Shown here: positions 1 through 64,000 of the stretch, one piece after another
Layout of the letters: the number at the start of each line of letters is the position of its first letter
Numbering within the stretch: the first letter of the stretch is position 1
Origin: a virus
Strand: one strand, 5' to 3'
IMG/VR virus record: IMGVR_UViG_3300033141_003979
Coordinates: 1-64,000 of that record
DNA: 64,000 nt
Position numbers and translations under genes: made by a program
Notes under the pieces: model-generated
Seen by the model: the letters and a program-made list of their open reading frames with translations, nothing else
Database searches by the model: none
What the model was told of the DNA's origin: nothing

Positions 1-480
1 GCTATAATTGTCGCTGTAGCAGAGAGCACGCAGAACGAACTCCAATACCGCATCACAGAGCCTGTATCCTTGGCTATGGCGGCAGTATATCCCGAAGACC
101 CATACAAGGCCGTGGCTGAATTCATCCTGCACGGCAGGGGGACAACAGAATGTCACTTAGGATTTGAACGGGGTGGGCATGTCAACACTATGCATGGCAT
201 CGGGGGAGGGGTCGTAGATGTATCAAATTATGCCTATCGGCTGGGATCTCTATCATTGATGAGACCAAAGCCCAGACCGGTCCTCGGCTTAGACGAACCC
301 TTTCGTTTTGTATCGCGTGATAAAATGCATTTAGCTGGCCAGATGCTCAAACAAACGAGCAAGGAACTTGGTTTTCAAATCATTATGATAAGCCACATTG
401 CAGAACTGATTGAGGCAGCAGATAAGGTTTTTGAAGTATCTCTTTGCAAAGGAATAAGCGAAGTAAAAGAAATTTCTTAA
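1..480 (+). CDS. Rad50/SMC-like ATPase, C-terminal part (5' end outside window)
   Basis: The frame is open from base 1, so this is the C-terminal ~159 residues of a longer protein. It carries the ABC-ATPase head elements of the SMC/Rad50/RecN group: a GGGVVDV stretch in the signature-motif position, then a Walker B-type segment LGLDEPFRFVSRD with the catalytic Glu, and a following D-loop/H-loop-like region ending IIMISHIAELIEAADKVFEV with the switch His. In phages such proteins are usually part of a recombination or DNA-end-processing pair (gp46/47-like). The Walker A lysine and any coiled coil lie upstream. It is the only DNA-metabolism gene seen, so the left edge probably adjoins the replication/recombination region. 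Family level is fairly sure; exact role is inference. Confidence 0.8.
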   Translation, partial: AIIVAVAESTQNELQYRITEPVSLAMAAVYPEDPYKAVAEFILHGRGTTECHLGFERGGHVNTMHGIGGGVVDVSNYAYRLGSLSLMRPKPRPVLGLDEPFRFVSRDKMHLAGQMLKQTSKELGFQIIMISHIAELIEAADKVFEVSLCKGISEVKEIS

Positions 481-507
481 TTTCTCCTAAAAGAAAGAAG
501 AATTAGT

Positions 508-1253
508 ATGAGTAAATTCAAAAGGAAAGATGAAGTCCAATTATGTAAGTGCGGTTGTGGCGAAAGAACAAAGAAAAGCCAGAACTATAAAGGCTATAAT
601 AAATATATCAATGGGCATAACAGCATAGGCAAAAAAAGAGTTCTTACTAAAGAACATCGAAAACAAATATCAATTGCACAAAAGAAAAATTCTTTTTTCC
701 ATATTTATAATAAAACAAAAGAACATAGTAAAAAGGTTTCAGAAAGCAACAGAAAAAGGAAACTGTCAAAGGAAACAAAAAAAAGATTTCAGATTCTATA
801 AAATCATTAGGGGCAAATCACCCATTTAGAAGTGAAAAGTATAGAAAAAAACAATCTGAAAGAATGCTAAATGCAGGAGATTTACATCCTTCAAAAAATT
901 CTGAATTCCAAAAAATGCATTCAGAAAGAATGCTAAATGGTGGTGCTGCTCATGCCAATAGTTTTATAAAATCCCTTTCTAAACCCCAAGTTGAATTATT
1001 TGAACTTGTCAAACAAATTTATCCTAATACCATACTTAATCATCCATCATTAAATCGTTCTATTGACATAGCAATCCTTGATCAAATGATTGCCATTGAA
1101 TACGATGGAAGTCATTGGCATCAAAATAAAGAAGCAGATAAAAAGAGACAATTAGAATTAGAAACAATAGGCTGGAAATTTCTGAGATACTGTGATTATG
1201 TTCCATCAATGACTGAGCTGGAAAAGGATTTGAAATTATATGAACAAACTTAA
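508..1253 (+). pseudogene. Frameshifted NUMOD3 / DUF559-Vsr-like homing-type endonuclease
   Basis: Two consecutive frames together make one protein. The first (508-801) starts with a CKCGCGERTKKS zinc-knuckle-like motif and NYKGYNKYINGHN, then lysine-rich NUMOD3-type DNA-binding segments. It runs into a stop just after an A8 tract (777-784). The second frame, open from there to 1253, continues with KKKISDSIKSLG, a typical NUMOD3 phrase, and ends with a PD-(D/E)xK-like nuclease domain (RSIDIAI, IAIEYDGSHWH, GWKFLRYCDYVP). The intact relative at 11323-12219 shares both halves. A single -1 shift in the A run restores the gene. The cause could be a mutation, slippage, or an undercalled homopolymer in the assembly. 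It lies between the ATPase and the sugar genes and overlaps the next start by 14 bases. Confidence 0.8.
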
Positions 1254-1995
1254 AACTGTAGCCATCATTCAAGCTCGCATGAATAGCACACGTCTTCCAG
1301 GCAAGGCCATATTACCATTAGCTAGAAACCCCGCCCTTCAGCAAATGATAGAACGAGTCCAAAAAGCCCAGGGAGTCGATCAGATCATAGTAGCAACCCC
1401 GTATGATGAAAGTAACAAGCCAATTTGGGATTTATGTAACGATATGAAAATTATACCCTGGACTGGCAGTGAGCACGATGTCCTTTATCGGGTACTTACA
1501 GCTGCTTGGGGCAATCGAGCAGACATCATTATTGACCTCACAGGAGATTGCCCGCTTATAGACCACCGGCATATTACTCGGTTAGTCAAAACTGTCAAAA
1601 ATGGCTTCAAGCCATGGAGACGAACTATTGATTATACCTCCAACATCAGTCCACGATCATGGCCAGATGGATTTGATGTACAGGTTTACAGAACAAAAGC
1701 GCTAGAAAAAGTCAGATTAGAATTCAATCCGCCACATCATGTTGGATGGAATATAGCTCAACTTCCAGAGGTTTTCAGGATTGCCAAAAATCTGACTGCC
1801 CCAGCCTTGATGCACTGGCCCGGCCTACGGCTAACCCTAGATACAAAAGAGGACTATGAAGTGCTCCAGAAAGTATTTGAATATTTTGGGGATAAGGATT
1901 TTACTGTAGAGGAGACCATTAGATTGATGGTAGGAAGACCGGAATGGCAAAAAATCAATAGAAAGGTCAGGACAAAGAGCCCGGAGGAGGGGTAA
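1240..1995 (+). CDS. SpsF/NeuA-like cytidylyltransferase (CMP-nonulosonate synthesis)
   Basis: 251 residues, normal length for the SpsF / acylneuraminate cytidylyltransferase family (GT-A nucleotidyltransferase fold). It begins with the family signature AIIQARMNSTRLPGKAI (CTP-binding loop) and has the GSEHDVLYRV and DLTGDCPLID segments that bind the sugar acid and metal. The expected reaction is CTP plus a nonulosonic acid to CMP-sugar and pyrophosphate, supplying a Maf-type transferase. Partners in the window are the NeuB-like synthase (6434), the aminotransferase (4357), the dehydratase (9564) and the Maf genes (12889, 14702). The start overlaps the end of the broken endonuclease and has no strong Shine-Dalgarno site, so that insertion may have replaced its leader. 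The exact sugar cannot be told. Confidence 0.85.
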   Translation: MNKLKTVAIIQARMNSTRLPGKAILPLARNPALQQMIERVQKAQGVDQIIVATPYDESNKPIWDLCNDMKIIPWTGSEHDVLYRVLTAAWGNRADIIIDLTGDCPLIDHRHITRLVKTVKNGFKPWRRTIDYTSNISPRSWPDGFDVQVYRTKALEKVRLEFNPPHHVGWNIAQLPEVFRIAKNLTAPALMHWPGLRLTLDTKEDYEVLQKVFEYFGDKDFTVEETIRLMVGRPEWQKINRKVRTKSPEEG

Positions 1996-2168
1996 TGAAA
2001 AAACTATTAGTGGTGTTTATGGCAGTTTCAATTTTCGCAATAGTATCTTGCAATAGCGGTGGCGGAGGCAGCAGTAGCCCTCCTCCTGATCCTGAGCCAA
2101 TTACTGAAAAACCTTTTATCTGGGGGCAAAGCCATTGGGGTAATGCCGACTGGGAAGTAAAAAAGTAA
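1995..2168 (+). CDS. Small lipoprotein (57 aa)
   Basis: The ATG shares its A with the upstream stop (TAATG), after a GGAGGAGG site. The peptide MKKLLVVFMAVSIFAIVSC is a clean type II signal sequence with lipobox IVSC, giving a lipid-anchored Cys at residue 19. It is followed by a Gly/Ser linker, a Pro-rich stretch and a short tail rich in Trp (FIWGQSHWGNADWEVKK). It is probably a membrane-anchored surface peptide. Phage lipoproteins are often superinfection-exclusion or spanin components, but nothing here identifies the role. Confidence 0.7.
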   Translation: MKKLLVVFMAVSIFAIVSCNSGGGGSSSPPPDPEPITEKPFIWGQSHWGNADWEVKK

Positions 2169-2181
2169 AGGAGGAAAGATC

Positions 2182-2883
2182 ATGAAAAAGATCATCACAA
2201 TTTGCATTTTGTCAGTACTGTTTGCATTCAACACATCATTCGCCGAGGAAGGAGTCACAATTCCTTACAGTTTTGAAAATGGAACCATTGCAGATGCCAA
2301 TGAGGTCAATGCCGTTTTCAATGCTCTAGCCAAATCCATCAACCAAAATCTCATAGTCATGTATGATTATGGGGCACCAGAAAACACTACCAGGATATTT
2401 GCACACTCTGCCTCTCCAACAACCTTGACTTCTGTAGCTACTACCCCTGGGATGGAAACATGGGAATATTCTGATGGATCAAAAATAGAGCATTTAAAGA
2501 AAGATCATGTAGACGGCACTCTTGAAACTGGCCGCAGGATATACAACACTTCCGGAGTCCTTGTACAAGACTTAACATATTTTCCTGCAGTAATAGGAGT
2601 AGATTTAGCTGGATTGAAAGAGGCCGGCAAAATTTGGGGTAATGCCTATGTCGCCAAAAAGCCTGACAGTAGTATGTATGGAACGGAAATCAATATGTAT
2701 TCAATTATAGGCATTGAAGATGTAACGGTACCGGCAGGGACTTTTACCAATTGTACTAAGGTATTCCAAACTACTGGTAATTACAAAAACGTTGCTTGGT
2801 ATGCTGAAGGGGTGGGCATGGTCAAACGAATTGGGGTTGAAGGATTGATAGAATTACAAGAAGTTGAGTTAATTACTCCATAA
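2182..2883 (+). CDS. Exported protein of unknown function with fibre-like N-terminus
   Basis: 233 residues behind an AAAGGAGG site. Residues 1-21 form a Sec signal peptide with cleavage after SFA. The mature start, VTIPYSFENGTIADANEV, followed by NAVFNALA, is the phrase commonly seen at the beginning of phage tail-fibre and appendage proteins (…ANEVNAVFNAL…). The C-terminal half is a beta-rich domain with VTVPAGTFTNC and WYAEGVGMVKR, a pattern found in many uncharacterised bacterial exported proteins. It follows the small lipoprotein, so the two may act together in the periplasm or at the surface. I do not recognise an enzyme. Confidence 0.75.
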   Translation: MKKIITICILSVLFAFNTSFAEEGVTIPYSFENGTIADANEVNAVFNALAKSINQNLIVMYDYGAPENTTRIFAHSASPTTLTSVATTPGMETWEYSDGSKIEHLKKDHVDGTLETGRRIYNTSGVLVQDLTYFPAVIGVDLAGLKEAGKIWGNAYVAKKPDSSMYGTEINMYSIIGIEDVTVPAGTFTNCTKVFQTTGNYKNVAWYAEGVGMVKRIGVEGLIELQEVELITP

Positions 2884-2902
2884 GACAAGAAATAGATTTC
2901 CA

Positions 2903-3055
2903 ATGGCAAGACGTTCCCAACCAAAGCAATCTAAACAGCGATCAAAGACAAAGAAGCATCGCAGCCATGTCACAAAAAATCGTGGGAGCAATAAATGGTT
3001 AGAAGCCCGAATCGAGAGAGTGAAAAAATTATTCAAACCGAAGAAATGGGGGTGA
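2903..3055 (+). CDS. Small, very basic protein (50 aa)
   Basis: Starts MARRSQPKQSKQRSKTKKHR and ends FKPKKWG. About 40% of residues are Lys or Arg and none is Asp, so nucleic-acid binding is possible. The Shine-Dalgarno site is weak, but the frame fills the gap between the exported protein and the oxidoreductase with 19- and 7-base spacers. No family recognised. Confidence 0.45.
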   Translation: MARRSQPKQSKQRSKTKKHRSHVTKNRGSNKWLEARIERVKKLFKPKKWG

Positions 3056-3062
3056 AAATAGC

Positions 3063-4058
3063 ATGAGTAAAATCTATTCAGCAGCAGTAATCGGATGTGG
3101 ATCAATAGGGGCATTGAAACCTGGAGATATTGATTTACCTGGTGGAACGAACATACTAACTCACAGTCATGCACTGTGGAGGCACGAAAGAATAGATTTA
3201 GTTGCAGTGTGTGATATAGATCCAGAAAAGACAACCCAAGCAATGAATAAATGGGAATGCGATGCCAGAGCCAATATTAACAATCTATTTTATGCATTTA
3301 ATCCTGACATCGTAGTTATAGCAACCCCAACTGAAACTCATGCCAAAATCTTGATGGAAGTGATTGGCCACAGCCCAAAACTAATCATTGCAGAAAAGCC
3401 ATTTGGTTTAAATTTTGAACAGGCAGTAAAAATGGTCAATATATATTCAGAAATTCCAATTGCTATAGATTACATCCGCCGCTATGCCAATGGATATAAA
3501 GATATCAAAAAACAAATTGATACCGGTATATTTGGCAAAGCATTAAATTGTCGAGTACTTTATACGAGGGGACTTTTTCATGAGGGATGCCACGGCTTAG
3601 ACTTGATGCATTGGTTTTTTGGCAATATAATTGATCAATATGTTGAAGTTAGAGATATTGGTGTGGGAAAAGAACGATACATAGTAGATTTAAATGATGA
3701 CGATCCAACAGTATACGCAAATTTTGAATTCGTAGGTTGTCCAAATGTTGTATTCCACCCCTGCGATGGCCGTTGTTACGGGATCTTTGAAGTTGACATC
3801 TGCTTTGAAAAAGGCCGATTACGGTTTATTGATAACGGCCTCTATGTTGAGAAGTATCCAATCAATGAAGAAAATGAATGGGGTCACAAATCCCTTGGCT
3901 ATGGCTTGACAAGTGTCATCCGGACAGAAACCGGACTGAATACGGCCTTGTATAATCTGGTTGATAATGCTGTGAATTTCCTTGATGAAAAAGAGCCCTT
4001 GATCTGCACGGCTGAAGATGCTCTTGCAGTTCATAGGATATTAGAAGATATTACTTAA
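3063..4058 (+). CDS. Gfo/Idh/MocA-family NAD(P)-dependent oxidoreductase
   Basis: 331 residues, typical of the family. The N-terminal Rossmann fold has VIGCGSIG for dinucleotide binding, VAVCDIDPEK at the end of the second strand, and the family EKPFG motif (about residue 118) with the catalytic-site Lys. The C-terminal half is the alpha/beta substrate domain, with HEGCHGLDLMHWF containing the conserved His/Asp region. In nonulosonate clusters such dehydrogenases modify the sugar or its nucleotide precursor (compare PtmF-like genes beside flagellin glycosylation genes). Position between SpsF-like and SpsC-like genes supports a sugar role. Substrate unknown. Confidence 0.85.
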   Translation: MSKIYSAAVIGCGSIGALKPGDIDLPGGTNILTHSHALWRHERIDLVAVCDIDPEKTTQAMNKWECDARANINNLFYAFNPDIVVIATPTETHAKILMEVIGHSPKLIIAEKPFGLNFEQAVKMVNIYSEIPIAIDYIRRYANGYKDIKKQIDTGIFGKALNCRVLYTRGLFHEGCHGLDLMHWFFGNIIDQYVEVRDIGVGKERYIVDLNDDDPTVYANFEFVGCPNVVFHPCDGRCYGIFEVDICFEKGRLRFIDNGLYVEKYPINEENEWGHKSLGYGLTSVIRTETGLNTALYNLVDNAVNFLDEKEPLICTAEDALAVHRILEDIT

Positions 4059-4123
4059 TCAGTTTTGAAACTTCAGGAATTTCTTATAATAAAACATAAT
4101 AAAGGAAATTCAAAGAGGGTAAA

Positions 4124-4353
4124 ATGGCAGAAACTCCATCAAAAAGAAGACGAAAAGGTAGAGAAGCATTTGCTCCAAATTGCGATCCTATGGAGTTTCA
4201 ACCTTATAAAAAAGGAACATGGCTCATGATTATCATTTGCAAGATTGGTTAGATGGATGGCAAGAAGCTAAAGAGTTTTTTTTTGAAAAGGAAGAAAAAG
4301 AAAAAGAATCTGAAACAATTTGTAAACATTGTGGTGCAATTATAAAGGATTAA
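4124..4353 (+). pseudogene. Ribosome-modulation-factor-like small protein, split by a frameshift
   Basis: A 42-codon frame (4124-4252) begins MAETPSKRRRKGREAFAPNC and reaches MEFQPYKKG before running out of sense. A second frame (from the A6 run at 4208-4213, stop 4351-4353) continues MAHDYHLQDWLDGWQEAKEF and ends with a CKHCGAIIKD zinc-knuckle half. Joined by a -1 shift in the A6 run, the product has the RMF-like layout: basic N-terminus, G..A, PY, then W-hydrophobic-xGWxEA. RMF dimerises ribosomes in slow growth, and phages carry related small proteins. The join and family are my inference; the break could be a one-base homopolymer error. Confidence 0.5.
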
Positions 4354-4356
4354 TAA

Positions 4357-5661
4357 ATGAGTAAACTAGCCCTATTCGGCGGCCCAAAAGTCAGAGAAGA
4401 TCTTTTCCCATCACAAAATACCTTTGATCATGAAGAGATGCAGGCCGTATGGCGAGTTATGAAAGAAGGTCGCCTATCAGGCTATCGGGGAAGTTGGTGT
4501 CCTGAATTTTTCGGGGGTCCTGAAATTCAGGCTCTCGAAACCGAATGGAAGAAGAAATTCAATGTCAAACATGCCATTGCTGTAAATAGTTGCACAAGTG
4601 GTCTTCATGTTGCCTGTGGAGCAATAGGATTAACTCCAGGAAGTGAAGTCATAGTTACCCCTTATTCAATGACATGTAGTTCTACAGCTCCTATGATATA
4701 CGGCGCTATACCTGTATTTGCTGATATCGACAATTATTGTGCTCTTGATCCAAAATCAATTGAAGAAAGAATAACCCCTAATACAAAAGCTATAATTGTT
4801 GTTAGTTTATTTGGAATGCCTTATAATCCAAAAATAAATAATATAGCAAAAAAACATGGGCTTCTAATAATCGAAGATGCTGCTCAAGCAATTGGGTCAG
4901 GCCTATCTTTGGGATATGATGAAGCAAATGGGGAACATTTCATCCATGCTGGAAATCTTGGTGATATCGGAGTATATTCCTTCAATTTCGGAAAGCATAT
5001 CAATGCCGGAGAAGGTGGAATAGTAGTTACTAACAATGATGATTTGGCTTTTAGAGTTAGGCTATTTGCTAATCATGGCGAGGCAGTAATCAGCGCTATG
5101 AATCCAGAAGAGTCAAGAAATATGATATCTGAAAATATAGTTGGATTTAATATGAGAATGACAGAGTTACAAGCTGCAATTATACGAGTACAATTAAAAA
5201 AGCTTGATGGATTTATTAAAACAAGAAGAGAAAATGTTAATACATTACATAATATATTAGAACAAATACCTGCTATAACTCTGTCCCCGATCAGAGACAA
5301 TTGCACTCATAGTTATTATGTAGATTCGTATTTATGGGATAGCAAACAAGCTAAAAATTTATACAGAGATAAATTTATTGAAGCCGTAAAAGCTGAATTA
5401 ACCCCGCGGGCAGGGAGAGAAGGGGAAGGAGTCCCAATTGGTTGTGGATATATATCTCCGTTATATCTCATGCCATTATTTCAACAACAAAATCCCTTGT
5501 CGCCAAATTATAAAAAAGGTTCATGCCCTAATTGTGAAGATTTATCTTTTAATAAATTATTTTTATCGCTTTTTCATGCACCCCGAAGTACAAAAGATGA
5601 TATGAAAGATGTTGGAAAGGCTTTTCAAAAGGTCTGGGAAAATAGGAAAGAATTAAAATAA
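4357..5661 (+). CDS. DegT/DnrJ/EryC1/StrS-family sugar aminotransferase (SpsC-like)
   Basis: 434 residues, slightly long for this PLP-dependent family. Landmarks in order: VNSCTSGLHVACGAI (cofactor phosphate region), VIVTPYSMTCSS, IIEDAAQAIGS (Asp to the pyridine nitrogen), and SFNFGKHINAGEGG, where the Lys forms the internal aldimine. The expected reaction is transamination of a nucleotide-linked 4-keto sugar using glutamate, as in PseC, LegC or SpsC. It would act directly after the PseB-like dehydratase (9564). A C-terminal segment with SCPNCEDLSF adds extra length. The three-way-junction RNA at 5730 begins 69 bases after its stop. Confidence 0.9.
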   Translation: MSKLALFGGPKVREDLFPSQNTFDHEEMQAVWRVMKEGRLSGYRGSWCPEFFGGPEIQALETEWKKKFNVKHAIAVNSCTSGLHVACGAIGLTPGSEVIVTPYSMTCSSTAPMIYGAIPVFADIDNYCALDPKSIEERITPNTKAIIVVSLFGMPYNPKINNIAKKHGLLIIEDAAQAIGSGLSLGYDEANGEHFIHAGNLGDIGVYSFNFGKHINAGEGGIVVTNNDDLAFRVRLFANHGEAVISAMNPEESRNMISENIVGFNMRMTELQAAIIRVQLKKLDGFIKTRRENVNTLHNILEQIPAITLSPIRDNCTHSYYVDSYLWDSKQAKNLYRDKFIEAVKAELTPRAGREGEGVPIGCGYISPLYLMPLFQQQNPLSPNYKKGSCPNCEDLSFNKLFLSLFHAPRSTKDDMKDVGKAFQKVWENRKELK

Positions 5662-5729
5662 ATCCTTGATTTCTACCTAAAACTACTATATACTTATGCT
5701 AGATAGCAAAACGATAAATTCAAATTTCA

Positions 5730-5800
5730 AGCCTGAGAATCCTCATATTGCGAAGTATGAGGGCGTTATCGTTAACGCTATCTGTTCTCAGGCTTTTTTA
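5730..5800 (+). ncRNA. Three-way-junction RNA leader, copy 1, upstream of HNH gene
   Basis: Outer stem P1 pairs 5730-5739 (AGCCTGAGAA) with 5785-5794 (TTCTCAGGCT), 10 bp. Inside are hairpin P2, 5741-5747 with 5756-5762 (CCTCATA/TATGAGG, 8-nt loop), and hairpin P3, 5763-5768 with 5773-5778 (GCGTTA/TAACGC, 4-nt loop), with a 6-nt linker before P1 closes. A T6 run follows, so it could act as an intrinsic terminator, and a GGAG site for the nuclease gene comes next. The copy at 11237 has the same layout and spacing, with compensatory base changes in all stems. Not a hammerhead: the CUGANGA and GAAA core is absent. Confidence 0.8.
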
Positions 5801-5812
5801 TTTGGAGACGAC

Positions 5813-6421
5813 ATGGGTAAGTATAGAATAGGAAAAACTACTCAAATTACAATTTTTTGTTCACAATGTAATAAGCCTAAAAAAATATATCCCTTTTTAC
5901 AAAATCAAAAACATCACTTTTGTAATAAAAAATGTCATATAAAATGGCAAACCAAAAATATGAAAGGTAAATATAGTCCTGCTTGGAAAGGCGGAAATGT
6001 TATAGCTTTTTGTTCATGGTGCAATAAACCAAAAGAAATAAATCTCTATAAAAAATACAATCAAAAATACCATTTCTGTAGTCAAGAATGTAAAAAAATA
6101 TGGATGTCAGGTGAAAATGCCCCTAGTTGGCGCGGTGGGATATCTACTACTCCATATTGTTTTATATGGTCAGATTGGGAATATAAACAATCTATCAAAG
6201 ACAGAGATAATAATGAATGTCAAAACAAAGTTGATTGTCGCAAAAATTCTAATCACCTTCCTTTATGCCTTCATCATATAGATCACAATAAACAAGAATG
6301 TAATCCTTGGGATATTATAACTGTTTGTCATAGTTGCAATGGTAGAGCAAATTTCAACATAGAATACTGGAAAGAATTTTATCAAAATATAATGACTGAA
6401 AAATATGGATATAAATATTAA
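5813..6421 (+). CDS. HNH homing-type endonuclease with repeated zinc knuckles
   Basis: I place the start at ATG 5813, after TTTGGAGACGAC, because the longer frame from 5696 runs through the structured RNA leader. 202 residues. Two zinc-binding repeats come first (FCSQCNKPKK…HFCNKKCH and FCSWCNKPKE…HFCSQECK), then SPAWKGG/APSWRGG phrases, and finally an HNH nuclease domain LCLHHIDHNKQECNPWDII with VCHSCNGRAN, containing the His-His, Asn and Cys-pair zinc scaffold. Such genes are free-standing selfish elements that nick or cut near their own locus. It sits between the aminotransferase and the NeuB-like gene and is unrelated in nuclease domain to the other endonucleases here. Confidence 0.88.
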   Translation: MGKYRIGKTTQITIFCSQCNKPKKIYPFLQNQKHHFCNKKCHIKWQTKNMKGKYSPAWKGGNVIAFCSWCNKPKEINLYKKYNQKYHFCSQECKKIWMSGENAPSWRGGISTTPYCFIWSDWEYKQSIKDRDNNECQNKVDCRKNSNHLPLCLHHIDHNKQECNPWDIITVCHSCNGRANFNIEYWKEFYQNIMTEKYGYKY

Positions 6422-6433
6422 AAAGGGAATAAT

Positions 6434-7300
6434 ATGACTATCAAATGGTGTGCTGAAATAGGAAGTAATCATAACCAAAATTTAGATAGAACAATTAAAT
6501 TGATAAAAGAGGCTAAAAAAATAGGCTGTGATTTTGTTAAGTTCCAACTTTTCAAGGGAGAGAATTTATATCACTCATCATTCGGTGCCAAGATCAATCA
6601 AATGCGAAAGTGGGAATTACCAAGCCATTTTCTTCCTGAGATAAGCCGGTGCTGCAAGGTCAATGACATCCGACTTGGCATCTCTGTTTTTGATCTTGAA
6701 GCCGTAGAAATTGCCAGCAAATATGCAGATTGCCTCAAGATCGGTAGTTATGAATTGCTTTGGCATGATTTAATCAAAACAGTTGTCAAAACAGGTAAGC
6801 CATGGATGATATCATCAGGTATGGCCGATTGGGGACAAATATCAAAGGCAATATCTCTTGTAAGACCTTGCAAGTTTGCTCAGGTGCCGATGGCAATCCT
6901 TCATTGCAACTCAAACTATCCAGCGCGCCCACAGAACTGCTGCCTTAATCAAATCTCTCTTTTGAATAAAATCTTTCCAGCAATGAAAATCGGCTGGTCA
7001 GATCACACAACTGAATCCGGAGTAATATATAAAGCCGTAGCTCTTGGGGCAAAATTTATTGAATTCCATTTTGACCTAGAAGATGGCCTTGGTTATGAAT
7101 CATCAATAGGCCATTGTTGGAAACCAGATAAGATCGGAGAAGTAATTCACAATGTAAGGATCGGAGAGATTGAAGAAGAAAGCACAGATACAGGCGAAAG
7201 CGAAGCGGCCAAGTGGAGGACAGACCCAACTGATGGGCTGAGACCATTGAAAAAATTTAGGGAAGAGTTGTTGAAAGATGAGGCAATGGAGGAGATATGA
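6434..7300 (+). CDS. NeuB/SpsE-family nonulosonic acid synthase
   Basis: 288 residues of the NeuB TIM-barrel family: AEIGSNHNQNLDRTIKLI at the N-terminus, DFVKFQLFKG (catalytic-site region), GISVFDLEAVE, KIGSYEL, MISSGMA, LHCNSNYPA and GWSDHT, the last being the usual family signature. It condenses phosphoenolpyruvate with a 6-carbon aldose (ManNAc-type, or its di-N-acetyl analogues) to a 9-carbon acid. The C-terminal antifreeze-like SAF domain of classical NeuB is absent; the protein ends with a short Glu-rich tail. The ATGA overlap with 7297 suggests translational coupling. This is the diagnostic enzyme of the sugar cluster. Confidence 0.9.
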   Translation: MTIKWCAEIGSNHNQNLDRTIKLIKEAKKIGCDFVKFQLFKGENLYHSSFGAKINQMRKWELPSHFLPEISRCCKVNDIRLGISVFDLEAVEIASKYADCLKIGSYELLWHDLIKTVVKTGKPWMISSGMADWGQISKAISLVRPCKFAQVPMAILHCNSNYPARPQNCCLNQISLLNKIFPAMKIGWSDHTTESGVIYKAVALGAKFIEFHFDLEDGLGYESSIGHCWKPDKIGEVIHNVRIGEIEEESTDTGESEAAKWRTDPTDGLRPLKKFREELLKDEAMEEI

Positions 7301-7509
7301 AAGGTATACTGATAGGATGCGTAATCGGTGCGATAATGTGGGCTGTTATAATTATGTGTGCTACGAGCCTACAACCTGCCACCATTGCCTTGCCGTATCG
7401 TCAGGAATGGCCTCGGAAACTGATGAGCGTTGACAGTTTGGGCATTAGCTACTGGCAAGCAAGACCGTTGGGGTTGATAATGATGATTGAAAAGGGATGT
7501 CCGAGATGA
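7297..7509 (+). CDS. Small membrane protein (70 aa)
   Basis: ATGA overlap with the NeuB-like gene. Residues 4-25 (ILIGCVIGAIMWAVIIMC) form one transmembrane segment; the rest is a short, soluble, basic-ended tail (YRQEWPRKL…EKGCPR). A Cys near the end of the helix might be lipidated, but the context is not a clear lipobox. Function unknown. Confidence 0.6.
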   Translation: MKGILIGCVIGAIMWAVIIMCATSLQPATIALPYRQEWPRKLMSVDSLGISYWQARPLGLIMMIEKGCPR

Positions 7510-7730
7510 CCAGAGGCGAGTGGCGACCAAAGCCAGGGGATGGCATAACAGACTACAACGGAATTAAGGTGGTAGAGGAAGGGATAGGCGAGAAATTGTC
7601 TGATATAGCGCTTAGTGATTACCTAAAGGTGCGAAAGCAAGTAAGACTGCTAGAAGATGAAGTTGAATTATTAAAGGCCCAGAAGCAAGAATTGATTAAT
7701 GAAATATTGAGGTTGAGAAGAGGGATATAA
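7497..7730 (+). CDS. Small coiled-coil protein (77 aa)
   Basis: Begins inside the end of the preceding gene, behind AAAGGG. The N-terminal half (WRPKPGDGITDYNGIKVVEE) may fold as a small beta element; from residue 44 on (KVRKQVRLLEDEVELLKAQK…) it is a heptad-patterned coiled coil, suggesting oligomerisation. No family recognised. It is tightly packed with its neighbours (stop one base before the next ATG). Confidence 0.6.
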   Translation: MSEMTRGEWRPKPGDGITDYNGIKVVEEGIGEKLSDIALSDYLKVRKQVRLLEDEVELLKAQKQELINEILRLRRGI

Positions 7731-7731
7731 C

Positions 7732-8859
7732 ATGAAACACTCGATAGTTTTCAAGCAGAAGGACATATATGCCAGTTTTCCCCTGCTAGGATATATAGAT
7801 GGCATTCTGACTATCGGCTTCTTCACTGCCCCGCAACCAGATCACATGGGCATCTTTGATTGGAATGTTAGGAGGTCACACGATGAAGGAGAGACATGGG
7901 AATATAGAAAATTTATGGATTTTCCTTATGACTGGCCAGCGGCATCGGCAAGAGAAAGATCAGACAGATTTACAACCACATTACCAGAGGGAACAGAAAT
8001 GATCACGGGCTCAACCGGATTCATCGGCAAAAAGAATATGGAGGACAAGTTTGAAAAAGTCCTCAGATGCAAAGGACTATTCCAGCGGACTTCAACTGAC
8101 AATTGGAAAACAGCAGTACAATGGATATGGGAAATCCCCAATGTTGACATTGTATTAACTTTTCCAAGACATCTACAAATCGATAATTTGATATTCATTC
8201 CCGCTTATGCAGTATTGGAAAATGGATTGAATAGAGCCTTTGTATGGAGATCTTCTAATGGAGGTAAAAACTGGCGACTTCACAATATGTTTCCTGATGA
8301 AATAAATGCAAATGAGATTGCCTTTGTCGAAACCGAAAGAGGCATTCTTGCCCACATCCGCAGCGATACCACCCCTTTCATTATGGAAAGTTGGTCATAC
8401 GATGGGATAACTTGGACGTATCCAACTTATATACATTATGACAAGTATTGCCTGAAAGTAGCTGGTGGGCCATCACATCTATTAAGACTACAGGATGGAA
8501 GAATATTAGATACCTATGGCTATCGTTTTAACAAGATGGGTATAAAAGCTGTCATATCAGAAGATGAGGGAGTTTCATGGATTAGTCCTACTACCCTGCG
8601 GAATGATGGCGGATATTCGAGTAGTCTGCACAAAAGAAGATGGAGAAACAAATTCAAATTGCCTCATGCCGGCAACGACGTCGGCTATCCCACATCAGTA
8701 CAATTAGGGAATGAATCAATCTTGACAGCTTACTACATTACCTGTGAAGACAGGATAACGCACATTGCTACAACAAACTGGGATATTGATGATGAAAATC
8801 AATTAGCGACTCCATCTGGCTCACCTAGCCCATCACCTGAATTTGAGGAGGAGAAATAA
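7732..8859 (+). CDS. Sialidase-fold (Asp-box/BNR repeat) protein
   Basis: 375 residues with three Asp-box motifs, SHDEGETW (about 45), SSNGGKNW (about 175) and SEDEGVSW (about 283), at spacings expected for blades of a six-bladed sialidase propeller. There is no signal peptide. Known family members are exo-sialidases, trans-sialidases and carbohydrate-binding propellers; I cannot place the Arg triad and Tyr/Glu pair with certainty, so catalysis is unproven. Its place inside a nonulosonic-acid synthesis cluster is notable. The C-terminus carries a short SGSPSPSP tail resembling the long Ser-X tracts of the fibre proteins, so it may be a virion or modification-related component. Confidence 0.75.
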   Translation: MKHSIVFKQKDIYASFPLLGYIDGILTIGFFTAPQPDHMGIFDWNVRRSHDEGETWEYRKFMDFPYDWPAASARERSDRFTTTLPEGTEMITGSTGFIGKKNMEDKFEKVLRCKGLFQRTSTDNWKTAVQWIWEIPNVDIVLTFPRHLQIDNLIFIPAYAVLENGLNRAFVWRSSNGGKNWRLHNMFPDEINANEIAFVETERGILAHIRSDTTPFIMESWSYDGITWTYPTYIHYDKYCLKVAGGPSHLLRLQDGRILDTYGYRFNKMGIKAVISEDEGVSWISPTTLRNDGGYSSSLHKRRWRNKFKLPHAGNDVGYPTSVQLGNESILTAYYITCEDRITHIATTNWDIDDENQLATPSGSPSPSPEFEEEK

Positions 8860-9563
8860 TGAGTGAATATCGAATATACATGATTGATGGTGATCATCTT
8901 TTAGGGTGGAAAGGAAACAAGTGCAAGAACGTCCTCGAACTTGTGAAGATGTCTATTGAGTTATTGAAAGAAGAAGGATGGAAAATTGAATATAAGGAGC
9001 CAAAGACAGAGAAAGGAGAGAAATATATTACTGATGATGGTGAATGTATGTTTGACGTAGAAGTCGACAGAGTGCCTTGCAATTCTTTTCTTCATGGCAT
9101 CCGCCTTACCCTGACCTATCCGGAGCCGGAGCCAGTAGTGGATAAGTGTACAGCAAATATCGGCACTGATTGTGATATCTGTGATCGTGATAAACCATAT
9201 TGTGCTCACTACAAGATAAAAGAAAGACTTAACAAATCAGTACCCGACCCTCAAGGAGATGAAACCGAAGAAGCAGCAACCAATTATATCATACCTGGGC
9301 ATGTACCCAACCTCGACGAGGCGGAGGTGGGTCAAGACGTTCAAAGGAACAAACTACCACGGTGTCCGACTTGTGGGCAACCTGAAGCTGTAGAAATAGA
9401 CGGAAATGGCGAAATACGCATTATTCGTGACGAGCCGGAGGTGGATGAGTGGGAGAAGCTTAAAGAACTTTGTTCTGACAGTTTAGGAGTTTCTGAAATG
9501 AAGTATTTGCTTCGGGGTCTTGTGAAAGAAATTGACAAACTCAGATGTCCGAAGGGAGGATGA
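8859..9563 (+). CDS. Hypothetical protein with Cys clusters
   Basis: 234 residues, TAATG-coupled to the propeller gene. The N-terminal 85 residues look like a small alpha/beta domain. A Cys/His cluster follows (CTANIGTDCDICDRDKPYCAHY, about residues 91-112), then a CPTCG knuckle (about 170) and an acidic linker, and a helical end (LKELCSDSLGVSEMKYLLRG). Two zinc-binding sites are likely. No known family recognised; the position between sialidase-fold and dehydratase genes does not define a role. Confidence 0.65.
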   Translation: MSEYRIYMIDGDHLLGWKGNKCKNVLELVKMSIELLKEEGWKIEYKEPKTEKGEKYITDDGECMFDVEVDRVPCNSFLHGIRLTLTYPEPEPVVDKCTANIGTDCDICDRDKPYCAHYKIKERLNKSVPDPQGDETEEAATNYIIPGHVPNLDEAEVGQDVQRNKLPRCPTCGQPEAVEIDGNGEIRIIRDEPEVDEWEKLKELCSDSLGVSEMKYLLRGLVKEIDKLRCPKGG

Positions 9564-10553
9564 ATGAACTTCGAGTCTAAACTATTCTGGCAAGGCCGAG
9601 AAGTATTGATTTCCGGTGGCACTGGCAGTCTTGGGAAGGCAATTACAAACTTGCTTATCCAAGAAGAATATCCAATCAAAGGATTGCGCATCTTCAGCCG
9701 TGACGAACTGAAGCAATATCAAATGAGGCAAAGCCTCAAAGCCCCATTCCCAGTGGCTTTCCTGATTGGAGATATCCGCAATCGTAAACGGTTGACCAGG
9801 GCTATGGAAGGGGTCGATACATGCATTCATGCCGCAGCATTAAAACAAGTAGACACATCTGAAAGCAATCCGTGGGAATTTATTGAAACCAACATTATAG
9901 GCACACAAAATGTTCTCGATGCCTGCCTGGATTGCAAGGTTGCCAGAGCAATGTTGATAAGCACTGACAAGGCCTCTTATCCCATTAATCTATACGGCAT
10001 GACCAAAGGATGTGCTGAACGGATCTTTGTGCATGGCAATATTTATTCCGGTGGTAGAATTCCAATATTTGGTGCTTGTAGATATGGGAATGTTCTCGGT
10101 TCACGAGGGTCTGTTATCCAAGTATTTCAGGAACAAGCCCTCAATGGGCAAATAATAACCATCACCGACAGTCAAATGACTAGATTCTGGATTACTATGA
10201 AAGATGTAGCCCGCTTCATTCTTCAATCAATCGAAATCATGCAAGCAGGAGAAATATATATCCCAAAAATGCCGAGCATGAAGATCGTAGATCTAGCAAA
10301 AACTATCATTGCAGAAACAGGCACAATGGGAAAATCGAAAATTGAAGAAATTGGTGTCAGACCAGGAGAGAAATTGCATGAGACATTGGTAACCAAAGAA
10401 GAAAGCTACAAATGTGATGTCCAGGATACCTATTATTTAATCCATCCAGTCAGAGAGTGCCCACCGGAGACGGTCAGGGCTTTATTCTCATATACAAGTG
10501 ATAACAATGATTGGTGGTTAACGAAGAAAGAGTTATGGGAAATGATAAAATGA
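9564..10553 (+). CDS. PseB/FlaA1-like UDP-sugar 4,6-dehydratase (SDR family)
   Basis: 329 residues, typical for the short-chain dehydrogenase-like PseB/FlaA1/CapD group. It has the nucleotide motif ISGGTGSLGKAI, FSRDELKQYQM (family signature after strand 2), AAALKQVDTSESNPWEFIETN, the catalytic STDKASYPINLYGMTK (Thr-Asp-Lys, Tyr-x3-Lys), and GVRPGEKLHETL near the end. It should convert UDP-GlcNAc to a 4-keto-6-deoxy sugar, the first step toward pseudaminic- or bacillosamine/legionaminic-type sugars. The product would feed the aminotransferase at 4357. Good Shine-Dalgarno (GAAGGGAGG). Confidence 0.9.
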   Translation: MNFESKLFWQGREVLISGGTGSLGKAITNLLIQEEYPIKGLRIFSRDELKQYQMRQSLKAPFPVAFLIGDIRNRKRLTRAMEGVDTCIHAAALKQVDTSESNPWEFIETNIIGTQNVLDACLDCKVARAMLISTDKASYPINLYGMTKGCAERIFVHGNIYSGGRIPIFGACRYGNVLGSRGSVIQVFQEQALNGQIITITDSQMTRFWITMKDVARFILQSIEIMQAGEIYIPKMPSMKIVDLAKTIIAETGTMGKSKIEEIGVRPGEKLHETLVTKEESYKCDVQDTYYLIHPVRECPPETVRALFSYTSDNNDWWLTKKELWEMIK

Positions 10554-11176
10554 CATCAGCAATGTATGAAACTAAACGGCTTATTCTTGAACCATTTAGC
10601 AGGAAACATCTTGAAGGGCCTTATCGTTCATGGTTCCATGATCCTGAAGTAACAAAATACAATTCCCATGGCCTCTTCCCATATACGATTGCCAAGATGG
10701 AAGCTTTTCTTGCATCAATTGAGGCAGGTAATATGATTGTAATGGCAGTAATGGCAAAATCAAAAAAATCAACTATAGAAATTCAAAATTCAAAAATTTC
10801 TTCTGATTGTGACCAAGGATTCAATTACATTTTTTCTGAAACAAACTTAATTCACATCGGCAACATCTCCCTTCAATCTATCAACTGGATTAACCGCAGT
10901 GCCGAGTACGCAGTAATTGTGGGAGATAAATCCTACTGGGGCAAAGGCTATGCCACAGAGGCAAGCCTGCTGTTGTTTGAGCACGGCTTTAAACGATTAA
11001 ATTTACATAAAATTTGGACTGGAACAGCAAAGACAAATATTGGAATGCAGCATGTAGCAAAAAAATTAGGAATGCAGTGGGAAGGAATGTTTCGAGAAGC
11101 AATGTTTTTAAACGGTCAATATGTAGATATTCTTACATATGGGATCTTAAAAAAAGAATTTAATCAAATTTCTTGA
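10550..11176 (+). CDS. GNAT N-acetyltransferase (RimJ/PseH/SpsD-like)
   Basis: I choose ATG 10550 for its ATGA overlap with the dehydratase stop; 208 residues from there. The N-terminal ETKRLILEPFSRKHL and the acetyl-CoA loop SYWGKGYATEASLLLFEHGF followed by NLHKIWTGTAKTNIGMQHVAKKLG are the standard RimJ/RimL-type signature. In nonulosonate clusters this enzyme (PseH, LegH, SpsD) N-acetylates the 4-amino group of the UDP-sugar. An insertion around residues 60-90, rich in Ser, Lys and Ile, separates strands of the fold and is unusual. Confidence 0.85.
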   Translation: MTSAMYETKRLILEPFSRKHLEGPYRSWFHDPEVTKYNSHGLFPYTIAKMEAFLASIEAGNMIVMAVMAKSKKSTIEIQNSKISSDCDQGFNYIFSETNLIHIGNISLQSINWINRSAEYAVIVGDKSYWGKGYATEASLLLFEHGFKRLNLHKIWTGTAKTNIGMQHVAKKLGMQWEGMFREAMFLNGQYVDILTYGILKKEFNQIS

Positions 11177-11236
11177 CTTTTCCAAAAAAAAATAATATAA
11201 TTATGATGAATAGTATAGCAACGATCCAAAATTTAG

Positions 11237-11310
11237 AGCCTGAGAGTTTTCATGTCGTGAGGCATGGAAGCGTTGTTGCTAACGCTATTCACTCTCGGGC
11301 TTTTCTTTTT
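11237..11310 (+). ncRNA. Three-way-junction RNA leader, copy 2, upstream of NUMOD3 endonuclease
   Basis: Same architecture as copy 1. P1 pairs 11237-11246 (AGCCTGAGAG) with 11292-11301 (CTCTCGGGCT); P2 pairs 11248-11254 with 11263-11269 (TTTCATG/CATGGAA); P3 pairs 11270-11275 with 11280-11285 (GCGTTG/TAACGC). Loops are 8 and 4 nt and the linker is 6 nt, identical to copy 1. Against copy 1, three P2 pairs and one P1 pair change on both sides (for example C-G to U-A, A-U to G-C), and further pairs shift through G-U. A pyrimidine run (TTTTCTTTTT) and GGGGAG follow. Confidence 0.8.
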
Positions 11311-11322
11311 GGGGAGATTGGC

Positions 11323-12219
11323 ATGAGATTCAAAAGACGGAATCTACCACTATGTGAATGTGGATGTGGATATGAAGTTAAATGGTGTCAGACAAGAAAA
11401 CAATGGAATCCATTTATTAATGGACATCAAAATAGAGGCAAAAATAATTCACAATATAGCAAGACTGGCAAATTGAGTGCTGTTTATGGCAAAGACAAAT
11501 ATGCAGAAGAAAAAGCAAAATCTAAACCACTATGTAAATGTGGATGTAAAAATAAGACTAAATGGTGCAAATCAAGAAAGAAATTTAATGAATATATCAA
11601 TGGTCATTACATTTGTATTAATAATCCAATGAATAATCCAAAATCAGTAGCGAAATTAACTGGAAAAAATAGTTGTAATTATGGGAAAACAGGCAAAAAT
11701 CACCCTGCTTATGGATCTCAAAAATCTGAAGCAAAAAGAAAGAAAACATCAAAAACATTAATAGGAAATCAGAATAGCAAAGGGACTAGAAGGAATAAAG
11801 AATTTTGTGAAAACCAAAGAAAAATAATGTTAAATGGAGGGGCAAAACATGCCAATTCGTTTAAGACACCAGAAAGTTATAAAGCCCATACAGAATATAT
11901 GCTTAATGGTGGGGCTGCATATTTAAATTCACTTATTAAATCGCCCTCTAAACCACAAGTAGAATTGTTTGAACTAATCAAACAACTATTTCCAAATGCA
12001 ATTCTTAACCATCCATCATTGAATCGTTCTATTGACATAGCAATTCCTGACAAAATGATTGCAATTGAATATGATGGATCATACTGGCATCAAGATCAAA
12101 AAGCAGATGATAAAAGGCAGAAAGAATTAGAGTCACTTGGATGGAAGTTTCTGAGATACTGTGATTATGTCCCTACTATTGATGAATTAGAAAGGGATTT
12201 AAAAGGAGCAGAAAGATGA
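11323..12219 (+). CDS. NUMOD3 / DUF559-Vsr-like homing-type endonuclease (intact)
   Basis: Start placed at ATG 11323 after GGGGAGATTGGC; the frame is open further upstream but only through the structured RNA. 298 residues. It has two CxCGC knuckle repeats (LCECGCGYEVKWC and LCKCGCKNKTKWC), each followed by an INGH phrase, then repeated lysine-rich NUMOD3-like segments (NYGKTGKNHPAYGSQK). The C-terminal nuclease domain (SIDIAI, MIAIEYDGSYWHQ, LGWKFLRYCDYVP) resembles DUF559/Vsr PD-(D/E)xK folds. It is a close paralogue of the broken gene at 508-1253. It separates the acetyltransferase from small genes leading to Maf. Confidence 0.85.
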   Translation: MRFKRRNLPLCECGCGYEVKWCQTRKQWNPFINGHQNRGKNNSQYSKTGKLSAVYGKDKYAEEKAKSKPLCKCGCKNKTKWCKSRKKFNEYINGHYICINNPMNNPKSVAKLTGKNSCNYGKTGKNHPAYGSQKSEAKRKKTSKTLIGNQNSKGTRRNKEFCENQRKIMLNGGAKHANSFKTPESYKAHTEYMLNGGAAYLNSLIKSPSKPQVELFELIKQLFPNAILNHPSLNRSIDIAIPDKMIAIEYDGSYWHQDQKADDKRQKELESLGWKFLRYCDYVPTIDELERDLKGAER

Positions 12220-12449
12220 AAAAGAGCAAAGCAGAAAAATTCTCTCCTTCAGATATAAAACAAGCAACTGATATGACTATAATTAACAAGATCCAATTCA
12301 TTCGTACCAAAAACAACCAAGCTTGGATGGATATCCTGCGATGTGCTATGTCGAATGCCCCAGAAGAAACAAAGGTGATAATGGCCGCCATTGCAAAAAA
12401 CGATGCAGAAATTACAGAACTGACAAAGGAATTAGCAGATGCCTTGTGA
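12216..12449 (+). CDS. Small helical hypothetical protein (77 aa)
   Basis: ATGA overlap with the endonuclease gene. The sequence (MKKSKAEKFSPSDIKQATDM and onward) is predicted to be mostly helical, with an amphipathic C-terminus (NDAEITELTKELADAL). No motif or family recognised; translational coupling on both sides supports that it is expressed. Confidence 0.55.
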   Translation: MKKSKAEKFSPSDIKQATDMTIINKIQFIRTKNNQAWMDILRCAMSNAPEETKVIMAAIAKNDAEITELTKELADAL

Positions 12450-12636
12450 ACACAAAAATACGTACTATGAAGATTGGCCTAACGGCAGATGCATTGAAAT
12501 CTGCCTTGATTACAGTATGTCTCGTCATCACTGGGAACAGGGGCAATCTGAGTGGGTAATAGTTAAAGATATTGCAGGAGCAAAAGAGCGAGTGCAGGAG
12601 TCTATCAATGAAATGAGAGACGTAGTATGTTTTTAG
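12439..12636 (+). CDS. Small hypothetical protein (65 aa)
   Basis: Overlaps the end of the previous frame by 11 bases. MPCEHKNTYYEDWPNGRCIE has a C-x2-H and later Cys pair that may bind metal. The C-terminal half (VIVKDIAGAKERVQESINEM) is helical. The overlapping arrangement and lack of a competing frame make it plausible, but no family is recognised. Confidence 0.5.
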   Translation: MPCEHKNTYYEDWPNGRCIEICLDYSMSRHHWEQGQSEWVIVKDIAGAKERVQESINEMRDVVCF

Positions 12637-12643
12637 AAAGATA

Positions 12644-12814
12644 ATGGCCAAACTAGTCAAAGGGTATAAGTGCCCAAAGTGTGGAGGGCAGATTCGAGAA
12701 GATGAAAAAATGCAGAATAGGTATTTTTGTACCAATGCCGGAGATGCGTATGGTAAAGGTGTATGTATATTTGAAACTTATCGTAGAAGCGATTTAGTGA
12801 AGGAGGAGGAATGA
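12644..12814 (+). CDS. Small zinc-ribbon protein (56 aa)
   Basis: MAKLVKGYKCPKCGGQIRED, then NRYFCTN and GVCIFETYRR: a CPxCGG knuckle followed by two further Cys residues, the layout of a single zinc ribbon. A strong AAGGAGGAGGA precedes the following ATG, inside its own 3' end. Role unknown; such ribbons occur in small phage regulators or nucleic-acid binders. Confidence 0.6.
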   Translation: MAKLVKGYKCPKCGGQIREDEKMQNRYFCTNAGDAYGKGVCIFETYRRSDLVKEEE

Positions 12815-12917
12815 AACTTAAACCTGTTTATAAGATTTACATCTCTATAAATATGTTCATGAATTAGCAGAGTTATTGAGAGGAAAAAATGAAAAAGAAG
12901 AACAAAACGCTGGCTAA
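12811..12917 (+). pseudogene. Very short gene, apparently frameshifted
   Basis: ATG 12811 follows a strong AAGGAGGAGGA but gives only 18 residues (MKLKPVYKIYISINMFMN). A -1 shift near 12835 would continue as DLHLYKYVHELAELLRGKN, a plausible amphipathic helix, to a stop at 12915-12917, overlapping the next gene. The strong ribosome site argues that something was translated here. This reconstruction is speculative. Confidence 0.3.
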
Positions 12918-14271
12918 AAATCTCAATGCATTCAAAAAAATCAATCCCCCCATGCATGGTTGGCTGATGGAACAGAAAGGGGTTAATTGGATCGATGAGA
13001 TTCGCAGCAAAAATGGGGACAAGAATTTCCTCATCCAAGAAGGCAGCAAAATCCAGCCAGCCTACAATATGAACAACCCAACAAAGCAAGCCAACAAAGG
13101 CACCAAGAACATGAGGTTGCACAAGGAAAACATTTCAATAATTGTTGGCTTTGGCCTTGGTTATCTTGCTAAAGCTATCTTAGACAAGATGGAAAAAGGA
13201 CACCATGTCCTTGTAATTGAGCCAGTAGGAGATGTAATAAAATTAGCCCTCGGCAATATTGATTTTTCCAAGGCAATCTCTAATGGAGACTTATTGATAA
13301 TTGCCCCAGGCAAACAGGAAGTTATTTTTGCTCTCCATTTTATGAGCAATCAATTCGTGATCTCAGACTGGTTCATGACGATAGACAAATATACAAACCT
13401 CAAGCCAGATGTCTACAAAGAGTTAACCGGACTTACTGCCGATATCATTAACCAGGTCATGTGCAATACAGGCACAATAGCTGGTGCCGCAGGCGGCAAG
13501 ATCGCTGACAATGACATTGCCTGCCTGCCCTATGTCATAAGGCACAGGGGTGTTGCAGAATTGAAGGACCTATACAAAGACAAACCTGCTATTCTTGTAA
13601 GTACAGGCCCATCATTGGCCAAAAACATCCACCATCTAATCGACTTAGAGGACAAGACAGTGATCATTGCAGTCGGTCAAGCATTGAGACCTCTGCTTGC
13701 CTATGGAATCCGTCCGGACTTCATCTGCACCGTAGATTTTGGAGAAGTCAATTACTGCCATTTCAAAGGGCTCATGGACAGCAACATTCCCTTAGTAACA
13801 ATCAATAGGGCTTATGCCCCATTGCTCAAGGCTTGGCAGGGACCAAAATTCATCGCAGCAACACCAGTGCCCGGCTTTGAGCACATGGCCACTGGCATAT
13901 TATCAGATAAAGGATTCCTTGAGGCCGGAGGCAGTGTGGCACATTTGGTATTCGGGTTGGCTCAACGACTTGGCTGCAATCCAATAGTCTTCGTGGGCCA
14001 GGATCTTGCTCTCGGAGAGACTTCTCATATCCCTCTGGCCGATGCCGCAGGAGAGGTGAAGATTGATGAAAGCGGGCAAATCCATTGGGAAGTGAAGGAT
14101 CACAGATGTCATCTTCATAAGAAAGATCAAACTTATTTAATGGGGCCTATTGCACAAGTACCAGGCTATTTCGGGAAGCCAGTTATGACGAATATGGGAT
14201 TAGCCAGCTTCTTATCGGTATTTGAGGCAATGGTTGAAGGGCATTTGAGGAGGAATGATGAAACGAATTAA
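12889..14271 (+). CDS. Maf-type (DUF115) glycosyltransferase, main domain; C-terminal part split off
   Basis: 460 residues. Family features in order: IIVGFGLGYLAKAIL (about 85), VLVIEPVGD, the long DUF115/MAF core with KPAILVSTGPSLAKNIHHLI (about 233), AVGQALRPLLAYGIRPDFICTV, and GGSVAHLVFGLAQRLGCNPI followed by VFVGQDLAL (about 345). Maf proteins (GT-A-like variant) transfer CMP-activated nonulosonic acids to Ser/Thr of flagellin and related surface proteins in the cytoplasm. The protein stops after FLSVFEAMVEGHLRR, just before the NATEGGA.I.GT segment normally near the C-terminus; that segment begins the gene at 14702. The substrate here is unknown; phage fibre Ser tracts are my proposal. 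Confidence 0.85.
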   Translation: MKKKNKTLAKNLNAFKKINPPMHGWLMEQKGVNWIDEIRSKNGDKNFLIQEGSKIQPAYNMNNPTKQANKGTKNMRLHKENISIIVGFGLGYLAKAILDKMEKGHHVLVIEPVGDVIKLALGNIDFSKAISNGDLLIIAPGKQEVIFALHFMSNQFVISDWFMTIDKYTNLKPDVYKELTGLTADIINQVMCNTGTIAGAAGGKIADNDIACLPYVIRHRGVAELKDLYKDKPAILVSTGPSLAKNIHHLIDLEDKTVIIAVGQALRPLLAYGIRPDFICTVDFGEVNYCHFKGLMDSNIPLVTINRAYAPLLKAWQGPKFIAATPVPGFEHMATGILSDKGFLEAGGSVAHLVFGLAQRLGCNPIVFVGQDLALGETSHIPLADAAGEVKIDESGQIHWEVKDHRCHLHKKDQTYLMGPIAQVPGYFGKPVMTNMGLASFLSVFEAMVEGHLRRNDETN

Positions 14272-14620
14272 CTGTATCTATTATTTATATGAAAAATGTC
14301 TTCATCCAAAACAAAAGAAAAGACTTTGGTTTTTCCATCCAACATGTTATGTACCTTGCTGCACTCTTCAGAAGCCGTATGCAAAACCACCTAGATGCCC
14401 TCCCCCACCACCTCCCGCCCCGAAAATCCCAATGTGTAAGATAGTAACTCATCTAATTTTGCCCAATGAACCCTACCAAATCTTCGTCTGCCCTAAATGT
14501 GATGGAGAAAAAGAAGATAAAGACGCCGTCCCAAGTCCGATGGCAGACGGAGGAAATTACTATGGGCCTTGCCGCCTATGTGATGGGAAGGGATATATAA
14601 AGGAGAAGGTGGAGAAATGA
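14255..14620 (+). CDS. Cys-rich protein with DnaJ-type zinc knuckles (121 aa)
   Basis: Starts at ATG 14255 (or 14258) right after GAGGAGGA, overlapping the Maf-like stop. The N-terminal part is rich in Cys and aromatic residues, a Pro tract (PPRCPPPPPPAPKIP) follows, then CPKCDGE and CRLCDGKGYI, a pair resembling the CxxCxGxG knuckles of DnaJ-type zinc fingers. It occupies the position where the Maf C-terminal segment would be expected, so it looks inserted. Function unknown. Confidence 0.6.
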   Translation: MMKRINCIYYLYEKCLHPKQKKRLWFFHPTCYVPCCTLQKPYAKPPRCPPPPPPAPKIPMCKIVTHLILPNEPYQIFVCPKCDGEKEDKDAVPSPMADGGNYYGPCRLCDGKGYIKEKVEK

Positions 14621-14700
14621 AATCTAGCTTAATAGGTCTTGTTATTAGTATGCTTATGGGATTAGCAATTATTGTATTTAGCTGGTTAAAGGGAGAATAA
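14617..14700 (+). CDS. Single-helix membrane peptide (27 aa)
   Basis: MKSSLIGLVISMLMGLAIIV followed by FSWLKGE is one transmembrane helix with charged ends. ATGA overlap with the previous stop and a GGTGGAGAA site. The next gene starts one base after its stop. It is the second member of the material separating the two Maf parts. Confidence 0.5.
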   Translation: MKSSLIGLVISMLMGLAIIVFSWLKGE

Positions 14701-14701
14701 T

Positions 14702-16174
14702 ATGCAGCGAGTAATTATTAACGCAACGGAAGGTGGGGCTCATATCAAAGGCACAGACCGGATGCCTCTCAAGAAAGTAATTAACAAATACTGCCAAAAA
14801 CCCATCAACAAATCGAAGGTCAAAAAGCTTCTCTCTTTGGCCAAAAATGGAGACGAACTGATTACCAAAGTTATCCCTCTGCTTGAAGATGATATCAAAG
14901 TACTAGATGAAATCTCTACCAGCAGCCGCAGAGGCCTTGCCGCTTGCCGAGGGCTCAAAACCTTAATGAGTAGATCCAATTACAGAGGTCTGCTTTCCAG
15001 AAAGAAGGAAAAGCAACTTGATTGGATGCTCAATAAAGCCAGGCAAAAGGGAGGGAAGGACTTCATAAAAACAAACCAGATATTCTATGCAAAGGCAATT
15101 GCTTCGGTCAAAAAATCTAAGCTCAAGAATGTGTTCATCTTATCTAATAAGAACTTCAAACACTCGGCTACTGCCCAGTTAGCAGCAACCAAAAACCCAC
15201 TAGTTAACGTGGCAATCTACGGTGCCAGCCGAGAGATCCAGGGTCGGCGGTTGAAAGTAAAAGAGACATTAGCACATTTCCTACGAAACAACAAAGATGC
15301 ATTGACCCGCGTAGAGCGGAATGAGCTAATTCTCAAGACGGCAAGGCGAGCATCAGAATCATTGAGGAAATCATACAAAGAAACATTAGAGTTGTTGAAG
15401 AAATATGACGGGACAAAAGACAGTAGTCTGCTGGTATCAAACGAAGTTGAGCCAATAAATCTCGACGACTCAGAAGAGTATTTTGCCGCAGGCAATTGGG
15501 CACATCCGTTGTTAGATGCAAGTAAAATTATTAAAAAAGATCCAACTGATAGAAAGGCTAATGAAATTTTAGCAAAAACATTATCAATGAGGGCACAAGC
15601 TAAAAATAAAGCCCGAAATAATGAAGTCAAAAATGCAGACAGAGAAACCCGATTGCTCCAATACAACAAACTACTCAAAGAGAGTAAGGAAATAGGCCGG
15701 AAAGAAAACAAGTTTGACGAGGCACTAACGATGCTGAAGAAGGCAGCCAAATTGATGCCGGAAGAGGAAGAGGCCCGCTGGGGAGTTGCTACTGCCTTGC
15801 ATCATGCTGGGAAGATTAAAGAGTCCTTGAAAGAATATGAAAAGTTAATCAAGGATTTTCAAGACAATTATATGTACCTCCTTGAATACGGGCAGGTGCT
15901 CCTGCGCAATAAGAAAACTCAGGAAGGCCTCAAAATAATCGGTGAGGTAATGGCAAAGACCGATGAATTTGATTACTTCCTAGCTCGACTAGGCGAGATA
16001 TATGAGCACTCTGATATGATGGAAGAAGCCTTGACAGCATACAATTCATATCTAGAAAAATTCCCATTCAACTATCAGATTTGGGTCCGAAAAGGAAATT
16101 GTCTAACTGCACTAGGTAGAAACACAATGGCAGATTGGGCATTCCGAAAGGCAAGAGAAATCAGACCGGATTAA
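14702..16174 (+). CDS. Detached Maf C-terminal segment fused to a TPR protein
   Basis: 490 residues. Residues 2-32 (QRVIINATEGGAHIKGTDRM, then PLKKVINKYC) match the C-terminal phrase of Maf/DUF115 glycosyltransferases. The next ~240 residues are helical, Lys/Arg-rich and unrecognised. From about 280 to the end there are tetratricopeptide-like repeats (for example EALTMLKKAAKLMPEEEEAR, KIKESLKEYEKLIKDF, MEEALTAYNSYLEKFPFNYQ, TMADWAFRKAREIRPD). TPR domains often dock glycosyltransferases onto protein substrates. It may reconstitute Maf activity with the 12889 product. It ends at 16174, one base before the stop codon of the convergent minus-strand gene. Confidence 0.7.
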   Translation: MQRVIINATEGGAHIKGTDRMPLKKVINKYCQKPINKSKVKKLLSLAKNGDELITKVIPLLEDDIKVLDEISTSSRRGLAACRGLKTLMSRSNYRGLLSRKKEKQLDWMLNKARQKGGKDFIKTNQIFYAKAIASVKKSKLKNVFILSNKNFKHSATAQLAATKNPLVNVAIYGASREIQGRRLKVKETLAHFLRNNKDALTRVERNELILKTARRASESLRKSYKETLELLKKYDGTKDSSLLVSNEVEPINLDDSEEYFAAGNWAHPLLDASKIIKKDPTDRKANEILAKTLSMRAQAKNKARNNEVKNADRETRLLQYNKLLKESKEIGRKENKFDEALTMLKKAAKLMPEEEEARWGVATALHHAGKIKESLKEYEKLIKDFQDNYMYLLEYGQVLLRNKKTQEGLKIIGEVMAKTDEFDYFLARLGEIYEHSDMMEEALTAYNSYLEKFPFNYQIWVRKGNCLTALGRNTMADWAFRKAREIRPD

Positions 16175-16519
16175 TCAAATCTTGGCCAGACCAGACTTGC
16201 CCGGCCATTCTATATCGTCTACCTTTGAGAAATCCTGTGGGACATCCCTAAGCTTCTGGCGATATACTTTCCAAGCACTTTTTTCTCCTGCCGTTAATGG
16301 GGCATCTGGTAATACTGTCCAATCAGTGGATTGCAATATCAAATTTCGCTCTTGCCTTTTAGCAATCCACGGATCAAGAATATCCATAGATAGTGGAGTA
16401 TTGCCCTCAGCCATCCATGCAAGGTATTTGCGACCCTCTCGATTCTCTTTAATAGGTGGAAAAATTTGCATAGTAGTCAAATCTTGAATGCTACCCTGTT
16501 TATTATGTATTTTATACAT
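16175..16519 (-). CDS. Tail-fibre assembly chaperone-like protein
   Basis: 114 residues. The C-terminal phrase STDWTVLPDAPLTAGEKSAW with YRQKLRDVP matches the phage tail assembly chaperone family (XkdW / Phage_tail_APC-like), which helps fold or attach fibres. The N-terminal part includes KYLAWMAEGNTPL, also usual in these proteins. It is the last gene of the leftward tail operon, just after the fibre gene, as expected. Confidence 0.7.
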   Translation of the reverse strand: MYKIHNKQGSIQDLTTMQIFPPIKENREGRKYLAWMAEGNTPLSMDILDPWIAKRQERNLILQSTDWTVLPDAPLTAGEKSAWKVYRQKLRDVPQDFSKVDDIEWPGKSGLAKI

Positions 16520-16528
16520 ATTTTTCTC

Positions 16529-17758
16529 CTATAACTCAGATTCTGCTGTCCATAGAAAAACAATATACCTGTCTGTAGCGGCGACCCCGTTGGTGCCGCC
16601 GCCTATAAAATTTCGAGTTCCTTCTGCTCCTGCTGTTCCTGCGAGCCCATCCCCTGCTTTCATCCTCACTTTTCCAGCCGTACCAGCTTCATCATATAAA
16701 ATTATACTTGGGGTACTTCTCATGTCAACAGGAAAGCCTACACTTAGCTCCATAGTATGATCTGCATCGGCAAGAGCGGTAATACGGGTGGTTTCCGTAG
16801 AGACAGCCGTTGCTGTTCCAGGAGCAATGGCTTGGTTAAAGCCTTTGCTAAAATATCTTTGACACAATGCCAATTCATTCCCTATTGATCGCATCCCATA
16901 AACAGATGCTTCAGGATTCTTCTCAAGTTGAATATTTGTAATATAGAGGAAATGACCGGTAGTAGTATCTGTCACATCCGACCAAATAAATACCCCAATA
17001 TTCTTAGCTCCTACCGTATCAATAGCAATATTATTGATAATATATTTTGCCCATACCGCAGTCACCCCTAAGTTAGTCGATACATTTTCAGCAGTCCAAT
17101 TAGCCTCCAATGTTGGAGTAACACCCTCACCATTCCAAGCAGAAATGATATCGCTTGTAACAGTATCCGCTGCTCCATCCCACGATATAACCATCGCCTT
17201 GATATTATCCAATTTAGCAACGCTCGATACTTTTGCCTGAAATGATAACGAAACTGTATCCCCTATCATATGGACACAATTTTGTTGCTCAATTACTTGA
17301 AGTATACCAAATTTCTTGTTGGCTGTTTCAACATCTAAGGCACAAGATAATAATGCCCCCGTTGGAGCTTCTGTGCCCTGTGACACATCAACAATATCAT
17401 TACCATCAGAAAGCAAAAGCCAACGATCAAGCAAATATGTATCATCGTCATTTATAGGAGTTGTAGCAGCAGTAAAAGCCGCACTCCCACTTGCTCCCCT
17501 CTGCCCAATCCGCATATCACCATTGATAATGGCATTTTTACCGGTCAAAGAATCAGGTTCAATAAATAATGCCCGCATCGCAGCCAGTAGTTGGTCTCTT
17601 GTTTCTGTTGCTGCTGTCTTGAGTGTTAACCCTGCCCCCTCAACCACCCCAGCAATCTCCTCCTGAAGGGCATTCAGGAAATTTTCTTCAACAGTTGTCC
17701 CTGGTGGTCCATCTACGAATAAATTTGCGGCATTATTTGTCCCTTCTGTTCGATGCAT
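16529..17758 (-). CDS. Tail fibre / receptor-binding protein with carbohydrate-binding-like module
   Basis: 409 residues. The N-terminus (VDGPPGTTVEENFLNALQEE) is a fibre attachment-type region; from residue ~90 NAIINGDMRIGQRG starts a jelly-roll-like module common to phage fibres with carbohydrate-binding folds (TYLLDRWLL, FLYITNIQLEKN). The last ~100 residues are a small beta domain ending in RYIVFLWTAESEL. It is virion-exposed and likely contacts the host surface. Distal end of the baseplate operon and followed by a fibre chaperone. Confidence 0.75.
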   Translation of the reverse strand: MHRTEGTNNAANLFVDGPPGTTVEENFLNALQEEIAGVVEGAGLTLKTAATETRDQLLAAMRALFIEPDSLTGKNAIINGDMRIGQRGASGSAAFTAATTPINDDDTYLLDRWLLLSDGNDIVDVSQGTEAPTGALLSCALDVETANKKFGILQVIEQQNCVHMIGDTVSLSFQAKVSSVAKLDNIKAMVISWDGAADTVTSDIISAWNGEGVTPTLEANWTAENVSTNLGVTAVWAKYIINNIAIDTVGAKNIGVFIWSDVTDTTTGHFLYITNIQLEKNPEASVYGMRSIGNELALCQRYFSKGFNQAIAPGTATAVSTETTRITALADADHTMELSVGFPVDMRSTPSIILYDEAGTAGKVRMKAGDGLAGTAGAEGTRNFIGGGTNGVAATDRYIVFLWTAESEL

Positions 17759-17773
17759 TAGTCTCCCTCCTTT

Positions 17774-18367
17774 TTAAGCGACTACTGTCACTCCCCATCC
17801 CAATGAAGGATCAAATCGCCAAATGTTAGTATCGTTCTCAAGACAAGTGCTCTGTTCTGGTTCAACAAAACCAACAACCATATTGCTTGTTTGAGACGTA
17901 GTGGTTATACTCCCTGGTGAATCACTATACAAATAAACTGGCCATCCAACTCTATCATCAGCAAATGAGGTACTAAAAGCAGAATGATAAACAAGCCCCT
18001 CCCTGAGCACATTGCCGAAAGTGCTTATCACATAATCTGCTCCAGCAACCCCTAATGTTACCGGCCTTTCAGAATTTGACCCAATTACAGCGCTCCATAA
18101 TGTCCACTGCCCCGATGGGCCTCTTTCAAGAACATTACCGAAAGAACATGCCTCAGAAATTAACTGAGAATAATCAATCCATCCTTTGATTCCCTCTGAA
18201 GTTAGTCTTTGGGCATCAGGTTGCTTCCAAAAGTCCCCTGGATTAACAAATTCCGCCTCCATGATTGTAACAATCATGTCCCTTGCGTCCTGGCAGGATA
18301 CTTGCCCTGTTACATTGTCTGCAAACAAAGCTAATATTGCCGCCCTTGTTCTCTGTGTGTCTGCCAT
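17774..18367 (-). CDS. Baseplate/fibre-associated structural protein
   Basis: 197 residues; starts MADTQRTRAAILALFADNVT, an N-terminal helix pair seen in phage fibre-network proteins, and continues as a beta-rich domain with FGNVL occurring twice, possibly a short internal repeat. It lies between the DUF2313 protein and the fibre. Specific role unknown; structural function is inferred from position. Confidence 0.55.
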   Translation of the reverse strand: MADTQRTRAAILALFADNVTGQVSCQDARDMIVTIMEAEFVNPGDFWKQPDAQRLTSEGIKGWIDYSQLISEACSFGNVLERGPSGQWTLWSAVIGSNSERPVTLGVAGADYVISTFGNVLREGLVYHSAFSTSFADDRVGWPVYLYSDSPGSITTTSQTSNMVVGFVEPEQSTCLENDTNIWRFDPSLGWGVTVVA

Positions 18368-18385
18368 TGTAGTCCCTCCCTTTTA

Positions 18386-19150
18386 TTATGCTGGTTGTTT
18401 AAATCCTATACCAAAACCATCTGCATTAAATCCACCTCCCAAGTTAACATTAAATCCCAAACCAAATCCTTGGCTAAAACAACCTTCTAGATGACTCTCT
18501 GTTTCAGATGGCAACGAATCAAAACCTGGGCCAAATCCTATCCCATATTCAGGACCATCAAAGTCATAGATCAAAACAGTGTGCCCTGGTTTTAACTTAT
18601 TAAAGGTACAAATCATCGACTCTGTGCCAGGCAAATATGACAGTGGATCTCCTGACTCACTACTCCCGCTAAGAAAATAAACAATATTGCCACTACCAAT
18701 AGTAATTGTAATTTTCCAGTAAAATATAGTTTCTTGATCCCCGCATGGCTCTCCCGATCCCATAACACCACACCAAAATGGGCTATATTCTGTGATAGTT
18801 ATTGTCCAACCAAAAGCTGTGGCAAGCTCTATAAAGTATGCCGGATTCTGTTGACCTAATGCAATCAGTTTGCTGTGGACTGCTAGTCTCCTTTCTTGTA
18901 TTGTTTCCCCTTCTGGAGAGCATTCATCAGGCAATCCCAAATCATTTTCATGGTCAATCAATAATTCTGATGTATATCGGGTGTCCCTCTCTTGAAGCAA
19001 ATCATCTGAGCGCTCATCTACATGAGCAAATTCCTCCGCATCTCCATGCAGAAATTCAGCCGATGTTGATCCTTCATCTCTTGTCCATGCTTTGCCCTTT
19101 GGCAAAAGAGATTGTAGCTCTCTGAGATAATCAATTACTGTTTTTGCCAT
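18386..19150 (-). CDS. Mu gp48-like baseplate protein (DUF2313)
   Basis: 254 residues. The N-terminus LRELQSLLPKGKAWTRD and the following LGLPDECSPEGETIQERR are hallmarks of DUF2313 (YmfQ / Mu gp48), which lies at the baseplate wedge next to the gpJ-like protein. The last ~70 residues add a glycine-aromatic tail (GIGFGPGF, QGFGLGFN, GFGIGFKQPA). Overlaps the next upstream gene by one base. Confidence 0.85.
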   Translation of the reverse strand: MAKTVIDYLRELQSLLPKGKAWTRDEGSTSAEFLHGDAEEFAHVDERSDDLLQERDTRYTSELLIDHENDLGLPDECSPEGETIQERRLAVHSKLIALGQQNPAYFIELATAFGWTITITEYSPFWCGVMGSGEPCGDQETIFYWKITITIGSGNIVYFLSGSSESGDPLSYLPGTESMICTFNKLKPGHTVLIYDFDGPEYGIGFGPGFDSLPSETESHLEGCFSQGFGLGFNVNLGGGFNADGFGIGFKQPA

Positions 19151-20244
19151 TAGTAATCACCAAAAGTTACTGTGCCAAACGTATGAATTTGATTTGTTGC
19201 CGCCGTTGTGTCTGCTACTGGAGAGTCCAACCTATGCCTAACTTCATCGGCAGCTAAACTGATTGCTTCACTAATCCTTGATATATACAATGTTTCTCCT
19301 GGCCCCCCATCTCGCAAAACTAAATCCTCCAGATTTGCCTCTATTGCTGCTCGAACCGCGGCCGTATTAGGGGATATATCAACTTCAAAATTAACTGTTA
19401 ATGCAGTCATCTCAATCATAAACAATCCAGGCTCTGCTGTTACAGGGCACCCCACAATCTGCCCGGTTCCAGGATCTTCATGTTCCACGATGTACTCGCG
19501 TACTGTTGCTCTTTGAATGGCATTCGGAATAATAACGAGATCATCATCACAGGCAAAGGCAATCCCGATTGTCCCAATACCTTGATATAAGGGAAAAGAC
19601 CAGGACCGTGTTGCTCCTGAAACTTCCAGTGCCCAAGTCTCATAATCGAAATACGCTCCACCATGTGGTGGTTGCCTCTTTCTTGTCAAGAGTCTCTCTC
19701 GCAGATCATCATCACTTTCCTCATCCGCCCCGCCTGAGATTCCATCTGCATCAACAGTTACAGAAGTATTGACCCCTGCAATCGGGCTGACAAAGGTCAA
19801 GGTAATTCCCACATCATCATCTCCATCCTCTCCAGCCACAGAAGCAGTAAAGTCTAATGTCGCTGTGCCTCCTGCAATTGTCTCTTCATCATCTATTGTA
19901 TAAATCTGATCATCAGTAGAGAATAATTCACTGCCTGCTGGTATGACCACTCCATTAGTACCCGTTACTGTCCCACTACCTGTAGCCGCCGCGGCTGCCT
20001 TACGGGGAATGCCATACTCAGATGAATGGGCTTCAAGACCAGCCTCATCTGCCGTTGAAACAAACAACTGACGGGCCTGAAAATCTAAGTACTCATAAAG
20101 TAGATGAAAGGCTCCTGCATTCACTCGGGCAATAACAGCCAACACGGATCGCCGCAAGAGAGAGGTTGCCCCAGTAATTCTAGTTTCAAAATCTGAAGTT
20201 ATTCTATCCACAATTTCTTGCAAACTACTTCTGGTAAATGGCAT
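19150..20244 (-). CDS. Baseplate J-like protein (Mu gp47)
   Basis: 364 residues. It starts with a helical hairpin (RSSLQEIVDRITSDFETRIT) and LDFQARQLFVSTADEAGLEA, then the typical SGTVTGTNGVVIPAGSELFS and the SDDDLRERLLTRKRQPPHGG signature of the gpJ/gp47 family. It forms the inner wedge of contractile-tail baseplates. Order gp46-gp47-gp48 is that of Mu. Confidence 0.92.
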   Translation of the reverse strand: MPFTRSSLQEIVDRITSDFETRITGATSLLRRSVLAVIARVNAGAFHLLYEYLDFQARQLFVSTADEAGLEAHSSEYGIPRKAAAAATGSGTVTGTNGVVIPAGSELFSTDDQIYTIDDEETIAGGTATLDFTASVAGEDGDDDVGITLTFVSPIAGVNTSVTVDADGISGGADEESDDDLRERLLTRKRQPPHGGAYFDYETWALEVSGATRSWSFPLYQGIGTIGIAFACDDDLVIIPNAIQRATVREYIVEHEDPGTGQIVGCPVTAEPGLFMIEMTALTVNFEVDISPNTAAVRAAIEANLEDLVLRDGGPGETLYISRISEAISLAADEVRHRLDSPVADTTAATNQIHTFGTVTFGDY

Positions 20245-20247
20245 AAT

Positions 20248-20736
20248 TTATCCCTTCAATGATTGAGCATTCCATTGTGCCGAATATTTAAATGGGACTA
20301 TAGAACCATCCGGTCTATACACCTTCACTGAAATAGCCAAAATATCAGACCCAACAGGACCTTGTCTTTCACTTTCAACATCTACCTTTTCTGCTACCCC
20401 GTCTTCTATTAACCATGCCAGTGCTTCGGTTGCGTATTCTTTTGCCCGCACCAATACGTTTTCTGTTGTCTTTTCTCTTTCTAAAAGCCATAATCTTGAT
20501 CCTATTTGGTCTCTTGCTACTTCAGGAGAGGCTAGATCACCCCACCACCCACGTCTATCTGAATTGTTTGGATCAGGCAATACATCATCTTCTTTCGCCC
20601 TGCGGTCTGAAAATAGGCTAATGATCACAGCCGTCTCAAGTCCTGCATCCGATTGAAAGTCTTGAAAAGTTGCATCGAAGACAAAATCCCCTTCCTGTAA
20701 AACATCATTCCAAACAATTTGAATATCGTTAGGCAT
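20248..20736 (-). CDS. Mu gp46-like baseplate wedge protein
   Basis: 162 residues of the phage GP46 family. Seen: VIISLFSDRRAKEDDVLPDP, RRGWWGDL, SRLWLLEREKTTENVL and EALAWLIEDGVA, all usual family phrases. Equivalent to the gpW-type wedge subunit of other myoviruses. Abuts the gp45-like and gp47-like genes. Confidence 0.9.
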   Translation of the reverse strand: MPNDIQIVWNDVLQEGDFVFDATFQDFQSDAGLETAVIISLFSDRRAKEDDVLPDPNNSDRRGWWGDLASPEVARDQIGSRLWLLEREKTTENVLVRAKEYATEALAWLIEDGVAEKVDVESERQGPVGSDILAISVKVYRPDGSIVPFKYSAQWNAQSLKG

Positions 20737-21404
20737 TACTCTCCTCTAACCTTAGTGGTTGCATGAGTCGCTATAACACCAAGGACTGTTGGTACTTCTG
20801 TCTCATCTTGTACATCACCATTGTTATCATTCCCTTGTGCATGGGTATGGGTATTAAATAAAGTAATAAAATCTTCATGAACCATTTTCTTCAAGGCGGC
20901 CCAACCGGATTCACCCAGAGAAATTTTAGGACAATCAACAATATGTTCAATTGTATTGATATGGGCCTCAGAAGGAGTTGTAATAGATTTGCTGGTATCT
21001 TGTATCTCGGTTACTTTATCCCCTTTAATATCAAAAATCCGATCTCTTTTGAGGTGAATATGAAAATCCCCTGGACTTGTATCTTCATCTGTATATAGCA
21101 TTACTTCGCCTGCAACTAAATTAGTAGGGCGATAGCGGCGATCATGAACTACTAAAGCAATGCCATGATCTCGATTACCATTTAGAAAACCAATAAAAAC
21201 TTCTGCTTCATCATGTGGAAATGTTTCAAAGCCATATTCTTGAAATCGTTCTATATCACTTATCGTTTCATTACTTAATGCCGTAACTTGTATCTTTTGT
21301 GTACCTTCAGCATTTTCAACTAATCTCAATATTGCACGGCCTAACAGCAAAAATATCTTCTTTTGCAATGGAGCGATAAGTCGTTTGAAATCAGAGAGAA
21401 GCAC
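20736..21404 (-). CDS. Mu gp45-like baseplate spike protein
   Basis: 222 residues. OB-fold N-terminal part (RLVENAEGTQKIQVTAL, RFQEYGFETFPHDEAEVFIG) and a beta-helical stem ending in a His-containing apex (NTHTHAQGND). In Mu this is the central spike that punctures the outer membrane; the HxH motif can bind iron at the tip. One-base overlap with the gp46-like gene. Confidence 0.88.
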   Translation of the reverse strand: MLLSDFKRLIAPLQKKIFLLLGRAILRLVENAEGTQKIQVTALSNETISDIERFQEYGFETFPHDEAEVFIGFLNGNRDHGIALVVHDRRYRPTNLVAGEVMLYTDEDTSPGDFHIHLKRDRIFDIKGDKVTEIQDTSKSITTPSEAHINTIEHIVDCPKISLGESGWAALKKMVHEDFITLFNTHTHAQGNDNNGDVQDETEVPTVLGVIATHATTKVRGE

Positions 21405-22508
21405 TTATTTTACCCTCGCTCTAGCTTTACTTCGCCAATCCGCCTTAGTCGTCACTGTTTCGGTTTCTTCTGCTGGTTGAGGCTCAAAGGTTTTTGGGTC
21501 TACCATCACTAACTTTGTAATTTTACCTGAACTATCATCTAGACTGAATATAACAGCCGCTATAAGCAATGTTCCATCAATTCCTAAAAAAGAATCCTTT
21601 ACTCTTGCTAAAGAATTAAGGGGCCAAACAACTCCATTTGATTGTGTCCATCCCTGTACTTCATATTCAAGCATACGAGATGTACCTTCTCTATTTGATC
21701 TTTCCCATCCAGCCCTCTTCAAACAAATCCCTTTAGTAGTTAACCCTTGAGCAAAAATAACAATCGGCCTATATCTTTCAATTACATTATCAACGACCCT
21801 CCCAACCGGTTCAGAAGAATCTCTAGTCGTTTTTTTATCTTTACCAAGCCCTTGCCCTTTAATGATATAAGTTTTGAAACGATCTTTATTTGACTGTTCA
21901 ATATTTCCTAATTTAACATTCTTCCCCAATTCTAAGGTATCATAAGTATGAGTTGTGCCAGCACGAGTCAACACTAATTTTCCATCTCCATAACTGACAA
22001 AAAGAATCCCTGTATCTTTACACAATCTTAAAATTGAATCAAAAATAGTTTCTCCTTCATTAACCTTAAATGTATTATCTGCCGTTTTAGTATTGGTCTC
22101 AGCAGCTACCGAATCATCAATCACAATATCAATATCAAATGGAGCACATAAGACTCGGATTATCTTGCCGATTGTTTGCCCATCCCATTTATTAGGAGAT
22201 TCAACAAAAGAACAATCAACAAGATCCCCTGTTTTATCTCTCCCTCCTACCTGAATTTCATGACTATTGCTATCATAAGAAATTGGAATATCTTCTACAT
22301 AACCAGTTATAATTGTCTGCCCATTAATTTCTACTGTACAAGCATCCCCTAAAGCAAATTCATATTTATCAAAACTATCCGGGAATCTAGCTGTAGTAGC
22401 AAGACCAAAAGCACCTGTAATCTGGAATAAGGATTTTTCCACCATTACACGCTTCCACCCGGTAAATACCTTACCTTCAACCTTCAATACAATTTCATTA
22501 CTACTCAC
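21405..22508 (-). CDS. Mu gp44-like baseplate hub protein
   Basis: 367 residues; resembles the gpD/gp44 hub (phage late control family): GRDKTGDLVDCSFVESPN in the first domain and FKVNEGETIFDSILRLCKDT in the second. It forms the trimeric hub that holds the spike. Eight-base overlap with the DNA-circularisation-like gene. Confidence 0.88.
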   Translation of the reverse strand: MSSNEIVLKVEGKVFTGWKRVMVEKSLFQITGAFGLATTARFPDSFDKYEFALGDACTVEINGQTIITGYVEDIPISYDSNSHEIQVGGRDKTGDLVDCSFVESPNKWDGQTIGKIIRVLCAPFDIDIVIDDSVAAETNTKTADNTFKVNEGETIFDSILRLCKDTGILFVSYGDGKLVLTRAGTTHTYDTLELGKNVKLGNIEQSNKDRFKTYIIKGQGLGKDKKTTRDSSEPVGRVVDNVIERYRPIVIFAQGLTTKGICLKRAGWERSNREGTSRMLEYEVQGWTQSNGVVWPLNSLARVKDSFLGIDGTLLIAAVIFSLDDSSGKITKLVMVDPKTFEPQPAEETETVTTKADWRSKARARVK

Positions 22509-23985
22509 TCAAAATCTCCAATTCCTTTCCTTGAGGAAGAAATCCAGGATTTTTTACCAACGGAATGTTTCTTGAAATGATTTCCGATTCCCTACCAAGA
22601 TCTTCATATTGATTATATGCCAAAGTTAAACTTGATAATATAACTGGTGGAACTTCATAATTAACTATTCTAGCTAAATCAGCCCCGACTTTAACCATAG
22701 ATTCTACAAAAACGGCCCTAAGAGATGTTAAGGCATTATAACTACCCGGATCAGCCACATTGATATTATAAGCGGCATATTCTGTATTAGCCGCATCATT
22801 ACCTAGTTTTAAAATCAAATCATCTAAAGCAGCAATCACTTCATTCAAAACCTCTATTGCACTGTCATAACTGCTATACCCAATACGAATTGCCGTTCTC
22901 GCCGCCGTGGTTATTGCAGTAACTCTTGCTATATTGATCGTTGCTTCCAAGTTTGCTGCCTGCCTTGCCCTAGTAGTTGTGCTTATTGATACTGCCTCCA
23001 AAGTACCTCCATACGGACTTGGATCATCACTTTCTCCTGTGACTTCTCCAAACCTCCTTATTGCTAATGCTGCTCTCACAGCTGACTTGCCTAAATTTTC
23101 ATCTATAACTGCCGGCTCAGACATTGTGCTGGCCTGGAAACCAGTGGTAGGAGTCTTCTCGACTTTTGCCCCAGAGAAAGGGCCTGCTGAAATCCCTCTT
23201 ACCATACTGCTGCAAGGGCCGAAAAGTTGACTGACTATTATATCACCATACATACCAGATAGGCTCAATAGCCCATTAAACATCCCAACTAGACCATTTC
23301 CCAACTCACAAGTTTGTCTTATAGTAGTGAGATTAATACCCGCCTTGGCTTCTGCCAAATGCACTAATGCTTTAGACATCATGGCAGGCCCTAACTTCTG
23401 AACCCCCCCCATTGCAGACCGCAACATAACATTGAGAGAATCAACGGCAGACATAATTGAGTTAGTAGAAAAATCAGGGGAATCAGTTGAATCATATTTC
23501 TTTCCAAACCCATCTATTGTATCACTTTGTGCATTTTTTACCGCATCATCAACTGCTTTTACAGGGATTGGGCCTGCCCAATCAAAACCAAATGGAGCTT
23601 CATGCTCTTCTGCCTTTACAAATACCATTGAGAAACGGGCAATGCCCCCTTCTCTAAATGACTCAGCAATACGAGCCTTGCCAAGCAAACTAACCATTTT
23701 TTCCCCATAAAAGGGATGAATCAGAATTCCTGGTCCGGATTTCTTCAATTCTTCAATAAGCAAATCACGATGAGCAAAATAATCCTGTTCATTTTCTGCA
23801 TTCTGAACAATGAAACCTTCTATTGAAAATTCATCTGTATCTAGCCCTAAATCTTCAACATAAACTTCATCCCGAAGCGGATATTGATGGACTACATTTC
23901 TGCGGCCAATAATTGTATCAGAAGAAACAACCTCAAACTTTGCTTTCCTAAAAGATGCTGGATGTAAATTATCTCTCCACGACAT
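22501..23985 (-). CDS. Mu gp43-like tail protein (DNA circularisation N-terminal family)
   Basis: 494 residues. Begins SWRDNLHPASFRKAKFEV and has LIEELKKSGPGILIHPFYGE, the signature of the DNA_circ_N (Mu gp43 / SfV gp43) family, followed by a long helical and less conserved C-terminal part. In virions it links tape measure and hub; the 'DNA circularisation' name is historical. Placement between tape measure and hub is canonical. Confidence 0.85.
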   Translation of the reverse strand: MSWRDNLHPASFRKAKFEVVSSDTIIGRRNVVHQYPLRDEVYVEDLGLDTDEFSIEGFIVQNAENEQDYFAHRDLLIEELKKSGPGILIHPFYGEKMVSLLGKARIAESFREGGIARFSMVFVKAEEHEAPFGFDWAGPIPVKAVDDAVKNAQSDTIDGFGKKYDSTDSPDFSTNSIMSAVDSLNVMLRSAMGGVQKLGPAMMSKALVHLAEAKAGINLTTIRQTCELGNGLVGMFNGLLSLSGMYGDIIVSQLFGPCSSMVRGISAGPFSGAKVEKTPTTGFQASTMSEPAVIDENLGKSAVRAALAIRRFGEVTGESDDPSPYGGTLEAVSISTTTRARQAANLEATINIARVTAITTAARTAIRIGYSSYDSAIEVLNEVIAALDDLILKLGNDAANTEYAAYNINVADPGSYNALTSLRAVFVESMVKVGADLARIVNYEVPPVILSSLTLAYNQYEDLGRESEIISRNIPLVKNPGFLPQGKELEILSE

Positions 23986-23986
23986 T

Positions 23987-25744
23987 TTATTGCACCCCTA
24001 CAAAACCTGCTGTAGCTACATTTGGTTTAATATTTCCTCTTGATTTTATCGGCCCTATCTTAGCCATTGTCCCTTCCGCAGCCTCAACAACAACTGTTAT
24101 TAAAGTTTGAGATTTTTCTAAGGCTCGATTAACTGCTTTTTCCAAACCTTGTTGTAAGGCTCTTTCATGTGTTGCTTGTTCAAATAATTTTCTAGGAGGC
24201 CCCATCGGTTCCTTTTCTTCCTCCCATCCTAATCTCTTTTTGATAAATTTTGGCAACCACATTCCTGCTATCATATTCGTCCACTTTCTCATAATTTCTT
24301 TTATGATTATTCCAATTTCTTGCCCTAGAAATTTCCAATTCTCTCTTACCATTTTAATTACTTTTATCCATGCAAAAAAACCTGTAATAATAATGCCTGT
24401 GACTCCAAATTTCGAAGTTAAGATTTTTGTAAGAACCCCCCACCCTTTTGCCATCCAACCAAGACCTATCAATACTGGAGCAATAGCCGCGGCCAATCCC
24501 AAAAATCCTACAATTGTTAATTTGTTTATACTAGACAAACTCTCAAGCCAATCAATTACCGGCTTCAATTTATCAATAAGTTTATCAAGATATGGGATCA
24601 TTACATCACCATAAGCAGCCGCCAACTGCATAACACGATTTTTAAGCATTGATAATCGTGAAGCCATCGTTTTGTATCTAAGTTCAGCCTCTTTTGTTAA
24701 TGCAAGATTCTCTATCCACGCCTTGTTGCCTAATGCCATTGTTTTTCTAAACTTATCACCTGACCCCGATGCCCTTAACAAGGCATCTGACATCCGTATG
24801 CCCTTAAATCCCAACTCATCTAAAATAATATTAATGTTTTCCCCTTCTTTACCCATTGTTGCCAATCCTTCAATAACATCAAGAATAGCAAGCCCGGCAT
24901 TTTCTTCCCAATCTTTTTCAAACTGAGCTGTAGATTTACCAGATACCGAAGCAAAATCATCCATTTTTTGAGTACCAGTGCCAATCTCTTTATCAATCAG
25001 CCTCATGACTTTTGAGAAGGAAGTACCACCAGCCTCAGCCCTAATACCTACTGAACTCAACGAAGCAGAGAGGCTCATTATTTGTGCTTCCGTTAGCCCA
25101 ACTGTTTTACCTGCACCTGCAAGTCGCATCGCCATTTCAACAATTTCTGCTTCTGTTGTAGCTGTATTATTTCCAAGATCAACAATTGTAGATCCTAACC
25201 GTTCCATATCCCCAGCAGCCATTTCTGTAATGTTTGCAAATCGAGCAAGCTGCATAGCCGCATCTCTTGAAGTGAGATTTGTCGTTGCTCCTAGATCCGC
25301 CATGACCTTTGTAAAGCCAAGGATGTCCTGCTGTTTGATTCCTAACTGACCAGCCGCCTCAGCAATACCAAAAATTTCTTCAGTGGCAAGAGGGATTTCT
25401 AATGCCAAGGCCATCAATTCTTTTTTCAATACTGTAAATTCTTTCTCAGTAGCATCCACTGTTTTTCTTACACCAGTGAATGCACTCTCAAAATCAATAG
25501 CCGACTTGATTGCAAGTCCTCCCATTATAGTTAACGGCAAAGTCATCTTCAAGGCCATATCACGACCAACAGCCCCCATCTTCTTTCCGGCGGCGGAAAC
25601 TTTCTCACCTAACTTCTTAAACCCACGGGTAGCCTTGGCCACTGGAGCACTAAGTCTAGTAAGTGCAGTGCCAACTTTTTTAATTGGACCTGTAGCCTTA
25701 TCTATAACGCGAAAAAGAACACTGAGATCATAAGTTTTAGCCAT
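23987..25744 (-). CDS. Tail tape measure protein
   Basis: 585 residues, short for a tape measure, implying a short tail if full length. The TP901-type core is visible: AIDFESAFTGVRKTVDATEK, AAGQLGIKQQDILGFTKVMA, LGATTNLTSRDAAMQLARFA. Two hydrophobic segments around 405-455 (LTIVGFLGLAAAIAPVLIGL…) would insert into the host membrane during ejection. Its ATG overlaps the end of the gpE' frame. Confidence 0.9.
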   Translation of the reverse strand: MAKTYDLSVLFRVIDKATGPIKKVGTALTRLSAPVAKATRGFKKLGEKVSAAGKKMGAVGRDMALKMTLPLTIMGGLAIKSAIDFESAFTGVRKTVDATEKEFTVLKKELMALALEIPLATEEIFGIAEAAGQLGIKQQDILGFTKVMADLGATTNLTSRDAAMQLARFANITEMAAGDMERLGSTIVDLGNNTATTEAEIVEMAMRLAGAGKTVGLTEAQIMSLSASLSSVGIRAEAGGTSFSKVMRLIDKEIGTGTQKMDDFASVSGKSTAQFEKDWEENAGLAILDVIEGLATMGKEGENINIILDELGFKGIRMSDALLRASGSGDKFRKTMALGNKAWIENLALTKEAELRYKTMASRLSMLKNRVMQLAAAYGDVMIPYLDKLIDKLKPVIDWLESLSSINKLTIVGFLGLAAAIAPVLIGLGWMAKGWGVLTKILTSKFGVTGIIITGFFAWIKVIKMVRENWKFLGQEIGIIIKEIMRKWTNMIAGMWLPKFIKKRLGWEEEKEPMGPPRKLFEQATHERALQQGLEKAVNRALEKSQTLITVVVEAAEGTMAKIGPIKSRGNIKPNVATAGFVGVQ

Positions 25745-26167
25745 CTATTTCACTCCCCATCCATTTAGCAACTTTACCAACTCCTTCGTTCCAAAACACG
25801 AGATCATCTATAGTCATTTCCCAGATCTCGTTAGGAGGAAACTTAAAAACATAAGCTATTCCCCAAATGACTTCCCTCCACCCGGAAGGAATTCCCCTAA
25901 AAAAGATTCCAAATCCTCCGCAAATGTCATCAAGTCTTCAAGATCCAATTCATCAACAGACGATTCCGGAAGATCGGCAATAGCAGCAATCAGAGGAATT
26001 AATTCTGCTGGTTCAACCTTCCCTTCCCTTTCCTCAAAATCTTTCGGCAATGCCCTCAGATGTTTTGCCTTGAGGCGGCCAAGTTTCAACTGACTTACCT
26101 CAACTATCCCTCCACCTTCCTTAGGCACAGGGATTGGATATTTCAGTTCAATGATTTTTTCATCCAT
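25737..26167 (-). CDS. gpE-E' tail assembly chaperone, -1 frameshift fusion
   Basis: The zero-frame product (25856-26167, 103 aa, stop at the GGGGAATAG end) is the gpE/Mu gp41 family chaperone: LKYPIPVPKEGGGIVEVSQL, KLGRLKAKHLRALP. At 25898-25904, read on the minus strand, TCT TTT TTA contains the slippery heptamer T TTT TTA in frame. A -1 shift there opens a further 53 codons with WREVIWGIAYVFKFPPNEIW and MTIDDLVFWNEGVGKVAKWM, the usual E' extension, ending in a TAA inside the tape-measure start. The fusion is about 143 aa. Both products are normally needed for tail assembly. Frameshift efficiency is not known. Confidence 0.85.
25898..25904 (-). promoter_or_regulatory. Programmed -1 frameshift site T TTT TTA
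   Basis: In the gpE frame the codons are TCT TTT TTA GGG, so the heptamer T-TTT-TTA is correctly phased for tandem slippage. GGGGAATTCC and downstream G-rich sequence follow. The -1 frame continues to the tape-measure start. Site, phase and gene order match the known mechanism in lambda and P2-like tails. Confidence 0.85.
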
Positions 26168-26179
26168 CTTGTTTTACCT

Positions 26180-26575
26180 CTATGTTTCACTTTTCGTCTC
26201 AGTCCAGAAAGGCCCTTCAAATATGAGTGGGGTTTCTCCCTCTCCACCAGTTATAGTAAAGTTACGAAGACAAGTTGCTTCTGCAAGAGTATATTCCTTC
26301 CCCCCACCAGCCGCTCTAAAAATAACCGTAGCTTTGCCAATAGGTATCGATGCAAAATCAGTCAACATAATGTCATCACGATCAGTCACAGTAACTTCAC
26401 AACGGGCTGTTATTGGGGTCTCAGTATAGCCATGCGGGCCACTATCCCCCATCACAGCTGCCAATTCATAATTGTGCTGTCCGCTTATGCCTATGCCACT
26501 AGCAACTGCACCAGCTTTATTTAAAAGTAAATCTCCATTGACAACTACTTCAATTCTTCCTGTTATTTTTGCCAT
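26180..26575 (-). CDS. Tail tube protein (Mu gpM-like)
   Basis: 131 residues. The sequence (GRIEVVVNGDLLLNKAGAVA; ETPITARCEVTVTDRDDIML; GGGKEYTLAEATCL) is the phage tail tube family of Mu-like myoviruses. It forms the inner tube through which DNA passes, inside the sheath. It lies between sheath and chaperone genes as in Mu. Confidence 0.88.
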   Translation of the reverse strand: MAKITGRIEVVVNGDLLLNKAGAVASGIGISGQHNYELAAVMGDSGPHGYTETPITARCEVTVTDRDDIMLTDFASIPIGKATVIFRAAGGGKEYTLAEATCLRNFTITGGEGETPLIFEGPFWTETKSET

Positions 26576-26604
26576 TGACTCAACCCTCCTTTCATCCTTT
26601 TATC

Positions 26605-28155
26605 CTACAAAATAAACTGAATGTTTGCCGCCAATACCCTGAATTGATTGATTAAATCGCTTGGAAGAAGCACATTCACACGGTTCCTGTCTGCCAAATC
26701 CCTCTCCACAACCAGATTATCAATGAATTCATCAAGATTTTCAATGAGCCCTTTATCTCTCAGTAATGTAAACAGAGCAATTGTCTCCGACCGCACTGTT
26801 TTTGGAGTAGCTACTTTGCTCCCAGGCTGGACAGGGAAAGTATCATCAGCCAATTTAAACCTCGGAATGATGAACCTGTTAACCATCCGCACTTTATACT
26901 GGTAACGGATCTCTGACAATGTTGCCAGCGTTTGAATATCCAGATAGCTAGGATCAGGCAATCCCAAAGCATTTGACTGATAGGAAGTAATACTTCGCTC
27001 AATCAATACATTACCCCCACTATCCACCCTGGAAGTTGCTATGCCATCATATAGCAAGGTATCTCTCTCAGACCGAATGAATCTATCTGCAACGGGCGGA
27101 GGCAAAATGCCTTTCAGCTTCAAAAAATGCAATGGTCTTGCCGGATCATTATTCAGATTCCAAGCTGCTACAGCTCCCCATGCCGCAGCCCATTCTTCTG
27201 ACGTATTCGGAGAATTTTCTACTCCTACAATCGTATTATGAGGACTATTACGTGCGTTGCCTGTGCTGGTTAATCCAGCATGGCTATCTACGGTTGCCGT
27301 AAACGCATGCCCTTGCAAATCCTCAAGTGGCAGGAATCTGTCATCAAGCTCTGTTTCAATCCTTGCCATATTGGCTGTTTCCCAATACGGTTGAATGATA
27401 TAATGGAATTGTTCATCCGCTATCACTGCCCATGCATCAGCAAGAGTAGGATTAGTTGCCCCTCCAGCGAATGAATCATAAAAGGATTTAACACCGGCAG
27501 CGCCCGACCCTCTCAAAAATCCTGCTACCGCAGCGCTCCATGAAAACACAGACGGAATCCCATAACCATAATAGTCTTCTTGGAAGCTGATAAAATTGCC
27601 GAGCGTGCCAGAATTGACAGCACTAAAATCCACTCTGCCATCACTTGTTCCATTTATTGCAGCTACAACTGGAAGAGTAGAGATAGCATTAACTAAAGAG
27701 ACAACAGTAGTCGCAATTGATGCCCCTGATTGATTAGAAACAATCGGCACTTCAATCTCAGTGCCATTAATCATAAAACGGTATGTATAATCCGCCGAGG
27801 CAGTTTCATCAACCATAGCCCCTGAAAAATCAAGTTTAGCTTCTGCCGCAGTCCCAGCAATTCCGCTACCCAAGGCAACAGCATATAACTCGGTGTTAGG
27901 ATTGTTCTCCTTAAACTTATTACACATACGGGCCAGAACAGAACCAGCCCCAAAATAACCATCCGCTAGATTGTCCCTTGTGATTGCCATCAGGGTATCA
28001 AACGCGGCAGTACCAGCTGTAGAAAGCTTCTGCCCGATAATCAATGCCTTATGAGGATTTTGGATAAGGCCTTTCAATGCCCTAGAATTATCAATCTCCA
28101 CATAGACCCCCGGCGTCCGGATATCTGCGGGAATATTGTTAAATGAAATCGCCAT
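26605..28155 (-). CDS. Contractile tail sheath protein (Mu gpL-like)
   Basis: 516 residues. N-terminal ISFNNIPADIRTPGVYVEID with NSRAL is the standard sheath start, and KALIIGQKL and the C-terminal handshake region (PSDLINQFRVLAANIQFIL) are present. It forms the contracting outer layer of the tail, which makes this phage a myovirus. Its Shine-Dalgarno site and start lie within the last codons of the GIY-YIG gene, so the nuclease gene was inserted immediately before it. Confidence 0.92.
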   Translation of the reverse strand: MAISFNNIPADIRTPGVYVEIDNSRALKGLIQNPHKALIIGQKLSTAGTAAFDTLMAITRDNLADGYFGAGSVLARMCNKFKENNPNTELYAVALGSGIAGTAAEAKLDFSGAMVDETASADYTYRFMINGTEIEVPIVSNQSGASIATTVVSLVNAISTLPVVAAINGTSDGRVDFSAVNSGTLGNFISFQEDYYGYGIPSVFSWSAAVAGFLRGSGAAGVKSFYDSFAGGATNPTLADAWAVIADEQFHYIIQPYWETANMARIETELDDRFLPLEDLQGHAFTATVDSHAGLTSTGNARNSPHNTIVGVENSPNTSEEWAAAWGAVAAWNLNNDPARPLHFLKLKGILPPPVADRFIRSERDTLLYDGIATSRVDSGGNVLIERSITSYQSNALGLPDPSYLDIQTLATLSEIRYQYKVRMVNRFIIPRFKLADDTFPVQPGSKVATPKTVRSETIALFTLLRDKGLIENLDEFIDNLVVERDLADRNRVNVLLPSDLINQFRVLAANIQFIL

Positions 28156-28987
28156 GATGCATCCCTCCTTCTTGTTTTAATTTTTCAAGATATCTGATAC
28201 CACCGAGGCGATTCTTATTCCTTTTCTTTGCCTCAGATAATTTTCTTTTGTGCTCATCAGAAAACACCCTCCCTAAATTATACTTATTTCCACGATGAAT
28301 ATCAGCAATTAATTTTTTCGTTTCCTCGGTGTGATATTTGCCATAAAAAGAATTATCTTTTCCCATCCCTTTCCCCTTGTGTATATCAGGCAATCTCTTT
28401 CTATGTTCTTCAGAAAACTTCTTGCCATAGTGATGATTCTTTTCACCTACCATAGCAGCAGACATTTTTCTTTTTGTTTCATCGCTTGCCTTTCTTCCCT
28501 TCTGAATCCTAGATATCCCTTCCCTCCTTTCAACTGTCATTGCCTTTTTACATGACTTAGATATTTTCTTTCTTGATTCTTCAGAATGAAACTTGCCTTT
28601 GAACGGATTAGAATTATTTTTGAAATATTCCTTGAGAGTGTCAGAAATTCTTTCTCTAATTTCCTCAGAAGGAGAAACACCTTTATTCCACCCTCCGATC
28701 TCACTGTTACCATCTCCTCCATCAGTAAGATTATATCCATGAGGGGTTTTAGTATTCAAAAATTTGATATAATATTTCTCTTTCTCGCAAGCATTCTGCC
28801 AATTCTCTACTCTTTCTATCAAACAGAAAGAAAAATTATCCTCTCCGTGTTTTCTTAATGCATTATAAACAATAAGGCTTCCATCTCCTTTTGTATGTTC
28901 TGCCCATCTTCTTTCTAAATCATTGGTAATTCCAACATAGCTCTTCCCGTTTATCTTATTAACTATCTGATAAACAGCAATTGCCAT
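28139..28987 (-). CDS. GIY-YIG homing endonuclease with NUMOD3 repeats
   Basis: 282 residues. The nuclease domain is at the N-terminus: VYQIVNKINGKSYVGITNDL (GIY-YIG variant), RRWAEHTKG with the catalytic Arg, and HGYNLTDGG. Several NUMOD3-type DNA-binding repeats follow (SEESRKKISKSCKKAM, SDETKRKMSAAMVG, SDEHKRKLSEAKKR). It begins in a TAATG overlap with the DUF2635 gene and its end overlaps the sheath start by 17 bases. The start region (AAGGAGGGAT…ATGGCAATT) resembles the sheath start (AAGGAGGGAT…ATGGCGATT), suggesting it inserted at, and took over, the sheath initiation site. Confidence 0.9.
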   Translation of the reverse strand: MAIAVYQIVNKINGKSYVGITNDLERRWAEHTKGDGSLIVYNALRKHGEDNFSFCLIERVENWQNACEKEKYYIKFLNTKTPHGYNLTDGGDGNSEIGGWNKGVSPSEEIRERISDTLKEYFKNNSNPFKGKFHSEESRKKISKSCKKAMTVERREGISRIQKGRKASDETKRKMSAAMVGEKNHHYGKKFSEEHRKRLPDIHKGKGMGKDNSFYGKYHTEETKKLIADIHRGNKYNLGRVFSDEHKRKLSEAKKRNKNRLGGIRYLEKLKQEGGMHHGDFI

Positions 28988-29211
28988 TAGTTATCCCTCC
29001 TTTCTACTTTTGTCTGCCTTGTAATTGTTTTTGTCGCACTAGGTGGTTTACCCCTTGTCACGCACCCGTCCCTTAATCGTCGAAGCCAATACGTGCCCGC
29101 ATAACCTACCAAGTCTCTCATTGCCCCACCAGCAGGCAATGGCTCTTTAGTTATCGGATCACGAACAAGCAATCCTTTGTTTGGTACTAAAAATGCAGCA
29201 TCTCCAGCCAT
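28987..29211 (-). CDS. DUF2635 / Mu gp38-like tail protein
   Basis: 74 residues: NKGLLVRDPITKEPLPAGG is the defining phrase of DUF2635, a small protein always encoded just before the sheath in Mu-like tails. The rest (YWLRRLRDGCV) is also typical. Here it is separated from the sheath by the GIY-YIG gene. Confidence 0.85.
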   Translation of the reverse strand: MAGDAAFLVPNKGLLVRDPITKEPLPAGGAMRDLVGYAGTYWLRRLRDGCVTRGKPPSATKTITRQTKVERRDN

Positions 29212-29234
29212 AATTTCTCGCCTCCTTTTATCGT

Positions 29235-29900
29235 TTAGTGTTCTGAAACTTTAAATCCCATCCCGAAGCCCCCACCAAAAGCTCCATCCCTCGGATCATC
29301 AGTAAAATCTACAATTGATTCCATATCCGGCGGATAAGTCTTCCCTAATACATCTGTCCAAAAATCATCAGTCATATCTGCAAACTGTTGCCCTGCTGGT
29401 CCAATTATAGCCCACTGCGCATATATCGAATCAAAATCATCCAAAGAATCCCTGCCTACATCAATGCCGTCATCGTCATCAATTCTGGTCACAGCCTCAA
29501 ACTCAAACTGGTACCAAAACTGGCTCCTATTTATCCCAAGCACACTTCCTCCGCCATAAGATATGAGGCTTTCCGTACCTGGAATCTGCCAGCCCAGTAA
29601 TGCTGTGAATAATTCTGTCCTGATCTCAAACAAGGAGTCATAAGCAGTTAATCCTGTCTTGTCTTTTTGTGTAGGGGCGTTATCTAACATAACAACTACA
29701 CCAAATCGTTCTGTGATTTTCTGGTTGATGCCACTGTCCAAAGTATTGGCGTTAGTTGTCTCCCCTAATTGAATCACAAAAGCCATCTCTGCCTGCAACG
29801 TTCCACTGAGGGCAAAGGCTAGTTCTGCCGCCCCTGCAATCTTGTTTTCAAAACGTGTGGAAGCTAGGCGTAATTTTAAAACAATCGGACCAAGTCTCAT
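29235..29900 (-). CDS. Tail terminator-like protein (Mu gp37-like)
   Basis: Start set at 29900 (MRLGPIVLKLRLAS): it shares an ATGA with the preceding stop and has AGAGG at good spacing; a longer frame starts at 29942. 221 residues. GAAELAFALSGTLQAEMAFV and DSLFEIRTELFTALLGW are typical of the Mu gp37 tail terminator family, which caps the tube and sheath. An inserted acidic region (RIDDDDGIDVGRDSLDDFDS) is followed by a C-terminal GGGFGMGFK tail like that of the gp48-like protein. Confidence 0.78.
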   Translation of the reverse strand: MRLGPIVLKLRLASTRFENKIAGAAELAFALSGTLQAEMAFVIQLGETTNANTLDSGINQKITERFGVVVMLDNAPTQKDKTGLTAYDSLFEIRTELFTALLGWQIPGTESLISYGGGSVLGINRSQFWYQFEFEAVTRIDDDDGIDVGRDSLDDFDSIYAQWAIIGPAGQQFADMTDDFWTDVLGKTYPPDMESIVDFTDDPRDGAFGGGFGMGFKVSEH

Positions 29901-30229
29901 CCCGTAATCCTCTTTGTACTTATCGGATGCATCTCTCTCCAATAAAATTCCTGCAATAAATAAAATATTTGGACTTTTGATTCTTTTCCTTTATCATTTA
30001 TATAAAGAATCTCCCCTTCTCTAAGTATTCTCTTAACTATCCCTTTTCTAATTCTGCCATATGCAAGAAAGGAGATTTTGCTTCCAATAGTAAAAAGTTG
30101 TTCTACAAAATTAGCAAGAGCTATTTGAAAATCCCGATATTCTTCCATTAATTTCCACATATCTTCAAAGTTCTTTTCAAATTCATTATATGGAAAATCT
30201 AATTCTTTGAATATTCCTTTATATAACAT
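29897..30229 (-). CDS. Hypothetical neck-region protein (110 aa)
   Basis: Lies between the gp10-like and terminator genes. MLYKGIFKELDFPYNEFEKN, then EEYRDFQIALANFVEQLFTI: an N-terminal helical part and a basic beta-like part (KGIVKRILREGEILYINDKG). Clearly more AT-rich than its neighbours, so it may be a later acquisition. No family recognised; ATGA coupling supports expression. Confidence 0.6.
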   Translation of the reverse strand: MLYKGIFKELDFPYNEFEKNFEDMWKLMEEYRDFQIALANFVEQLFTIGSKISFLAYGRIRKGIVKRILREGEILYINDKGKESKVQIFYLLQEFYWREMHPISTKRITG

Positions 30230-30234
30230 TCAAC

Positions 30235-30750
30235 CTACCCCATAATTCCCTCAAAAGATTTTGAAATCCATTCAATTGCCCCTTCTCCAATATTATCCAG
30301 GATTTCTTTTTCATGCTTTTCAACTGCCGGATTCAACCAAGGGCGGGCTTCCATTTTCGGGGTGCCAAACTCCAAAAATTCAGAATATGGGGCCCCCGCT
30401 TTTGATCCAACTTCCATCTCCATCCCTCTTACATCAAACATGATAGTTCGTATCAGCCCTCCGTAATCTATTGCCGGTGGTTCTCCAGGAGCTGATGAAT
30501 AATGTCTTTTTGCCGATTTGAGAAATCCCGTCCCACTCTTTTTGACTTTTCTCCCCTTGCTTCTCCAGTAAAATCTTTTTCCTCGTTTAGTATTACGCAT
30601 TGAAAGGATAATAGTATTGCGGATATCATTTGCTCCAATATGAAGTCTTTTTGCAATTTCACCAGGGATCTTCTCAGCTGCTTTATTAAGGTCATCCCCA
30701 ATCTTACCTAACTTCCTGTTCAATCTAGTCAATGCTTCAGATTCAATCAT
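30235..30750 (-). CDS. HK97 gp10-like neck protein
   Basis: 171 residues. AKRLHIGANDIRNTIILSM, SAPGEPPAIDYGGLIRTIMF, GAPYSEFLEFGTPKMEARPW and NPAVEKHEKEI form the well-known HK97-gp10_like signature. It is a head-tail completion or tail-terminator-adjacent protein. Overlaps its upstream neighbour by four bases. Confidence 0.88.
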   Translation of the reverse strand: MIESEALTRLNRKLGKIGDDLNKAAEKIPGEIAKRLHIGANDIRNTIILSMRNTKRGKRFYWRSKGRKVKKSGTGFLKSAKRHYSSAPGEPPAIDYGGLIRTIMFDVRGMEMEVGSKAGAPYSEFLEFGTPKMEARPWLNPAVEKHEKEILDNIGEGAIEWISKSFEGIMG

Positions 30751-31193
30751 GTTGGATATCCAGTCCCTCTTTCTTCAATCTCTTCAGCATCAATTTCAAG
30801 ATATTCATCTCTTTCATTCTTATTCACTACATCATGAATACGAAATAAACGCCCCTTAACTGTAGATCCCTGCTCTAAGAATAAGTGATAATCAGATTTA
30901 AGCAAGCCTAAATCTTCCATAGAATCAAATCCTATACCAAAATCCCTGGCATAAGCCCTGCCAAGGGAAGAAATTGCCAAGCGTCTAACTTTGAAAACAT
31001 GGGTGGAATTCTCATTGATCTGCTCTCCGCGGATATATCTTGATCCAGACCCTTTGAACCTCATAGGCCTGAGTCCCATCCAAACAGTCATCAAGACATC
31101 AAAGCCCCAATCAAATCCACCATCATCATTGGCAACCTGTGTTGGCTTCCCTATCTGCACTCGTCTGCTGAGGTCTGGTGCAAGCCAGGTCAT
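30747..31193 (-). CDS. Head-tail joining / head closure protein
   Basis: 148 residues. SRRVQIGKPTQVANDDGGFD and WMGLRPMRFKGSGSRYIRGE give the SPP1 gp16 / HK97 gp9-type closure fold; STVKGRLFRIHDVVNK is the usual C-terminal strand region. An extra segment (YARDFGIGFDSMEDLGLLKS) interrupts the fold. Its start is coupled to the glycosyltransferase stop at 31193. Confidence 0.8.
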   Translation of the reverse strand: MTWLAPDLSRRVQIGKPTQVANDDGGFDWGFDVLMTVWMGLRPMRFKGSGSRYIRGEQINENSTHVFKVRRLAISSLGRAYARDFGIGFDSMEDLGLLKSDYHLFLEQGSTVKGRLFRIHDVVNKNERDEYLEIDAEEIEERGTGYPT

Positions 31194-32899
31194 TAATTTG
31201 CCACCTCCTGCAAAAATTCATCAAATCGATCACGAGTCTTTCCCCAATGGGGAACTTCATCTGCCTCTGTCCATCCCCGGCAACTCCGCTCAGAACGAAA
31301 CTGTGACTTGTCCATGCGTCTGCGTGTGAGCGACCTTGAGTGCCTTATATCTATACTCGGGCAGTCGGCAAAATAAACTTTGTATTTGCCCTTCCTCATT
31401 TCTTTTGGTAGCCCTTTCGGGGGCGAAAAACCAAGGCTTCCTTTGAATCCATGTTCTTCAACAAATTTAACCTTCTTTCCGTAATGATCTATCAGAAAAT
31501 CCCTATAAGCACACAAGAGAGACGGAACATTCCTATGATAGAATACAGCCTTACCTGTATCCGCACATACCGACCATACAGCCCGGTCATAGTAAAAGAC
31601 ATCTTTCTTGGGTGGGGTGAAATCAAAATGAGCTGGATGATAAAGCAAGTCATGCTCAATCATAAAAATGACATCTGCTTCACTCTCTTTCAAGCCCATA
31701 AGAATTTGTTTATACATGGACAAGACGGACCTCTCTAAATCCATCACTATATTCTTACCAAAATCAATCGGCTTCTGAGATACTGAGACAATAGGGAACT
31801 TATGTGTTTCCATACACTTTACAATCTGTTTTTGACAGGTTGAAAGAATAGCCTCTCCCGCATGATTATCTGTATAATAAACTAGACCTTTTTTCAATCT
31901 ATTTGTAGATATGCCCTTTGACTTTTCATGATAATCAAACTGATCCCAACCAGGCAAAGGGCTGAATCTATCGATCATCCATGACAAGGGATATTTGGCC
32001 TTTGACCAAGAATTTCCTTTCCACATCTTCTGTGAATAGTCCCTTGCCTTCCTTACATCCTTCCCCCTCAAAGGATAAGGAAATCCAAAGTCTCCACCTT
32101 GAGTTCTAAACATATGAGCAAACCAAGTATTCTTGTTTATTACCTGCCTGCCACCGCTAAGCCAACTTTTGCATGAAATTTCTGTCCCCATCTGACCCCA
32201 AGAACCATGCCCTTCATCTAAACCCCCCAGATCCCAGTAGCGTTCTCTGTGCATCATCCAGCAGGCGCCTATTGCAGTCATCTGATCAGTGATCTTCCCT
32301 TTAGCCCAATCCCTACGGGAGTGAGAGTACTTGTGCTTGATTGCAGGCATGTCTTTTCCATACTTTGATAAGTGATTCCTGTCAAAGTAAGAAAATTTCA
32401 TATCCTTATCAAACCACATATAATCTGACTTCCTCCCCTTGCGGCGTTGCCAGATCATGATCATTTCAAATCCAGTTTGACTTTCACACTTGCTGCATTG
32501 AGTTGGCTTTGGTCCCTGGTAAGTTTTATTCCCACATGACTGACATTTCCAATCAAAAGCGTGTAGATTATACATGCGGGGAACCATTGTCCAATCATAC
32601 TTACAAGCAGTTATAAGCTTAACATCAAAGCCCTTGTCAAAGGCACAATGGGCATCACACTTCATAATGAACTTGGCCTGTGACAGTTTGGCGGCCTCAT
32701 TCGTCGCTGCCCTCTGACCTATCGATTCCCCATGATAAATCAATTTCACTCTTGGATGATCCTTGACAGCCGGCTTAGGCCAACTACCATCACAAACAGA
32801 GATGACTTCTGTATTACCCTCGACATTTTCAAGGATGTTCTCAATAGTTTGGGCTAAGAACATTTCATTTCGACTAGGGATAAGCACTGAGAGATCCAT
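31193..32899 (-). CDS. Two-domain GT-A glycosyltransferase, polypeptide-GalNAc-transferase-like first domain
   Basis: 568 residues. Domain 1 (1-320) is a GT2/GT27-type fold: SVLIPSRNEMFLAQTIENIL, CDGSWPKP, then KCDAHCAFD, where DxH is the metal-binding motif, as in polypeptide GalNAc-transferases (DSHCE). AIGACWMMHRERYWDLGGLD and EISCKSWLSGGRQVINKN match the GalNAc-T catalytic second half (GG…G.YD…E.S.R.W.CGG). A zinc ribbon (CQSCGNKTY…CSKCES) is inserted. Domain 2 (about 325-565: FPIVSVSQKPIDFGKNI, FMIEHDLLYHPAHFDF) resembles the whole 33937-34587 protein. It may be a protein O-glycosyltransferase of virion proteins; the acceptor is unknown. Confidence 0.75.
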   Translation of the reverse strand: MDLSVLIPSRNEMFLAQTIENILENVEGNTEVISVCDGSWPKPAVKDHPRVKLIYHGESIGQRAATNEAAKLSQAKFIMKCDAHCAFDKGFDVKLITACKYDWTMVPRMYNLHAFDWKCQSCGNKTYQGPKPTQCSKCESQTGFEMIMIWQRRKGRKSDYMWFDKDMKFSYFDRNHLSKYGKDMPAIKHKYSHSRRDWAKGKITDQMTAIGACWMMHRERYWDLGGLDEGHGSWGQMGTEISCKSWLSGGRQVINKNTWFAHMFRTQGGDFGFPYPLRGKDVRKARDYSQKMWKGNSWSKAKYPLSWMIDRFSPLPGWDQFDYHEKSKGISTNRLKKGLVYYTDNHAGEAILSTCQKQIVKCMETHKFPIVSVSQKPIDFGKNIVMDLERSVLSMYKQILMGLKESEADVIFMIEHDLLYHPAHFDFTPPKKDVFYYDRAVWSVCADTGKAVFYHRNVPSLLCAYRDFLIDHYGKKVKFVEEHGFKGSLGFSPPKGLPKEMRKGKYKVYFADCPSIDIRHSRSLTRRRMDKSQFRSERSCRGWTEADEVPHWGKTRDRFDEFLQEVAN

Positions 32900-32902
32900 T
32901 AT

Positions 32903-32998
32903 CTATATTCTATATCCTTTTTCAAGAGAACTCCTGTTAGAATTGATGTCAGGCAGTTTAAATAGGGTATTTAAAGGGTATCTTAAAGTGTTTTCCAT
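32903..32998 (-). CDS. Possible 31-aa peptide
   Basis: MENTLRYPLNTLFKLPDINS… with AGGGAGATAAAAT before the ATG and a stop just before the glycosyltransferase start. The gap of 110 bases between the Tad2-like gene and the glycosyltransferase otherwise holds nothing. It may be a leader peptide or chance; no family. Confidence 0.35.
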   Translation of the reverse strand: MENTLRYPLNTLFKLPDINSNRSSLEKGYRI

Positions 32999-33009
32999 AT
33001 TTTATCTCC

Positions 33010-33294
33010 CTAATTGATAGTCACTTCTTTTTCTTCCGTAACAACCCAATCCTCTCCAGCGATGTCGCCGGTGGAAACAATCAAGGGGTGAAACTTTTTG
33101 TCCTCTTCCTTATAAACCATCAATTGATTGTCCATGATGGCAAACCTTGCATTTCTTTCTTCCCACTCTAGTCGTCTGACATGCCTGCCTTTCAATACTT
33201 CATTCATTGCATCCCCAAAATTCATCTGCGGTATCTCAGGAATATCCGCTGCCGTAGGTGACTGTTTGCCACCAGTGTTGTCTCTTTCATTCAT
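33010..33294 (-). CDS. DUF2829 / Tad2-like protein (anti-Thoeris family)
   Basis: 94 residues. After a 24-residue polar leader, MNFGDAMNEVLKGRHVRRLE and W, IMDNQLMVYKEEDKKFHP and STGDIAGEDWVV give the DUF2829 pattern (MNFGxAxxxLxxGxxVxRxxW … DxxAxDW). Tad2 proteins of this family bind and sequester the Thoeris signalling nucleotide (gcADPR type), blocking host defence. This one is shorter in the middle than typical members, so ligand binding is uncertain. It lies among modification genes within the late operon, an unusual place for an early-acting counter-defence gene. Confidence 0.7.
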   Translation of the reverse strand: MNERDNTGGKQSPTAADIPEIPQMNFGDAMNEVLKGRHVRRLEWEERNARFAIMDNQLMVYKEEDKKFHPLIVSTGDIAGEDWVVTEEKEVTIN

Positions 33295-33311
33295 CTCTCT
33301 TTTCCTCCTGT

Positions 33312-33911
33312 TTAAAATTCATACCCTAGTAATTCAACGTCCTTACGGTAAACATTATATACAATATCTATACACTCGTCATCGTAGTAATCACGGTATG
33401 GTCCATGTTGAGAACGGTTCTTGTGAGGAAGAACTGGACTGCAATCTATTGCAGAAGCTATTATCTCCCAATCTTTTTTTATGTTTTCTATCCTTGCCAC
33501 AAAATCAACAAAAACTTGTCCTTTGAAATAAACCCTTGGATACTGATGCTCAAAATGCGGATCACATAAAATCCCTTTATCACAAAAGGTAGTTTTCATA
33601 AAATGTTGAAAAGTCTCTCCTTTGCCAATGCATGGCCTGCCCGCTTGCTGCAAAGCATAAAAGGCTGATACCATCCTGTCCCAAGGATTTCTAACAATAG
33701 TAAATTTGAATATCTTATTGACATCAGTAATAGCCAATCTATAAGTCCATAAATTCCGACAATCTCTATAAGTCATTGCCCTGAGTTTTAACAAATCCCT
33801 GTAGACAGAATGGAGGCAACACTTACGAATACCAAAAAATATGAACTTCCCTTCAGTATCAAGAACCACGGGATGCAATTGTCTAATGTGTTTTAGAAGA
33901 GTTTTCATCAA
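33312..33911 (-). CDS. Carbohydrate-type sulfotransferase
   Basis: 199 residues of the Sulfotransfer_2-like family. A 5'-phosphosulfate loop-like IRKCCLHSVYRDL follows strand 1 and the 3'-phosphate motif is clear: FKFTIVRNPWDRMVSAFY. A late HKNRSQHGPYRDYYDDEC region is also typical of carbohydrate sulfotransferases. It should transfer sulfate from PAPS to a sugar. The usual Lys/Arg of the first loop is replaced by a Cys-rich variant, so activity is likely but unproven. Context: glycosyltransferases on both sides. Confidence 0.75.
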   Translation of the reverse strand: MMKTLLKHIRQLHPVVLDTEGKFIFFGIRKCCLHSVYRDLLKLRAMTYRDCRNLWTYRLAITDVNKIFKFTIVRNPWDRMVSAFYALQQAGRPCIGKGETFQHFMKTTFCDKGILCDPHFEHQYPRVYFKGQVFVDFVARIENIKKDWEIIASAIDCSPVLPHKNRSQHGPYRDYYDDECIDIVYNVYRKDVELLGYEF

Positions 33912-33936
33912 ATTCTATTAATTAGCCTTATATTTT

Positions 33937-34587
33937 TTACAAACATAACTCATCAAATAACTTTTCTGCTTTTCCCCATAATTGCAATCTATTAAATCTC
34001 TCTCTCATGCCATGCATATAAGGATGCAACCCATCATCATGATCAACACTAATTACAAAATATTTAGTTCTAAAAACTCCAAATCCAAAAGATCTAAAAG
34101 GAATTGGGGGACATCTCAAATTTTCTGTATCAATCCACATTGGCCTGTTAGCCATTATCTTATCTAAGATTTTAAGCAAATATTCACGGTTTGATATTAT
34201 TGCACCAACAAATCCCGCACGCTTTCTAGCAAAGATCGGAATTCTTGAATCAAACATACATACTCTTCTATTATAGTACACTGTATTTTGCTCCCTGTTA
34301 TAAGGGCGAAATTGAAAATGTTCTTTGGGATATAATGAATCCGCCTCTGCAAATGCAACATAAGGAGTATCTGCGTTTTCTACTCCAATAAATATCTGCC
34401 TAAATATATTATGGCTAGATCGCCCTACATCTCCAACACAAATATTTTTCCCGAAACTTAACTCTTTCTGTGATACAGATATAAGAGGTAACTCTTCAAT
34501 AACTAACAAAAGATTTTTTCTGATTTTTTCTGCAAAAGATTCCTTTTCCTTATTGGCCGTATAATAAATAATAGTAAGATCTCTCAT
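33937..34587 (-). CDS. Glycosyltransferase-like protein, paralogue of domain 2 of the 31193 gene
   Basis: 216 residues: IIYYTANKEKESFAEKIRKN, PLISVSQKELSFGKNICVGD, YVAFAEADSLYPKEHFQFRP, YYNRRVCMFD, then FGFGVFRTKYFVISVDHDDG. The order and wording parallel residues ~325-565 of the 31193-32899 product (SVSQK…FGKNI; EHDLLYHPAHF; YYDRAVW). The AEADSLY/EHDLLY position is likely the metal-binding acidic motif of a GT-A fold. AT-rich compared with tail genes. Substrate unknown. Confidence 0.65.
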   Translation of the reverse strand: MRDLTIIYYTANKEKESFAEKIRKNLLLVIEELPLISVSQKELSFGKNICVGDVGRSSHNIFRQIFIGVENADTPYVAFAEADSLYPKEHFQFRPYNREQNTVYYNRRVCMFDSRIPIFARKRAGFVGAIISNREYLLKILDKIMANRPMWIDTENLRCPPIPFRSFGFGVFRTKYFVISVDHDDGLHPYMHGMRERFNRLQLWGKAEKLFDELCL

Positions 34588-34610
34588 ATTCTTATTTTAA
34601 CAAAAAGCTA

Positions 34611-35315
34611 TCACCTTGGACAAATTGAACAATAATCATATTTGTTTCTTCCGCCAGGCATTGACAAATCTTTTACGAATTTAATGTGCTTTTTGCCAAA
34701 CCAATATTGTCTTAAATCAATTTCCGGGAAAGACCCAAACCCAGAAATACCATTAAGATCCTCACAACATAAACAATACCGACCCTCATAATTTATTATT
34801 AATCTTTTTACAAGCGGTTGTTTGCATTTCAGATCATTTAATGATATTGCTTCTGGATGAAAATGAGTCTTTATATGCCATCCTTTTATCTGCACTTTGG
34901 TTTTTTTAAATAAAAATCTTACAGCATTTTTTTTATTATAAGGCCTTCTATCATAAAGAGAAATAATAATTTTATTCAATATCTTGTCCAACCTACCAGC
35001 CATTTCGTCAGTTAAAAAATCTCCATTAGTCACCAGATATATAGTTTTAATCCCATTCTCTTTAAGTAATTTTATTATATCAACAATTCTTGGGTCCATC
35101 AAGGGTTCATTATAATGAGAAAGACAGACACTAGAATTAAAATCTAGTTCAATATATTGCTTTACAAACTCCTCAATCATCTCCATAGACATAAAATTTA
35201 GTTCAAACCGAGATTTAACTGCTTCCCTATCAAGGTAAGAATTTCTAATGCAGGTCGGGCAAAATCGATTACACATCGAACTCGTCTCTAAAACTATTAC
35301 AGGAGGCCTCTTCAT
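34611..35315 (-). CDS. Radical SAM protein with SPASM-like C-terminus
   Basis: 234 residues. SSMCNRFCPTCIRNSYL contains the CxxxCxxC [4Fe-4S] motif that cleaves S-adenosylmethionine. VCLSHYNEPLMDPRIVDIIK and IYLVTNGDFLTDEMAGRLD fit the GNEP-like and beta-strand pattern of the radical SAM barrel. The C-terminal CLCCEDLNG…YDYCSICPR cysteines form a SPASM-type auxiliary cluster site, typical of enzymes modifying peptides or acting with glycosyltransferase clusters. It may modify a sugar or a virion peptide; no specific reaction can be assigned. Confidence 0.8.
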   Translation of the reverse strand: MKRPPVIVLETSSMCNRFCPTCIRNSYLDREAVKSRFELNFMSMEMIEEFVKQYIELDFNSSVCLSHYNEPLMDPRIVDIIKLLKENGIKTIYLVTNGDFLTDEMAGRLDKILNKIIISLYDRRPYNKKNAVRFLFKKTKVQIKGWHIKTHFHPEAISLNDLKCKQPLVKRLIINYEGRYCLCCEDLNGISGFGSFPEIDLRQYWFGKKHIKFVKDLSMPGGRNKYDYCSICPR

Positions 35316-35319
35316 TCTC

Positions 35320-37314
35320 TTATTTCTTTACCCAAAAAAATGATGGAGAAGATTCATCTGTCACAAATAAATCCTTAATCCCATGAACCCGCACATAAAT
35401 ATTTACTGCATCAACAACACCTCCAACAGCTCCTCTAGTTGAAACCCAATTAAAATAATCATGCCCTGAAATTATCCCTCCTATACGAACCTTCTTTGAC
35501 CATTCAATAAGATCTTGCATTACATAATCAAATGTATGATTCCCATCAATATAAACAAAATCAAGTGATTCTGGTTCTACTTCTTTGATAGCATCCATAC
35601 TTTTCTTTACAATAAATTGAACATCATAAGGTTTAAGTATTTTCTTAGCATGATTATAAAAAGAATTATGGTTTACATCAGAAATTTCAACTTCATCTTC
35701 TCCATAACTAATATATGGATCAACAAGTTTTAATGATAAACCCGGAATATGTTTGCATATTGCTAATGCATTTATCCCACGCTTCACCCCTATTTCTGCT
35801 CCGTACTTAAATCCAAGTTCATTAAACAATGAATACAAATATCTTCTTCTATACTTCCTCACCTTTATTGGTGATATTGCCTTCCTTGATATACTACCTC
35901 GCTTTCTAAAAATAAATCGTAAATTATTCTCTCCCTCTGCCATCCCCCAATGCCGTTCAGTATCCATTACAATCCTCTCTAACCAGTGAACTTTGTATTT
36001 TTCATCAAGCACCGCCTTAATAAAAAAGAAATCTCCTGCATTTTGACGACCAAAACTTTTAATATGTTTTTGAAATACTTCATTCGAAACACAGATATTT
36101 CCACAAGCAATCCTCCCTCCAACAGGAATATGGGTTTCCCAAACATCTTTTTTTGGGTAAATAACATTTTTTATCAACTTCTTAACCATAACAACATCAA
36201 CATGAGAAGCTGATACAAGTTCTTTAACTGAAGCTACAAAATCTTTGTCTATTATGACAGAATCGTCATCTACTAAATAAACATACCTCCCTTTAACTTT
36301 GCTTCGATTAACATAAAATTGTTTATTCGCCCATCCAATACCTCTCCCTATATCATCTACTATAAATATGTGTTCAAAATCTTTATCTGTTTGAGCATTA
36401 ATAGAATCAATGCATTTCTGTAATGCTTTAGGTCTCTTGTAACATCTTGTAACAAAAGACATAAATGGAATTTCGGGAGCTTGTTTTTGTTCTGCCTGTT
36501 TATTTATATCTTTCACCATTGTATTCTCCCAAGAAGGCACCGGAGCAAATTTATCTACCAACCACTGTAAGGAGTGTTTATATCCATGACTATTTCCCGA
36601 CCAAAACTTCAAAGCAAACTCCGCAGATTTTCGCTTCTCCCCCCTGACATCTCTATAAAGTCCCGTGTCCTTCGCCCAATGGGCATACCAAGTATTGCGA
36701 TTGAGCACATACCGGCCACCAGAAAGCCAAGTCTTCAAACATACTTCCTGAGCTTCTTTGCCCATCGCCCCGTAGTTGACTTCATCCAATCCTCCAAGTT
36801 CCCAAAACCTTTCTCTATGCATGAACCAACAGGAGCCTTGAGAGGTCATCAAATCAACTATTGTCTGTCCTACTACCCGATCAGCATATTCATGCCAGTC
36901 CTTTCCTTTAAGATCCGTCTGCCTGATATACTGAAACTCATAACTTTTGTCTTCTCTTTCCCATAATTTAACATTCAATCTATATCTAACCGGAACTACA
37001 GTCCAATCATATTCACAGTTTTCAATTAACTTTATATCAAATCCCTCATCAAAAGAACAATGAGCATCACATTTCATCAAATACTTGCCCTTAGCAATCC
37101 TTGCCCCGGCATTTATCGCTTGTCGCATTCCTTCTGTTTCAGAGAAATGGACTAATGTAACATTCGGGAAGTCTCTTACCGGCGGATCAGGCCAGTAGCC
37201 ATCCAACATAACAATAACTTCAACAGCTCCTTTGGCCTTAACCAAAAGATCATCAATTGTCCTTTGCAAATATGGATCATTCCGCGCCGGTATTATGACA
37301 GACGTTATTTCCAT
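35320..37314 (-). CDS. Trifunctional GT-GT-methyltransferase
   Basis: Start at 37314 by TAATG coupling with the preceding gene (a longer frame begins at 37356); 664 residues. Domain 1 (1-280): TSVIIPARNDPYLQRTIDDL, KCDAHCSFDEGFD, QGSCWFMHRERFWELGGLDE, CLKTWLSGGRYVLNRNTWYA, the same GalNAc-T-like GT-A as at 31193. Domain 2 (about 285-465): FVTRCYKRPKALQKCIDSIN, YVYLVDDDSVIIDKDF (DDD metal motif), another GT2. Domain 3 (about 485-664): YGAEIGVKRGINALAICKHI, LKLVDPYI, DFVYIDGNHTFDYVMQDL, a class I SAM methyltransferase (Methyltransf_24-like). Such fusions build and cap an oligosaccharide. Acceptor unknown. Confidence 0.78.
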   Translation of the reverse strand: MEITSVIIPARNDPYLQRTIDDLLVKAKGAVEVIVMLDGYWPDPPVRDFPNVTLVHFSETEGMRQAINAGARIAKGKYLMKCDAHCSFDEGFDIKLIENCEYDWTVVPVRYRLNVKLWEREDKSYEFQYIRQTDLKGKDWHEYADRVVGQTIVDLMTSQGSCWFMHRERFWELGGLDEVNYGAMGKEAQEVCLKTWLSGGRYVLNRNTWYAHWAKDTGLYRDVRGEKRKSAEFALKFWSGNSHGYKHSLQWLVDKFAPVPSWENTMVKDINKQAEQKQAPEIPFMSFVTRCYKRPKALQKCIDSINAQTDKDFEHIFIVDDIGRGIGWANKQFYVNRSKVKGRYVYLVDDDSVIIDKDFVASVKELVSASHVDVVMVKKLIKNVIYPKKDVWETHIPVGGRIACGNICVSNEVFQKHIKSFGRQNAGDFFFIKAVLDEKYKVHWLERIVMDTERHWGMAEGENNLRFIFRKRGSISRKAISPIKVRKYRRRYLYSLFNELGFKYGAEIGVKRGINALAICKHIPGLSLKLVDPYISYGEDEVEISDVNHNSFYNHAKKILKPYDVQFIVKKSMDAIKEVEPESLDFVYIDGNHTFDYVMQDLIEWSKKVRIGGIISGHDYFNWVSTRGAVGGVVDAVNIYVRVHGIKDLFVTDESSPSFFWVKK

Positions 37315-37613
37315 TATCTCCACTTCGGATGTACGGTAAAATTTATAGTCCTGCAAAGCCCCTTAAAACCACCATCTGGAAACTCAAAGTACCCCTGAAC
37401 ATAATATTCCCCTGCAACATCCAGATCACCGGCCCCTGTAACATATCTCAAATACTTTTCTTCATATACTGTAGAAGCCCATTCTACTTCAACCCCATTC
37501 TTGAGAACTTTCATTGAATAAACAGTGGCAGTATCAAGGGTAACATCTGCATTTACCTTTATTGTTATTTCGACATTTTCATCATCTACATATATTCTGT
37601 CATCAATATTCAT
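37314..37613 (-). CDS. Ig-like fibre-associated protein (99 aa)
   Basis: MNIDDRIYVDDENVEITIKV, then VYSMKVLKNGVEVEWAS and GEYYVQGYFEFPDGGFKG: alternating strands of an immunoglobulin-like beta sandwich. Coupled to both neighbours by overlapping stop and start codons. Similar small proteins sit beside fibre genes in other phages. Structural role inferred. Confidence 0.6.
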   Translation of the reverse strand: MNIDDRIYVDDENVEITIKVNADVTLDTATVYSMKVLKNGVEVEWASTVYEEKYLRYVTGAGDLDVAGEYYVQGYFEFPDGGFKGLCRTINFTVHPKWR

Positions 37614-39166
37614 ATTCCCCTCGATTCAAGAGCCATTCCTATTTCAAAGGACATACTTGTTTTCAAAGAAGTTTCCAAACTTATACTCTTCAATATTCCC
37701 ATCGACGGCGATGGCGATGCAGATATTGAAGGGCTCACTGAAGCTGAAATTGAAGTGCTCGGACTCAGTGATGGCGATAAACTCGGTGATAAACTCTGTG
37801 AAACCGAAGGACTCACACTTAACGATATGCTTGCTGATGGAGAAATTGAAGCTGAGATTGATGCCGAAAGGCTCGGGCTCAAACTTGCTGATGGGCTAAT
37901 TGATGGACTAATTGACAGGCTCACCGATGGAGACAGACTTGCCGATGGACTGATACTTGGGCTGATACTTGGGCTGATACTTGGAGAAATACTTGGACTC
38001 AACGACGCCGAAGGTGAAATCGACGGGCTCAGGCTCTGTGAAATACTTAGTGATATACTTGGGCTCTCTGAAGCAGACGGACTCACTGATGCTGATAGAG
38101 ACAAGCTTATTGACAGACTTATGCTTGGAGAAATGCTTGCCGAAGAGCTGACAGACGGCGAAATTGATAAGCTGATTGAAGGGCTGATTGATAGTGAAAT
38201 AGATGGTGAAATTGATGGGCTAACAGATGGGGAAACGCTAGCAGATAAACTTGACGAAATGGATGAACTTAAACTAGCAGACGGTGACGGCGATGCAGAT
38301 ATTGAAGGGCTCAATGAAGCTGAAGGACTAACAGAAGACGATGGAGATGGAGAAATCGAAGGACTAATTGATGGTGACAAACTTGCTGATGGGCTAATAG
38401 ACGCCGAGATCGATGGACTGATTGAAAGACTGATTGAAGGTGATATGCTTGGGCTCGCTGATGAAGAAATTGATGAAGAAATTGATGGACTAACAGAAGC
38501 CGAAATTGATGGACTGATCGACGGGCTTATGCTCGCCGACGGGCTAACAGATGGGGAAACTGATAGTGAAATGCTTGGACTAATTGAAGGCGATGGAGTA
38601 TGCAATTCCATAGTCCAATCATCTATATCCAACTGAATATCATCAATACCAATAATAAGAGTTTCTAGGTTTTCATCAGAGTTGGTAATACCAGGCTGAA
38701 GTGCTTTAGGTATTCTTGTTGCTGTAACCAATGGTCCAATTTCCTCGATTGTATTTCCCTCAGCATTAAATTCAGCAACAAGATTAGGAATATCATATTT
38801 ATTTTCTAAGCGATACCATGTATTTTCATTAATAGTAAACGTAGAAGTAACATGAAAGTCCCCGCCTTCGGCGTCATCATAAAACTCAGATCTAAGCTTG
38901 AATACCCCACCATCATTTTCACAAACAAAATAAGTTACAGGATCTCCATTTACATCAACTTGCTTGCCAAAATGAAAAGAGTTTCCTATACTGAGAACCC
39001 CAGTATAAAGCTTAAACTCCAAATACACATAAGATGTAAGTGTCGATACACGTATAGCTTGACGACTCCCAGCAGGCTCAGTTGCAGGCAAAGATATTTC
39101 TAAGTAATCTCCCCCCTGATTGCTTAATGGCGCAGTCCTGCAATTTGCATTGTAAGTAACAGCCAT
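37610..39166 (-). CDS. Fibre protein with lectin-like domain and ~300-residue (Ser-X)n tract
   Basis: Start at 39166 (MAVTYNANCRT) by TAATG overlap with the upstream gene; about 518 residues. Residues ~1-190 are beta-rich and resemble a concanavalin/LamG-like domain (YLEFKLYTGVLSIGNSFHFG, STFTINENTWYRLENKYDIP). Residues ~190-488 are strictly alternating Ser-X with X mostly Pro, Ile, Ala, Leu or Val. The last ~28 residues (ILKSISLETSLKTSMSFEIG) recur in the 44425 gene. Likely a virion surface fibre in which the Ser tract is an extended, possibly glycosylated stalk. Confidence 0.65.
   Translation of the reverse strand: MAVTYNANCRTAPLSNQGGDYLEISLPATEPAGSRQAIRVSTLTSYVYLEFKLYTGVLSIGNSFHFGKQVDVNGDPVTYFVCENDGGVFKLRSEFYDDAEGGDFHVTSTFTINENTWYRLENKYDIPNLVAEFNAEGNTIEEIGPLVTATRIPKALQPGITNSDENLETLIIGIDDIQLDIDDWTMELHTPSPSISPSISLSVSPSVSPSASISPSISPSISASVSPSISSSISSSASPSISPSISLSISPSISASISPSASLSPSISPSISPSPSSSVSPSASLSPSISASPSPSASLSSSISSSLSASVSPSVSPSISPSISLSISPSISLSISPSVSSSASISPSISLSISLSLSASVSPSASESPSISLSISQSLSPSISPSASLSPSISPSISPSISPSISPSASLSPSVSLSISPSISPSASLSPSLSASISASISPSASISLSVSPSVSQSLSPSLSPSLSPSTSISASVSPSISASPSPSMGILKSISLETSLKTSMSFEIGMALESRGI
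37700..38598 (-). repeat. (Ser-X)n low-complexity tract, about 300 codons
   Basis: Near-perfect dipeptide periodicity (6 nt) over about 900 bases, encoding S-P-S-I-S-P-S-A-type runs. Codons vary (TCA, TCC, AGT, AGC, TCG), so the periodicity is kept at protein level. Roughly 150 serines. Confidence 0.9.
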
Positions 39167-42100
39167 TATGGTATATCTTCCCAATAAGATTGATCTGTGT
39201 TATCACTATCCCAATCATCGTCAACCGCAGCATCGGGATCAAAAGTTTCACTAATGACGCGAGATTCAAAAGAAAAATCCATCGTCATTAGACCCATGAA
39301 CTCTGGATCTGGAGGTTCATCTGGAATCCCATCACTCTCAGTTGCATTATTAACAACAGCTCCAAGTCTTTCGCAAATCTCAACCTTCCATTTTTCTTCA
39401 CTATTTAGAATCTGAATATGAGCGAATGAAATCAAACGGATTGGATCTGATAAGTAATCATGATTCGCTGCCATGCCAGCATGATAATAGGACCGGTATC
39501 CACCAACCCTATACTGCCTACAACTAATAATCGAAGCATGTCTACCTAGTGGGGATGCACCAATATTAGGCCACCCATCATCTGCATGACTACCATCATC
39601 GAGGAACCCACAGTGACGATCACCTCCAAGTCCTATACCATTATGGGCTAACCATTGACGCACATTATACTCCCTAGCCGCACATCTCCGCCAAAAATCT
39701 GGCTTATAGATCTGAATAGTGGTTGATTCAGCAGGGATAACATCATCGACCTCTACTTTCTTTTCCCCAGCGTTCCAATACCAAACCTGTTCATTTCCAT
39801 CTATCTCATCTGCACTGAATACTTCCTCCATGACCGTTCTTGAAGCGGTGATAAGAGAGTTATCACGAGCTACAGCCCCAGGCTTTAAAGCACCCCCATC
39901 TGAATTCAAAAAGGGTTTGCGTGACCTCATCCTGGTGCCATCTACATCGTCAATGGCTTCCCATTGCGTATCCCCAACTCCTATTTCATCTAACAGTTCA
40001 ATCCAGAAACACATCCCGTCATAATCGCACCATTTATCACCCTGCCCGGCCTCTCCGTGAAAAATGGGTGTTTCTGATACAAGACAATAGTAATCAATAT
40101 TGGGGTCTGTTCGATCTGTAAATATATCTTCAACAAACGTCCTGAAGATATGACCTGCATTTATAGCCTCTTCTGGAGTACTATGTATTGAACTACCAGA
40201 TTCGTAGAAGTACATGAAGTGATTAGCCTCAACGGTATCATCATTACAAGTCTCCCAAGCAATTTTGACATAAGTATCTGTGACTTCTTCGACTAGAAAA
40301 TGCCCAACAACATCACCTTCACCATCAGCAGCCGTTCTAACCTCAACCATATCCCATCTATTGACAAAGGAAGTAAGGTCGCCTGTGTAGTTAAATATAT
40401 TATGAGTGTCAACAGAATCAATTTCCATTGAATCCTGATCATCTACTGTATTACCACCAACCAACGGCTTACTCAGTTGATTGATCACCAGCCCATAAGC
40501 AATAGTATCTAATTTACACCCCCCGAAAGTCCAATTTGGATCTCGCTTGTGGCGAATGTCAATAACGATAAACCTGATATTATCCATATCAAAGGTGTGG
40601 CAAAGTGAAGCTCGTTGAACAAGGTATCTAATATTTTCAGTTGTAGAGAAATCTTTTCCATCTGATAATGCTTGACAAAAATGGATAGTAGTTCCGCCTA
40701 TATATTTTACAAATGAATATTCACAAACAGACTCATCTGTTTCGTCCAAATACCTAATACATTGACCAGGATAAAGACCATACTTTGAAACTGTTGGAAA
40801 TCCGTAACTACCGTCTATTGTAGCCTCTGCGCTACTATCATCACCAATTACAACTTCATCATCTGACGGATAAGAGCCAGAAGTGTATTCAATTACAAGC
40901 TGATATGTACCTGTCCCATCCTGTCTTTCGTCGTGCAGTAATGTACCAACCCCATCTATCCCCCATGTCACGCCCTCTCCCTGTGTTAAATTCCCTGTAT
41001 AAGCATCATAAGTAATTTGAAACTCAGGTGGACTTGTATCAACTAAGGTAACATCAGATCCATCTGTATGTGCCCCCTCATAATTATTCCCCATATGAAG
41101 ATCTGGAAGCGGAGTCATTTCTTTGTAAACTCTCAGCGCAGTAGGAACCATATAAGCGTTTAAGGCATCGTCATAATTGCCACCACCTACACAATTAGCG
41201 TTATTTACAAGAAAATCATGGTCTGAAAATATATGGGCAGCAGGATACTTATTATATAATTCAAACTGTTGCCAGTAATTAGATAGCTGTGAACCTCGCC
41301 TTTCATAGACTATATTTCGTATAACTTGTGCTTCGTCTACAGTAGCTATCTCCGGCGATATACTCCATTCATCTCCAAGCTTCCAAACAAGATCAGGAGT
41401 TTTAGCAGACATTGAGGTAAAGACATTGTGGTCTTGCTCCTGGTGATGTTCGTCAGCACCAGCAGCAACAACCATGTCACTTCGAGTACCTGGAGCTTGG
41501 AATGTCTTACAACTTGGAAGAGTACTCCAGTAATAGGCACTTGCCCCACCCTCAAGTTCATACGCCGATTGCCAGCACCCATTCTTTTGTTCAACAAGAA
41601 TATCATAATAGTATGTTTTATTTGCAGTGAGACCTGTTATGGGAACGATTGCCGTGAAGTCTTTGGAATAGCCCTTTGGATCTGTAGCGGTTATTGCCGT
41701 GGCAGAACTTGTGTCGGTGTCTCCTGAATTGGTTTTTACGTCTCCCTCTACCGTACCATATCGTATTCTTACACTACTGGCTTCACTAATTCGTAGCCAT
41801 ATTCTAAGTTCTGTCGAAGACACACAGGCAACTAGCGGCTCATGTGTGACAAAGGCATCTCCTGTTGCCCCACTTATCACTTCTGCATAACAATCAGATA
41901 TTCTATATCCAGAAAAATCTTGCGCACTAGCTCGTATATATCCATAAGCTTCTTTTATTTGCGCCCACGACCAAGCACCATCCCCTTCTGGGTCATTTAC
42001 GGCAAGGAAATAAAAATCTGCCCATACCGCATCTCCAACTTCCCCTCCTGGACTGAACCCACTTGATTTCGGGGTGCTTGCTACTCCAAGACCTTCCTTG

Positions 42101-43998
42101 CGAATAAACGGCACACATTCGTAATGACTAGTATCATATTGCTGACCCCGCCAAAATACCCTTTTAGCTTTTGGGTCTCCCAATGTCTCATCAGGATCTT
42201 CAAAGGCAAGAAGCATTCCCGATCTGTCTGTAGAGTCGTCACTTTCTTTTTTAACTTCAACGAAGGTAAGATCACTGCTATCAGTCACAACCTCTAGTGC
42301 CCCTTCAGCATCGTCTATCCAATCGGCTGCCGTCTCCCACGTACCCGCAGCGATCATTACATTGTCTATATAAAGTTTTCGGGCGCTAACACCTAATTGT
42401 TGTAAGTTTGTAATAGAGCCACCAAAATAAAGTTTATCGAGGGTTTTTGATGCACCTTCATCCGCCTCCTGTACGGCTCCTACAACCCCATTATCCGTAA
42501 ATCGCCATCCGCAGGTGTTTGTCCCTTTACGATAAAACTCAACCCTATGCCATTCACCCGTAGCAAAAGCTACGTCGTTTCCTACTTGAACTCCATTATG
42601 TTCAAGATATATCTTCCCATCAATTGTGGTGATAACTTCTATATACTCAGAATCATCAGCGATGCGACACTGAAAAATTATTTTCTCATTATGTGTCGTT
42701 GCAAAATTGAGATAAAGCCGAAATGAACCAATTATATCAGCTGTATCAAAATTCCCATCATATTTCAGTCTTGAACGGGCTACAATGTCATCCTTATACT
42801 CAAACTCGCAGTATGTGCCAGAGCGTCCTCCGATACCAGAAGCATCTGCATCTATAGAAGAGTTAGAGCCTACGACAGAAGGAACATAAACAACATTTGA
42901 ATTGTCTGTATGTCCAGTAATATCTACGCCAGGGAGGAGGTTTATATCGGCTTCCTCAAAAGACTCCCTGAATATAATTTTATTCCCATTGGTAGGCACA
43001 TAGCCGGGGAGAACTCGTTCATCTGCTCCACCGCCAAGCCACTCGTTAGGTTCAAGAATTTGTTTTCTACAACCAAAGGTTACAAACGTTTTTCCACCAC
43101 CAGACATTATGGCTTCTTCATAAAAAGGTGAAGGACTCGGTGAAACACTAGGACTAAGTGATAGACTGATTGACGGGGATAGGCTTAGTGATATAGACGG
43201 ACTCAAACTTGCCGATGGACTAATTGATGGCGACATACTTGGTGAAATACTCAAACTAATTGATGAAGATATACTAGCTGACAGGCTCAATGACGGCGAT
43301 ATACTTGCACTAATTGATGGTGATATACTTGGACTTGGTGAACCTAGGAGGGCATTTAAGGCTATTTGATAGCCATGCCATTCTGCACCAGTAACATGCC
43401 CATCATAATCAACCGTACCAGAATACGTGTCTATATTTGCTTGTGCTTTAGATCCCATGCAGATATTACCATCCTGCCTGAATACTGCCTCGTGAGTTGT
43501 AGAGCCAGCCTCTACGGTTACATCGGCATCTGTAGCTGCTGCATTAGTCAACGCAGTAGCTACAATAATCAAAGTATCAGTTTCTGTTGTTGTTATATCA
43601 CTACATGTTGCAGTACCAGCAGCATCTATAGTATCATCGCTCTTCGCAGATGAAACATCAATAAGATCCCCTTGTCTTGTTCCTTCTATTCGGAGAATAG
43701 CCCCTCCCCAACCTCCTTGCCCACTCAAACCTGTCCAAGTATAGTTTGCCCCTTCACCTGAAGCACTAGTAATATACTTATAACAAATTACTGAAGATAA
43801 ATCTCTACCAGTAGTGGTATTCTGTTGATAGAGTTGTGTCCATCCTACCGGTATGCCAATTGCTGGAGTATCATCTCCCCTCGAAACACAGGCAATCAGT
43901 AAATCGTTGTCTTGCAGATCAGCAGGTTTATTTATAACAAAACTAGCGGCGGCAACAGTATCATTTTGTGTACTAGTTTTATATTCTGGAGATGCCAT
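39166..43998 (-). CDS. Large virion appendage protein with PhoD-like phosphatase domain
   Basis: 1610 residues. Residues 1-215: beta domain starting NKPADLQDNDLLIACVSRGD. About 219-291: (Ser-X)n tract. About 320-560: LamG-like domain (GEWHRVEFYRKGTNTCGWRF). About 740-840: fibronectin-like region (AIVPITGLTANKTYYYDILV). From ~840: PhoD-like metallophosphatase elements, AAGADEHHQEQDHN, DLVWKLGDEWS, HIFSDHDFLVNNAN (~926), FIVIDIRHKRDP and NGIGLGGDRHCGFL (~1461). PhoD enzymes are phosphodiesterases/alkaline phosphatases; on a tail this may cleave teichoic-, phospholipid- or glycan-phosphate bonds. A ~300-residue insertion splits the catalytic motifs, so activity needs proof. Confidence 0.7.
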   Translation of the reverse strand: MASPEYKTSTQNDTVAAASFVINKPADLQDNDLLIACVSRGDDTPAIGIPVGWTQLYQQNTTTGRDLSSVICYKYITSASGEGANYTWTGLSGQGGWGGAILRIEGTRQGDLIDVSSAKSDDTIDAAGTATCSDITTTETDTLIIVATALTNAAATDADVTVEAGSTTHEAVFRQDGNICMGSKAQANIDTYSGTVDYDGHVTGAEWHGYQIALNALLGSPSPSISPSISASISPSLSLSASISSSISLSISPSMSPSISPSASLSPSISLSLSPSISLSLSPSVSPSPSPFYEEAIMSGGGKTFVTFGCRKQILEPNEWLGGGADERVLPGYVPTNGNKIIFRESFEEADINLLPGVDITGHTDNSNVVYVPSVVGSNSSIDADASGIGGRSGTYCEFEYKDDIVARSRLKYDGNFDTADIIGSFRLYLNFATTHNEKIIFQCRIADDSEYIEVITTIDGKIYLEHNGVQVGNDVAFATGEWHRVEFYRKGTNTCGWRFTDNGVVGAVQEADEGASKTLDKLYFGGSITNLQQLGVSARKLYIDNVMIAAGTWETAADWIDDAEGALEVVTDSSDLTFVEVKKESDDSTDRSGMLLAFEDPDETLGDPKAKRVFWRGQQYDTSHYECVPFIRKEGLGVASTPKSSGFSPGGEVGDAVWADFYFLAVNDPEGDGAWSWAQIKEAYGYIRASAQDFSGYRISDCYAEVISGATGDAFVTHEPLVACVSSTELRIWLRISEASSVRIRYGTVEGDVKTNSGDTDTSSATAITATDPKGYSKDFTAIVPITGLTANKTYYYDILVEQKNGCWQSAYELEGGASAYYWSTLPSCKTFQAPGTRSDMVVAAGADEHHQEQDHNVFTSMSAKTPDLVWKLGDEWSISPEIATVDEAQVIRNIVYERRGSQLSNYWQQFELYNKYPAAHIFSDHDFLVNNANCVGGGNYDDALNAYMVPTALRVYKEMTPLPDLHMGNNYEGAHTDGSDVTLVDTSPPEFQITYDAYTGNLTQGEGVTWGIDGVGTLLHDERQDGTGTYQLVIEYTSGSYPSDDEVVIGDDSSAEATIDGSYGFPTVSKYGLYPGQCIRYLDETDESVCEYSFVKYIGGTTIHFCQALSDGKDFSTTENIRYLVQRASLCHTFDMDNIRFIVIDIRHKRDPNWTFGGCKLDTIAYGLVINQLSKPLVGGNTVDDQDSMEIDSVDTHNIFNYTGDLTSFVNRWDMVEVRTAADGEGDVVGHFLVEEVTDTYVKIAWETCNDDTVEANHFMYFYESGSSIHSTPEEAINAGHIFRTFVEDIFTDRTDPNIDYYCLVSETPIFHGEAGQGDKWCDYDGMCFWIELLDEIGVGDTQWEAIDDVDGTRMRSRKPFLNSDGGALKPGAVARDNSLITASRTVMEEVFSADEIDGNEQVWYWNAGEKKVEVDDVIPAESTTIQIYKPDFWRRCAAREYNVRQWLAHNGIGLGGDRHCGFLDDGSHADDGWPNIGASPLGRHASIISCRQYRVGGYRSYYHAGMAANHDYLSDPIRLISFAHIQILNSEEKWKVEICERLGAVVNNATESDGIPDEPPDPEFMGLMTMDFSFESRVISETFDPDAAVDDDWDSDNTDQSYWEDIP
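43122..43340 (-). repeat. (Ser-X)n tract, about 73 codons
   Basis: Alternating Ser-X linker between the N-terminal beta domain and the LamG-like domain of the PhoD-containing protein. Same dipeptide rule as the tract at 37700. Confidence 0.88.
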
Positions 43999-44001
43999 TA
44001 G

Positions 44002-44415
44002 TTAATCATCCAAGCTAAGGTTGCAATCCCCAGCATCTAATATGAGTTGATCGTCTTCAGTAATTATAACACCGCCCGTAATAGTTCCCCCAATTAAAAA
44101 ATCCCCGTTACTAGGATCAGGATGGTTCCACAAACCAACATAAGGAATAGAAACCCCACCATTCCAATCCCCTCCAGCAGCTTGCGGAAAAGTAATTGCT
44201 GCCCCATTATCAGATGTTCCTGCTGCCCATGCGTTCCAATTTGCAGCAATCACCTGCACACGATCATAAGCATTTTCTTCAGTTATTTCATTTGAACCAT
44301 CATTTCCAGGTGTTGCTGAATGCAAAGCAATGTAGATGTCATCAGTTTCGAATCCATAATTAACTTTACCTAGTAAATGATTTAAAAATGCTTCCTGTAA
44401 ATATTCACCTAACAT
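44002..44415 (-). CDS. Small tail-fibre-type beta protein (137 aa)
   Basis: The phrases IYIALHSATPGNDGSNEITE, NGAAITFPQAAGGDWNGGVS and FLIGGTITGGVIITEDDQL, with DAGDCNLSL, follow a pattern common to small phage tail-fibre/appendage proteins (YIALHTxDP…W…AAIxFPxAxG…). Probably a compact beta-sandwich bound to fibres. It lies between two Ser-X proteins. Confidence 0.7.
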   Translation of the reverse strand: MLGEYLQEAFLNHLLGKVNYGFETDDIYIALHSATPGNDGSNEITEENAYDRVQVIAANWNAWAAGTSDNGAAITFPQAAGGDWNGGVSIPYVGLWNHPDPSNGDFLIGGTITGGVIITEDDQLILDAGDCNLSLDD

Positions 44416-44424
44416 AGTATCCTC

Positions 44425-45564
44425 CTAACACCGTACCAATTCCATATCTGTTTCAAAAGCCATACTTGTTGTCAAAGACGATTCAAAAGCAATGATCTTC
44501 AATATCCTTGAAGTTGCCGGCGAAGGACTCGGCGAAGCCGACACGCTCAAGGATATTGAAGGGCTAATACTTAGCGAAATAGACGGGGAAATGCTCAGAG
44601 ATATTGATGTTGAAGGAGACAGAGAAATGCTTGCACTTGGCGATATGCTCGAACTTGGACTGACTGATGGGCTAATTGATAGACTGATACTAGGTGACAG
44701 GCTCAAGGAAATAGAAGCAGAAGGAGAGACCGAAGGGCTAATACTTAATGATATACTTGCTGATGGAGAAACCGAAGCAGATATTGATAAGCTTACCGAT
44801 GGAGAAATACTTGCACTCAAACTAGCAGACGGGCTTATACTTGCACTCGGACTGAGTGATGGAGAAACACTCGCACTAAACGATGCTGATGGAGAAATAC
44901 TTGCACTCGGACTCACAGACGGCGAAATGCTTGCGCTCAGACTTGCCGATGAAGAAACTGATGGACTGATTGATGCTGATGGACTGACCGAGGCAGAAAT
45001 ACTTGGTGAAATGCTTAGCGATATACTTGCCGATGGACTGATCGATGGACTAATACTTGCCGATGGAGAAATCGAAGGGCTTATGCTCAAACTTATGCTT
45101 GCGCTTAATGATGGAGATATACTAGCAGATGGAGATACTGAAGCTGATGGACTGATTCCGGTGATGCGTAATACCACATCCTGAACATATTCAATAGGGG
45201 CAGGACTCGGACTTGGTGATGGTGATGGGGATATTGAAAGGCTCACTGAAGCTGAAAGAGATGGAGAAAGACTTGCCGATGGGCTGATTGATGGACTAAT
45301 ACTTGGTGAAATACTAGGACTGATTGACGCCGAAATGCTCGGGCTAACACTTGAAGATATTGAAGGGCTGAGGCTTGCACTTGGTGAAATGCTTGCTGAA
45401 ATGCTTGGGCTGATTGATGGGCTCAAACTAGCTGACGGACTGATACCAGAGATACGTAATACAACATCCTGAACATACTCGGTTGTTGCTTCATCTCTCG
45501 GAATCCCTCTAGTTGGAACTCCACGTCCTGGTAACCCTCTTTTTGGTACTCCTCTAGTCCCCAT
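44425..45564 (-). CDS. Almost entirely (Ser-X)n protein with duplicated linker motif
   Basis: 379 residues. Short basic start ([20 protein letters not shown]), then [14 protein letters not shown] followed by a ~75-residue Ser-X tract, then a second copy [14 protein letters not shown] and a ~215-residue tract, ending with [20 protein letters not shown]. Hence two repeat units, each a 14-residue cap plus Ser tract. No globular domain large enough for catalysis. Most likely a fibrous surface protein or an acceptor for modification. Confidence 0.6.
44516..45162 (-). repeat. (Ser-X)n tract, about 215 codons
   Basis: The longer of two tracts in this protein, bounded by [10 protein letters not shown] at the C-terminal side and by RITGIS on the other. 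Ser at almost every second codon. Confidence 0.9.
45200..45446 (-). repeat. (Ser-X)n tract, about 80 codons
   Basis: The shorter tract, following the first [14 protein letters not shown] and ending with a Pro-Ser run ([10 protein letters not shown]) before the second cap. Confidence 0.88.
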
Positions 45565-45573
45565 ACTTAACCC

Positions 45574-47421
45574 TTATAAAGTAGAAGTCATTTTAACTTG
45601 AACATATCCCAAAGATACAAATGGTATAGTATAATTATTCCATCCAGCTCCTTCACAGGCTACTTTTGTTGCTCCGTGTCTATAATCCATATCCACGTCA
45701 TCCCCTGTAGGATCATAATTATTTTGCAATAATGTCACAGTAAAGGCGCCTGTGTTAACTACTTCAGACACCATATTTTCCCCTGCATTCAATTCAAGCC
45801 GTTCAGCATCACCAGCATTCGCTATTACCCCAGTCCCTGTCCAATGCCAAGCAAATGTACGTACATTTGTCTCAGTCACAGCTGTAACATGTCCCCAACA
45901 AGTATCCCCAGGTATTGCAGGTGAAGGAGATGGGGATATTGAAGGGCTAACTGAAGGCGATAAAGATGGACTCAATGACGGTGATATACTAGGTGAAATG
46001 CTCGGGCTGATTGAGGCTGAAGGACTATATGATGCAGAGATACTTAGTGAAATGCTCAAGCTTATTGATGGGCTTATACTCGCACTTGGACTGATTGAAG
46101 GACTTAGGCTTGCACTCAGACTCGGCGATAAAGATGGTGAAATTGAAGCTGAAGGAGTAGATGGAGAATATGATGGGCTTATACTTGCCGATGGACTATA
46201 TGATGCCGATGGAGACGAAGAAATCGAAGCCGAAATCGAAGCCGAAGGGGTATCTGGTGATGGACTTGGTGATGGTGAAATCGATGGACTAATTGATGGT
46301 GAAATTGACAAACTAATTGATGGTGAAATGCTTGCAGATGGGCTTAATGATGGACTGATTGATGCCGACAATGACGGGCTTTCTTCCACAAACTCACTTG
46401 CCCCTACATCCCATCTAGCATCCGTACCAGCAGGCCTGGCATTTCCTTCTATACTAAAAGCATAAAGTGGATCAGGGGTAGTAAAGAAATTCATAGGGTT
46501 CCATGTGCCAGAAACATCATTAACTGGCGACATGCCGCAATTGCCCTCACCTAAATTATCGACACCATCCCTAGTAGATAGACTGGCCGTAGCTAAGTAA
46601 TCAGCATCTAGTGAGGCGTCCAAATCCAAACTGTTATCCCATGCAGTAGGAATTCCTCCAGCATCTAAGTCCGCTGTATCATCGTCAGCAGCGTTCCAAT
46701 CCGAAGGTACATCAATATCAACAGCAGGAAATACATCTCCCCCTATGTCCATTCCATAGCAACTAAAAATAATACCTGTGCCATCTGTTAGAGAAGAATA
46801 AAATCCTGCACCACAATCTGCCCCAGTACAACAAATACAGCCCATTGTATATCCTGCGGCCGGAGAGAATCTAAAAGCAAGATCCTCATGCCCATAGGAG
46901 ATACAAGCATAGGCCATACTGTCTTCACCAAACATCCGAAACCCCTGCGGATTTCCACCAGAAGAAACTCCATCATAGGCAATACAATGTATAAAAAACA
47001 CGAAGTCTGCGTCTTCACATCTGAAAATATGAGCACCTGTCGAACCAGTATAACTAGCACTTATTTTAACAATTCTACTATAGAAATCCTTAACTTCAAA
47101 AACAAAAACATTTGCTCCTGTATAAACAAACGTAGCTCCAGTTGCTACAGTACCAGCAAAAGGAGTAGCACAACTTGGTGAGGATTGAATCTTTCTATAG
47201 TGTGTTGCATCTACAATAGCATCTTGGAGTGCGACAGAATCATCATGTACTTGGCTATCATAGCAGTCGAGCACAAGAATACCAAGACCGGTGATATCTA
47301 CATCTGTATCAGCTTCCCAAGTGCCTAAAACACTATAATCTGGATCTCCAGCGCCAGGCAACGAACCGTTGCCTCCAGAATCATAGGTTCAAAGATATGG
47401 TGCTTGATCCCAACAAGCCAT
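45574..47421 (-). CDS. Beta-helix-like fibre protein with (Ser-X)n tract and in-frame TGA near the start
   Basis: The natural start appears to be ATG 47421 (TAATG overlap with the upstream gene), giving MACWDQAPYL and then an in-frame TGA at 47391-47389, after which the same frame continues TYDSGGNGSLPGAGDPDYSV to 45574. Alternatively, translation starts at TTG 47361, 10 bases after GGAGG (595 aa). Residues ~1-325 look like a right-handed beta-helix (YSRIVKISASYTGSTGAHIF, CIAYDGVSSGG, YACISYGHEDL), followed by a ~155-residue Ser-X tract and a ~110-residue beta domain (WHWTGTGVIANAGDAERLEL). Likely a fibre; no catalytic site recognised. Confidence 0.65.
45919..46385 (-). repeat. (Ser-X)n tract, about 155 codons
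   Basis: Alternating Ser-X with occasional Tyr, Thr and Asp (SYSPSAS, SPSTPSAS, SPDTPSAS), linking beta-helix and C-terminal domain. Confidence 0.88.
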
Positions 47422-48119
47422 TAGCTAATAAGCCCCTTTTTTGGTTCTAACATATTCAGCCCATCAAAAGCGCTAACAATGCGACCCTTAAGTTTATCCC
47501 AGAAATCAGTCTTACCAAGAGATCTGGACACCGCAGGAGTATAAACATCGTGCCTGTCAAACATCCTTACGGTGTTGACCCCTAGTGTGTCTAAATCAGC
47601 AAGGGGCACACAGAACCTACGTTTTTTAATAATATCCGTTGGATTCGCACCAATATCCCACGATCCCGTTATATCGTAGTAAGGCTCGCATAAGGCTTCT
47701 ATCTTTGGACGATCTAAGTCGGTCACGGGGACAATTAAAAAATGCCTTCTTTCTAGATTGGTCCACCCATGACCCTCTGCTTTATGAGCAATAATATCTC
47801 CGGGTCGTGGCCTTTTGTCGGTCTTCATATCTTCGTGAACAGAATATAGGTTAGGGTCAAATCCTGTTGGATAATCAATACTTTTGCTAACAAGTTTATT
47901 TATAAGGACAGAACCAGCTTTAGCAATATCTGGCGTTAATTTGTTATAGGGGCCGTTCGCATAGCCTTTGCCATCAGCGCATGGAAAGTTCTTGTCGTAA
48001 TAATATGGCTCGCCATTCCAGCCATGAGCGACAACAGGGAAATGATCTGTCAGGCTTTTCTCCTTCATAAGATAACGATTTTTATAGTAAGCAAATAAAG
48101 CTAATTCAAAGTTAGCCAT
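47421..48119 (-). CDS. Hypothetical protein (232 aa), possibly papain/amidase-like phage protein
   Basis: Starts MANFELALFAYYKNRYLMKE. Notable phrases: VVAHGWNGEPYYYDKNFPCA, TDKRPRPGDIIAHKAEGHGW, RRHFLIVPVTDLDRPKIEAL. The Cys (NFPCADGKG), the PGDIIAH phrase and a following His (RRHFLIV) would be consistent with a CHAP/NlpC-like layout, but order and spacing are not convincing. It lies between the exported hydrolase and a fibre gene. Treat as unknown structural or enzymatic protein. Confidence 0.5.
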   Translation of the reverse strand: MANFELALFAYYKNRYLMKEKSLTDHFPVVAHGWNGEPYYYDKNFPCADGKGYANGPYNKLTPDIAKAGSVLINKLVSKSIDYPTGFDPNLYSVHEDMKTDKRPRPGDIIAHKAEGHGWTNLERRHFLIVPVTDLDRPKIEALCEPYYDITGSWDIGANPTDIIKKRRFCVPLADLDTLGVNTVRMFDRHDVYTPAVSRSLGKTDFWDKLKGRIVSAFDGLNMLEPKKGLIS

Positions 48120-48138
48120 CAGTCCTCTCTTCTATAAA

Positions 48139-51100
48139 TTAAGGAGTCAAAATCATAACAACTGTATCTTCATAATCTGCCCCTAACAAAGCCGTCAAAT
48201 TCTGAATATAAAACATGTCCTTGTAATCATAGTCTTCAAATTTCCAAGGAAGATAATTTACCATATCTTCAAACAATTCATCTTGAATGTAAATTTTGGC
48301 TTGAAACATATCGGCAGCTAAAGCAGGCGAACTACTATCTATTTCATTAGATCCAACAATTACAGCATGACTAAAATCACCCATGTACCACCAAGGATTA
48401 TACTTTTCGACTGAGGCCATAAAGTCACTGACGATATCAGACGCATTACTCTGTATAGTAGCCCCTAGTTCTGGGATTATTGGGTCAAACCCATGTAGCC
48501 TGAATGGGGCTTTGGCTACCCACGAAGAATAGGACTGTGTACTATCGATATCGTGTACTTGCCTAAAATCATTAGTTGCTGTCAGATTACCCTCAGCAGG
48601 CATCGGAGAAAGCCCTTGACTATATCCCCAATCTTCCCAATCTGTATAGTTATCGTCTGTACCAGGATGCGCTGCTCTTGCAAAATTAACCCAACCAGTA
48701 GCCGCATCATTACAAGTTGTAAACCAAGCAGTAATCATATCATCATAGTAGCCCTGAACCTCTGCTTCCGTGGCCGCATCTCCCCGATAATTTGCCATTT
48801 CTATCATCGCATACATAGCAGCAACTTGCTTGACGGGGTGGAAATTACCAGACGTCCAAGTAACCCACTCAAAGAAGCCACTATCAGCTTCCCAGGTATG
48901 GTTTGCGTCATTGTCAAATAAAGCGTACATAGTATCGACTACAAAATCCCAGACATCTCCACCCCCTAATGCCTCATCCAGCTTGGCCCAGTCATCGCTT
49001 CTTTGGCAGTATTTATAAAGCCCATAAATTCTATCAGCTATATCATTCCTATTTGACCAACGCCAGCGGCGATAAGGAGATGTATTGTTACAAGTAGTTT
49101 CAAGGGAATGAGTATCATAATCAAGACAACCCCAGACATAGGCATATAAGTTACTGTCTAAAATATAGGTATCAACCAAATTACTCAAATATAATATTGT
49201 ATTTGCCTTCAGGGGCTCTTCAAGATATGGGAGTGCATCTGAAAGTGTCCTTAAAACTTCTCCATCTTTCCAAAATACTTCCTCGGGTGCAGTTGAACTT
49301 TGAGCCCAAAACATTTGCGTAGCCGGATCTAAGTGTGCATCATCATCGACTATATCCTGTACCACTGCGTTAAGAAGTGTTTTCACATTATTTCTTGACA
49401 AACCTAAGTCTGGCGGTGCCACAAACAAATCTAGAGGATCATAGGTATTGCTTGCTTCTGGTGATTCATGAGTCAAGCAGAACAGATGCCCCCAGCTTAC
49501 CCAAAAAACTTCATTTCCGGCAACCACTACAGGGCTAACAGAATCATTTGCTCCCCCGATACCGCCAGTTGTCGAACATCCGAAGCGAGTAAAGAATTTA
49601 TGCATTCCATCTGGATAAATAGTGGTTGGTGTACTGTCTATCAAAAGAGGTTTTCTGTGAGTACCGAATCCATCCCCATAAACAGTTGTGTTAAGTGCCG
49701 GTGTCTCAATATCATAGTATCCTATATCTTCACTTAGAGTCTGATAAAACCTATCATTTACCAGCGTGTAACGACCTATCTCATCTGGCCTCATTACAAA
49801 CGTAGGACTATCATCTTCATCAGCAATTTGAATGCAACTTCCATCATCTAAATCTACCTTAACAAGCCTGTCATCATGATCTAGTGGATCTGTGTAAGCC
49901 CCACCATAGGGCACAAAATAGGCATATCCATCATTACTGATTACTGGCGTGTAAAGCCCCCAGTAACCAAGATAAAGCGGAGTATAGGCTGATCCGCTCC
50001 ACAAATCTGTTCCGTCTGTAGCGTTGAAATAAAATAACGGTCTACGCTCTCCATAAGCTGTATAATATGTATTGTACTCAGAAAGGACAGTTGCAATAGC
50101 CTTATACCCGACAGGCTCAGTATCGTATAGAAGTGCGTTTGGTGCATTTTCCCCCACAAAGGAGTAATCATTTCCTGGCTTGCGTGTGACAAATATAACT
50201 ACTTTAGTGCCTCCGTCACCTTTACCATAAACAGCCATTGTGCGTTTTGTGAATACCCCCTTCATTGTAGCTGTCCATAACTCCGTACCATTTTCCCTCA
50301 AGGCATAAGCGGTATTTGCCCCTGACTGAAAAAATATCGCTGATTCTATTGGAGTCGTTTCTACTTCACCAATAGCAGCCGTACACGATATAGGGCTATC
50401 GGCTGGGTAAGTCCATAAAAGAACCCCAGTAGAAAAGTCATAAGCTTTAAAGTTGCCACCAATATTCCCTACAAAGACCTTGTTGTTATGCACCGCAGGA
50501 GTAACCCAAAGGGAGTCCCCCGTGTCAGCACTCCATATAAGATTACCAGCATCACTCAGACAATAGAGATAACCATCTGTCGAGGCAGCTAGAATACGCA
50601 GATTATTATCTTTGTCACGATCTACTGTTAATGCACTAGGGAGAGCCCCTCCACAGGGGTAAGACCAATCAGTTGTCCCGTCGGATGTATCTAAAGCGTA
50701 AACTTTACCATTCATCAAACCAATATAAACTACATCACCAACAACTACTGGTTCTGCTTCAATCTCTATTCTCTCACCCAAGAATCTGCGCCACCTAAGA
50801 TTTAAGACTCCACTATCTAATTCAAGATCATAAGGGACAAAATAATGCCTATCCATCGAACCACCACGAGTGGGCCACTCTGGTAGATAGATTTTGTAGG
50901 CTACATCATCTGATGTAGCGGCGATGGGAATAGTTATTAGCGCATCTCCATTACTTTCAATAACGTCTGTGGAATTAATGAGGCCCGTATCTGTGTCCCA
51001 CTCCTCTAATATAAAATCAGTATCCGCCATACCTGTCATGGTAAAAGTAAGGTTATTAGGATTTGTTGGGGTTATTCCAGCAGAACAATCAACAGCCCCT

Positions 51101-53319
51101 TCCTGTGCCCCTTCATGTAAACACCAACCATAATCATCATTCTGAGCATGTATATATGCTTTACCTTTTGTTACATTTTTCTGACCTATGCTATCTATCC
51201 CAGCCGGATCATCAGCATCAATGGCCACATATCCTCCATGATGAACATCCAAATCTTCTACAAAATTATAGAAGGCGGCAAGAATAGGCAAATACCCACC
51301 AGATACCTTATCTAAATGCTCTCTCCACCAATATGCCCCCATGTAAAATGGCTGATGATGAAGTCCACCACCCCATACTAGATTATGCAACCACACCCCA
51401 TCATTTGCATTTCCGTCGAGCCAATCCCCACGATCATCGCCCGTAGCTGCCGGGTCAATTCCGCTTTCACTCATTATAAAAGGTTTGCTTATTTGATCAT
51501 CTAATATATCTAATGACCACGAAATACTCCAATCGTATAAATCACTCCCACAAATGCTATTGATGGTACATTTATCATCAGCCTCGTCGGTATATTCATG
51601 AATGTTAACAACATCTAAATTGATACTAGCGACATTATTATCATAATCAGTTTGACGCCAATAGGTTACTTCCCATACTGAAGTTCCAAGAAGATGTACG
51701 TTGGCTGCGGAGTCGATTGATTTCATATAAACGGCGAAGTCATCAGCAGCAGAATACCAATCAGCATCGTTTGGATGATGCTCATTGCAAAATTCCCAAA
51801 GAAATACAGCAGTAGAGTATCCCCAACGAGCAACACAATAACGCCACCACATTTGAATATGCCATTTTGACTTAGTAGTTAAAGCTTGGTTATAGCCATC
51901 ACCTGTATCCGTCCAACTTCCATCATCCTCATCAAGATGTCTAGGAACCCAATCGTTTTTCTCAAAGATAACATACTGGAGTTTGACCCCTGCTGCTTCC
52001 GCTGCTTCCACCTGTTTATCAAAAAAGAAAGATGGCTTTTGTTCTATAACTCTATGCCTATCTGCGCTTTCGTAACGCATAATTTCTTGATCATATACTC
52101 CATCATCATCTGTATCAGCCTTAATGCTTAACTTAGCTATCCAAACTTCACCATAAGAACAGTTATCAAGGTAGAAACTCAAATAGTCCCCATACGTGGT
52201 GCCATCAGCAACTTGGTGATCAAATGTCACTACTGTTGAGTCCCAATCGGTAGTAGCAATCTCATGCCCAAAACCACCCAAAGTATTGTTGCCCCGGATA
52301 GATTCGTAAAAGAAAGCCCCTGTATAATCACATTTATCATCTCCGGCCGGGAATCCATGAGTCTTTAATGTAAATCCGTGATCTTCTCCTATATCTACAG
52401 GGCCAACTAGACCGACAATTTTATAAATAACTGTCATCTGGTAATCAGGAAAGGTATCTTCTGGACCACCATAATCAACAAAATCATGGGAATATCTCGT
52501 GTTCTCCCAAGGGCCTGTCCATATACCACAAGCACCATCCGTGACAGTAATATACCAAGACAACTCCATATCTGTATATGCTTCTTCAAAGTCCAAGGGC
52601 ATTTCAAACCCTTCGTTGCCTGAACTTTTATCTACCCGGATATAGTCTGCCCACTGATTACAATAAGCTGCTTCCGGTCCCATCCACTGGCGGTGAATAT
52701 TTGCCCCTTTACCATCAAAAGAAGTATAACCAGTTGAAGTTTCCATATCTGCCCCACCTATGGGCCAAAAAATATCTCCACTCCCACTATACTCAAAATA
52801 TCGAGTATCGGTTGCAACCTGGATAAAACCCTTTTTAGTTGGTGCTCGTGCTTCAAATGAGCCTGTGGCAGCAGAGGATGTGCCCCCTACATCTTCAGCA
52901 ACTATTGAGTATTGCCATGTACCGACCTTATCCGGTTTAAACCGAATTTTGAATGAATCGTCATCTAGTTTTTCTGTAAGATGATAATTTGATTGAGGGA
53001 AGGTCCCAGATACCTCCATGTCACGATAATAAAATCCAGGTACGTCATAAGCGACGGAATCAGGGCCAGTCATTGTGCAAGTAACAGTTACTCCTTCCTC
53101 TGGAGTCACATTTTCTGGCTGGCTACCATCTTCAACATAAACCTCATAAGGATTATCAAATGTTCCTGTGAGATCAAAAGTAAGCTCATACTTCTCATAA
53201 CAGTTAACTGGATCTGAGTTCTCCGTTACGTTTGAGATAACAGGCACAGCTCCCCAAGCTAATGTTGGAAACAACATTAGAAATGCAAATATAAATATCT
53301 TTTTCATCAGTTTTTTCAA
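48139..53319 (-). CDS. Exported 1726-aa multidomain glycoside hydrolase with PQQ-like propeller
   Basis: Sec signal peptide (FIFAFLMLFPTLAWGA, cleavage about residue 23). Then a DUF5060-like beta domain (ELTFDLTGTFDNPYEVYVED), and a TIM barrel of the GH-A type with FLWEFCNEHHPN (about 510, acid/base Glu) and PFIMSESGID (about 616, nucleophile Glu). A PQQ-like beta-propeller follows at about 850-1280 (VVGDVVYIGLMNGKVYALDT, SDGTTDWSYP; NKVFVGNIGGNFKAYDFSTG). The last ~430 residues are a helical domain that could be an alpha/alpha toroid. It could degrade a surface polysaccharide. A signal peptide on a protein encoded among fibres is odd. Confidence 0.72.
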   Translation of the reverse strand: MKKLMKKIFIFAFLMLFPTLAWGAVPVISNVTENSDPVNCYEKYELTFDLTGTFDNPYEVYVEDGSQPENVTPEEGVTVTCTMTGPDSVAYDVPGFYYRDMEVSGTFPQSNYHLTEKLDDDSFKIRFKPDKVGTWQYSIVAEDVGGTSSAATGSFEARAPTKKGFIQVATDTRYFEYSGSGDIFWPIGGADMETSTGYTSFDGKGANIHRQWMGPEAAYCNQWADYIRVDKSSGNEGFEMPLDFEEAYTDMELSWYITVTDGACGIWTGPWENTRYSHDFVDYGGPEDTFPDYQMTVIYKIVGLVGPVDIGEDHGFTLKTHGFPAGDDKCDYTGAFFYESIRGNNTLGGFGHEIATTDWDSTVVTFDHQVADGTTYGDYLSFYLDNCSYGEVWIAKLSIKADTDDDGVYDQEIMRYESADRHRVIEQKPSFFFDKQVEAAEAAGVKLQYVIFEKNDWVPRHLDEDDGSWTDTGDGYNQALTTKSKWHIQMWWRYCVARWGYSTAVFLWEFCNEHHPNDADWYSAADDFAVYMKSIDSAANVHLLGTSVWEVTYWRQTDYDNNVASINLDVVNIHEYTDEADDKCTINSICGSDLYDWSISWSLDILDDQISKPFIMSESGIDPAATGDDRGDWLDGNANDGVWLHNLVWGGGLHHQPFYMGAYWWREHLDKVSGGYLPILAAFYNFVEDLDVHHGGYVAIDADDPAGIDSIGQKNVTKGKAYIHAQNDDYGWCLHEGAQEGAVDCSAGITPTNPNNLTFTMTGMADTDFILEEWDTDTGLINSTDVIESNGDALITIPIAATSDDVAYKIYLPEWPTRGGSMDRHYFVPYDLELDSGVLNLRWRRFLGERIEIEAEPVVVGDVVYIGLMNGKVYALDTSDGTTDWSYPCGGALPSALTVDRDKDNNLRILAASTDGYLYCLSDAGNLIWSADTGDSLWVTPAVHNNKVFVGNIGGNFKAYDFSTGVLLWTYPADSPISCTAAIGEVETTPIESAIFFQSGANTAYALRENGTELWTATMKGVFTKRTMAVYGKGDGGTKVVIFVTRKPGNDYSFVGENAPNALLYDTEPVGYKAIATVLSEYNTYYTAYGERRPLFYFNATDGTDLWSGSAYTPLYLGYWGLYTPVISNDGYAYFVPYGGAYTDPLDHDDRLVKVDLDDGSCIQIADEDDSPTFVMRPDEIGRYTLVNDRFYQTLSEDIGYYDIETPALNTTVYGDGFGTHRKPLLIDSTPTTIYPDGMHKFFTRFGCSTTGGIGGANDSVSPVVVAGNEVFWVSWGHLFCLTHESPEASNTYDPLDLFVAPPDLGLSRNNVKTLLNAVVQDIVDDDAHLDPATQMFWAQSSTAPEEVFWKDGEVLRTLSDALPYLEEPLKANTILYLSNLVDTYILDSNLYAYVWGCLDYDTHSLETTCNNTSPYRRWRWSNRNDIADRIYGLYKYCQRSDDWAKLDEALGGGDVWDFVVDTMYALFDNDANHTWEADSGFFEWVTWTSGNFHPVKQVAAMYAMIEMANYRGDAATEAEVQGYYDDMITAWFTTCNDAATGWVNFARAAHPGTDDNYTDWEDWGYSQGLSPMPAEGNLTATNDFRQVHDIDSTQSYSSWVAKAPFRLHGFDPIIPELGATIQSNASDIVSDFMASVEKYNPWWYMGDFSHAVIVGSNEIDSSSPALAADMFQAKIYIQDELFEDMVNYLPWKFEDYDYKDMFYIQNLTALLGADYEDTVVMILTP

Positions 53320-53323
53320 ATCT

Positions 53324-54019
53324 CTAATCCGTCAAATCAAGTGTACTTTCTTCTGCCCTATCTCCATCCGATCCCACATTAAGTTGGATCAGCATATTTT
53401 TCCCGTCTCCAATATTCCTATAAGTAATATCCCAATCCTCTGCCCCATTCTTTACCACACTTGTCTTGCCTGCAATGAAGGCAGAAAAAAGCCTCATCAA
53501 ATCACTGTGAGAATATGTACCTTCAATATCTTCATCCATAAATGCATCTACTACAGTTGCTGTAGTGTCAAGAAGGTCGGCATCCACAGCATCCCCTCCG
53601 AAAGTGCCATCCCCTGTATGAGAAGCACGATTAGCATCCCATATCAATGTCGATGGTGCAGTATTATAATCAGGAGCAGTTGTCCATGTCGCACGGGGGC
53701 AACCATAACATTGAATGTTTCCTGTTGAACTTTCTGGCATCATTGCTACATAATCGCCATTAGTTTCATCTGCGTCTATATCAAAAGCATAATACCCATC
53801 TTCTAATTCTGTGGGATTTGCATCAGTCACAGCAACCCCTGCCACTCCATCAATACTAACTTCTGCTGTGATCTGTGCCGCATCTCCTGCTTTTGCCGTA
53901 TGGTCTGTTTCATCAAAGCAAAATACTACCCACTTTTGACTGGCTACATTCTTTTCAAGAGCGAAAGAATGGGAGCAAAATGCAAAGATTAAAAACAATG
54001 CAAAAATTATTCTCTTCAT
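53324..54019 (-). CDS. Exported beta-rich protein (231 aa)
   Basis: Signal peptide MKRIIFALFLIFAFCSHSFA. The mature part begins KWVVFCFDETDHTAKAGDAA, then ITAEVSIDGVAGVAVTDANP and GYYAFDIDADETNGDYVAMM, an Ig-like domain often seen in phage proteins that wrap fibres, with a C-terminal region near DDxxxITYRNIGDGK…. Next to the exported hydrolase gene with four-base spacing, so the pair may be co-exported or assembled together. Function unknown. Confidence 0.65.
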   Translation of the reverse strand: MKRIIFALFLIFAFCSHSFALEKNVASQKWVVFCFDETDHTAKAGDAAQITAEVSIDGVAGVAVTDANPTELEDGYYAFDIDADETNGDYVAMMPESSTGNIQCYGCPRATWTTAPDYNTAPSTLIWDANRASHTGDGTFGGDAVDADLLDTTATVVDAFMDEDIEGTYSHSDLMRLFSAFIAGKTSVVKNGAEDWDITYRNIGDGKNMLIQLNVGSDGDRAEESTLDLTD

Positions 54020-54023
54020 AGTA

Positions 54024-54689
54024 CTACCTCACCATTACATCTACCGTGCGAAATAAATCCAACAATGGCCGTGCCTCAGGTGGTGGGTTCTTGCTATCTA
54101 AAACCCTCGTCGCCTGAATCGTTGCCGCCCATAATTTTATAGCATCCCGAATTGGGGCGGGCACATCAGGAGGATCAGGCCCATAGCCTGCTACATACCG
54201 AATCAAGTACCCTCCATAATCCCGTACCGTATTGGAAGGAGCAGTTACAGACTTCTTCAATACCAGTTTGCCAGGCGTTCCCTCAGTGATGACATAATAA
54301 TTGTCCGAATCATATTCTGTCTCAGTATCATCTTCATCTAATGTCGCCACCTTAGTCACAGAGATTAACGGAGGCTGAGGCAATTTGATCACCATACTTG
54401 GCCAATAATCCATCTTCATATCGATGGTCCGGGAGATCAAGGATCTACCAAGATATTCTTCGGTTGCGACACGTGCTGCCATAATGAAACCTTCCAGCAA
54501 CGAGTCCTCATCAGTCACATCAGCCAATCTGCCAAATTCTTTTAACACACCCAATGTAACAGGTTCAACAACAGGGATGGTTGAAACCGACCATACCCTA
54601 TTGCCATGACCAGGAAGGGCTTTTGTAATCAGCCTTCCAGTCTTCCTATCCAGACCGCCATAGGCTAGTTGTGCTAAATCAGTTTCCAC
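54024..54689 (-). CDS. Head-tail connector protein (HK97 gp6-like)
   Basis: 221 residues. DEDSLLEGFIMAARVATEEY and LGRSLISRT, the SVTKVATLDEDDTETEYDSD, YYV strand region, and RDYGGYLIRYVAGYGPDPPD with PAPIRDAIKLW are the standard phage_connect_1/gp6 signature. It forms the dodecameric ring below the portal. The N-terminal ~60 residues are additional. Confidence 0.88.
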   Translation of the reverse strand: METDLAQLAYGGLDRKTGRLITKALPGHGNRVWSVSTIPVVEPVTLGVLKEFGRLADVTDEDSLLEGFIMAARVATEEYLGRSLISRTIDMKMDYWPSMVIKLPQPPLISVTKVATLDEDDTETEYDSDNYYVITEGTPGKLVLKKSVTAPSNTVRDYGGYLIRYVAGYGPDPPDVPAPIRDAIKLWAATIQATRVLDSKNPPPEARPLLDLFRTVDVMVR

Positions 54690-54700
54690 AGCCTCCTCCT

Positions 54701-55141
54701 CTACTTAGCAAGTCCAGCCCTGATCTTTTCCGCTTCCTCTTCTGTCAATCCACTTTGAGCCACTTTGATAGAAATCCCCAATGCCCTGGCCTTTTTTATG
54801 ACTTTCTTAGAAGGTATCCCAAGCTCATCAGCCAACTGATAAACCCGCGTTACTGTGGAATTTTCCTCAAGGCTTTTACCACTTACAGCTTCTGCTTCTT
54901 CTTCCGTCTTAGCAGAAACGGTTCCAGCAACTTTATTTTCTGGTACATCCTTAACCATTTTATTCTCAGGAGCTTCTGGCTCTGCCTTTCTCACTCTGAC
55001 AATCTCGGCAACCCCCATGTGTCCTATGAAAGCCTTAGCAAGGTCTTCGGTCACATCATATTCTAGATCCTTCAAAAAATACGTGACAGTAAACCCGTCA
55101 AGGCTCCCTTTGTCATCTCGGAGCATTCTAATTCTAGGCAT
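54701..55141 (-). CDS. Head-region protein with IF2_N-like domain (146 aa)
   Basis: The N-terminal ~60 residues are a small domain (DGFTVTYFLKDLEYDVTEDL) typical of short phage head genes. A Glu/Ala/Lys linker follows. Residues ~95-146 (TRVYQLADELGIPSKKVIKK, ARALGI, SGLTEEEAEKI) match the IF-2 N-terminal domain helix-turn pattern, which in bacteria binds the ribosome or RNA polymerase-associated RNA. Its presence on a phage head protein is unusual; role unknown. Confidence 0.65.
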   Translation of the reverse strand: MPRIRMLRDDKGSLDGFTVTYFLKDLEYDVTEDLAKAFIGHMGVAEIVRVRKAEPEAPENKMVKDVPENKVAGTVSAKTEEEAEAVSGKSLEENSTVTRVYQLADELGIPSKKVIKKARALGISIKVAQSGLTEEEAEKIRAGLAK

Positions 55142-55166
55142 AACAAACCTCCTATCAAATTAAAAG

Positions 55167-55817
55167 TTAAACCGCTGGCTCTTCAATCACACAAACCCCA
55201 ACGTCACTTACTGAAAATCCATTATCTATGATCGCCCAAACTCCATCCTCAACCCCAACTAAGCGAAGAAACGCTCGACTATCTGCGGAGGCGGTTAGGA
55301 TAATGGCAGACAAGGCATCTTCACTATGCCCGATGAGGCCAACCCCACTAATATTGAGGGTACTAGTTTCACCAGATGCAAAAATATGGATACTCCCAGC
55401 TTCACAATCACCCCGGATCATAAGAACTAACTCTTCTCCTTGATGAGCCGAAGGCAATCTTGCGGATGCCGCAGATTGATCATCATTAATAGAAAAAACA
55501 ATATATCCCTGCATGGATGGAAGAACAGGGGGAGATGATCCTCCCATTGCTGAAAGTTTTTCACTTGCAACATCAACAGGTCCAATGATTGACCATCGTC
55601 CCCTACCCGCCAGAAAATTAAACATTCGAGCAGCAGAAATAGTCTCATCATTCATAAAAAACTCAAAACCTTCTTCACAACTAAAATAGCCGACGCTATT
55701 TCCCATCAACTCGCCGCCAGACCAAAGAGTACAGGCACCATCACTTCCAATATGATGGGTATCTCCTGGCCTTTGGCGAAATACATCTGTCTGATATGTT
55801 ATATCTTCGGTTGCCAT
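55167..55817 (-). CDS. Structural paralogue A1
   Basis: 216 residues. Order of phrases: ITYQTDVFRQRPGDTHHIGS, AARMFNFLAGRGRWSIIGPV, QGYIVFSINDDQSAASARLP, HQGEELVLMIRGD, DSRAFLRLVGVEDGVWAIID. The same phrases occur in the genes at 55842 and 56510, so three tandem copies diverged from one. Position next to the connector and capsid genes suggests a capsid decoration or fibre protein. No enzyme motif. Confidence 0.65.
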   Translation of the reverse strand: MATEDITYQTDVFRQRPGDTHHIGSDGACTLWSGGELMGNSVGYFSCEEGFEFFMNDETISAARMFNFLAGRGRWSIIGPVDVASEKLSAMGGSSPPVLPSMQGYIVFSINDDQSAASARLPSAHQGEELVLMIRGDCEAGSIHIFASGETSTLNISGVGLIGHSEDALSAIILTASADSRAFLRLVGVEDGVWAIIDNGFSVSDVGVCVIEEPAV

Positions 55818-55841
55818 AACACAAAGCCTCCTATCTAAAAA

Positions 55842-56495
55842 TTAAACTCCCTGAGTCACTATACTTCCTCCATCTCCCATTTCTCCGCCTTGATTTACAA
55901 TTGCCCATGTGCCATCTTCAGGACAAACAAGTCGAAGAAAAGCCGCACTAGCAACAGATGCTGTCATAAGAAGGCTTGTCAATTGCCCCTCATCACTCAT
56001 CCCTATTACTATTGGGCTAGCAAGAACGGAGTCAGAAAAATGCATAGTAAGCGCAGTAGAATCCCCTGTCCCCCTCATCTGGATGACTAATTCTTCTCCC
56101 TTATATCCACGAGCTAAACGGCAAGACAGCTGATGATTGTTCTCCGTCTGAACCATCGAAAGAAAAAAGTATCCTATACGAGAAGGCAAAATTGGCGGTT
56201 GTGAATCAGCCGGGGCTCCAGCAGATAAAGTCGTGCCTGACAAAATCAATACAGACCACTGATTTCTGCCTGTCAGATAGTTCCTCATAACCTGAGCGGT
56301 GACAAAATCTTCTCGAACCCCAAAATTGAAATCTGATAAACAACTCATCGTTGTACTATCAGTGCAATTTATCATCCCTCCAGATTCTACAACAAGGGCA
56401 CCAGATGTCGCAACAGTATATCCACTTACCGTCCTTCCATCCCCATCAGATACCCGCTGATAAACTTTAGTTGTGTATGTATTGTCTTGTGCCAT
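55842..56495 (-). CDS. Structural paralogue A2
   Basis: Start set at 56495 (MAQDNTYTTKVYQRVSDGDG) after GGGAGGGACTT; a longer frame to 56582 overlaps the next copy without its own site. 217 residues. Shares AQVMRNYLTGRNQWSVLILS, RIGYFFLSMVQTENNHQLSC, KGEELVIQMRGTG and SAAFLRLVCPEDGTWAIVNQ with copies A1 and A3. Likely virion structural. Confidence 0.65.
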   Translation of the reverse strand: MAQDNTYTTKVYQRVSDGDGRTVSGYTVATSGALVVESGGMINCTDSTTMSCLSDFNFGVREDFVTAQVMRNYLTGRNQWSVLILSGTTLSAGAPADSQPPILPSRIGYFFLSMVQTENNHQLSCRLARGYKGEELVIQMRGTGDSTALTMHFSDSVLASPIVIGMSDEGQLTSLLMTASVASAAFLRLVCPEDGTWAIVNQGGEMGDGGSIVTQGV

Positions 56496-56509
56496 AAGTC
56501 CCTCCCTTT

Positions 56510-57175
56510 TTACACTAGTTTTCGTTCTACCACTTGATTGCCAGTTCCCGTTGCCTGAGTATTGCCTATAATAGCCCAACAACCAGCATCGATCCCAAGC
56601 AAACGGACAAAGGCACGAGACGCAGCAGAAGCATATAGCAAAAGGCTGCTAAGTTGATCACCTGATGTTCCCATTATACTGACACCAGTGAAGTTTTTTG
56701 CACTGTCAAAAGATGAACAACGAAGTATCATACTAACCCCATCGCCTGCCTCTCCTCTAAGAATTATACATAATTCTTCACCCGAATACGCTGAATGAAG
56801 ATTTGCAGAATAGGCATCATCGTTTGCCAAAGAAAATACAATGAATCCTGTCCGAGATGGAGTAACCGGGGCTGCATTGACCCCATTAAAAGAAGTAATA
56901 TTTGGCCCCATTGTTGCTGAAATTTCACCAGCCGCCGAATTAACAACAACTGACCATCTCCCTTTGCCCATCAATGCGTTCCGCATCCGATCAGTAAAAA
57001 AAGTCTCCCCGGCAAGAAAGAAATCAAAAGCAGCAGAACAAGCCATTGACCCTCCGCTGAGGCCCGTTATTGCCCCATCGGATTCAACAGTAAGATCTCC
57101 ACTACTTCCAATTTCTAAATCATTTCCTCCGTGGGGCTGATACACATTTGTTTGATAAGTATCATCTTGAGGCAT
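56510..57175 (-). CDS. Structural paralogue A3
   Basis: 221 residues; MPQDDTYQTNVYQPHGGNDL, DRMRNALMGKGRWSVVVNSA, RTGFIVFSLANDDAYSANLH, SGEELCIILRGEAGD, SRAFVRLLGIDAGCWAIIGN. Third member of the tandem family. A stable UUCG hairpin lies just upstream of its ribosome site. Confidence 0.65.
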   Translation of the reverse strand: MPQDDTYQTNVYQPHGGNDLEIGSSGDLTVESDGAITGLSGGSMACSAAFDFFLAGETFFTDRMRNALMGKGRWSVVVNSAAGEISATMGPNITSFNGVNAAPVTPSRTGFIVFSLANDDAYSANLHSAYSGEELCIILRGEAGDGVSMILRCSSFDSAKNFTGVSIMGTSGDQLSSLLLYASAASRAFVRLLGIDAGCWAIIGNTQATGTGNQVVERKLV

Positions 57176-57202
57176 AACAATCCTCCTCCTTTATTCAGGT
57201 TA

Positions 57203-57224
57203 GGTTAGGGCCGAAGCCCTAACC
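57203..57224 (-). promoter_or_regulatory. UUCG-capped 9-bp hairpin between structural genes
   Basis: On the minus-strand transcript GGTTAGGGC-TTCG-GCCCTAACC is a perfect 9-bp stem with a C(UUCG)G tetraloop, one of the most stable RNA loops. No T run follows (CTAACCTGAATAAAGGAGG), so it is not a standard terminator. It more likely protects or sets relative levels of the mRNA between the 57242 gene and the A3 gene. Confidence 0.7.
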
Positions 57225-57241
57225 ATCCCATTATTTCGTTC

Positions 57242-57844
57242 CTAAACAACCCCTAATGTCGTATCATGTTTGACAAAGTTAATCGGCCAATCGGCCTCTA
57301 ACCCCTGAATGGCATAACAGGCAACTGTAACCCCGTCAACATTTCCAGCATTACTCACTGAAAGTAAATTACGGACCCATCGTTTCTTGCCTATATAACC
57401 CGCAGCATATACACGAGACATGGCATCAGAAATTGAAGCTACCTGAACTCCCCATGCTCCCCATGTCCCTGATGCTGGGCCACCACCCTCTGAACCAGTC
57501 TGCATCAATGCATAAGAAGCGCTTAAATAATCTGACCACTGCCCACTATGGGTTACATCAATAAGCATATGTGAGGCTTGGCAATTTGCCCATATAACAG
57601 TCCCTGCATCATTGCTTTCCCCATGCTCCATCCGAATCCAAAAACCGGAATCGAAATCCATGCTTATATCGCCAGATGCTTCCCCGGATGCTTCATTCCA
57701 AGCAAAAAGAAAAGTTAATGTCTCATACCCCATCATATCAACTGTGGCCCCTGTAACAGTTGCCGCTGCCGCAGGTTCATAAACCTGTGGACTCATGTGT
57801 TCAAAAAATCTAAAGTTTGAATAACCATCTCGTACTCCACCCAT
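57242..57844 (-). CDS. Structural paralogue B1
   Basis: Start set at 57844 (MGGVRDGYSNFRFFEHMSPQ) after AAGGAGGACTATATT; 200 residues. Shares with B2: the start, VTGATVDMMGYETLTFLFAW, WIRMEHGESNDAGTVIWANC, AAGYIGKKRWVRNLLSVSNA and the end LEADWPINF. Similar proteins in other phages sit beside the major capsid gene and are decoration or minor capsid proteins. Assignment by position. Confidence 0.68.
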   Translation of the reverse strand: MGGVRDGYSNFRFFEHMSPQVYEPAAAATVTGATVDMMGYETLTFLFAWNEASGEASGDISMDFDSGFWIRMEHGESNDAGTVIWANCQASHMLIDVTHSGQWSDYLSASYALMQTGSEGGGPASGTWGAWGVQVASISDAMSRVYAAGYIGKKRWVRNLLSVSNAGNVDGVTVACYAIQGLEADWPINFVKHDTTLGVV

Positions 57845-57924
57845 AATATAGTCCTCCTTATCTTCTCTTTGAGACAGGCTGAAGACTTTTTCCAACCTGC
57901 CTCATTTCAATTAAAAATTGCCTG

Positions 57925-58524
57925 TTATCCAACATTGCGTTCAAAGTTAACAGGCCAATCAGCTTCTTTGCCAAGTATTGCAATTCCAGCAAGAGCGACC
58001 GTACTTGTATCACCAGCATTACTAACTGACACTACAAGCCGTACCCATCTCTCACTACCAATATAACCTGCCGCAAAAGCCTGAGATTCCCAATAACTCT
58101 GCAAATCTGCACTCACTCCACCAAGGCAGAAGAATGTACCAGCGGTCAATCCAGAACCAGCATTGCTCACATTCAGGACTCCCATACTTCCACTTATAAA
58201 TCCTGAAGTATTCGCTCCAGCAGCAGCTCCACTTAATCGCAAATCAACGAGAATGTGTTCCGCAGAGCAATTTGCCCATATAACAGTGCCGGCGACATTA
58301 CTTGCTCCATGCTGCATCCGAATCCAAGCACAAGAAGTTACGGAAATCTGTGCAGAAGCTTCTCTTGATCCTTCCCCACCATGAACAACAAAGGTTACTG
58401 TTTCATATCCTTGCCTATCAACAGTTGCCCCAGTCAAGCTAGCAAAAGTTGTTCCATCATAAGTTGATGGTGCAAGGGCTTCAAAGAACTTGAAATTACT
58501 GAAACCGTCTCTTACTCCACCCAT
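57925..58524 (-). CDS. Structural paralogue B2
   Basis: 199 residues, MGGVRDGFSNFKFFEALAPS; LTGATVDRQGYETVTFVVHG; WIRMQHGASNVAGTVIWANC; AAGYIGSERWVRLVVSVSNA; KEADWPVNFER. Clear tandem duplicate of B1, directly after the capsid gene. Likely capsid-associated. Confidence 0.68.
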   Translation of the reverse strand: MGGVRDGFSNFKFFEALAPSTYDGTTFASLTGATVDRQGYETVTFVVHGGEGSREASAQISVTSCAWIRMQHGASNVAGTVIWANCSAEHILVDLRLSGAAAGANTSGFISGSMGVLNVSNAGSGLTAGTFFCLGGVSADLQSYWESQAFAAGYIGSERWVRLVVSVSNAGDTSTVALAGIAILGKEADWPVNFERNVG

Positions 58525-58576
58525 AATATTGCCTCCTTATCTTGTATAATTGGTTGCATTATCTGCATAACCAAAA

Positions 58577-60049
58577 CTATACGGCAATATTGCCAAGTTT
58601 AATTGCTTGATAGTTGACGACATCGCCACCAACTCGCTTCCGGGTATAGAACTCAACCATCGGTTTAACGGTAAATGGATCTCTTTGAATGGTGACTCCA
58701 AGACGATCAACGATCATATAAGCCTCTGTCCAATCGGCTAATGCCACAGCTCTAATACCAGCAGCAACAGCAGGCATCGTAGTACTCATTCGCACCGGCA
58801 GGCCCAAGATGGTACTTGTTGCATCGTCCTGAAAACCAGGCTTCCAAATATAGCGCCCTGCACCATCTTTAAGATACATTGCATCAGCCACAGTGCCCCT
58901 GTTCATTACCCAAGTGCCTCGATTCAAATACTGCTCAACCAGGCTATACTTGACTGCAATAAATCCATCGGCGGTAAGGGCCGCAGCGGCTCGCATATTG
59001 GTTCGTTCTATGGCACCCCACTGATCAACTCCAGCGGTGGTATAATTGTTGTAGGTATTAAAGCCTCTAGGCTTACCTACCCCATCGCCAGTAACAAATG
59101 CAACTCCCTCACCTCTGATAAAGCGGCTAGCTACCTTATCAGCCAACCAGTTTTCAATGTTAATCCCTGAGTCCTCAAGCAATGTCTGACTTGCCCTCGG
59201 CTTGGCATACATCACATGAACCGGAATGCGTTTCTTATAAAGCTGAGGAGTTGTAGTCTCTGCTCCTGCTTCAGTCTCGCCTTCCCATCCCCAACCGGCC
59301 TCATCGAAATCAACCATGAACTCGATGGCGCCTGTAGTAATAGATTCCACCGTAGCAAGCTGACGAATGGGATCAACCTCATACAGCCGCTTGGTAATAC
59401 GAGAACTCATATAAGGAGTAACGGTATATCCACCATCAGGATCGATGGCGACCGTCAGGGCCTTAACATTTGTAGGATCAAGCAGCCTTTCATCCTTACG
59501 GAGAAAGGAAATAAGTGCTTTGCGATATGCTCGAAATGCCTCTACATCGGGTTTTATCGCATCTTCTTGATCTGATGTAACCCCAACCCCATCCTTTTGA
59601 ACCACTAAGGCATTAAACTGAAAATCCCTGGCATCCTTCTGTTCCTGAGCAATTGCATCTGCCGACTGTGCCCCGCCCAACGGGACTCGCTTCATGGCTG
59701 CCTCAACGGCATCAATCCGCTTGGTCGCCAACTCATCCAACTTCGCCATAATGTCAGTCTCGACCTTAGCATTAGCATCTGCAATGTCCTTGGCATTCTT
59801 TACATCCAATGCATCCTGCCGGGTTGTAATGTCTTCGGTTAATTTTACGGCCTGTGCTTTGACAAGAACATCCATTCCGTTGTCTTTCTCATCGACCAAC
59901 TTCTTCAAATCTTCATGAGCCTTGCGAAGTTCATCATAATTGGCCTTGGTGTTTTCGCCCAGTTTTTCAATCTCTGCTTTAACAAGCTTTACAACCTCAG
60001 GCTCTTTGGCTCCGCCTGCATCTTTCGTCAAATACTTATCCATAACCAA
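58577..60049 (-). CDS. Major capsid protein (HK97 fold)
   Basis: 490 residues. The first ~130 residues are a coiled-coil delta domain (EEIEKLG-type heptads, KAHEDLKKLVDEKDNGMDVL) that would be removed by the prohead protease. The HK97 core follows: DGGYTVTPYMSSRITKRLYE, VESITTGAIEFMVDFDEAGW, SQTLLEDSGINIENWLADKV, SRFIRGEGVAFVTGDGVGKP, RGF and WVMNRGTVADAMYLKDGAGR. Gene order portal-MuF-protease-capsid is classical. Confidence 0.93.
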   Translation of the reverse strand: MVMDKYLTKDAGGAKEPEVVKLVKAEIEKLGENTKANYDELRKAHEDLKKLVDEKDNGMDVLVKAQAVKLTEDITTRQDALDVKNAKDIADANAKVETDIMAKLDELATKRIDAVEAAMKRVPLGGAQSADAIAQEQKDARDFQFNALVVQKDGVGVTSDQEDAIKPDVEAFRAYRKALISFLRKDERLLDPTNVKALTVAIDPDGGYTVTPYMSSRITKRLYEVDPIRQLATVESITTGAIEFMVDFDEAGWGWEGETEAGAETTTPQLYKKRIPVHVMYAKPRASQTLLEDSGINIENWLADKVASRFIRGEGVAFVTGDGVGKPRGFNTYNNYTTAGVDQWGAIERTNMRAAAALTADGFIAVKYSLVEQYLNRGTWVMNRGTVADAMYLKDGAGRYIWKPGFQDDATSTILGLPVRMSTTMPAVAAGIRAVALADWTEAYMIVDRLGVTIQRDPFTVKPMVEFYTRKRVGGDVVNYQAIKLGNIAV

Positions 60050-60085
60050 ATCCTCCCTTTTCCAACTTACTATTAATTGATATGC

Positions 60086-60763
60086 CTAAAATTCTGAGTT
60101 AGCTTTCTTCAGGCTCTCCAGTATCATCGAAAGCCCATCCATATCCACCGTCCCTGAATCCCTCAAGGCCGTCTTGTGCCGACTAAGGAAAATTTGAGCA
60201 TCGGTCTTGGAATATCCTGATTCCCTCAAAAGCTTTTCCAGATCTCGCTCAGTCTCAGCCTGTTGTAATTGTTCCTTGAACTCCTGTTCCTTAACCGCAG
60301 TAACCTGTGCACGAAGATTGGCCCCGAATGTTACAGGACTAATTTCCCACAATTCTACTTCTTTCAAATAGTTCACCTTTTTCTTTTCGTCTACTTCACG
60401 TTGAACTGTGTCGTAGCCAATACTCAATCCCCTGAGAGCTCCTATTTTCATTAACTCAAACGTCGTATTACCATCTTGAGTTTTCATGGCAAGCTGGCCA
60501 GTGACCTTGAGCCCTCGCTTATCTTCTTTCAGCTCAGTCCATACTCCGATGGGACGACGGGCATCATGTTGATACAGCATAGCAATGCCAGTACCATTGC
60601 GCCCGCCATTATTAAGGGTCTTTAAAAAGGCTCCTGACACGATGATATCTCCATGGCTGTCTGGCTTACCACCGAACATGCTGCCATATCCTTTGAAGAT
60701 TCCAGAATCTTCAACATCATCTGCTTTCAGTTCAAAAGGGACATTCAAAATTTTCTTTTCCAT
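60086..60763 (-). CDS. HK97-type prohead protease
   Basis: 225 residues. FKGYGSMFGGKPDSHGDIIV, GAF, then MLYQHDARRPIGVW with the catalytic His, and LRGLSIGYDT with the catalytic Ser, as in the phage HK97 family serine protease (herpesvirus-protease-like fold). It removes scaffolding regions of the capsid protein encoded next. The C-terminal ~55 residues are helical and probably removed by self-cleavage. Confidence 0.92.
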   Translation of the reverse strand: MEKKILNVPFELKADDVEDSGIFKGYGSMFGGKPDSHGDIIVSGAFLKTLNNGGRNGTGIAMLYQHDARRPIGVWTELKEDKRGLKVTGQLAMKTQDGNTTFELMKIGALRGLSIGYDTVQREVDEKKKVNYLKEVELWEISPVTFGANLRAQVTAVKEQEFKEQLQQAETERDLEKLLRESGYSKTDAQIFLSRHKTALRDSGTVDMDGLSMILESLKKANSEF

Positions 60764-60811
60764 GATCTTATCCTCCCATCTTGGAGTGGGATAGGGTGAA
60801 TAGTTATTTTT

Positions 60812-60907
60812 CTAAAGCAGGGCAAAGAAAAAGGCAGCAAATATGAGAAGTATGGTCCCATACTGACCGCCTTGTATTCTTTCTTGCGTCTGCTTTAGAT
60901 TCGTCAA
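60812..60907 (-). CDS. Possible small membrane protein, TTG start (31 aa)
   Basis: MTNLKQTQERIQGGQYGTIL followed by LIFAAFFFALL: a polar head and one C-terminal transmembrane helix. TTG start with AGGG 12 bases upstream, so initiation would be weak. It fills part of the 309-base space between the protease and the 61073 gene. Resembles small phage membrane peptides, but chance cannot be excluded. Confidence 0.4.
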   Translation of the reverse strand: MTNLKQTQERIQGGQYGTILLIFAAFFFALL

Positions 60908-60935
60908 TCCTTAGCAGAACCCTATTTATCAATTA

Positions 60936-61049
60936 TTATATTATAGATCTATATTTCTCATCAAAATTTCTATCCCATTTTATCATTAAGCACCATAATA
61001 ATCCTATACCGATTATTATCCCCACACAAACCCCCTGTATAAAAAACAT
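60936..61049 (-). CDS. Small membrane protein (37 aa)
   Basis: MFFIQGVCVGIIIGIGLLWC followed by LMIKWDRNFDEKYRSII, one N-terminal transmembrane helix and a basic/acidic tail. A strong GGAAGGAGTGAG site precedes the ATG. Unknown role; holin-like or membrane-anchored modulators have this form. Confidence 0.55.
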   Translation of the reverse strand: MFFIQGVCVGIIIGIGLLWCLMIKWDRNFDEKYRSII

Positions 61050-61072
61050 TATTTACTCACTCCTTCCCATAA

Positions 61073-61270
61073 TCAACGTTCAAAAACAATATCATTACCT
61101 TGGTTCTTTAATGGTTTTAAATGCCGATTATTGCCATAGGCAATCTCTACTGGAATCCCTTTCAAAAATGCCTTGCAATTATTAACTTCTGTCAATTCTG
61201 TTCCATCCGGCTGTATAACGCCTATATAATGTTTGCACTTTCTTGTAAAACATCTTGGTTCTGCAATCAT
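61073..61270 (-). CDS. Small conserved phage protein (65 aa)
   Basis: RCFTRKCKHYIGVIQPDGTE, NCKAFLKGIPVEIAYGNNRH: a pattern (C-x3-C-x-H … C.AFP.GIP.EI..G…H) frequently encoded next to portal/MuF genes. Cys and His suggest one metal site. ATGA overlap with the MuF gene. Confidence 0.75.
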   Translation of the reverse strand: MIAEPRCFTRKCKHYIGVIQPDGTELTEVNNCKAFLKGIPVEIAYGNNRHLKPLKNQGNDIVFER

Positions 61271-62745
61271 TTAATTTTTCCTAATAATTTCTCAAATACC
61301 TCTTCTAATTCTTTTGGCAACATTCTTCTTTTATATAATGGAGATGTAATAGCCGTAAAACATTCAGCAAGAGCCTCATTTTTATTGGATGCACTATAAA
61401 TACTTACATTATTTTCAAACCATTCTTTGGCTAAATGCTGATATTCTATTCCATCAAAAGTAGCTTTTTTATTCCAAAATTTTGTAAATCGTTTTGATAT
61501 ATTAGGAATATTTTCTAAATGGTGACTAAGTTCATGGCGCAAAGTAGTTTTAAAATCTCTACTAACAAGAAATTTTCTTTTGCCGATAAATAAAGAAGGA
61601 CTAAGTCTTTCAGTTAAATCGGGTATTGCCAATTTAATTCTATTAAATCTTGTATCATATTCACCAAGAAATCCTCTTTTTATTGATTTTTTCAATCCTC
61701 TACCTTTAAAGAAATCAATTCCTTGAATTTTTTCCTTATTTAATTGCTTTGTTAAATATGGAAATTTAATCTTTAGTCTTTCCAATTCTTCAAGAGTGGG
61801 ATTTAGTGCATTGTCAATAAAACTTTTTTCAGTTTCCCATCCATATTTTCCACCTAATTGCCCAATATTATTAATTCCTAAAGATTTAAATCTTTCTTCC
61901 GCCTCTTGAATAGTTGAAGTAGGCAGAAATCCTTCCTCCGGCTCATAAGGTTTCATCGGCTCAGACCGCCGGACAGTATGATACATTAAAACACATCGAC
62001 ACAACACAGTATTATCAGCCCCGCCGGCAGGATCGCCAGGATATTCCATCGGCATCCCGTCAACAATAAAGACAGCATCTTGGGCAATCCTATCACCATC
62101 AACATCAGCATGGGTATCTCGTGTACGTTTATCCATTGTAGCCAACCACTCTTTTTCCATCTCAACCCGAGTACTGGCCACCGCCACATCCACACTTTTA
62201 ACAGCCCCTGTATGTGTCTCGGTCGCTGCAATCACCCTCGCCCTGTAAGGAGTCGCAATCCTGCCGGTCCTGACTATCCGCTTGGCAATCTCCCGATGGC
62301 TTTCTCCCTCAGCCATTCCGTGATAGATAACATTTGCTAAAACTTTCTTTGTCGTCTTCTGCACTTTCGTAATCTGCTGAGCTGCCGTTGTATTAGCCCA
62401 ACGATTTAGCTCTGCCCAAAACTCATTTTCCGGCCCCTTGGTTTCGGGCACAACTAAACCTTTGATCTTACTGTCCTCAAAGATGCGGAAAGTCTTCTTA
62501 CTAAACACTGTTCCTGTCCTATGATATTGATTCCATAACTGTATTTCTAATCGTTCACGCTCTTTATTCACCGCATGATCAACCCCATCCAATATCCCTT
62601 GCCTAACCAGTTTGGCAGTATTCAGGTATTGCCGGTTTAGGATAGGCTTTAATCTTTTAGCGTATATATTTTCTAGTCTTACCATTTGCCTTGTCATCTC
62701 AGCGTGATAACGCCTGCGAGCTATTTTATTGGTTATGTTGATCAT
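61267..62745 (-). CDS. MuF-domain minor head protein with C-terminal zinc-metallopeptidase-like domain
   Basis: 492 residues. Residues ~1-130 are helical (AEMTRQMVRLENIYAKRLKP). The Mu F-like domain follows (YRARVIAATETHTGAVKSVD, DKRTRDTHADVDGDRIAQ, GGADNTVLCRCVLMYHT). From ~300 there is a more AT-rich module with TTLRHELSHHLENIPN (about 400), a gluzincin HExxH zinc motif, and NKNEALAECFTA about 50 residues later, a likely third zinc ligand Glu. MuF proteins are packaged with the genome and some carry toxin or enzyme domains. A co-injected protease is a possible role; this is inference. Confidence 0.8.
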   Translation of the reverse strand: MINITNKIARRRYHAEMTRQMVRLENIYAKRLKPILNRQYLNTAKLVRQGILDGVDHAVNKERERLEIQLWNQYHRTGTVFSKKTFRIFEDSKIKGLVVPETKGPENEFWAELNRWANTTAAQQITKVQKTTKKVLANVIYHGMAEGESHREIAKRIVRTGRIATPYRARVIAATETHTGAVKSVDVAVASTRVEMEKEWLATMDKRTRDTHADVDGDRIAQDAVFIVDGMPMEYPGDPAGGADNTVLCRCVLMYHTVRRSEPMKPYEPEEGFLPTSTIQEAEERFKSLGINNIGQLGGKYGWETEKSFIDNALNPTLEELERLKIKFPYLTKQLNKEKIQGIDFFKGRGLKKSIKRGFLGEYDTRFNRIKLAIPDLTERLSPSLFIGKRKFLVSRDFKTTLRHELSHHLENIPNISKRFTKFWNKKATFDGIEYQHLAKEWFENNVSIYSASNKNEALAECFTAITSPLYKRRMLPKELEEVFEKLLGKIK

Positions 62746-64000
62746 TCTTGATTAGCTTTATCCAACTCTTCCTGCACTAACCAAGCTGGAGTCGGCACCC
62801 CAAGCATATCCTCAATCTCTTCAACATTATACCCTTGATCCAATAATTGCCGGTATGTCTTTTTCTCCTCTTCCTCTTCCTCAATTTCTTCCTCCTCTTC
62901 CTCTTCAATCCCCGCCGCTTCAATAGGAATTTTCGATGCCTCGATAAATATCATCGACCCAGGATCATCCGAAGGCTCATACTTATCTTTACCCACCAGC
63001 TCTCTCTTTTCATCCAATGTCAAAAAGTCTGAAGTCCGTGCCCGATCCCATAACATATCCCGTTTGACTGCCAAGGCAGGTACATCGTCTAATATATAAT
63101 CAAGAAACATCTCACTATCTTTTTCAAATAACCAATTATTCAATTCTCCTTTCAGATAATTGAGCCAGAAGAAAATGGTGTTTTCCCAGAAGGCCAACCT
63201 CGCCTCTTTGTAATTAGCAAATGTTGCCTCACCTGGAATACCTATTAGCATCGGTGGCACCCCATATCCCATTGCAATCTTACGCATCAAGCGGTGGTCA
63301 CCCTCATTGAAATCCAAATCCGCCGGAGTCCACCCATAAGGGGTTACCGTAGTTCCTTTATCCCCTGTAATGATAATGTCCCTTCCAACATTCTCAGGCC
63401 CAGCCCTCTCCTCAAGAGTCCTCTCAAGGCTATCAAACTGATCTACCCCTAACTGCCCAACTAAGGTATAAACCATTCCTGGCCGACCCTGCTGATCGAT
63501 CAAGGACTTATTCCATTGTGTCGCTGCATTGCTTGTATCAACCTCCCTTGCTGCGGCCTCAGTCGCCGCCGCTCCCCACCAATCATCTAATGGGTGAAAT
63601 GTTTTCAGATGTAATATATCACTCTGTAAAGTTACAGGGTCAACTTCATACTCAACTTTCCTTCCCTGAACCTTATATATGTACTTACCAACCTGCCCTG
63701 TCACAGAATTAGTTCCTATCTCAAACCTATCCGGCCTCAAGGTATACAATTCACGAAGTTGTCCACTATTCGGACCTGTCCCCAATTTAATCCGTTCCAA
63801 AAAACCATTGCCACTCATAACCAAAAAAGCCGCAGCCCTGAGAATCACATACTCCAAGCTCTCAGTCGGGTTTGGTCTCTTCAATACCTCCACTACATCT
63901 CCTTCTTGCTCTTCCTCCCGGCCACCACCAGAAAGCTTCCGAAACTGCTTCCAAGGGACTGACGCCACGCTTTGTGCCACTTCCCTTATAGCCGTAAAGG
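62742..64000 (-). CDS. Portal protein, HK97 family (N-terminus outside window)
   Basis: Open to the right edge without a start: the frame reads FTAIREVAQSVASVPWKQF at the boundary, typical of residues ~40-60 of phage_portal proteins. Core phrases: LKRPNPTESLEYVILRAAAF, SDILHLKTFHPLDDWWGAAA, FNEGDHRLMRKIAMGYGVPP with MLIG, and FWENTIFFWLNYLKGELNNW. The C-terminus has an acidic run (EEEEEEIEEEEEEKK) and a small helical domain. It makes the ring through which DNA enters. Four-base overlap with the MuF gene. Confidence 0.93.
   Translation of the reverse strand, partial: FTAIREVAQSVASVPWKQFRKLSGGGREEEQEGDVVEVLKRPNPTESLEYVILRAAAFLVMSGNGFLERIKLGTGPNSGQLRELYTLRPDRFEIGTNSVTGQVGKYIYKVQGRKVEYEVDPVTLQSDILHLKTFHPLDDWWGAAATEAAAREVDTSNAATQWNKSLIDQQGRPGMVYTLVGQLGVDQFDSLERTLEERAGPENVGRDIIITGDKGTTVTPYGWTPADLDFNEGDHRLMRKIAMGYGVPPMLIGIPGEATFANYKEARLAFWENTIFFWLNYLKGELNNWLFEKDSEMFLDYILDDVPALAVKRDMLWDRARTSDFLTLDEKRELVGKDKYEPSDDPGSMIFIEASKIPIEAAGIEEEEEEEIEEEEEEKKTYRQLLDQGYNVEEIEDMLGVPTPAWLVQEELDKANQE

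Follow-up and report, generated by a model that had tools for sequence, protein, structure and literature searches.

The window (the entire stretch of DNA analysed, 64,000 nucleotides) is the start of a virus record of 109,770 bases (109.8 kb), which is probably a complete genome because its two ends share a 34-base repeat. On its plus strand lies a cassette of sugar genes, bounded on one side by split sbcC/sbcD-like genes and on the other by tail-fibre genes. The tail cluster in the genome is of the myovirus type (sheath phrog_165, tape measure and baseplate hub), in agreement with the sequence-only reading, which had noted a myovirus tail cluster beside the pathway genes. That reading had also taken the pathway to be phage-borne, and we rejected the possibility that the plus-strand genes are flanking host chromosome, as phage genes were found on both sides, in the window and in relatives, and the contig ends overlap. 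The features of the locus are as follows:

1240..1995, plus strand, SpsF/KdsB-like CMP-sugar transferase, predicted to activate a nonulosonate (CTP_transf_3, PF02348, 77 bits)
3063..4058, plus strand, Gfo/Idh/MocA oxidoreductase (PF01408, 53 bits; GxGxIG and EKP motifs)
4357..5661, plus strand, DegT/PseC-like sugar aminotransferase (PF01041, 258 bits; PLP-lysine motif GKHxxxGEGG)
5696..6421, plus strand, HNH-type homing-endonuclease-like ORF, mobile and outside the pathway (sequence reading; no Pfam match)
6434..7300, plus strand, NeuB-family synthase of a SAF-less subfamily (PF03102, 163 bits, catalytic barrel only)
7732..8859, plus strand, sialidase-fold (BNR/Asp-box) protein (PF13088, 48 bits)
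9564..10553, plus strand, PseB/FlaA1-like UDP-GlcNAc 4,6-dehydratase (Polysacc_synt_2; TIGR03589, 362 bits)
10511..11176, plus strand, GNAT N-acetyltransferase with a PseH-like role (PF13302, 91 bits; GKGYA motif)
11173..12219, plus strand, endonuclease-like ORF with an MTES_1575/DUF559 domain, a mobile insert in the cassette (PF18741/PF04480)
12216..12449, plus strand, conserved small cassette protein of 77 residues with the motif RxxNNxxWM (alignment; no Pfam family)
12889..14271, plus strand, Maf-type glycosyltransferase core, DUF115/MptE-like (PF01973, 148 bits)
14702..16174, plus strand, C-terminal part of Maf, a Maf-like INATEGGAxIxG stretch followed by TPR repeats (TPR families only)
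16175..17758, minus strand, genes for a tail assembly chaperone (APC) and a tail fibre, running towards the cassette (convergent), a candidate region for the acceptor (PF16778, 59 bits for 16175-16519)

Family searches placed all seven enzymes named in the sequence-only reading where it had put them, and the signature and catalytic motifs, whose loss would have spoken against a functional pathway, are intact. The start given there for the GNAT gene (10550) is an in-frame ATG inside the longer ORF. The matches to the PseB, DegT, GNAT, NeuB and CMP-transferase families bear out a nonulosonate-type pathway, with scores that fall under the NCBIfam equivalog cut-offs for pseudaminic and legionaminic acid enzymes. 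For the PseB-like protein, TIGR03589 is by far the best family, its score being under the cut-off of 408, and the alignment with FlaA1 (2GN4, 268 bits) pairs the active-site STDK and YxxTK motifs. PseC is the top NCBIfam model for the DegT protein (185 bits, below the cut-off of 424), and its top PDB match is 8-amino-3,8-dideoxy-manno-octulosonate transaminase (5K8B). The GNAT family assignment is clear; the PseH model scored 29 bits against the 93 needed. The NeuB-family protein matches SpsE (1VLI, its closest solved chain) and SiaC, the KFQ, KIGSYE, SDHT and EFH regions are conserved across the family, and the SAF domain is absent, as it is in a bacterial relative (locus L058). Its Pfam match and conserved residues identify it as a predicted PEP-condensing synthase (NeuB/PseI). 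The CMP-transferase has the QARxxSxRLPxK motif and a cytidylyltransferase as closest solved chain (6OEW, 97 bits); by family it would fill the corresponding step of a pseudaminic-type pathway.

The sequence-only reading had noted that the UDP-hydrolase (PseG/SpsG/NeuC) is missing from the window, and this held when the search was extended to the whole 109,770-base record, in which neither TIGR03590 (PseG) nor PF02350 (Epimerase_2/NeuC) had a match at E≤10 and no other hydrolase candidate was seen among the genome ORFs scanned. Nor did the PseG profile have a match in any of the 16 relative records examined with it, some of which are fragments. The pathway is therefore not self-sufficient as known.

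Assignment of the two ORFs at 12889 and 14702 to one Maf protein was corroborated by the INATEGGA motif in the second and by the counterparts of the pair in most relatives (10), where they form a single ORF of 851-973 residues. The split is clean, with both halves intact, and falls at the same site in other relatives. An AF2 model of the core (pLDDT 84) gave Maf 5MU5 as its best fold match (E 2e-17) over 510 columns, compared with 195 columns for the alignment with MptE-type HPPK. Curated cut-offs were not reached by the core (NF050051 PseD, 94 bits against 670; PF20157, 22.8 against 23.5), and no Maf match was found among 50,697 deposited phages. The TPR part is probably an acceptor-binding domain; its identity among relatives (about 29-57%) is lower than that of the Maf core (45-67%), as expected if acceptors differ.

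The cassette order (CMP-sugar transferase, Gfo/Idh, DegT, NeuB, PseB, GNAT, Maf-TPR) recurs in 13 other viral contigs at ~33-67% identity, and because it is kept in so many the arrangement is not due to chance. These relatives were recovered by an alignment-based NeuB scan of viral contigs, a single-sequence NeuB scan having given none. The Gfo/Idh gene is kept in all full cassettes, and dN/dS in the two closest pairs was 0.06-0.27 wherever dS could be estimated, indicating purifying selection. An independent scan with a baseplate gene, limited to loci whose downstream sequence extended for 4.2 kb or more, found Maf and/or TPR convergent to the tail in 11 of 11 loci (10 distinct). Whatever the genome size, the cassette of the relatives always lies beside tail genes, and a 65-residue fibre N-terminus recurs in them between the baseplate gene and Maf-TPR. 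One relative, binned with a flagellin-bearing Desulforudis MAG, has a genome of 57.7 kb whose ends carry 99-base repeats and in which a tyrosine recombinase adjoins the cassette. On this comparative sequence evidence the cassette is a core feature of the phage lineage.

Five ORFs of the locus had been left out of the sequence-only reading: those of endonuclease type at 864, 5696 and 11173, the BNR protein (7732) and the small protein (12216). The HNH-type ORF has a leader in common with three other endonuclease-like ORFs, and a 300-nt repeat with 77% identity links 11173-12219 to 918-1217. As an Rfam search found no RNA element, these insertions are not assignable to known introns. The BNR protein, found in only a subset of the lineage, has profile matches to PDB sialidases, and its Foldseek matches include a Pseudomonas aeruginosa pseudaminidase (2W38), from a model with a pLDDT of only 56. 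Of 13 full cassettes, 12 encode the small protein (~65 residues in the family). Its sole match in a set of 398 genomes from the phylum of the Desulforudis MAG was the phage contig, and a scan with a single member retrieved only its own locus and a sister locus.

The closest known systems are the Maf flagellin glycosylation loci of Campylobacter, Aeromonas, Clostridium and Magnetospirillum, which have in common with the phage a gene set of the PseB/PseC/GNAT/NeuB/CMP-transferase families and a Maf of the 5MU5 fold. The phage cassette differs from bacterial Maf loci in lacking flagellin and PseG, in having Gfo/Idh and the ~65-residue protein, and in being convergent to tail-fibre genes. Flagellin_N had no match anywhere in the phage genome, as the sequence-only reading had held for the window, so that this Maf is not encoded with flagellin. 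The Maf of C. botulinum uses a CMP-sugar donor, modifies Ser/Thr sites and also works on flagellin pieces that are shortened or grafted (PMC11339370). In Caulobacter FlmG, as in the phage protein, a TPR domain, which in FlmG binds flagellin (PMC7591256), is attached to a nonulosonate protein transferase; FlmG, however, has a GT-B-like domain with an N-terminal TPR, whereas the phage protein has a Maf core with a C-terminal TPR. The Bacillus subtilis sps operon, to which the gene set had also been likened, proved a looser analogue than the flagellin glycosylation loci: relatives of SpsE (the closest solved chain of the phage NeuB), SpsF, the aminotransferase and the acetyltransferase are common to both, but the phage has no SpsG/PseG-like gene, has PseB, Gfo/Idh and Maf, and differs in gene order and in context (myovirus rather than spore coat). 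Cyanophage and other phage surface-sugar clusters also have sugar-nucleotide genes, and in Synechococcus phages the PseB-like hits (about 27%) are annotated as epimerases. Glycans on phage capsid and tail proteins are already established for mycobacteriophages, where capsid and tail tube subunits are targeted at their C-termini (Freeman 2023, as cited in PMC12619734); the citing account contains nothing pointing to a nonulosonate pathway or Maf.

Taken together, we are fairly confident that this is a working nonulosonate-Maf cassette. UDP-GlcNAc would be dehydrated and epimerised by PseB, and the product aminated by DegT and N-acetylated by GNAT. UDP would then be removed by an enzyme that is either not phage-encoded or present but unrecognised, after which NeuB would condense phosphoenolpyruvate with the liberated sugar, giving a nonulosonic acid for activation by the CMP-transferase, with Gfo/Idh modifying the sugar at some step. 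Maf would transfer the sugar onto Ser/Thr of a protein picked by its C-terminal TPR domain. If this acceptor is a phage tail protein, for which the adjacent tail fibre is the first candidate, virions would bear nonulosonate. We put at even chances the full proposal that the phage has a flagellin-type cytoplasmic protein O-glycosylation system with CMP-nonulosonate synthesis and a virion tail protein as acceptor. The missing UDP-hydrolase, the SAF-less NeuB and the sub-cut-off NCBIfam scores count against it, and acceptor recognition by Maf may not extend to fibres, as the Mafs studied in the cited papers modify flagellin.

Among the possible acceptors a virion tail protein ranks first, favoured because of the core status of the cassette and its position against the tail-fibre genes, and host flagellin is its main rival. 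If flagellin or some other surface protein of the host were modified in the course of infection or in a lysogen, this might, for example, block superinfection by flagellum-binding phages or alter motility. Flagellin stays in play because the nearest chromosomal Maf-TPR (HOT.CON.50 locus) directly follows flagellin and fliS, on a contig that also carries PseB, PseC, a SAF-less NeuB, an SpsF-like enzyme and a PseG-like enzyme. The Maf family as a whole is flagellin-linked, the recombinase-bearing 57.7-kb relative points in the same direction, and Campylobacter phages target flagellar Pse glycans (PMC4690887, PMC7099621). However, no integrase was found in the 110-kb phage of the window, lytic infection would presumably leave little time for replacing assembled flagella, and the cassette belongs to the core genes of one tail lineage and always lies by tail genes, leading us to regard a host target as possible but rather unlikely.

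It is less probable still, and in our view improbable, that the nonulosonate goes onto a glycan (LPS, capsule or another surface polysaccharide), with Maf a donor-specific transferase of altered acceptor. Consistent with this, the genome has a second glycan gene group on the minus strand (GT2 at 31193, sulfotransferase at 33312, radical SAM at 34611, GT2 and methyltransferase at 35320), and unrelated NeuB-bearing viral contigs (L025-L036) are without Maf, so that phage NeuB can serve other ends. The cassette itself, however, has no polysaccharide assembly genes, the closest structural match of Maf is a protein glycosyltransferase and a TPR domain is attached to it, and a search of 16 relative records for the GT2 gene at 35320, run without a positive control, gave no match. 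That the cassette is decaying or horizontally passing cargo with no function for the phage, as the inserted endonuclease-like ORFs, the split Maf gene and the missing hydrolase might suggest, is very improbable and already largely refuted by purifying selection, intact motifs, an order kept across deep divergence, the presence of the cassette in every testable relative and a Maf split that is clean and recurrent with intact halves.

Returning to a virion acceptor, the phage may sugar-coat its own tail, because the cassette is fixed in the lineage and adjoins the tail-fibre genes. We tentatively advance, as a conjecture somewhat short of an even chance, a myovirus lineage with a core nonulosonate pathway lacking the canonical UDP-hydrolase, a phage-specific ~65-residue partner and a Maf-TPR whose target has shifted from flagellin to the tail fibre of the phage itself, giving virions with sialic-acid-like glycosylation, with a matching sialidase-fold protein in some members. 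If the cassette acts on virions, Maf-type nonulosonate protein glycosylation would be extended from flagella to viruses, and a phage lineage would depend on a sialic-acid-like coat, with adsorption, particle stability or recognition likely affected. Action on flagellin would instead amount to a phage-encoded takeover of flagellar glycosylation. The lack of a canonical UDP-hydrolase in the cassette poses a clear biochemical question, and with either target the cassette offers a compact system for examining how Maf enzymes choose their acceptors, which is poorly understood.

The cassette of seven plus-strand genes (1240-16174), encoding a CMP-sugar transferase, Gfo/Idh, DegT, NeuB, PseB, GNAT and Maf-TPR, was carried unchanged in order by 13 distinct contigs beyond the window (L006, L007, L010, L011, L012, L016, L017, L020, L022, L024, L038, L039 and L041; L numbers denote loci or contigs retrieved in our scans, and L008 was counted with L007 as their alignment values were equal). 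Maf and NeuB alignments served as queries against viral contigs to gather these relatives, whose enzymes share about 33 to 67% identity. Incomplete copies were interrupted by contig ends (L005, L009, L037, L042) or divergent (L023). Pairwise dN/dS was 0.06-0.27 for L010/L011 and L009/L012, wherever dS was estimable. In closer relatives with both flanks available, sbcC/D-like genes lie on one side and convergent tail-fibre genes on the other. When an unrelated baseplate gene was used as the query, 18 loci matched at ≥60% identity, and the TPR part and/or Maf was downstream in all 11 that had at least 4.2 kb of downstream sequence (10 distinct, as L069 and L070 appear to be identical), those with ≤3.4 kb being uninformative. 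The cassette is therefore a core feature of the phage lineage rather than a random moron. It is retained while genome size and lifestyle vary: L022 and L043 are one contig, a genome of 57.7 kb whose ends share a 99-base repeat and in which a tyrosine recombinase adjoins the cassette.

The complete record (109,770 bases, of which the window covers 1-64000) is classed as linear by IMG/VR; despite this, it is likely a complete, circularly assembled genome because its ends overlap. The final 34 bases are identical to the initial 34, and the ORF left open where the contig ends runs on into that at the window start, giving a gene that is a single ORF in relatives (about 202-219 aa). Genes for portal, major head protein, protease, sheath, tape measure and baseplate on the other strand from the cassette identify the virus, by gene content, as a myovirus. 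The remainder, read by eye, has terminase (also supported by database matches), DNA polymerase III, helicase, primase and SbcC/D-like genes. No tRNA, integrase or flagellin gene was found in the record, so the sequence-only reading of a cassette carried with myovirus tail genes and without flagellin stands. The SbcC-like protein is encoded in two pieces, separated by an SbcD-like gene (record 109557-109770 plus window 1-480; L004, 9409-10683), an arrangement recurring in L006, L007, L010 and L012. A 65-aa tail-fibre N-terminal module (window 16529-17758, minus strand; L006, L009, L010, L011, L078) occurs up to twice per phage with differing C-terminal parts, and the sole deposited phage with a match was Paraburkholderia phage IPK. 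A piece of this lineage, L042 (MEWG01000024.1), lies inside a WWE3 candidate-division MAG, probably through binning error or an unexpected host.

All of the enzymes originally named by eye were recovered in domain searches, and their signature motifs were unbroken in PseB (SDR TDK and YxxTK), DegT (PLP lysine) and NeuB (KFQ, KIGSYE, SDHT, EFH). In PDB searches PseB aligned with FlaA1 (2GN4), NeuB with SpsE and SiaC, the cytidylyltransferase with 6OEW and DegT with 5K8B. NeuB stops short of the SAF domain in the phages, as in the nearest bacterial relative examined. Scores fell below NCBIfam equivalog cut-offs, and thus the enzyme families do not fix the exact sugar. The predicted model of the Maf core (460 aa; pLDDT 84, pTM 0.58) had as its best solved-structure match the Magnetospirillum Maf 5MU5 (E 2e-17, 510 aligned columns), bearing out the Maf assignment, while only about 195 columns matched the DUF115 relative HPPK of M. 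jannaschii. The Maf-core stretches GPSL, TVDFG and GQDLA are kept across the family. The 14702 ORF opens with INATEGGAHIKG, and its end consists of TPR repeats. Its pairing with 12889 as one Maf proved right, since core and TPR form a single ORF of 851-973 aa in 10 relatives (L006, L007, L010, L016, L017, L022, L024, L038, L039, L041) and the split is at the identical place in the window, L005, L009, L011 and L012, with differing intervening DNA. The cassette probably encodes a working nonulosonate-Maf system.

The UDP-hydrolase missing from the window was not found elsewhere in the record either, PseG and Epimerase_2 profiles giving no match, and the PseG profile had none in 16 relative records, some being fragments. 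L022 was binned with a Desulforudis MAG that encodes its own LegC/NeuC/NeuB, and host supply of the step is therefore possible for that phage, binning being weak host evidence. Further features are as follows.

Additional features of the window and of L004
12216-12449: small cassette protein, 62-89 aa across the family, invariant R..NN..WM and D
5600-5830 and 11120-11310; L004 1720-1940 and 10630-10840: leader regions
31193-37356, minus strand: second glycan gene group, within the tail region, comprising a GT2, a sulfotransferase (33312), a radical SAM protein (34611) and a GT2-methyltransferase fusion (35320)

The small protein, which has no Pfam family, was detected in the window and, of the 13 full cassettes, in 12 (all but L012), at locations within the cassette that vary between relatives (L005-L043); in L042 it and the GNAT protein form a single fusion. 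Its only match among 398 genomes of the Desulforudis MAG's phylum was the phage contig, and none of nine genomes of the HOT.CON.50 phylum had one. A BNR protein (7732; window, L007, L009-L012) found sialidases by sequence and by fold search, including the P. aeruginosa pseudaminidase, its fold model being poor. A conserved leader of ~130 bases is common to four homing-endonuclease-like ORFs; it contains a sigma-70-like promoter (TTGAnT, TATAnT) and, resembling an attenuator, an inverted repeat (GCCTGAGA/TCTCAGGC) with a T-run after it. An endonuclease-like MTES_1575/DUF559 domain is present as 300-nt copies, 77% alike, preceding (918-1217) and inside (11887-12186) the cassette. The GT2-methyltransferase had no match in 16 relatives searched. 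Two very large proteins of 1610 and 1726 aa (39166-43998 and 48139-53319, both minus strand) are possible tail or surface proteins and candidate glycan acceptors; their matches (FN3/phosphatase-N-like and DUF5060/beta-propeller) are weak.

Among 50,697 deposited phages none matched Maf or its TPR part, and NeuB had three matches (25-31% identity). Published phage cases, in the portions of that literature consulted, concern binding to Pse flagella, O-acetylation of capsular nonulosonates and virion glycosylation; no report of a phage nonulosonate-Maf cassette was found in the accessible portions of the open-licence literature, and an earlier description is possible outside that scope. The nearest chromosomal Maf-TPR found, in the bacterial MAG HOT.CON.50, directly follows flagellin and FliS on a contig that also encodes PseB and PseC, both scoring above cut-off, along with a NeuB of the phage kind that lacks SAF, and SpsF-like and PseG-like enzymes. 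This setting suggests that the phage system functions in the manner of flagellin glycosylation and probably arose from it. In Caulobacter FlmG the acceptor is bound by the TPR domain (PMC7591256), and the C. botulinum Maf still accepts flagellin pieces that have been reduced or grafted (PMC11339370). As the phage has no flagellin, the cassette is core in one tail lineage and the TPR part diverges faster than the Maf core, the likeliest acceptor is judged to be a virion tail protein, a proposal we hold with about as much doubt as confidence.
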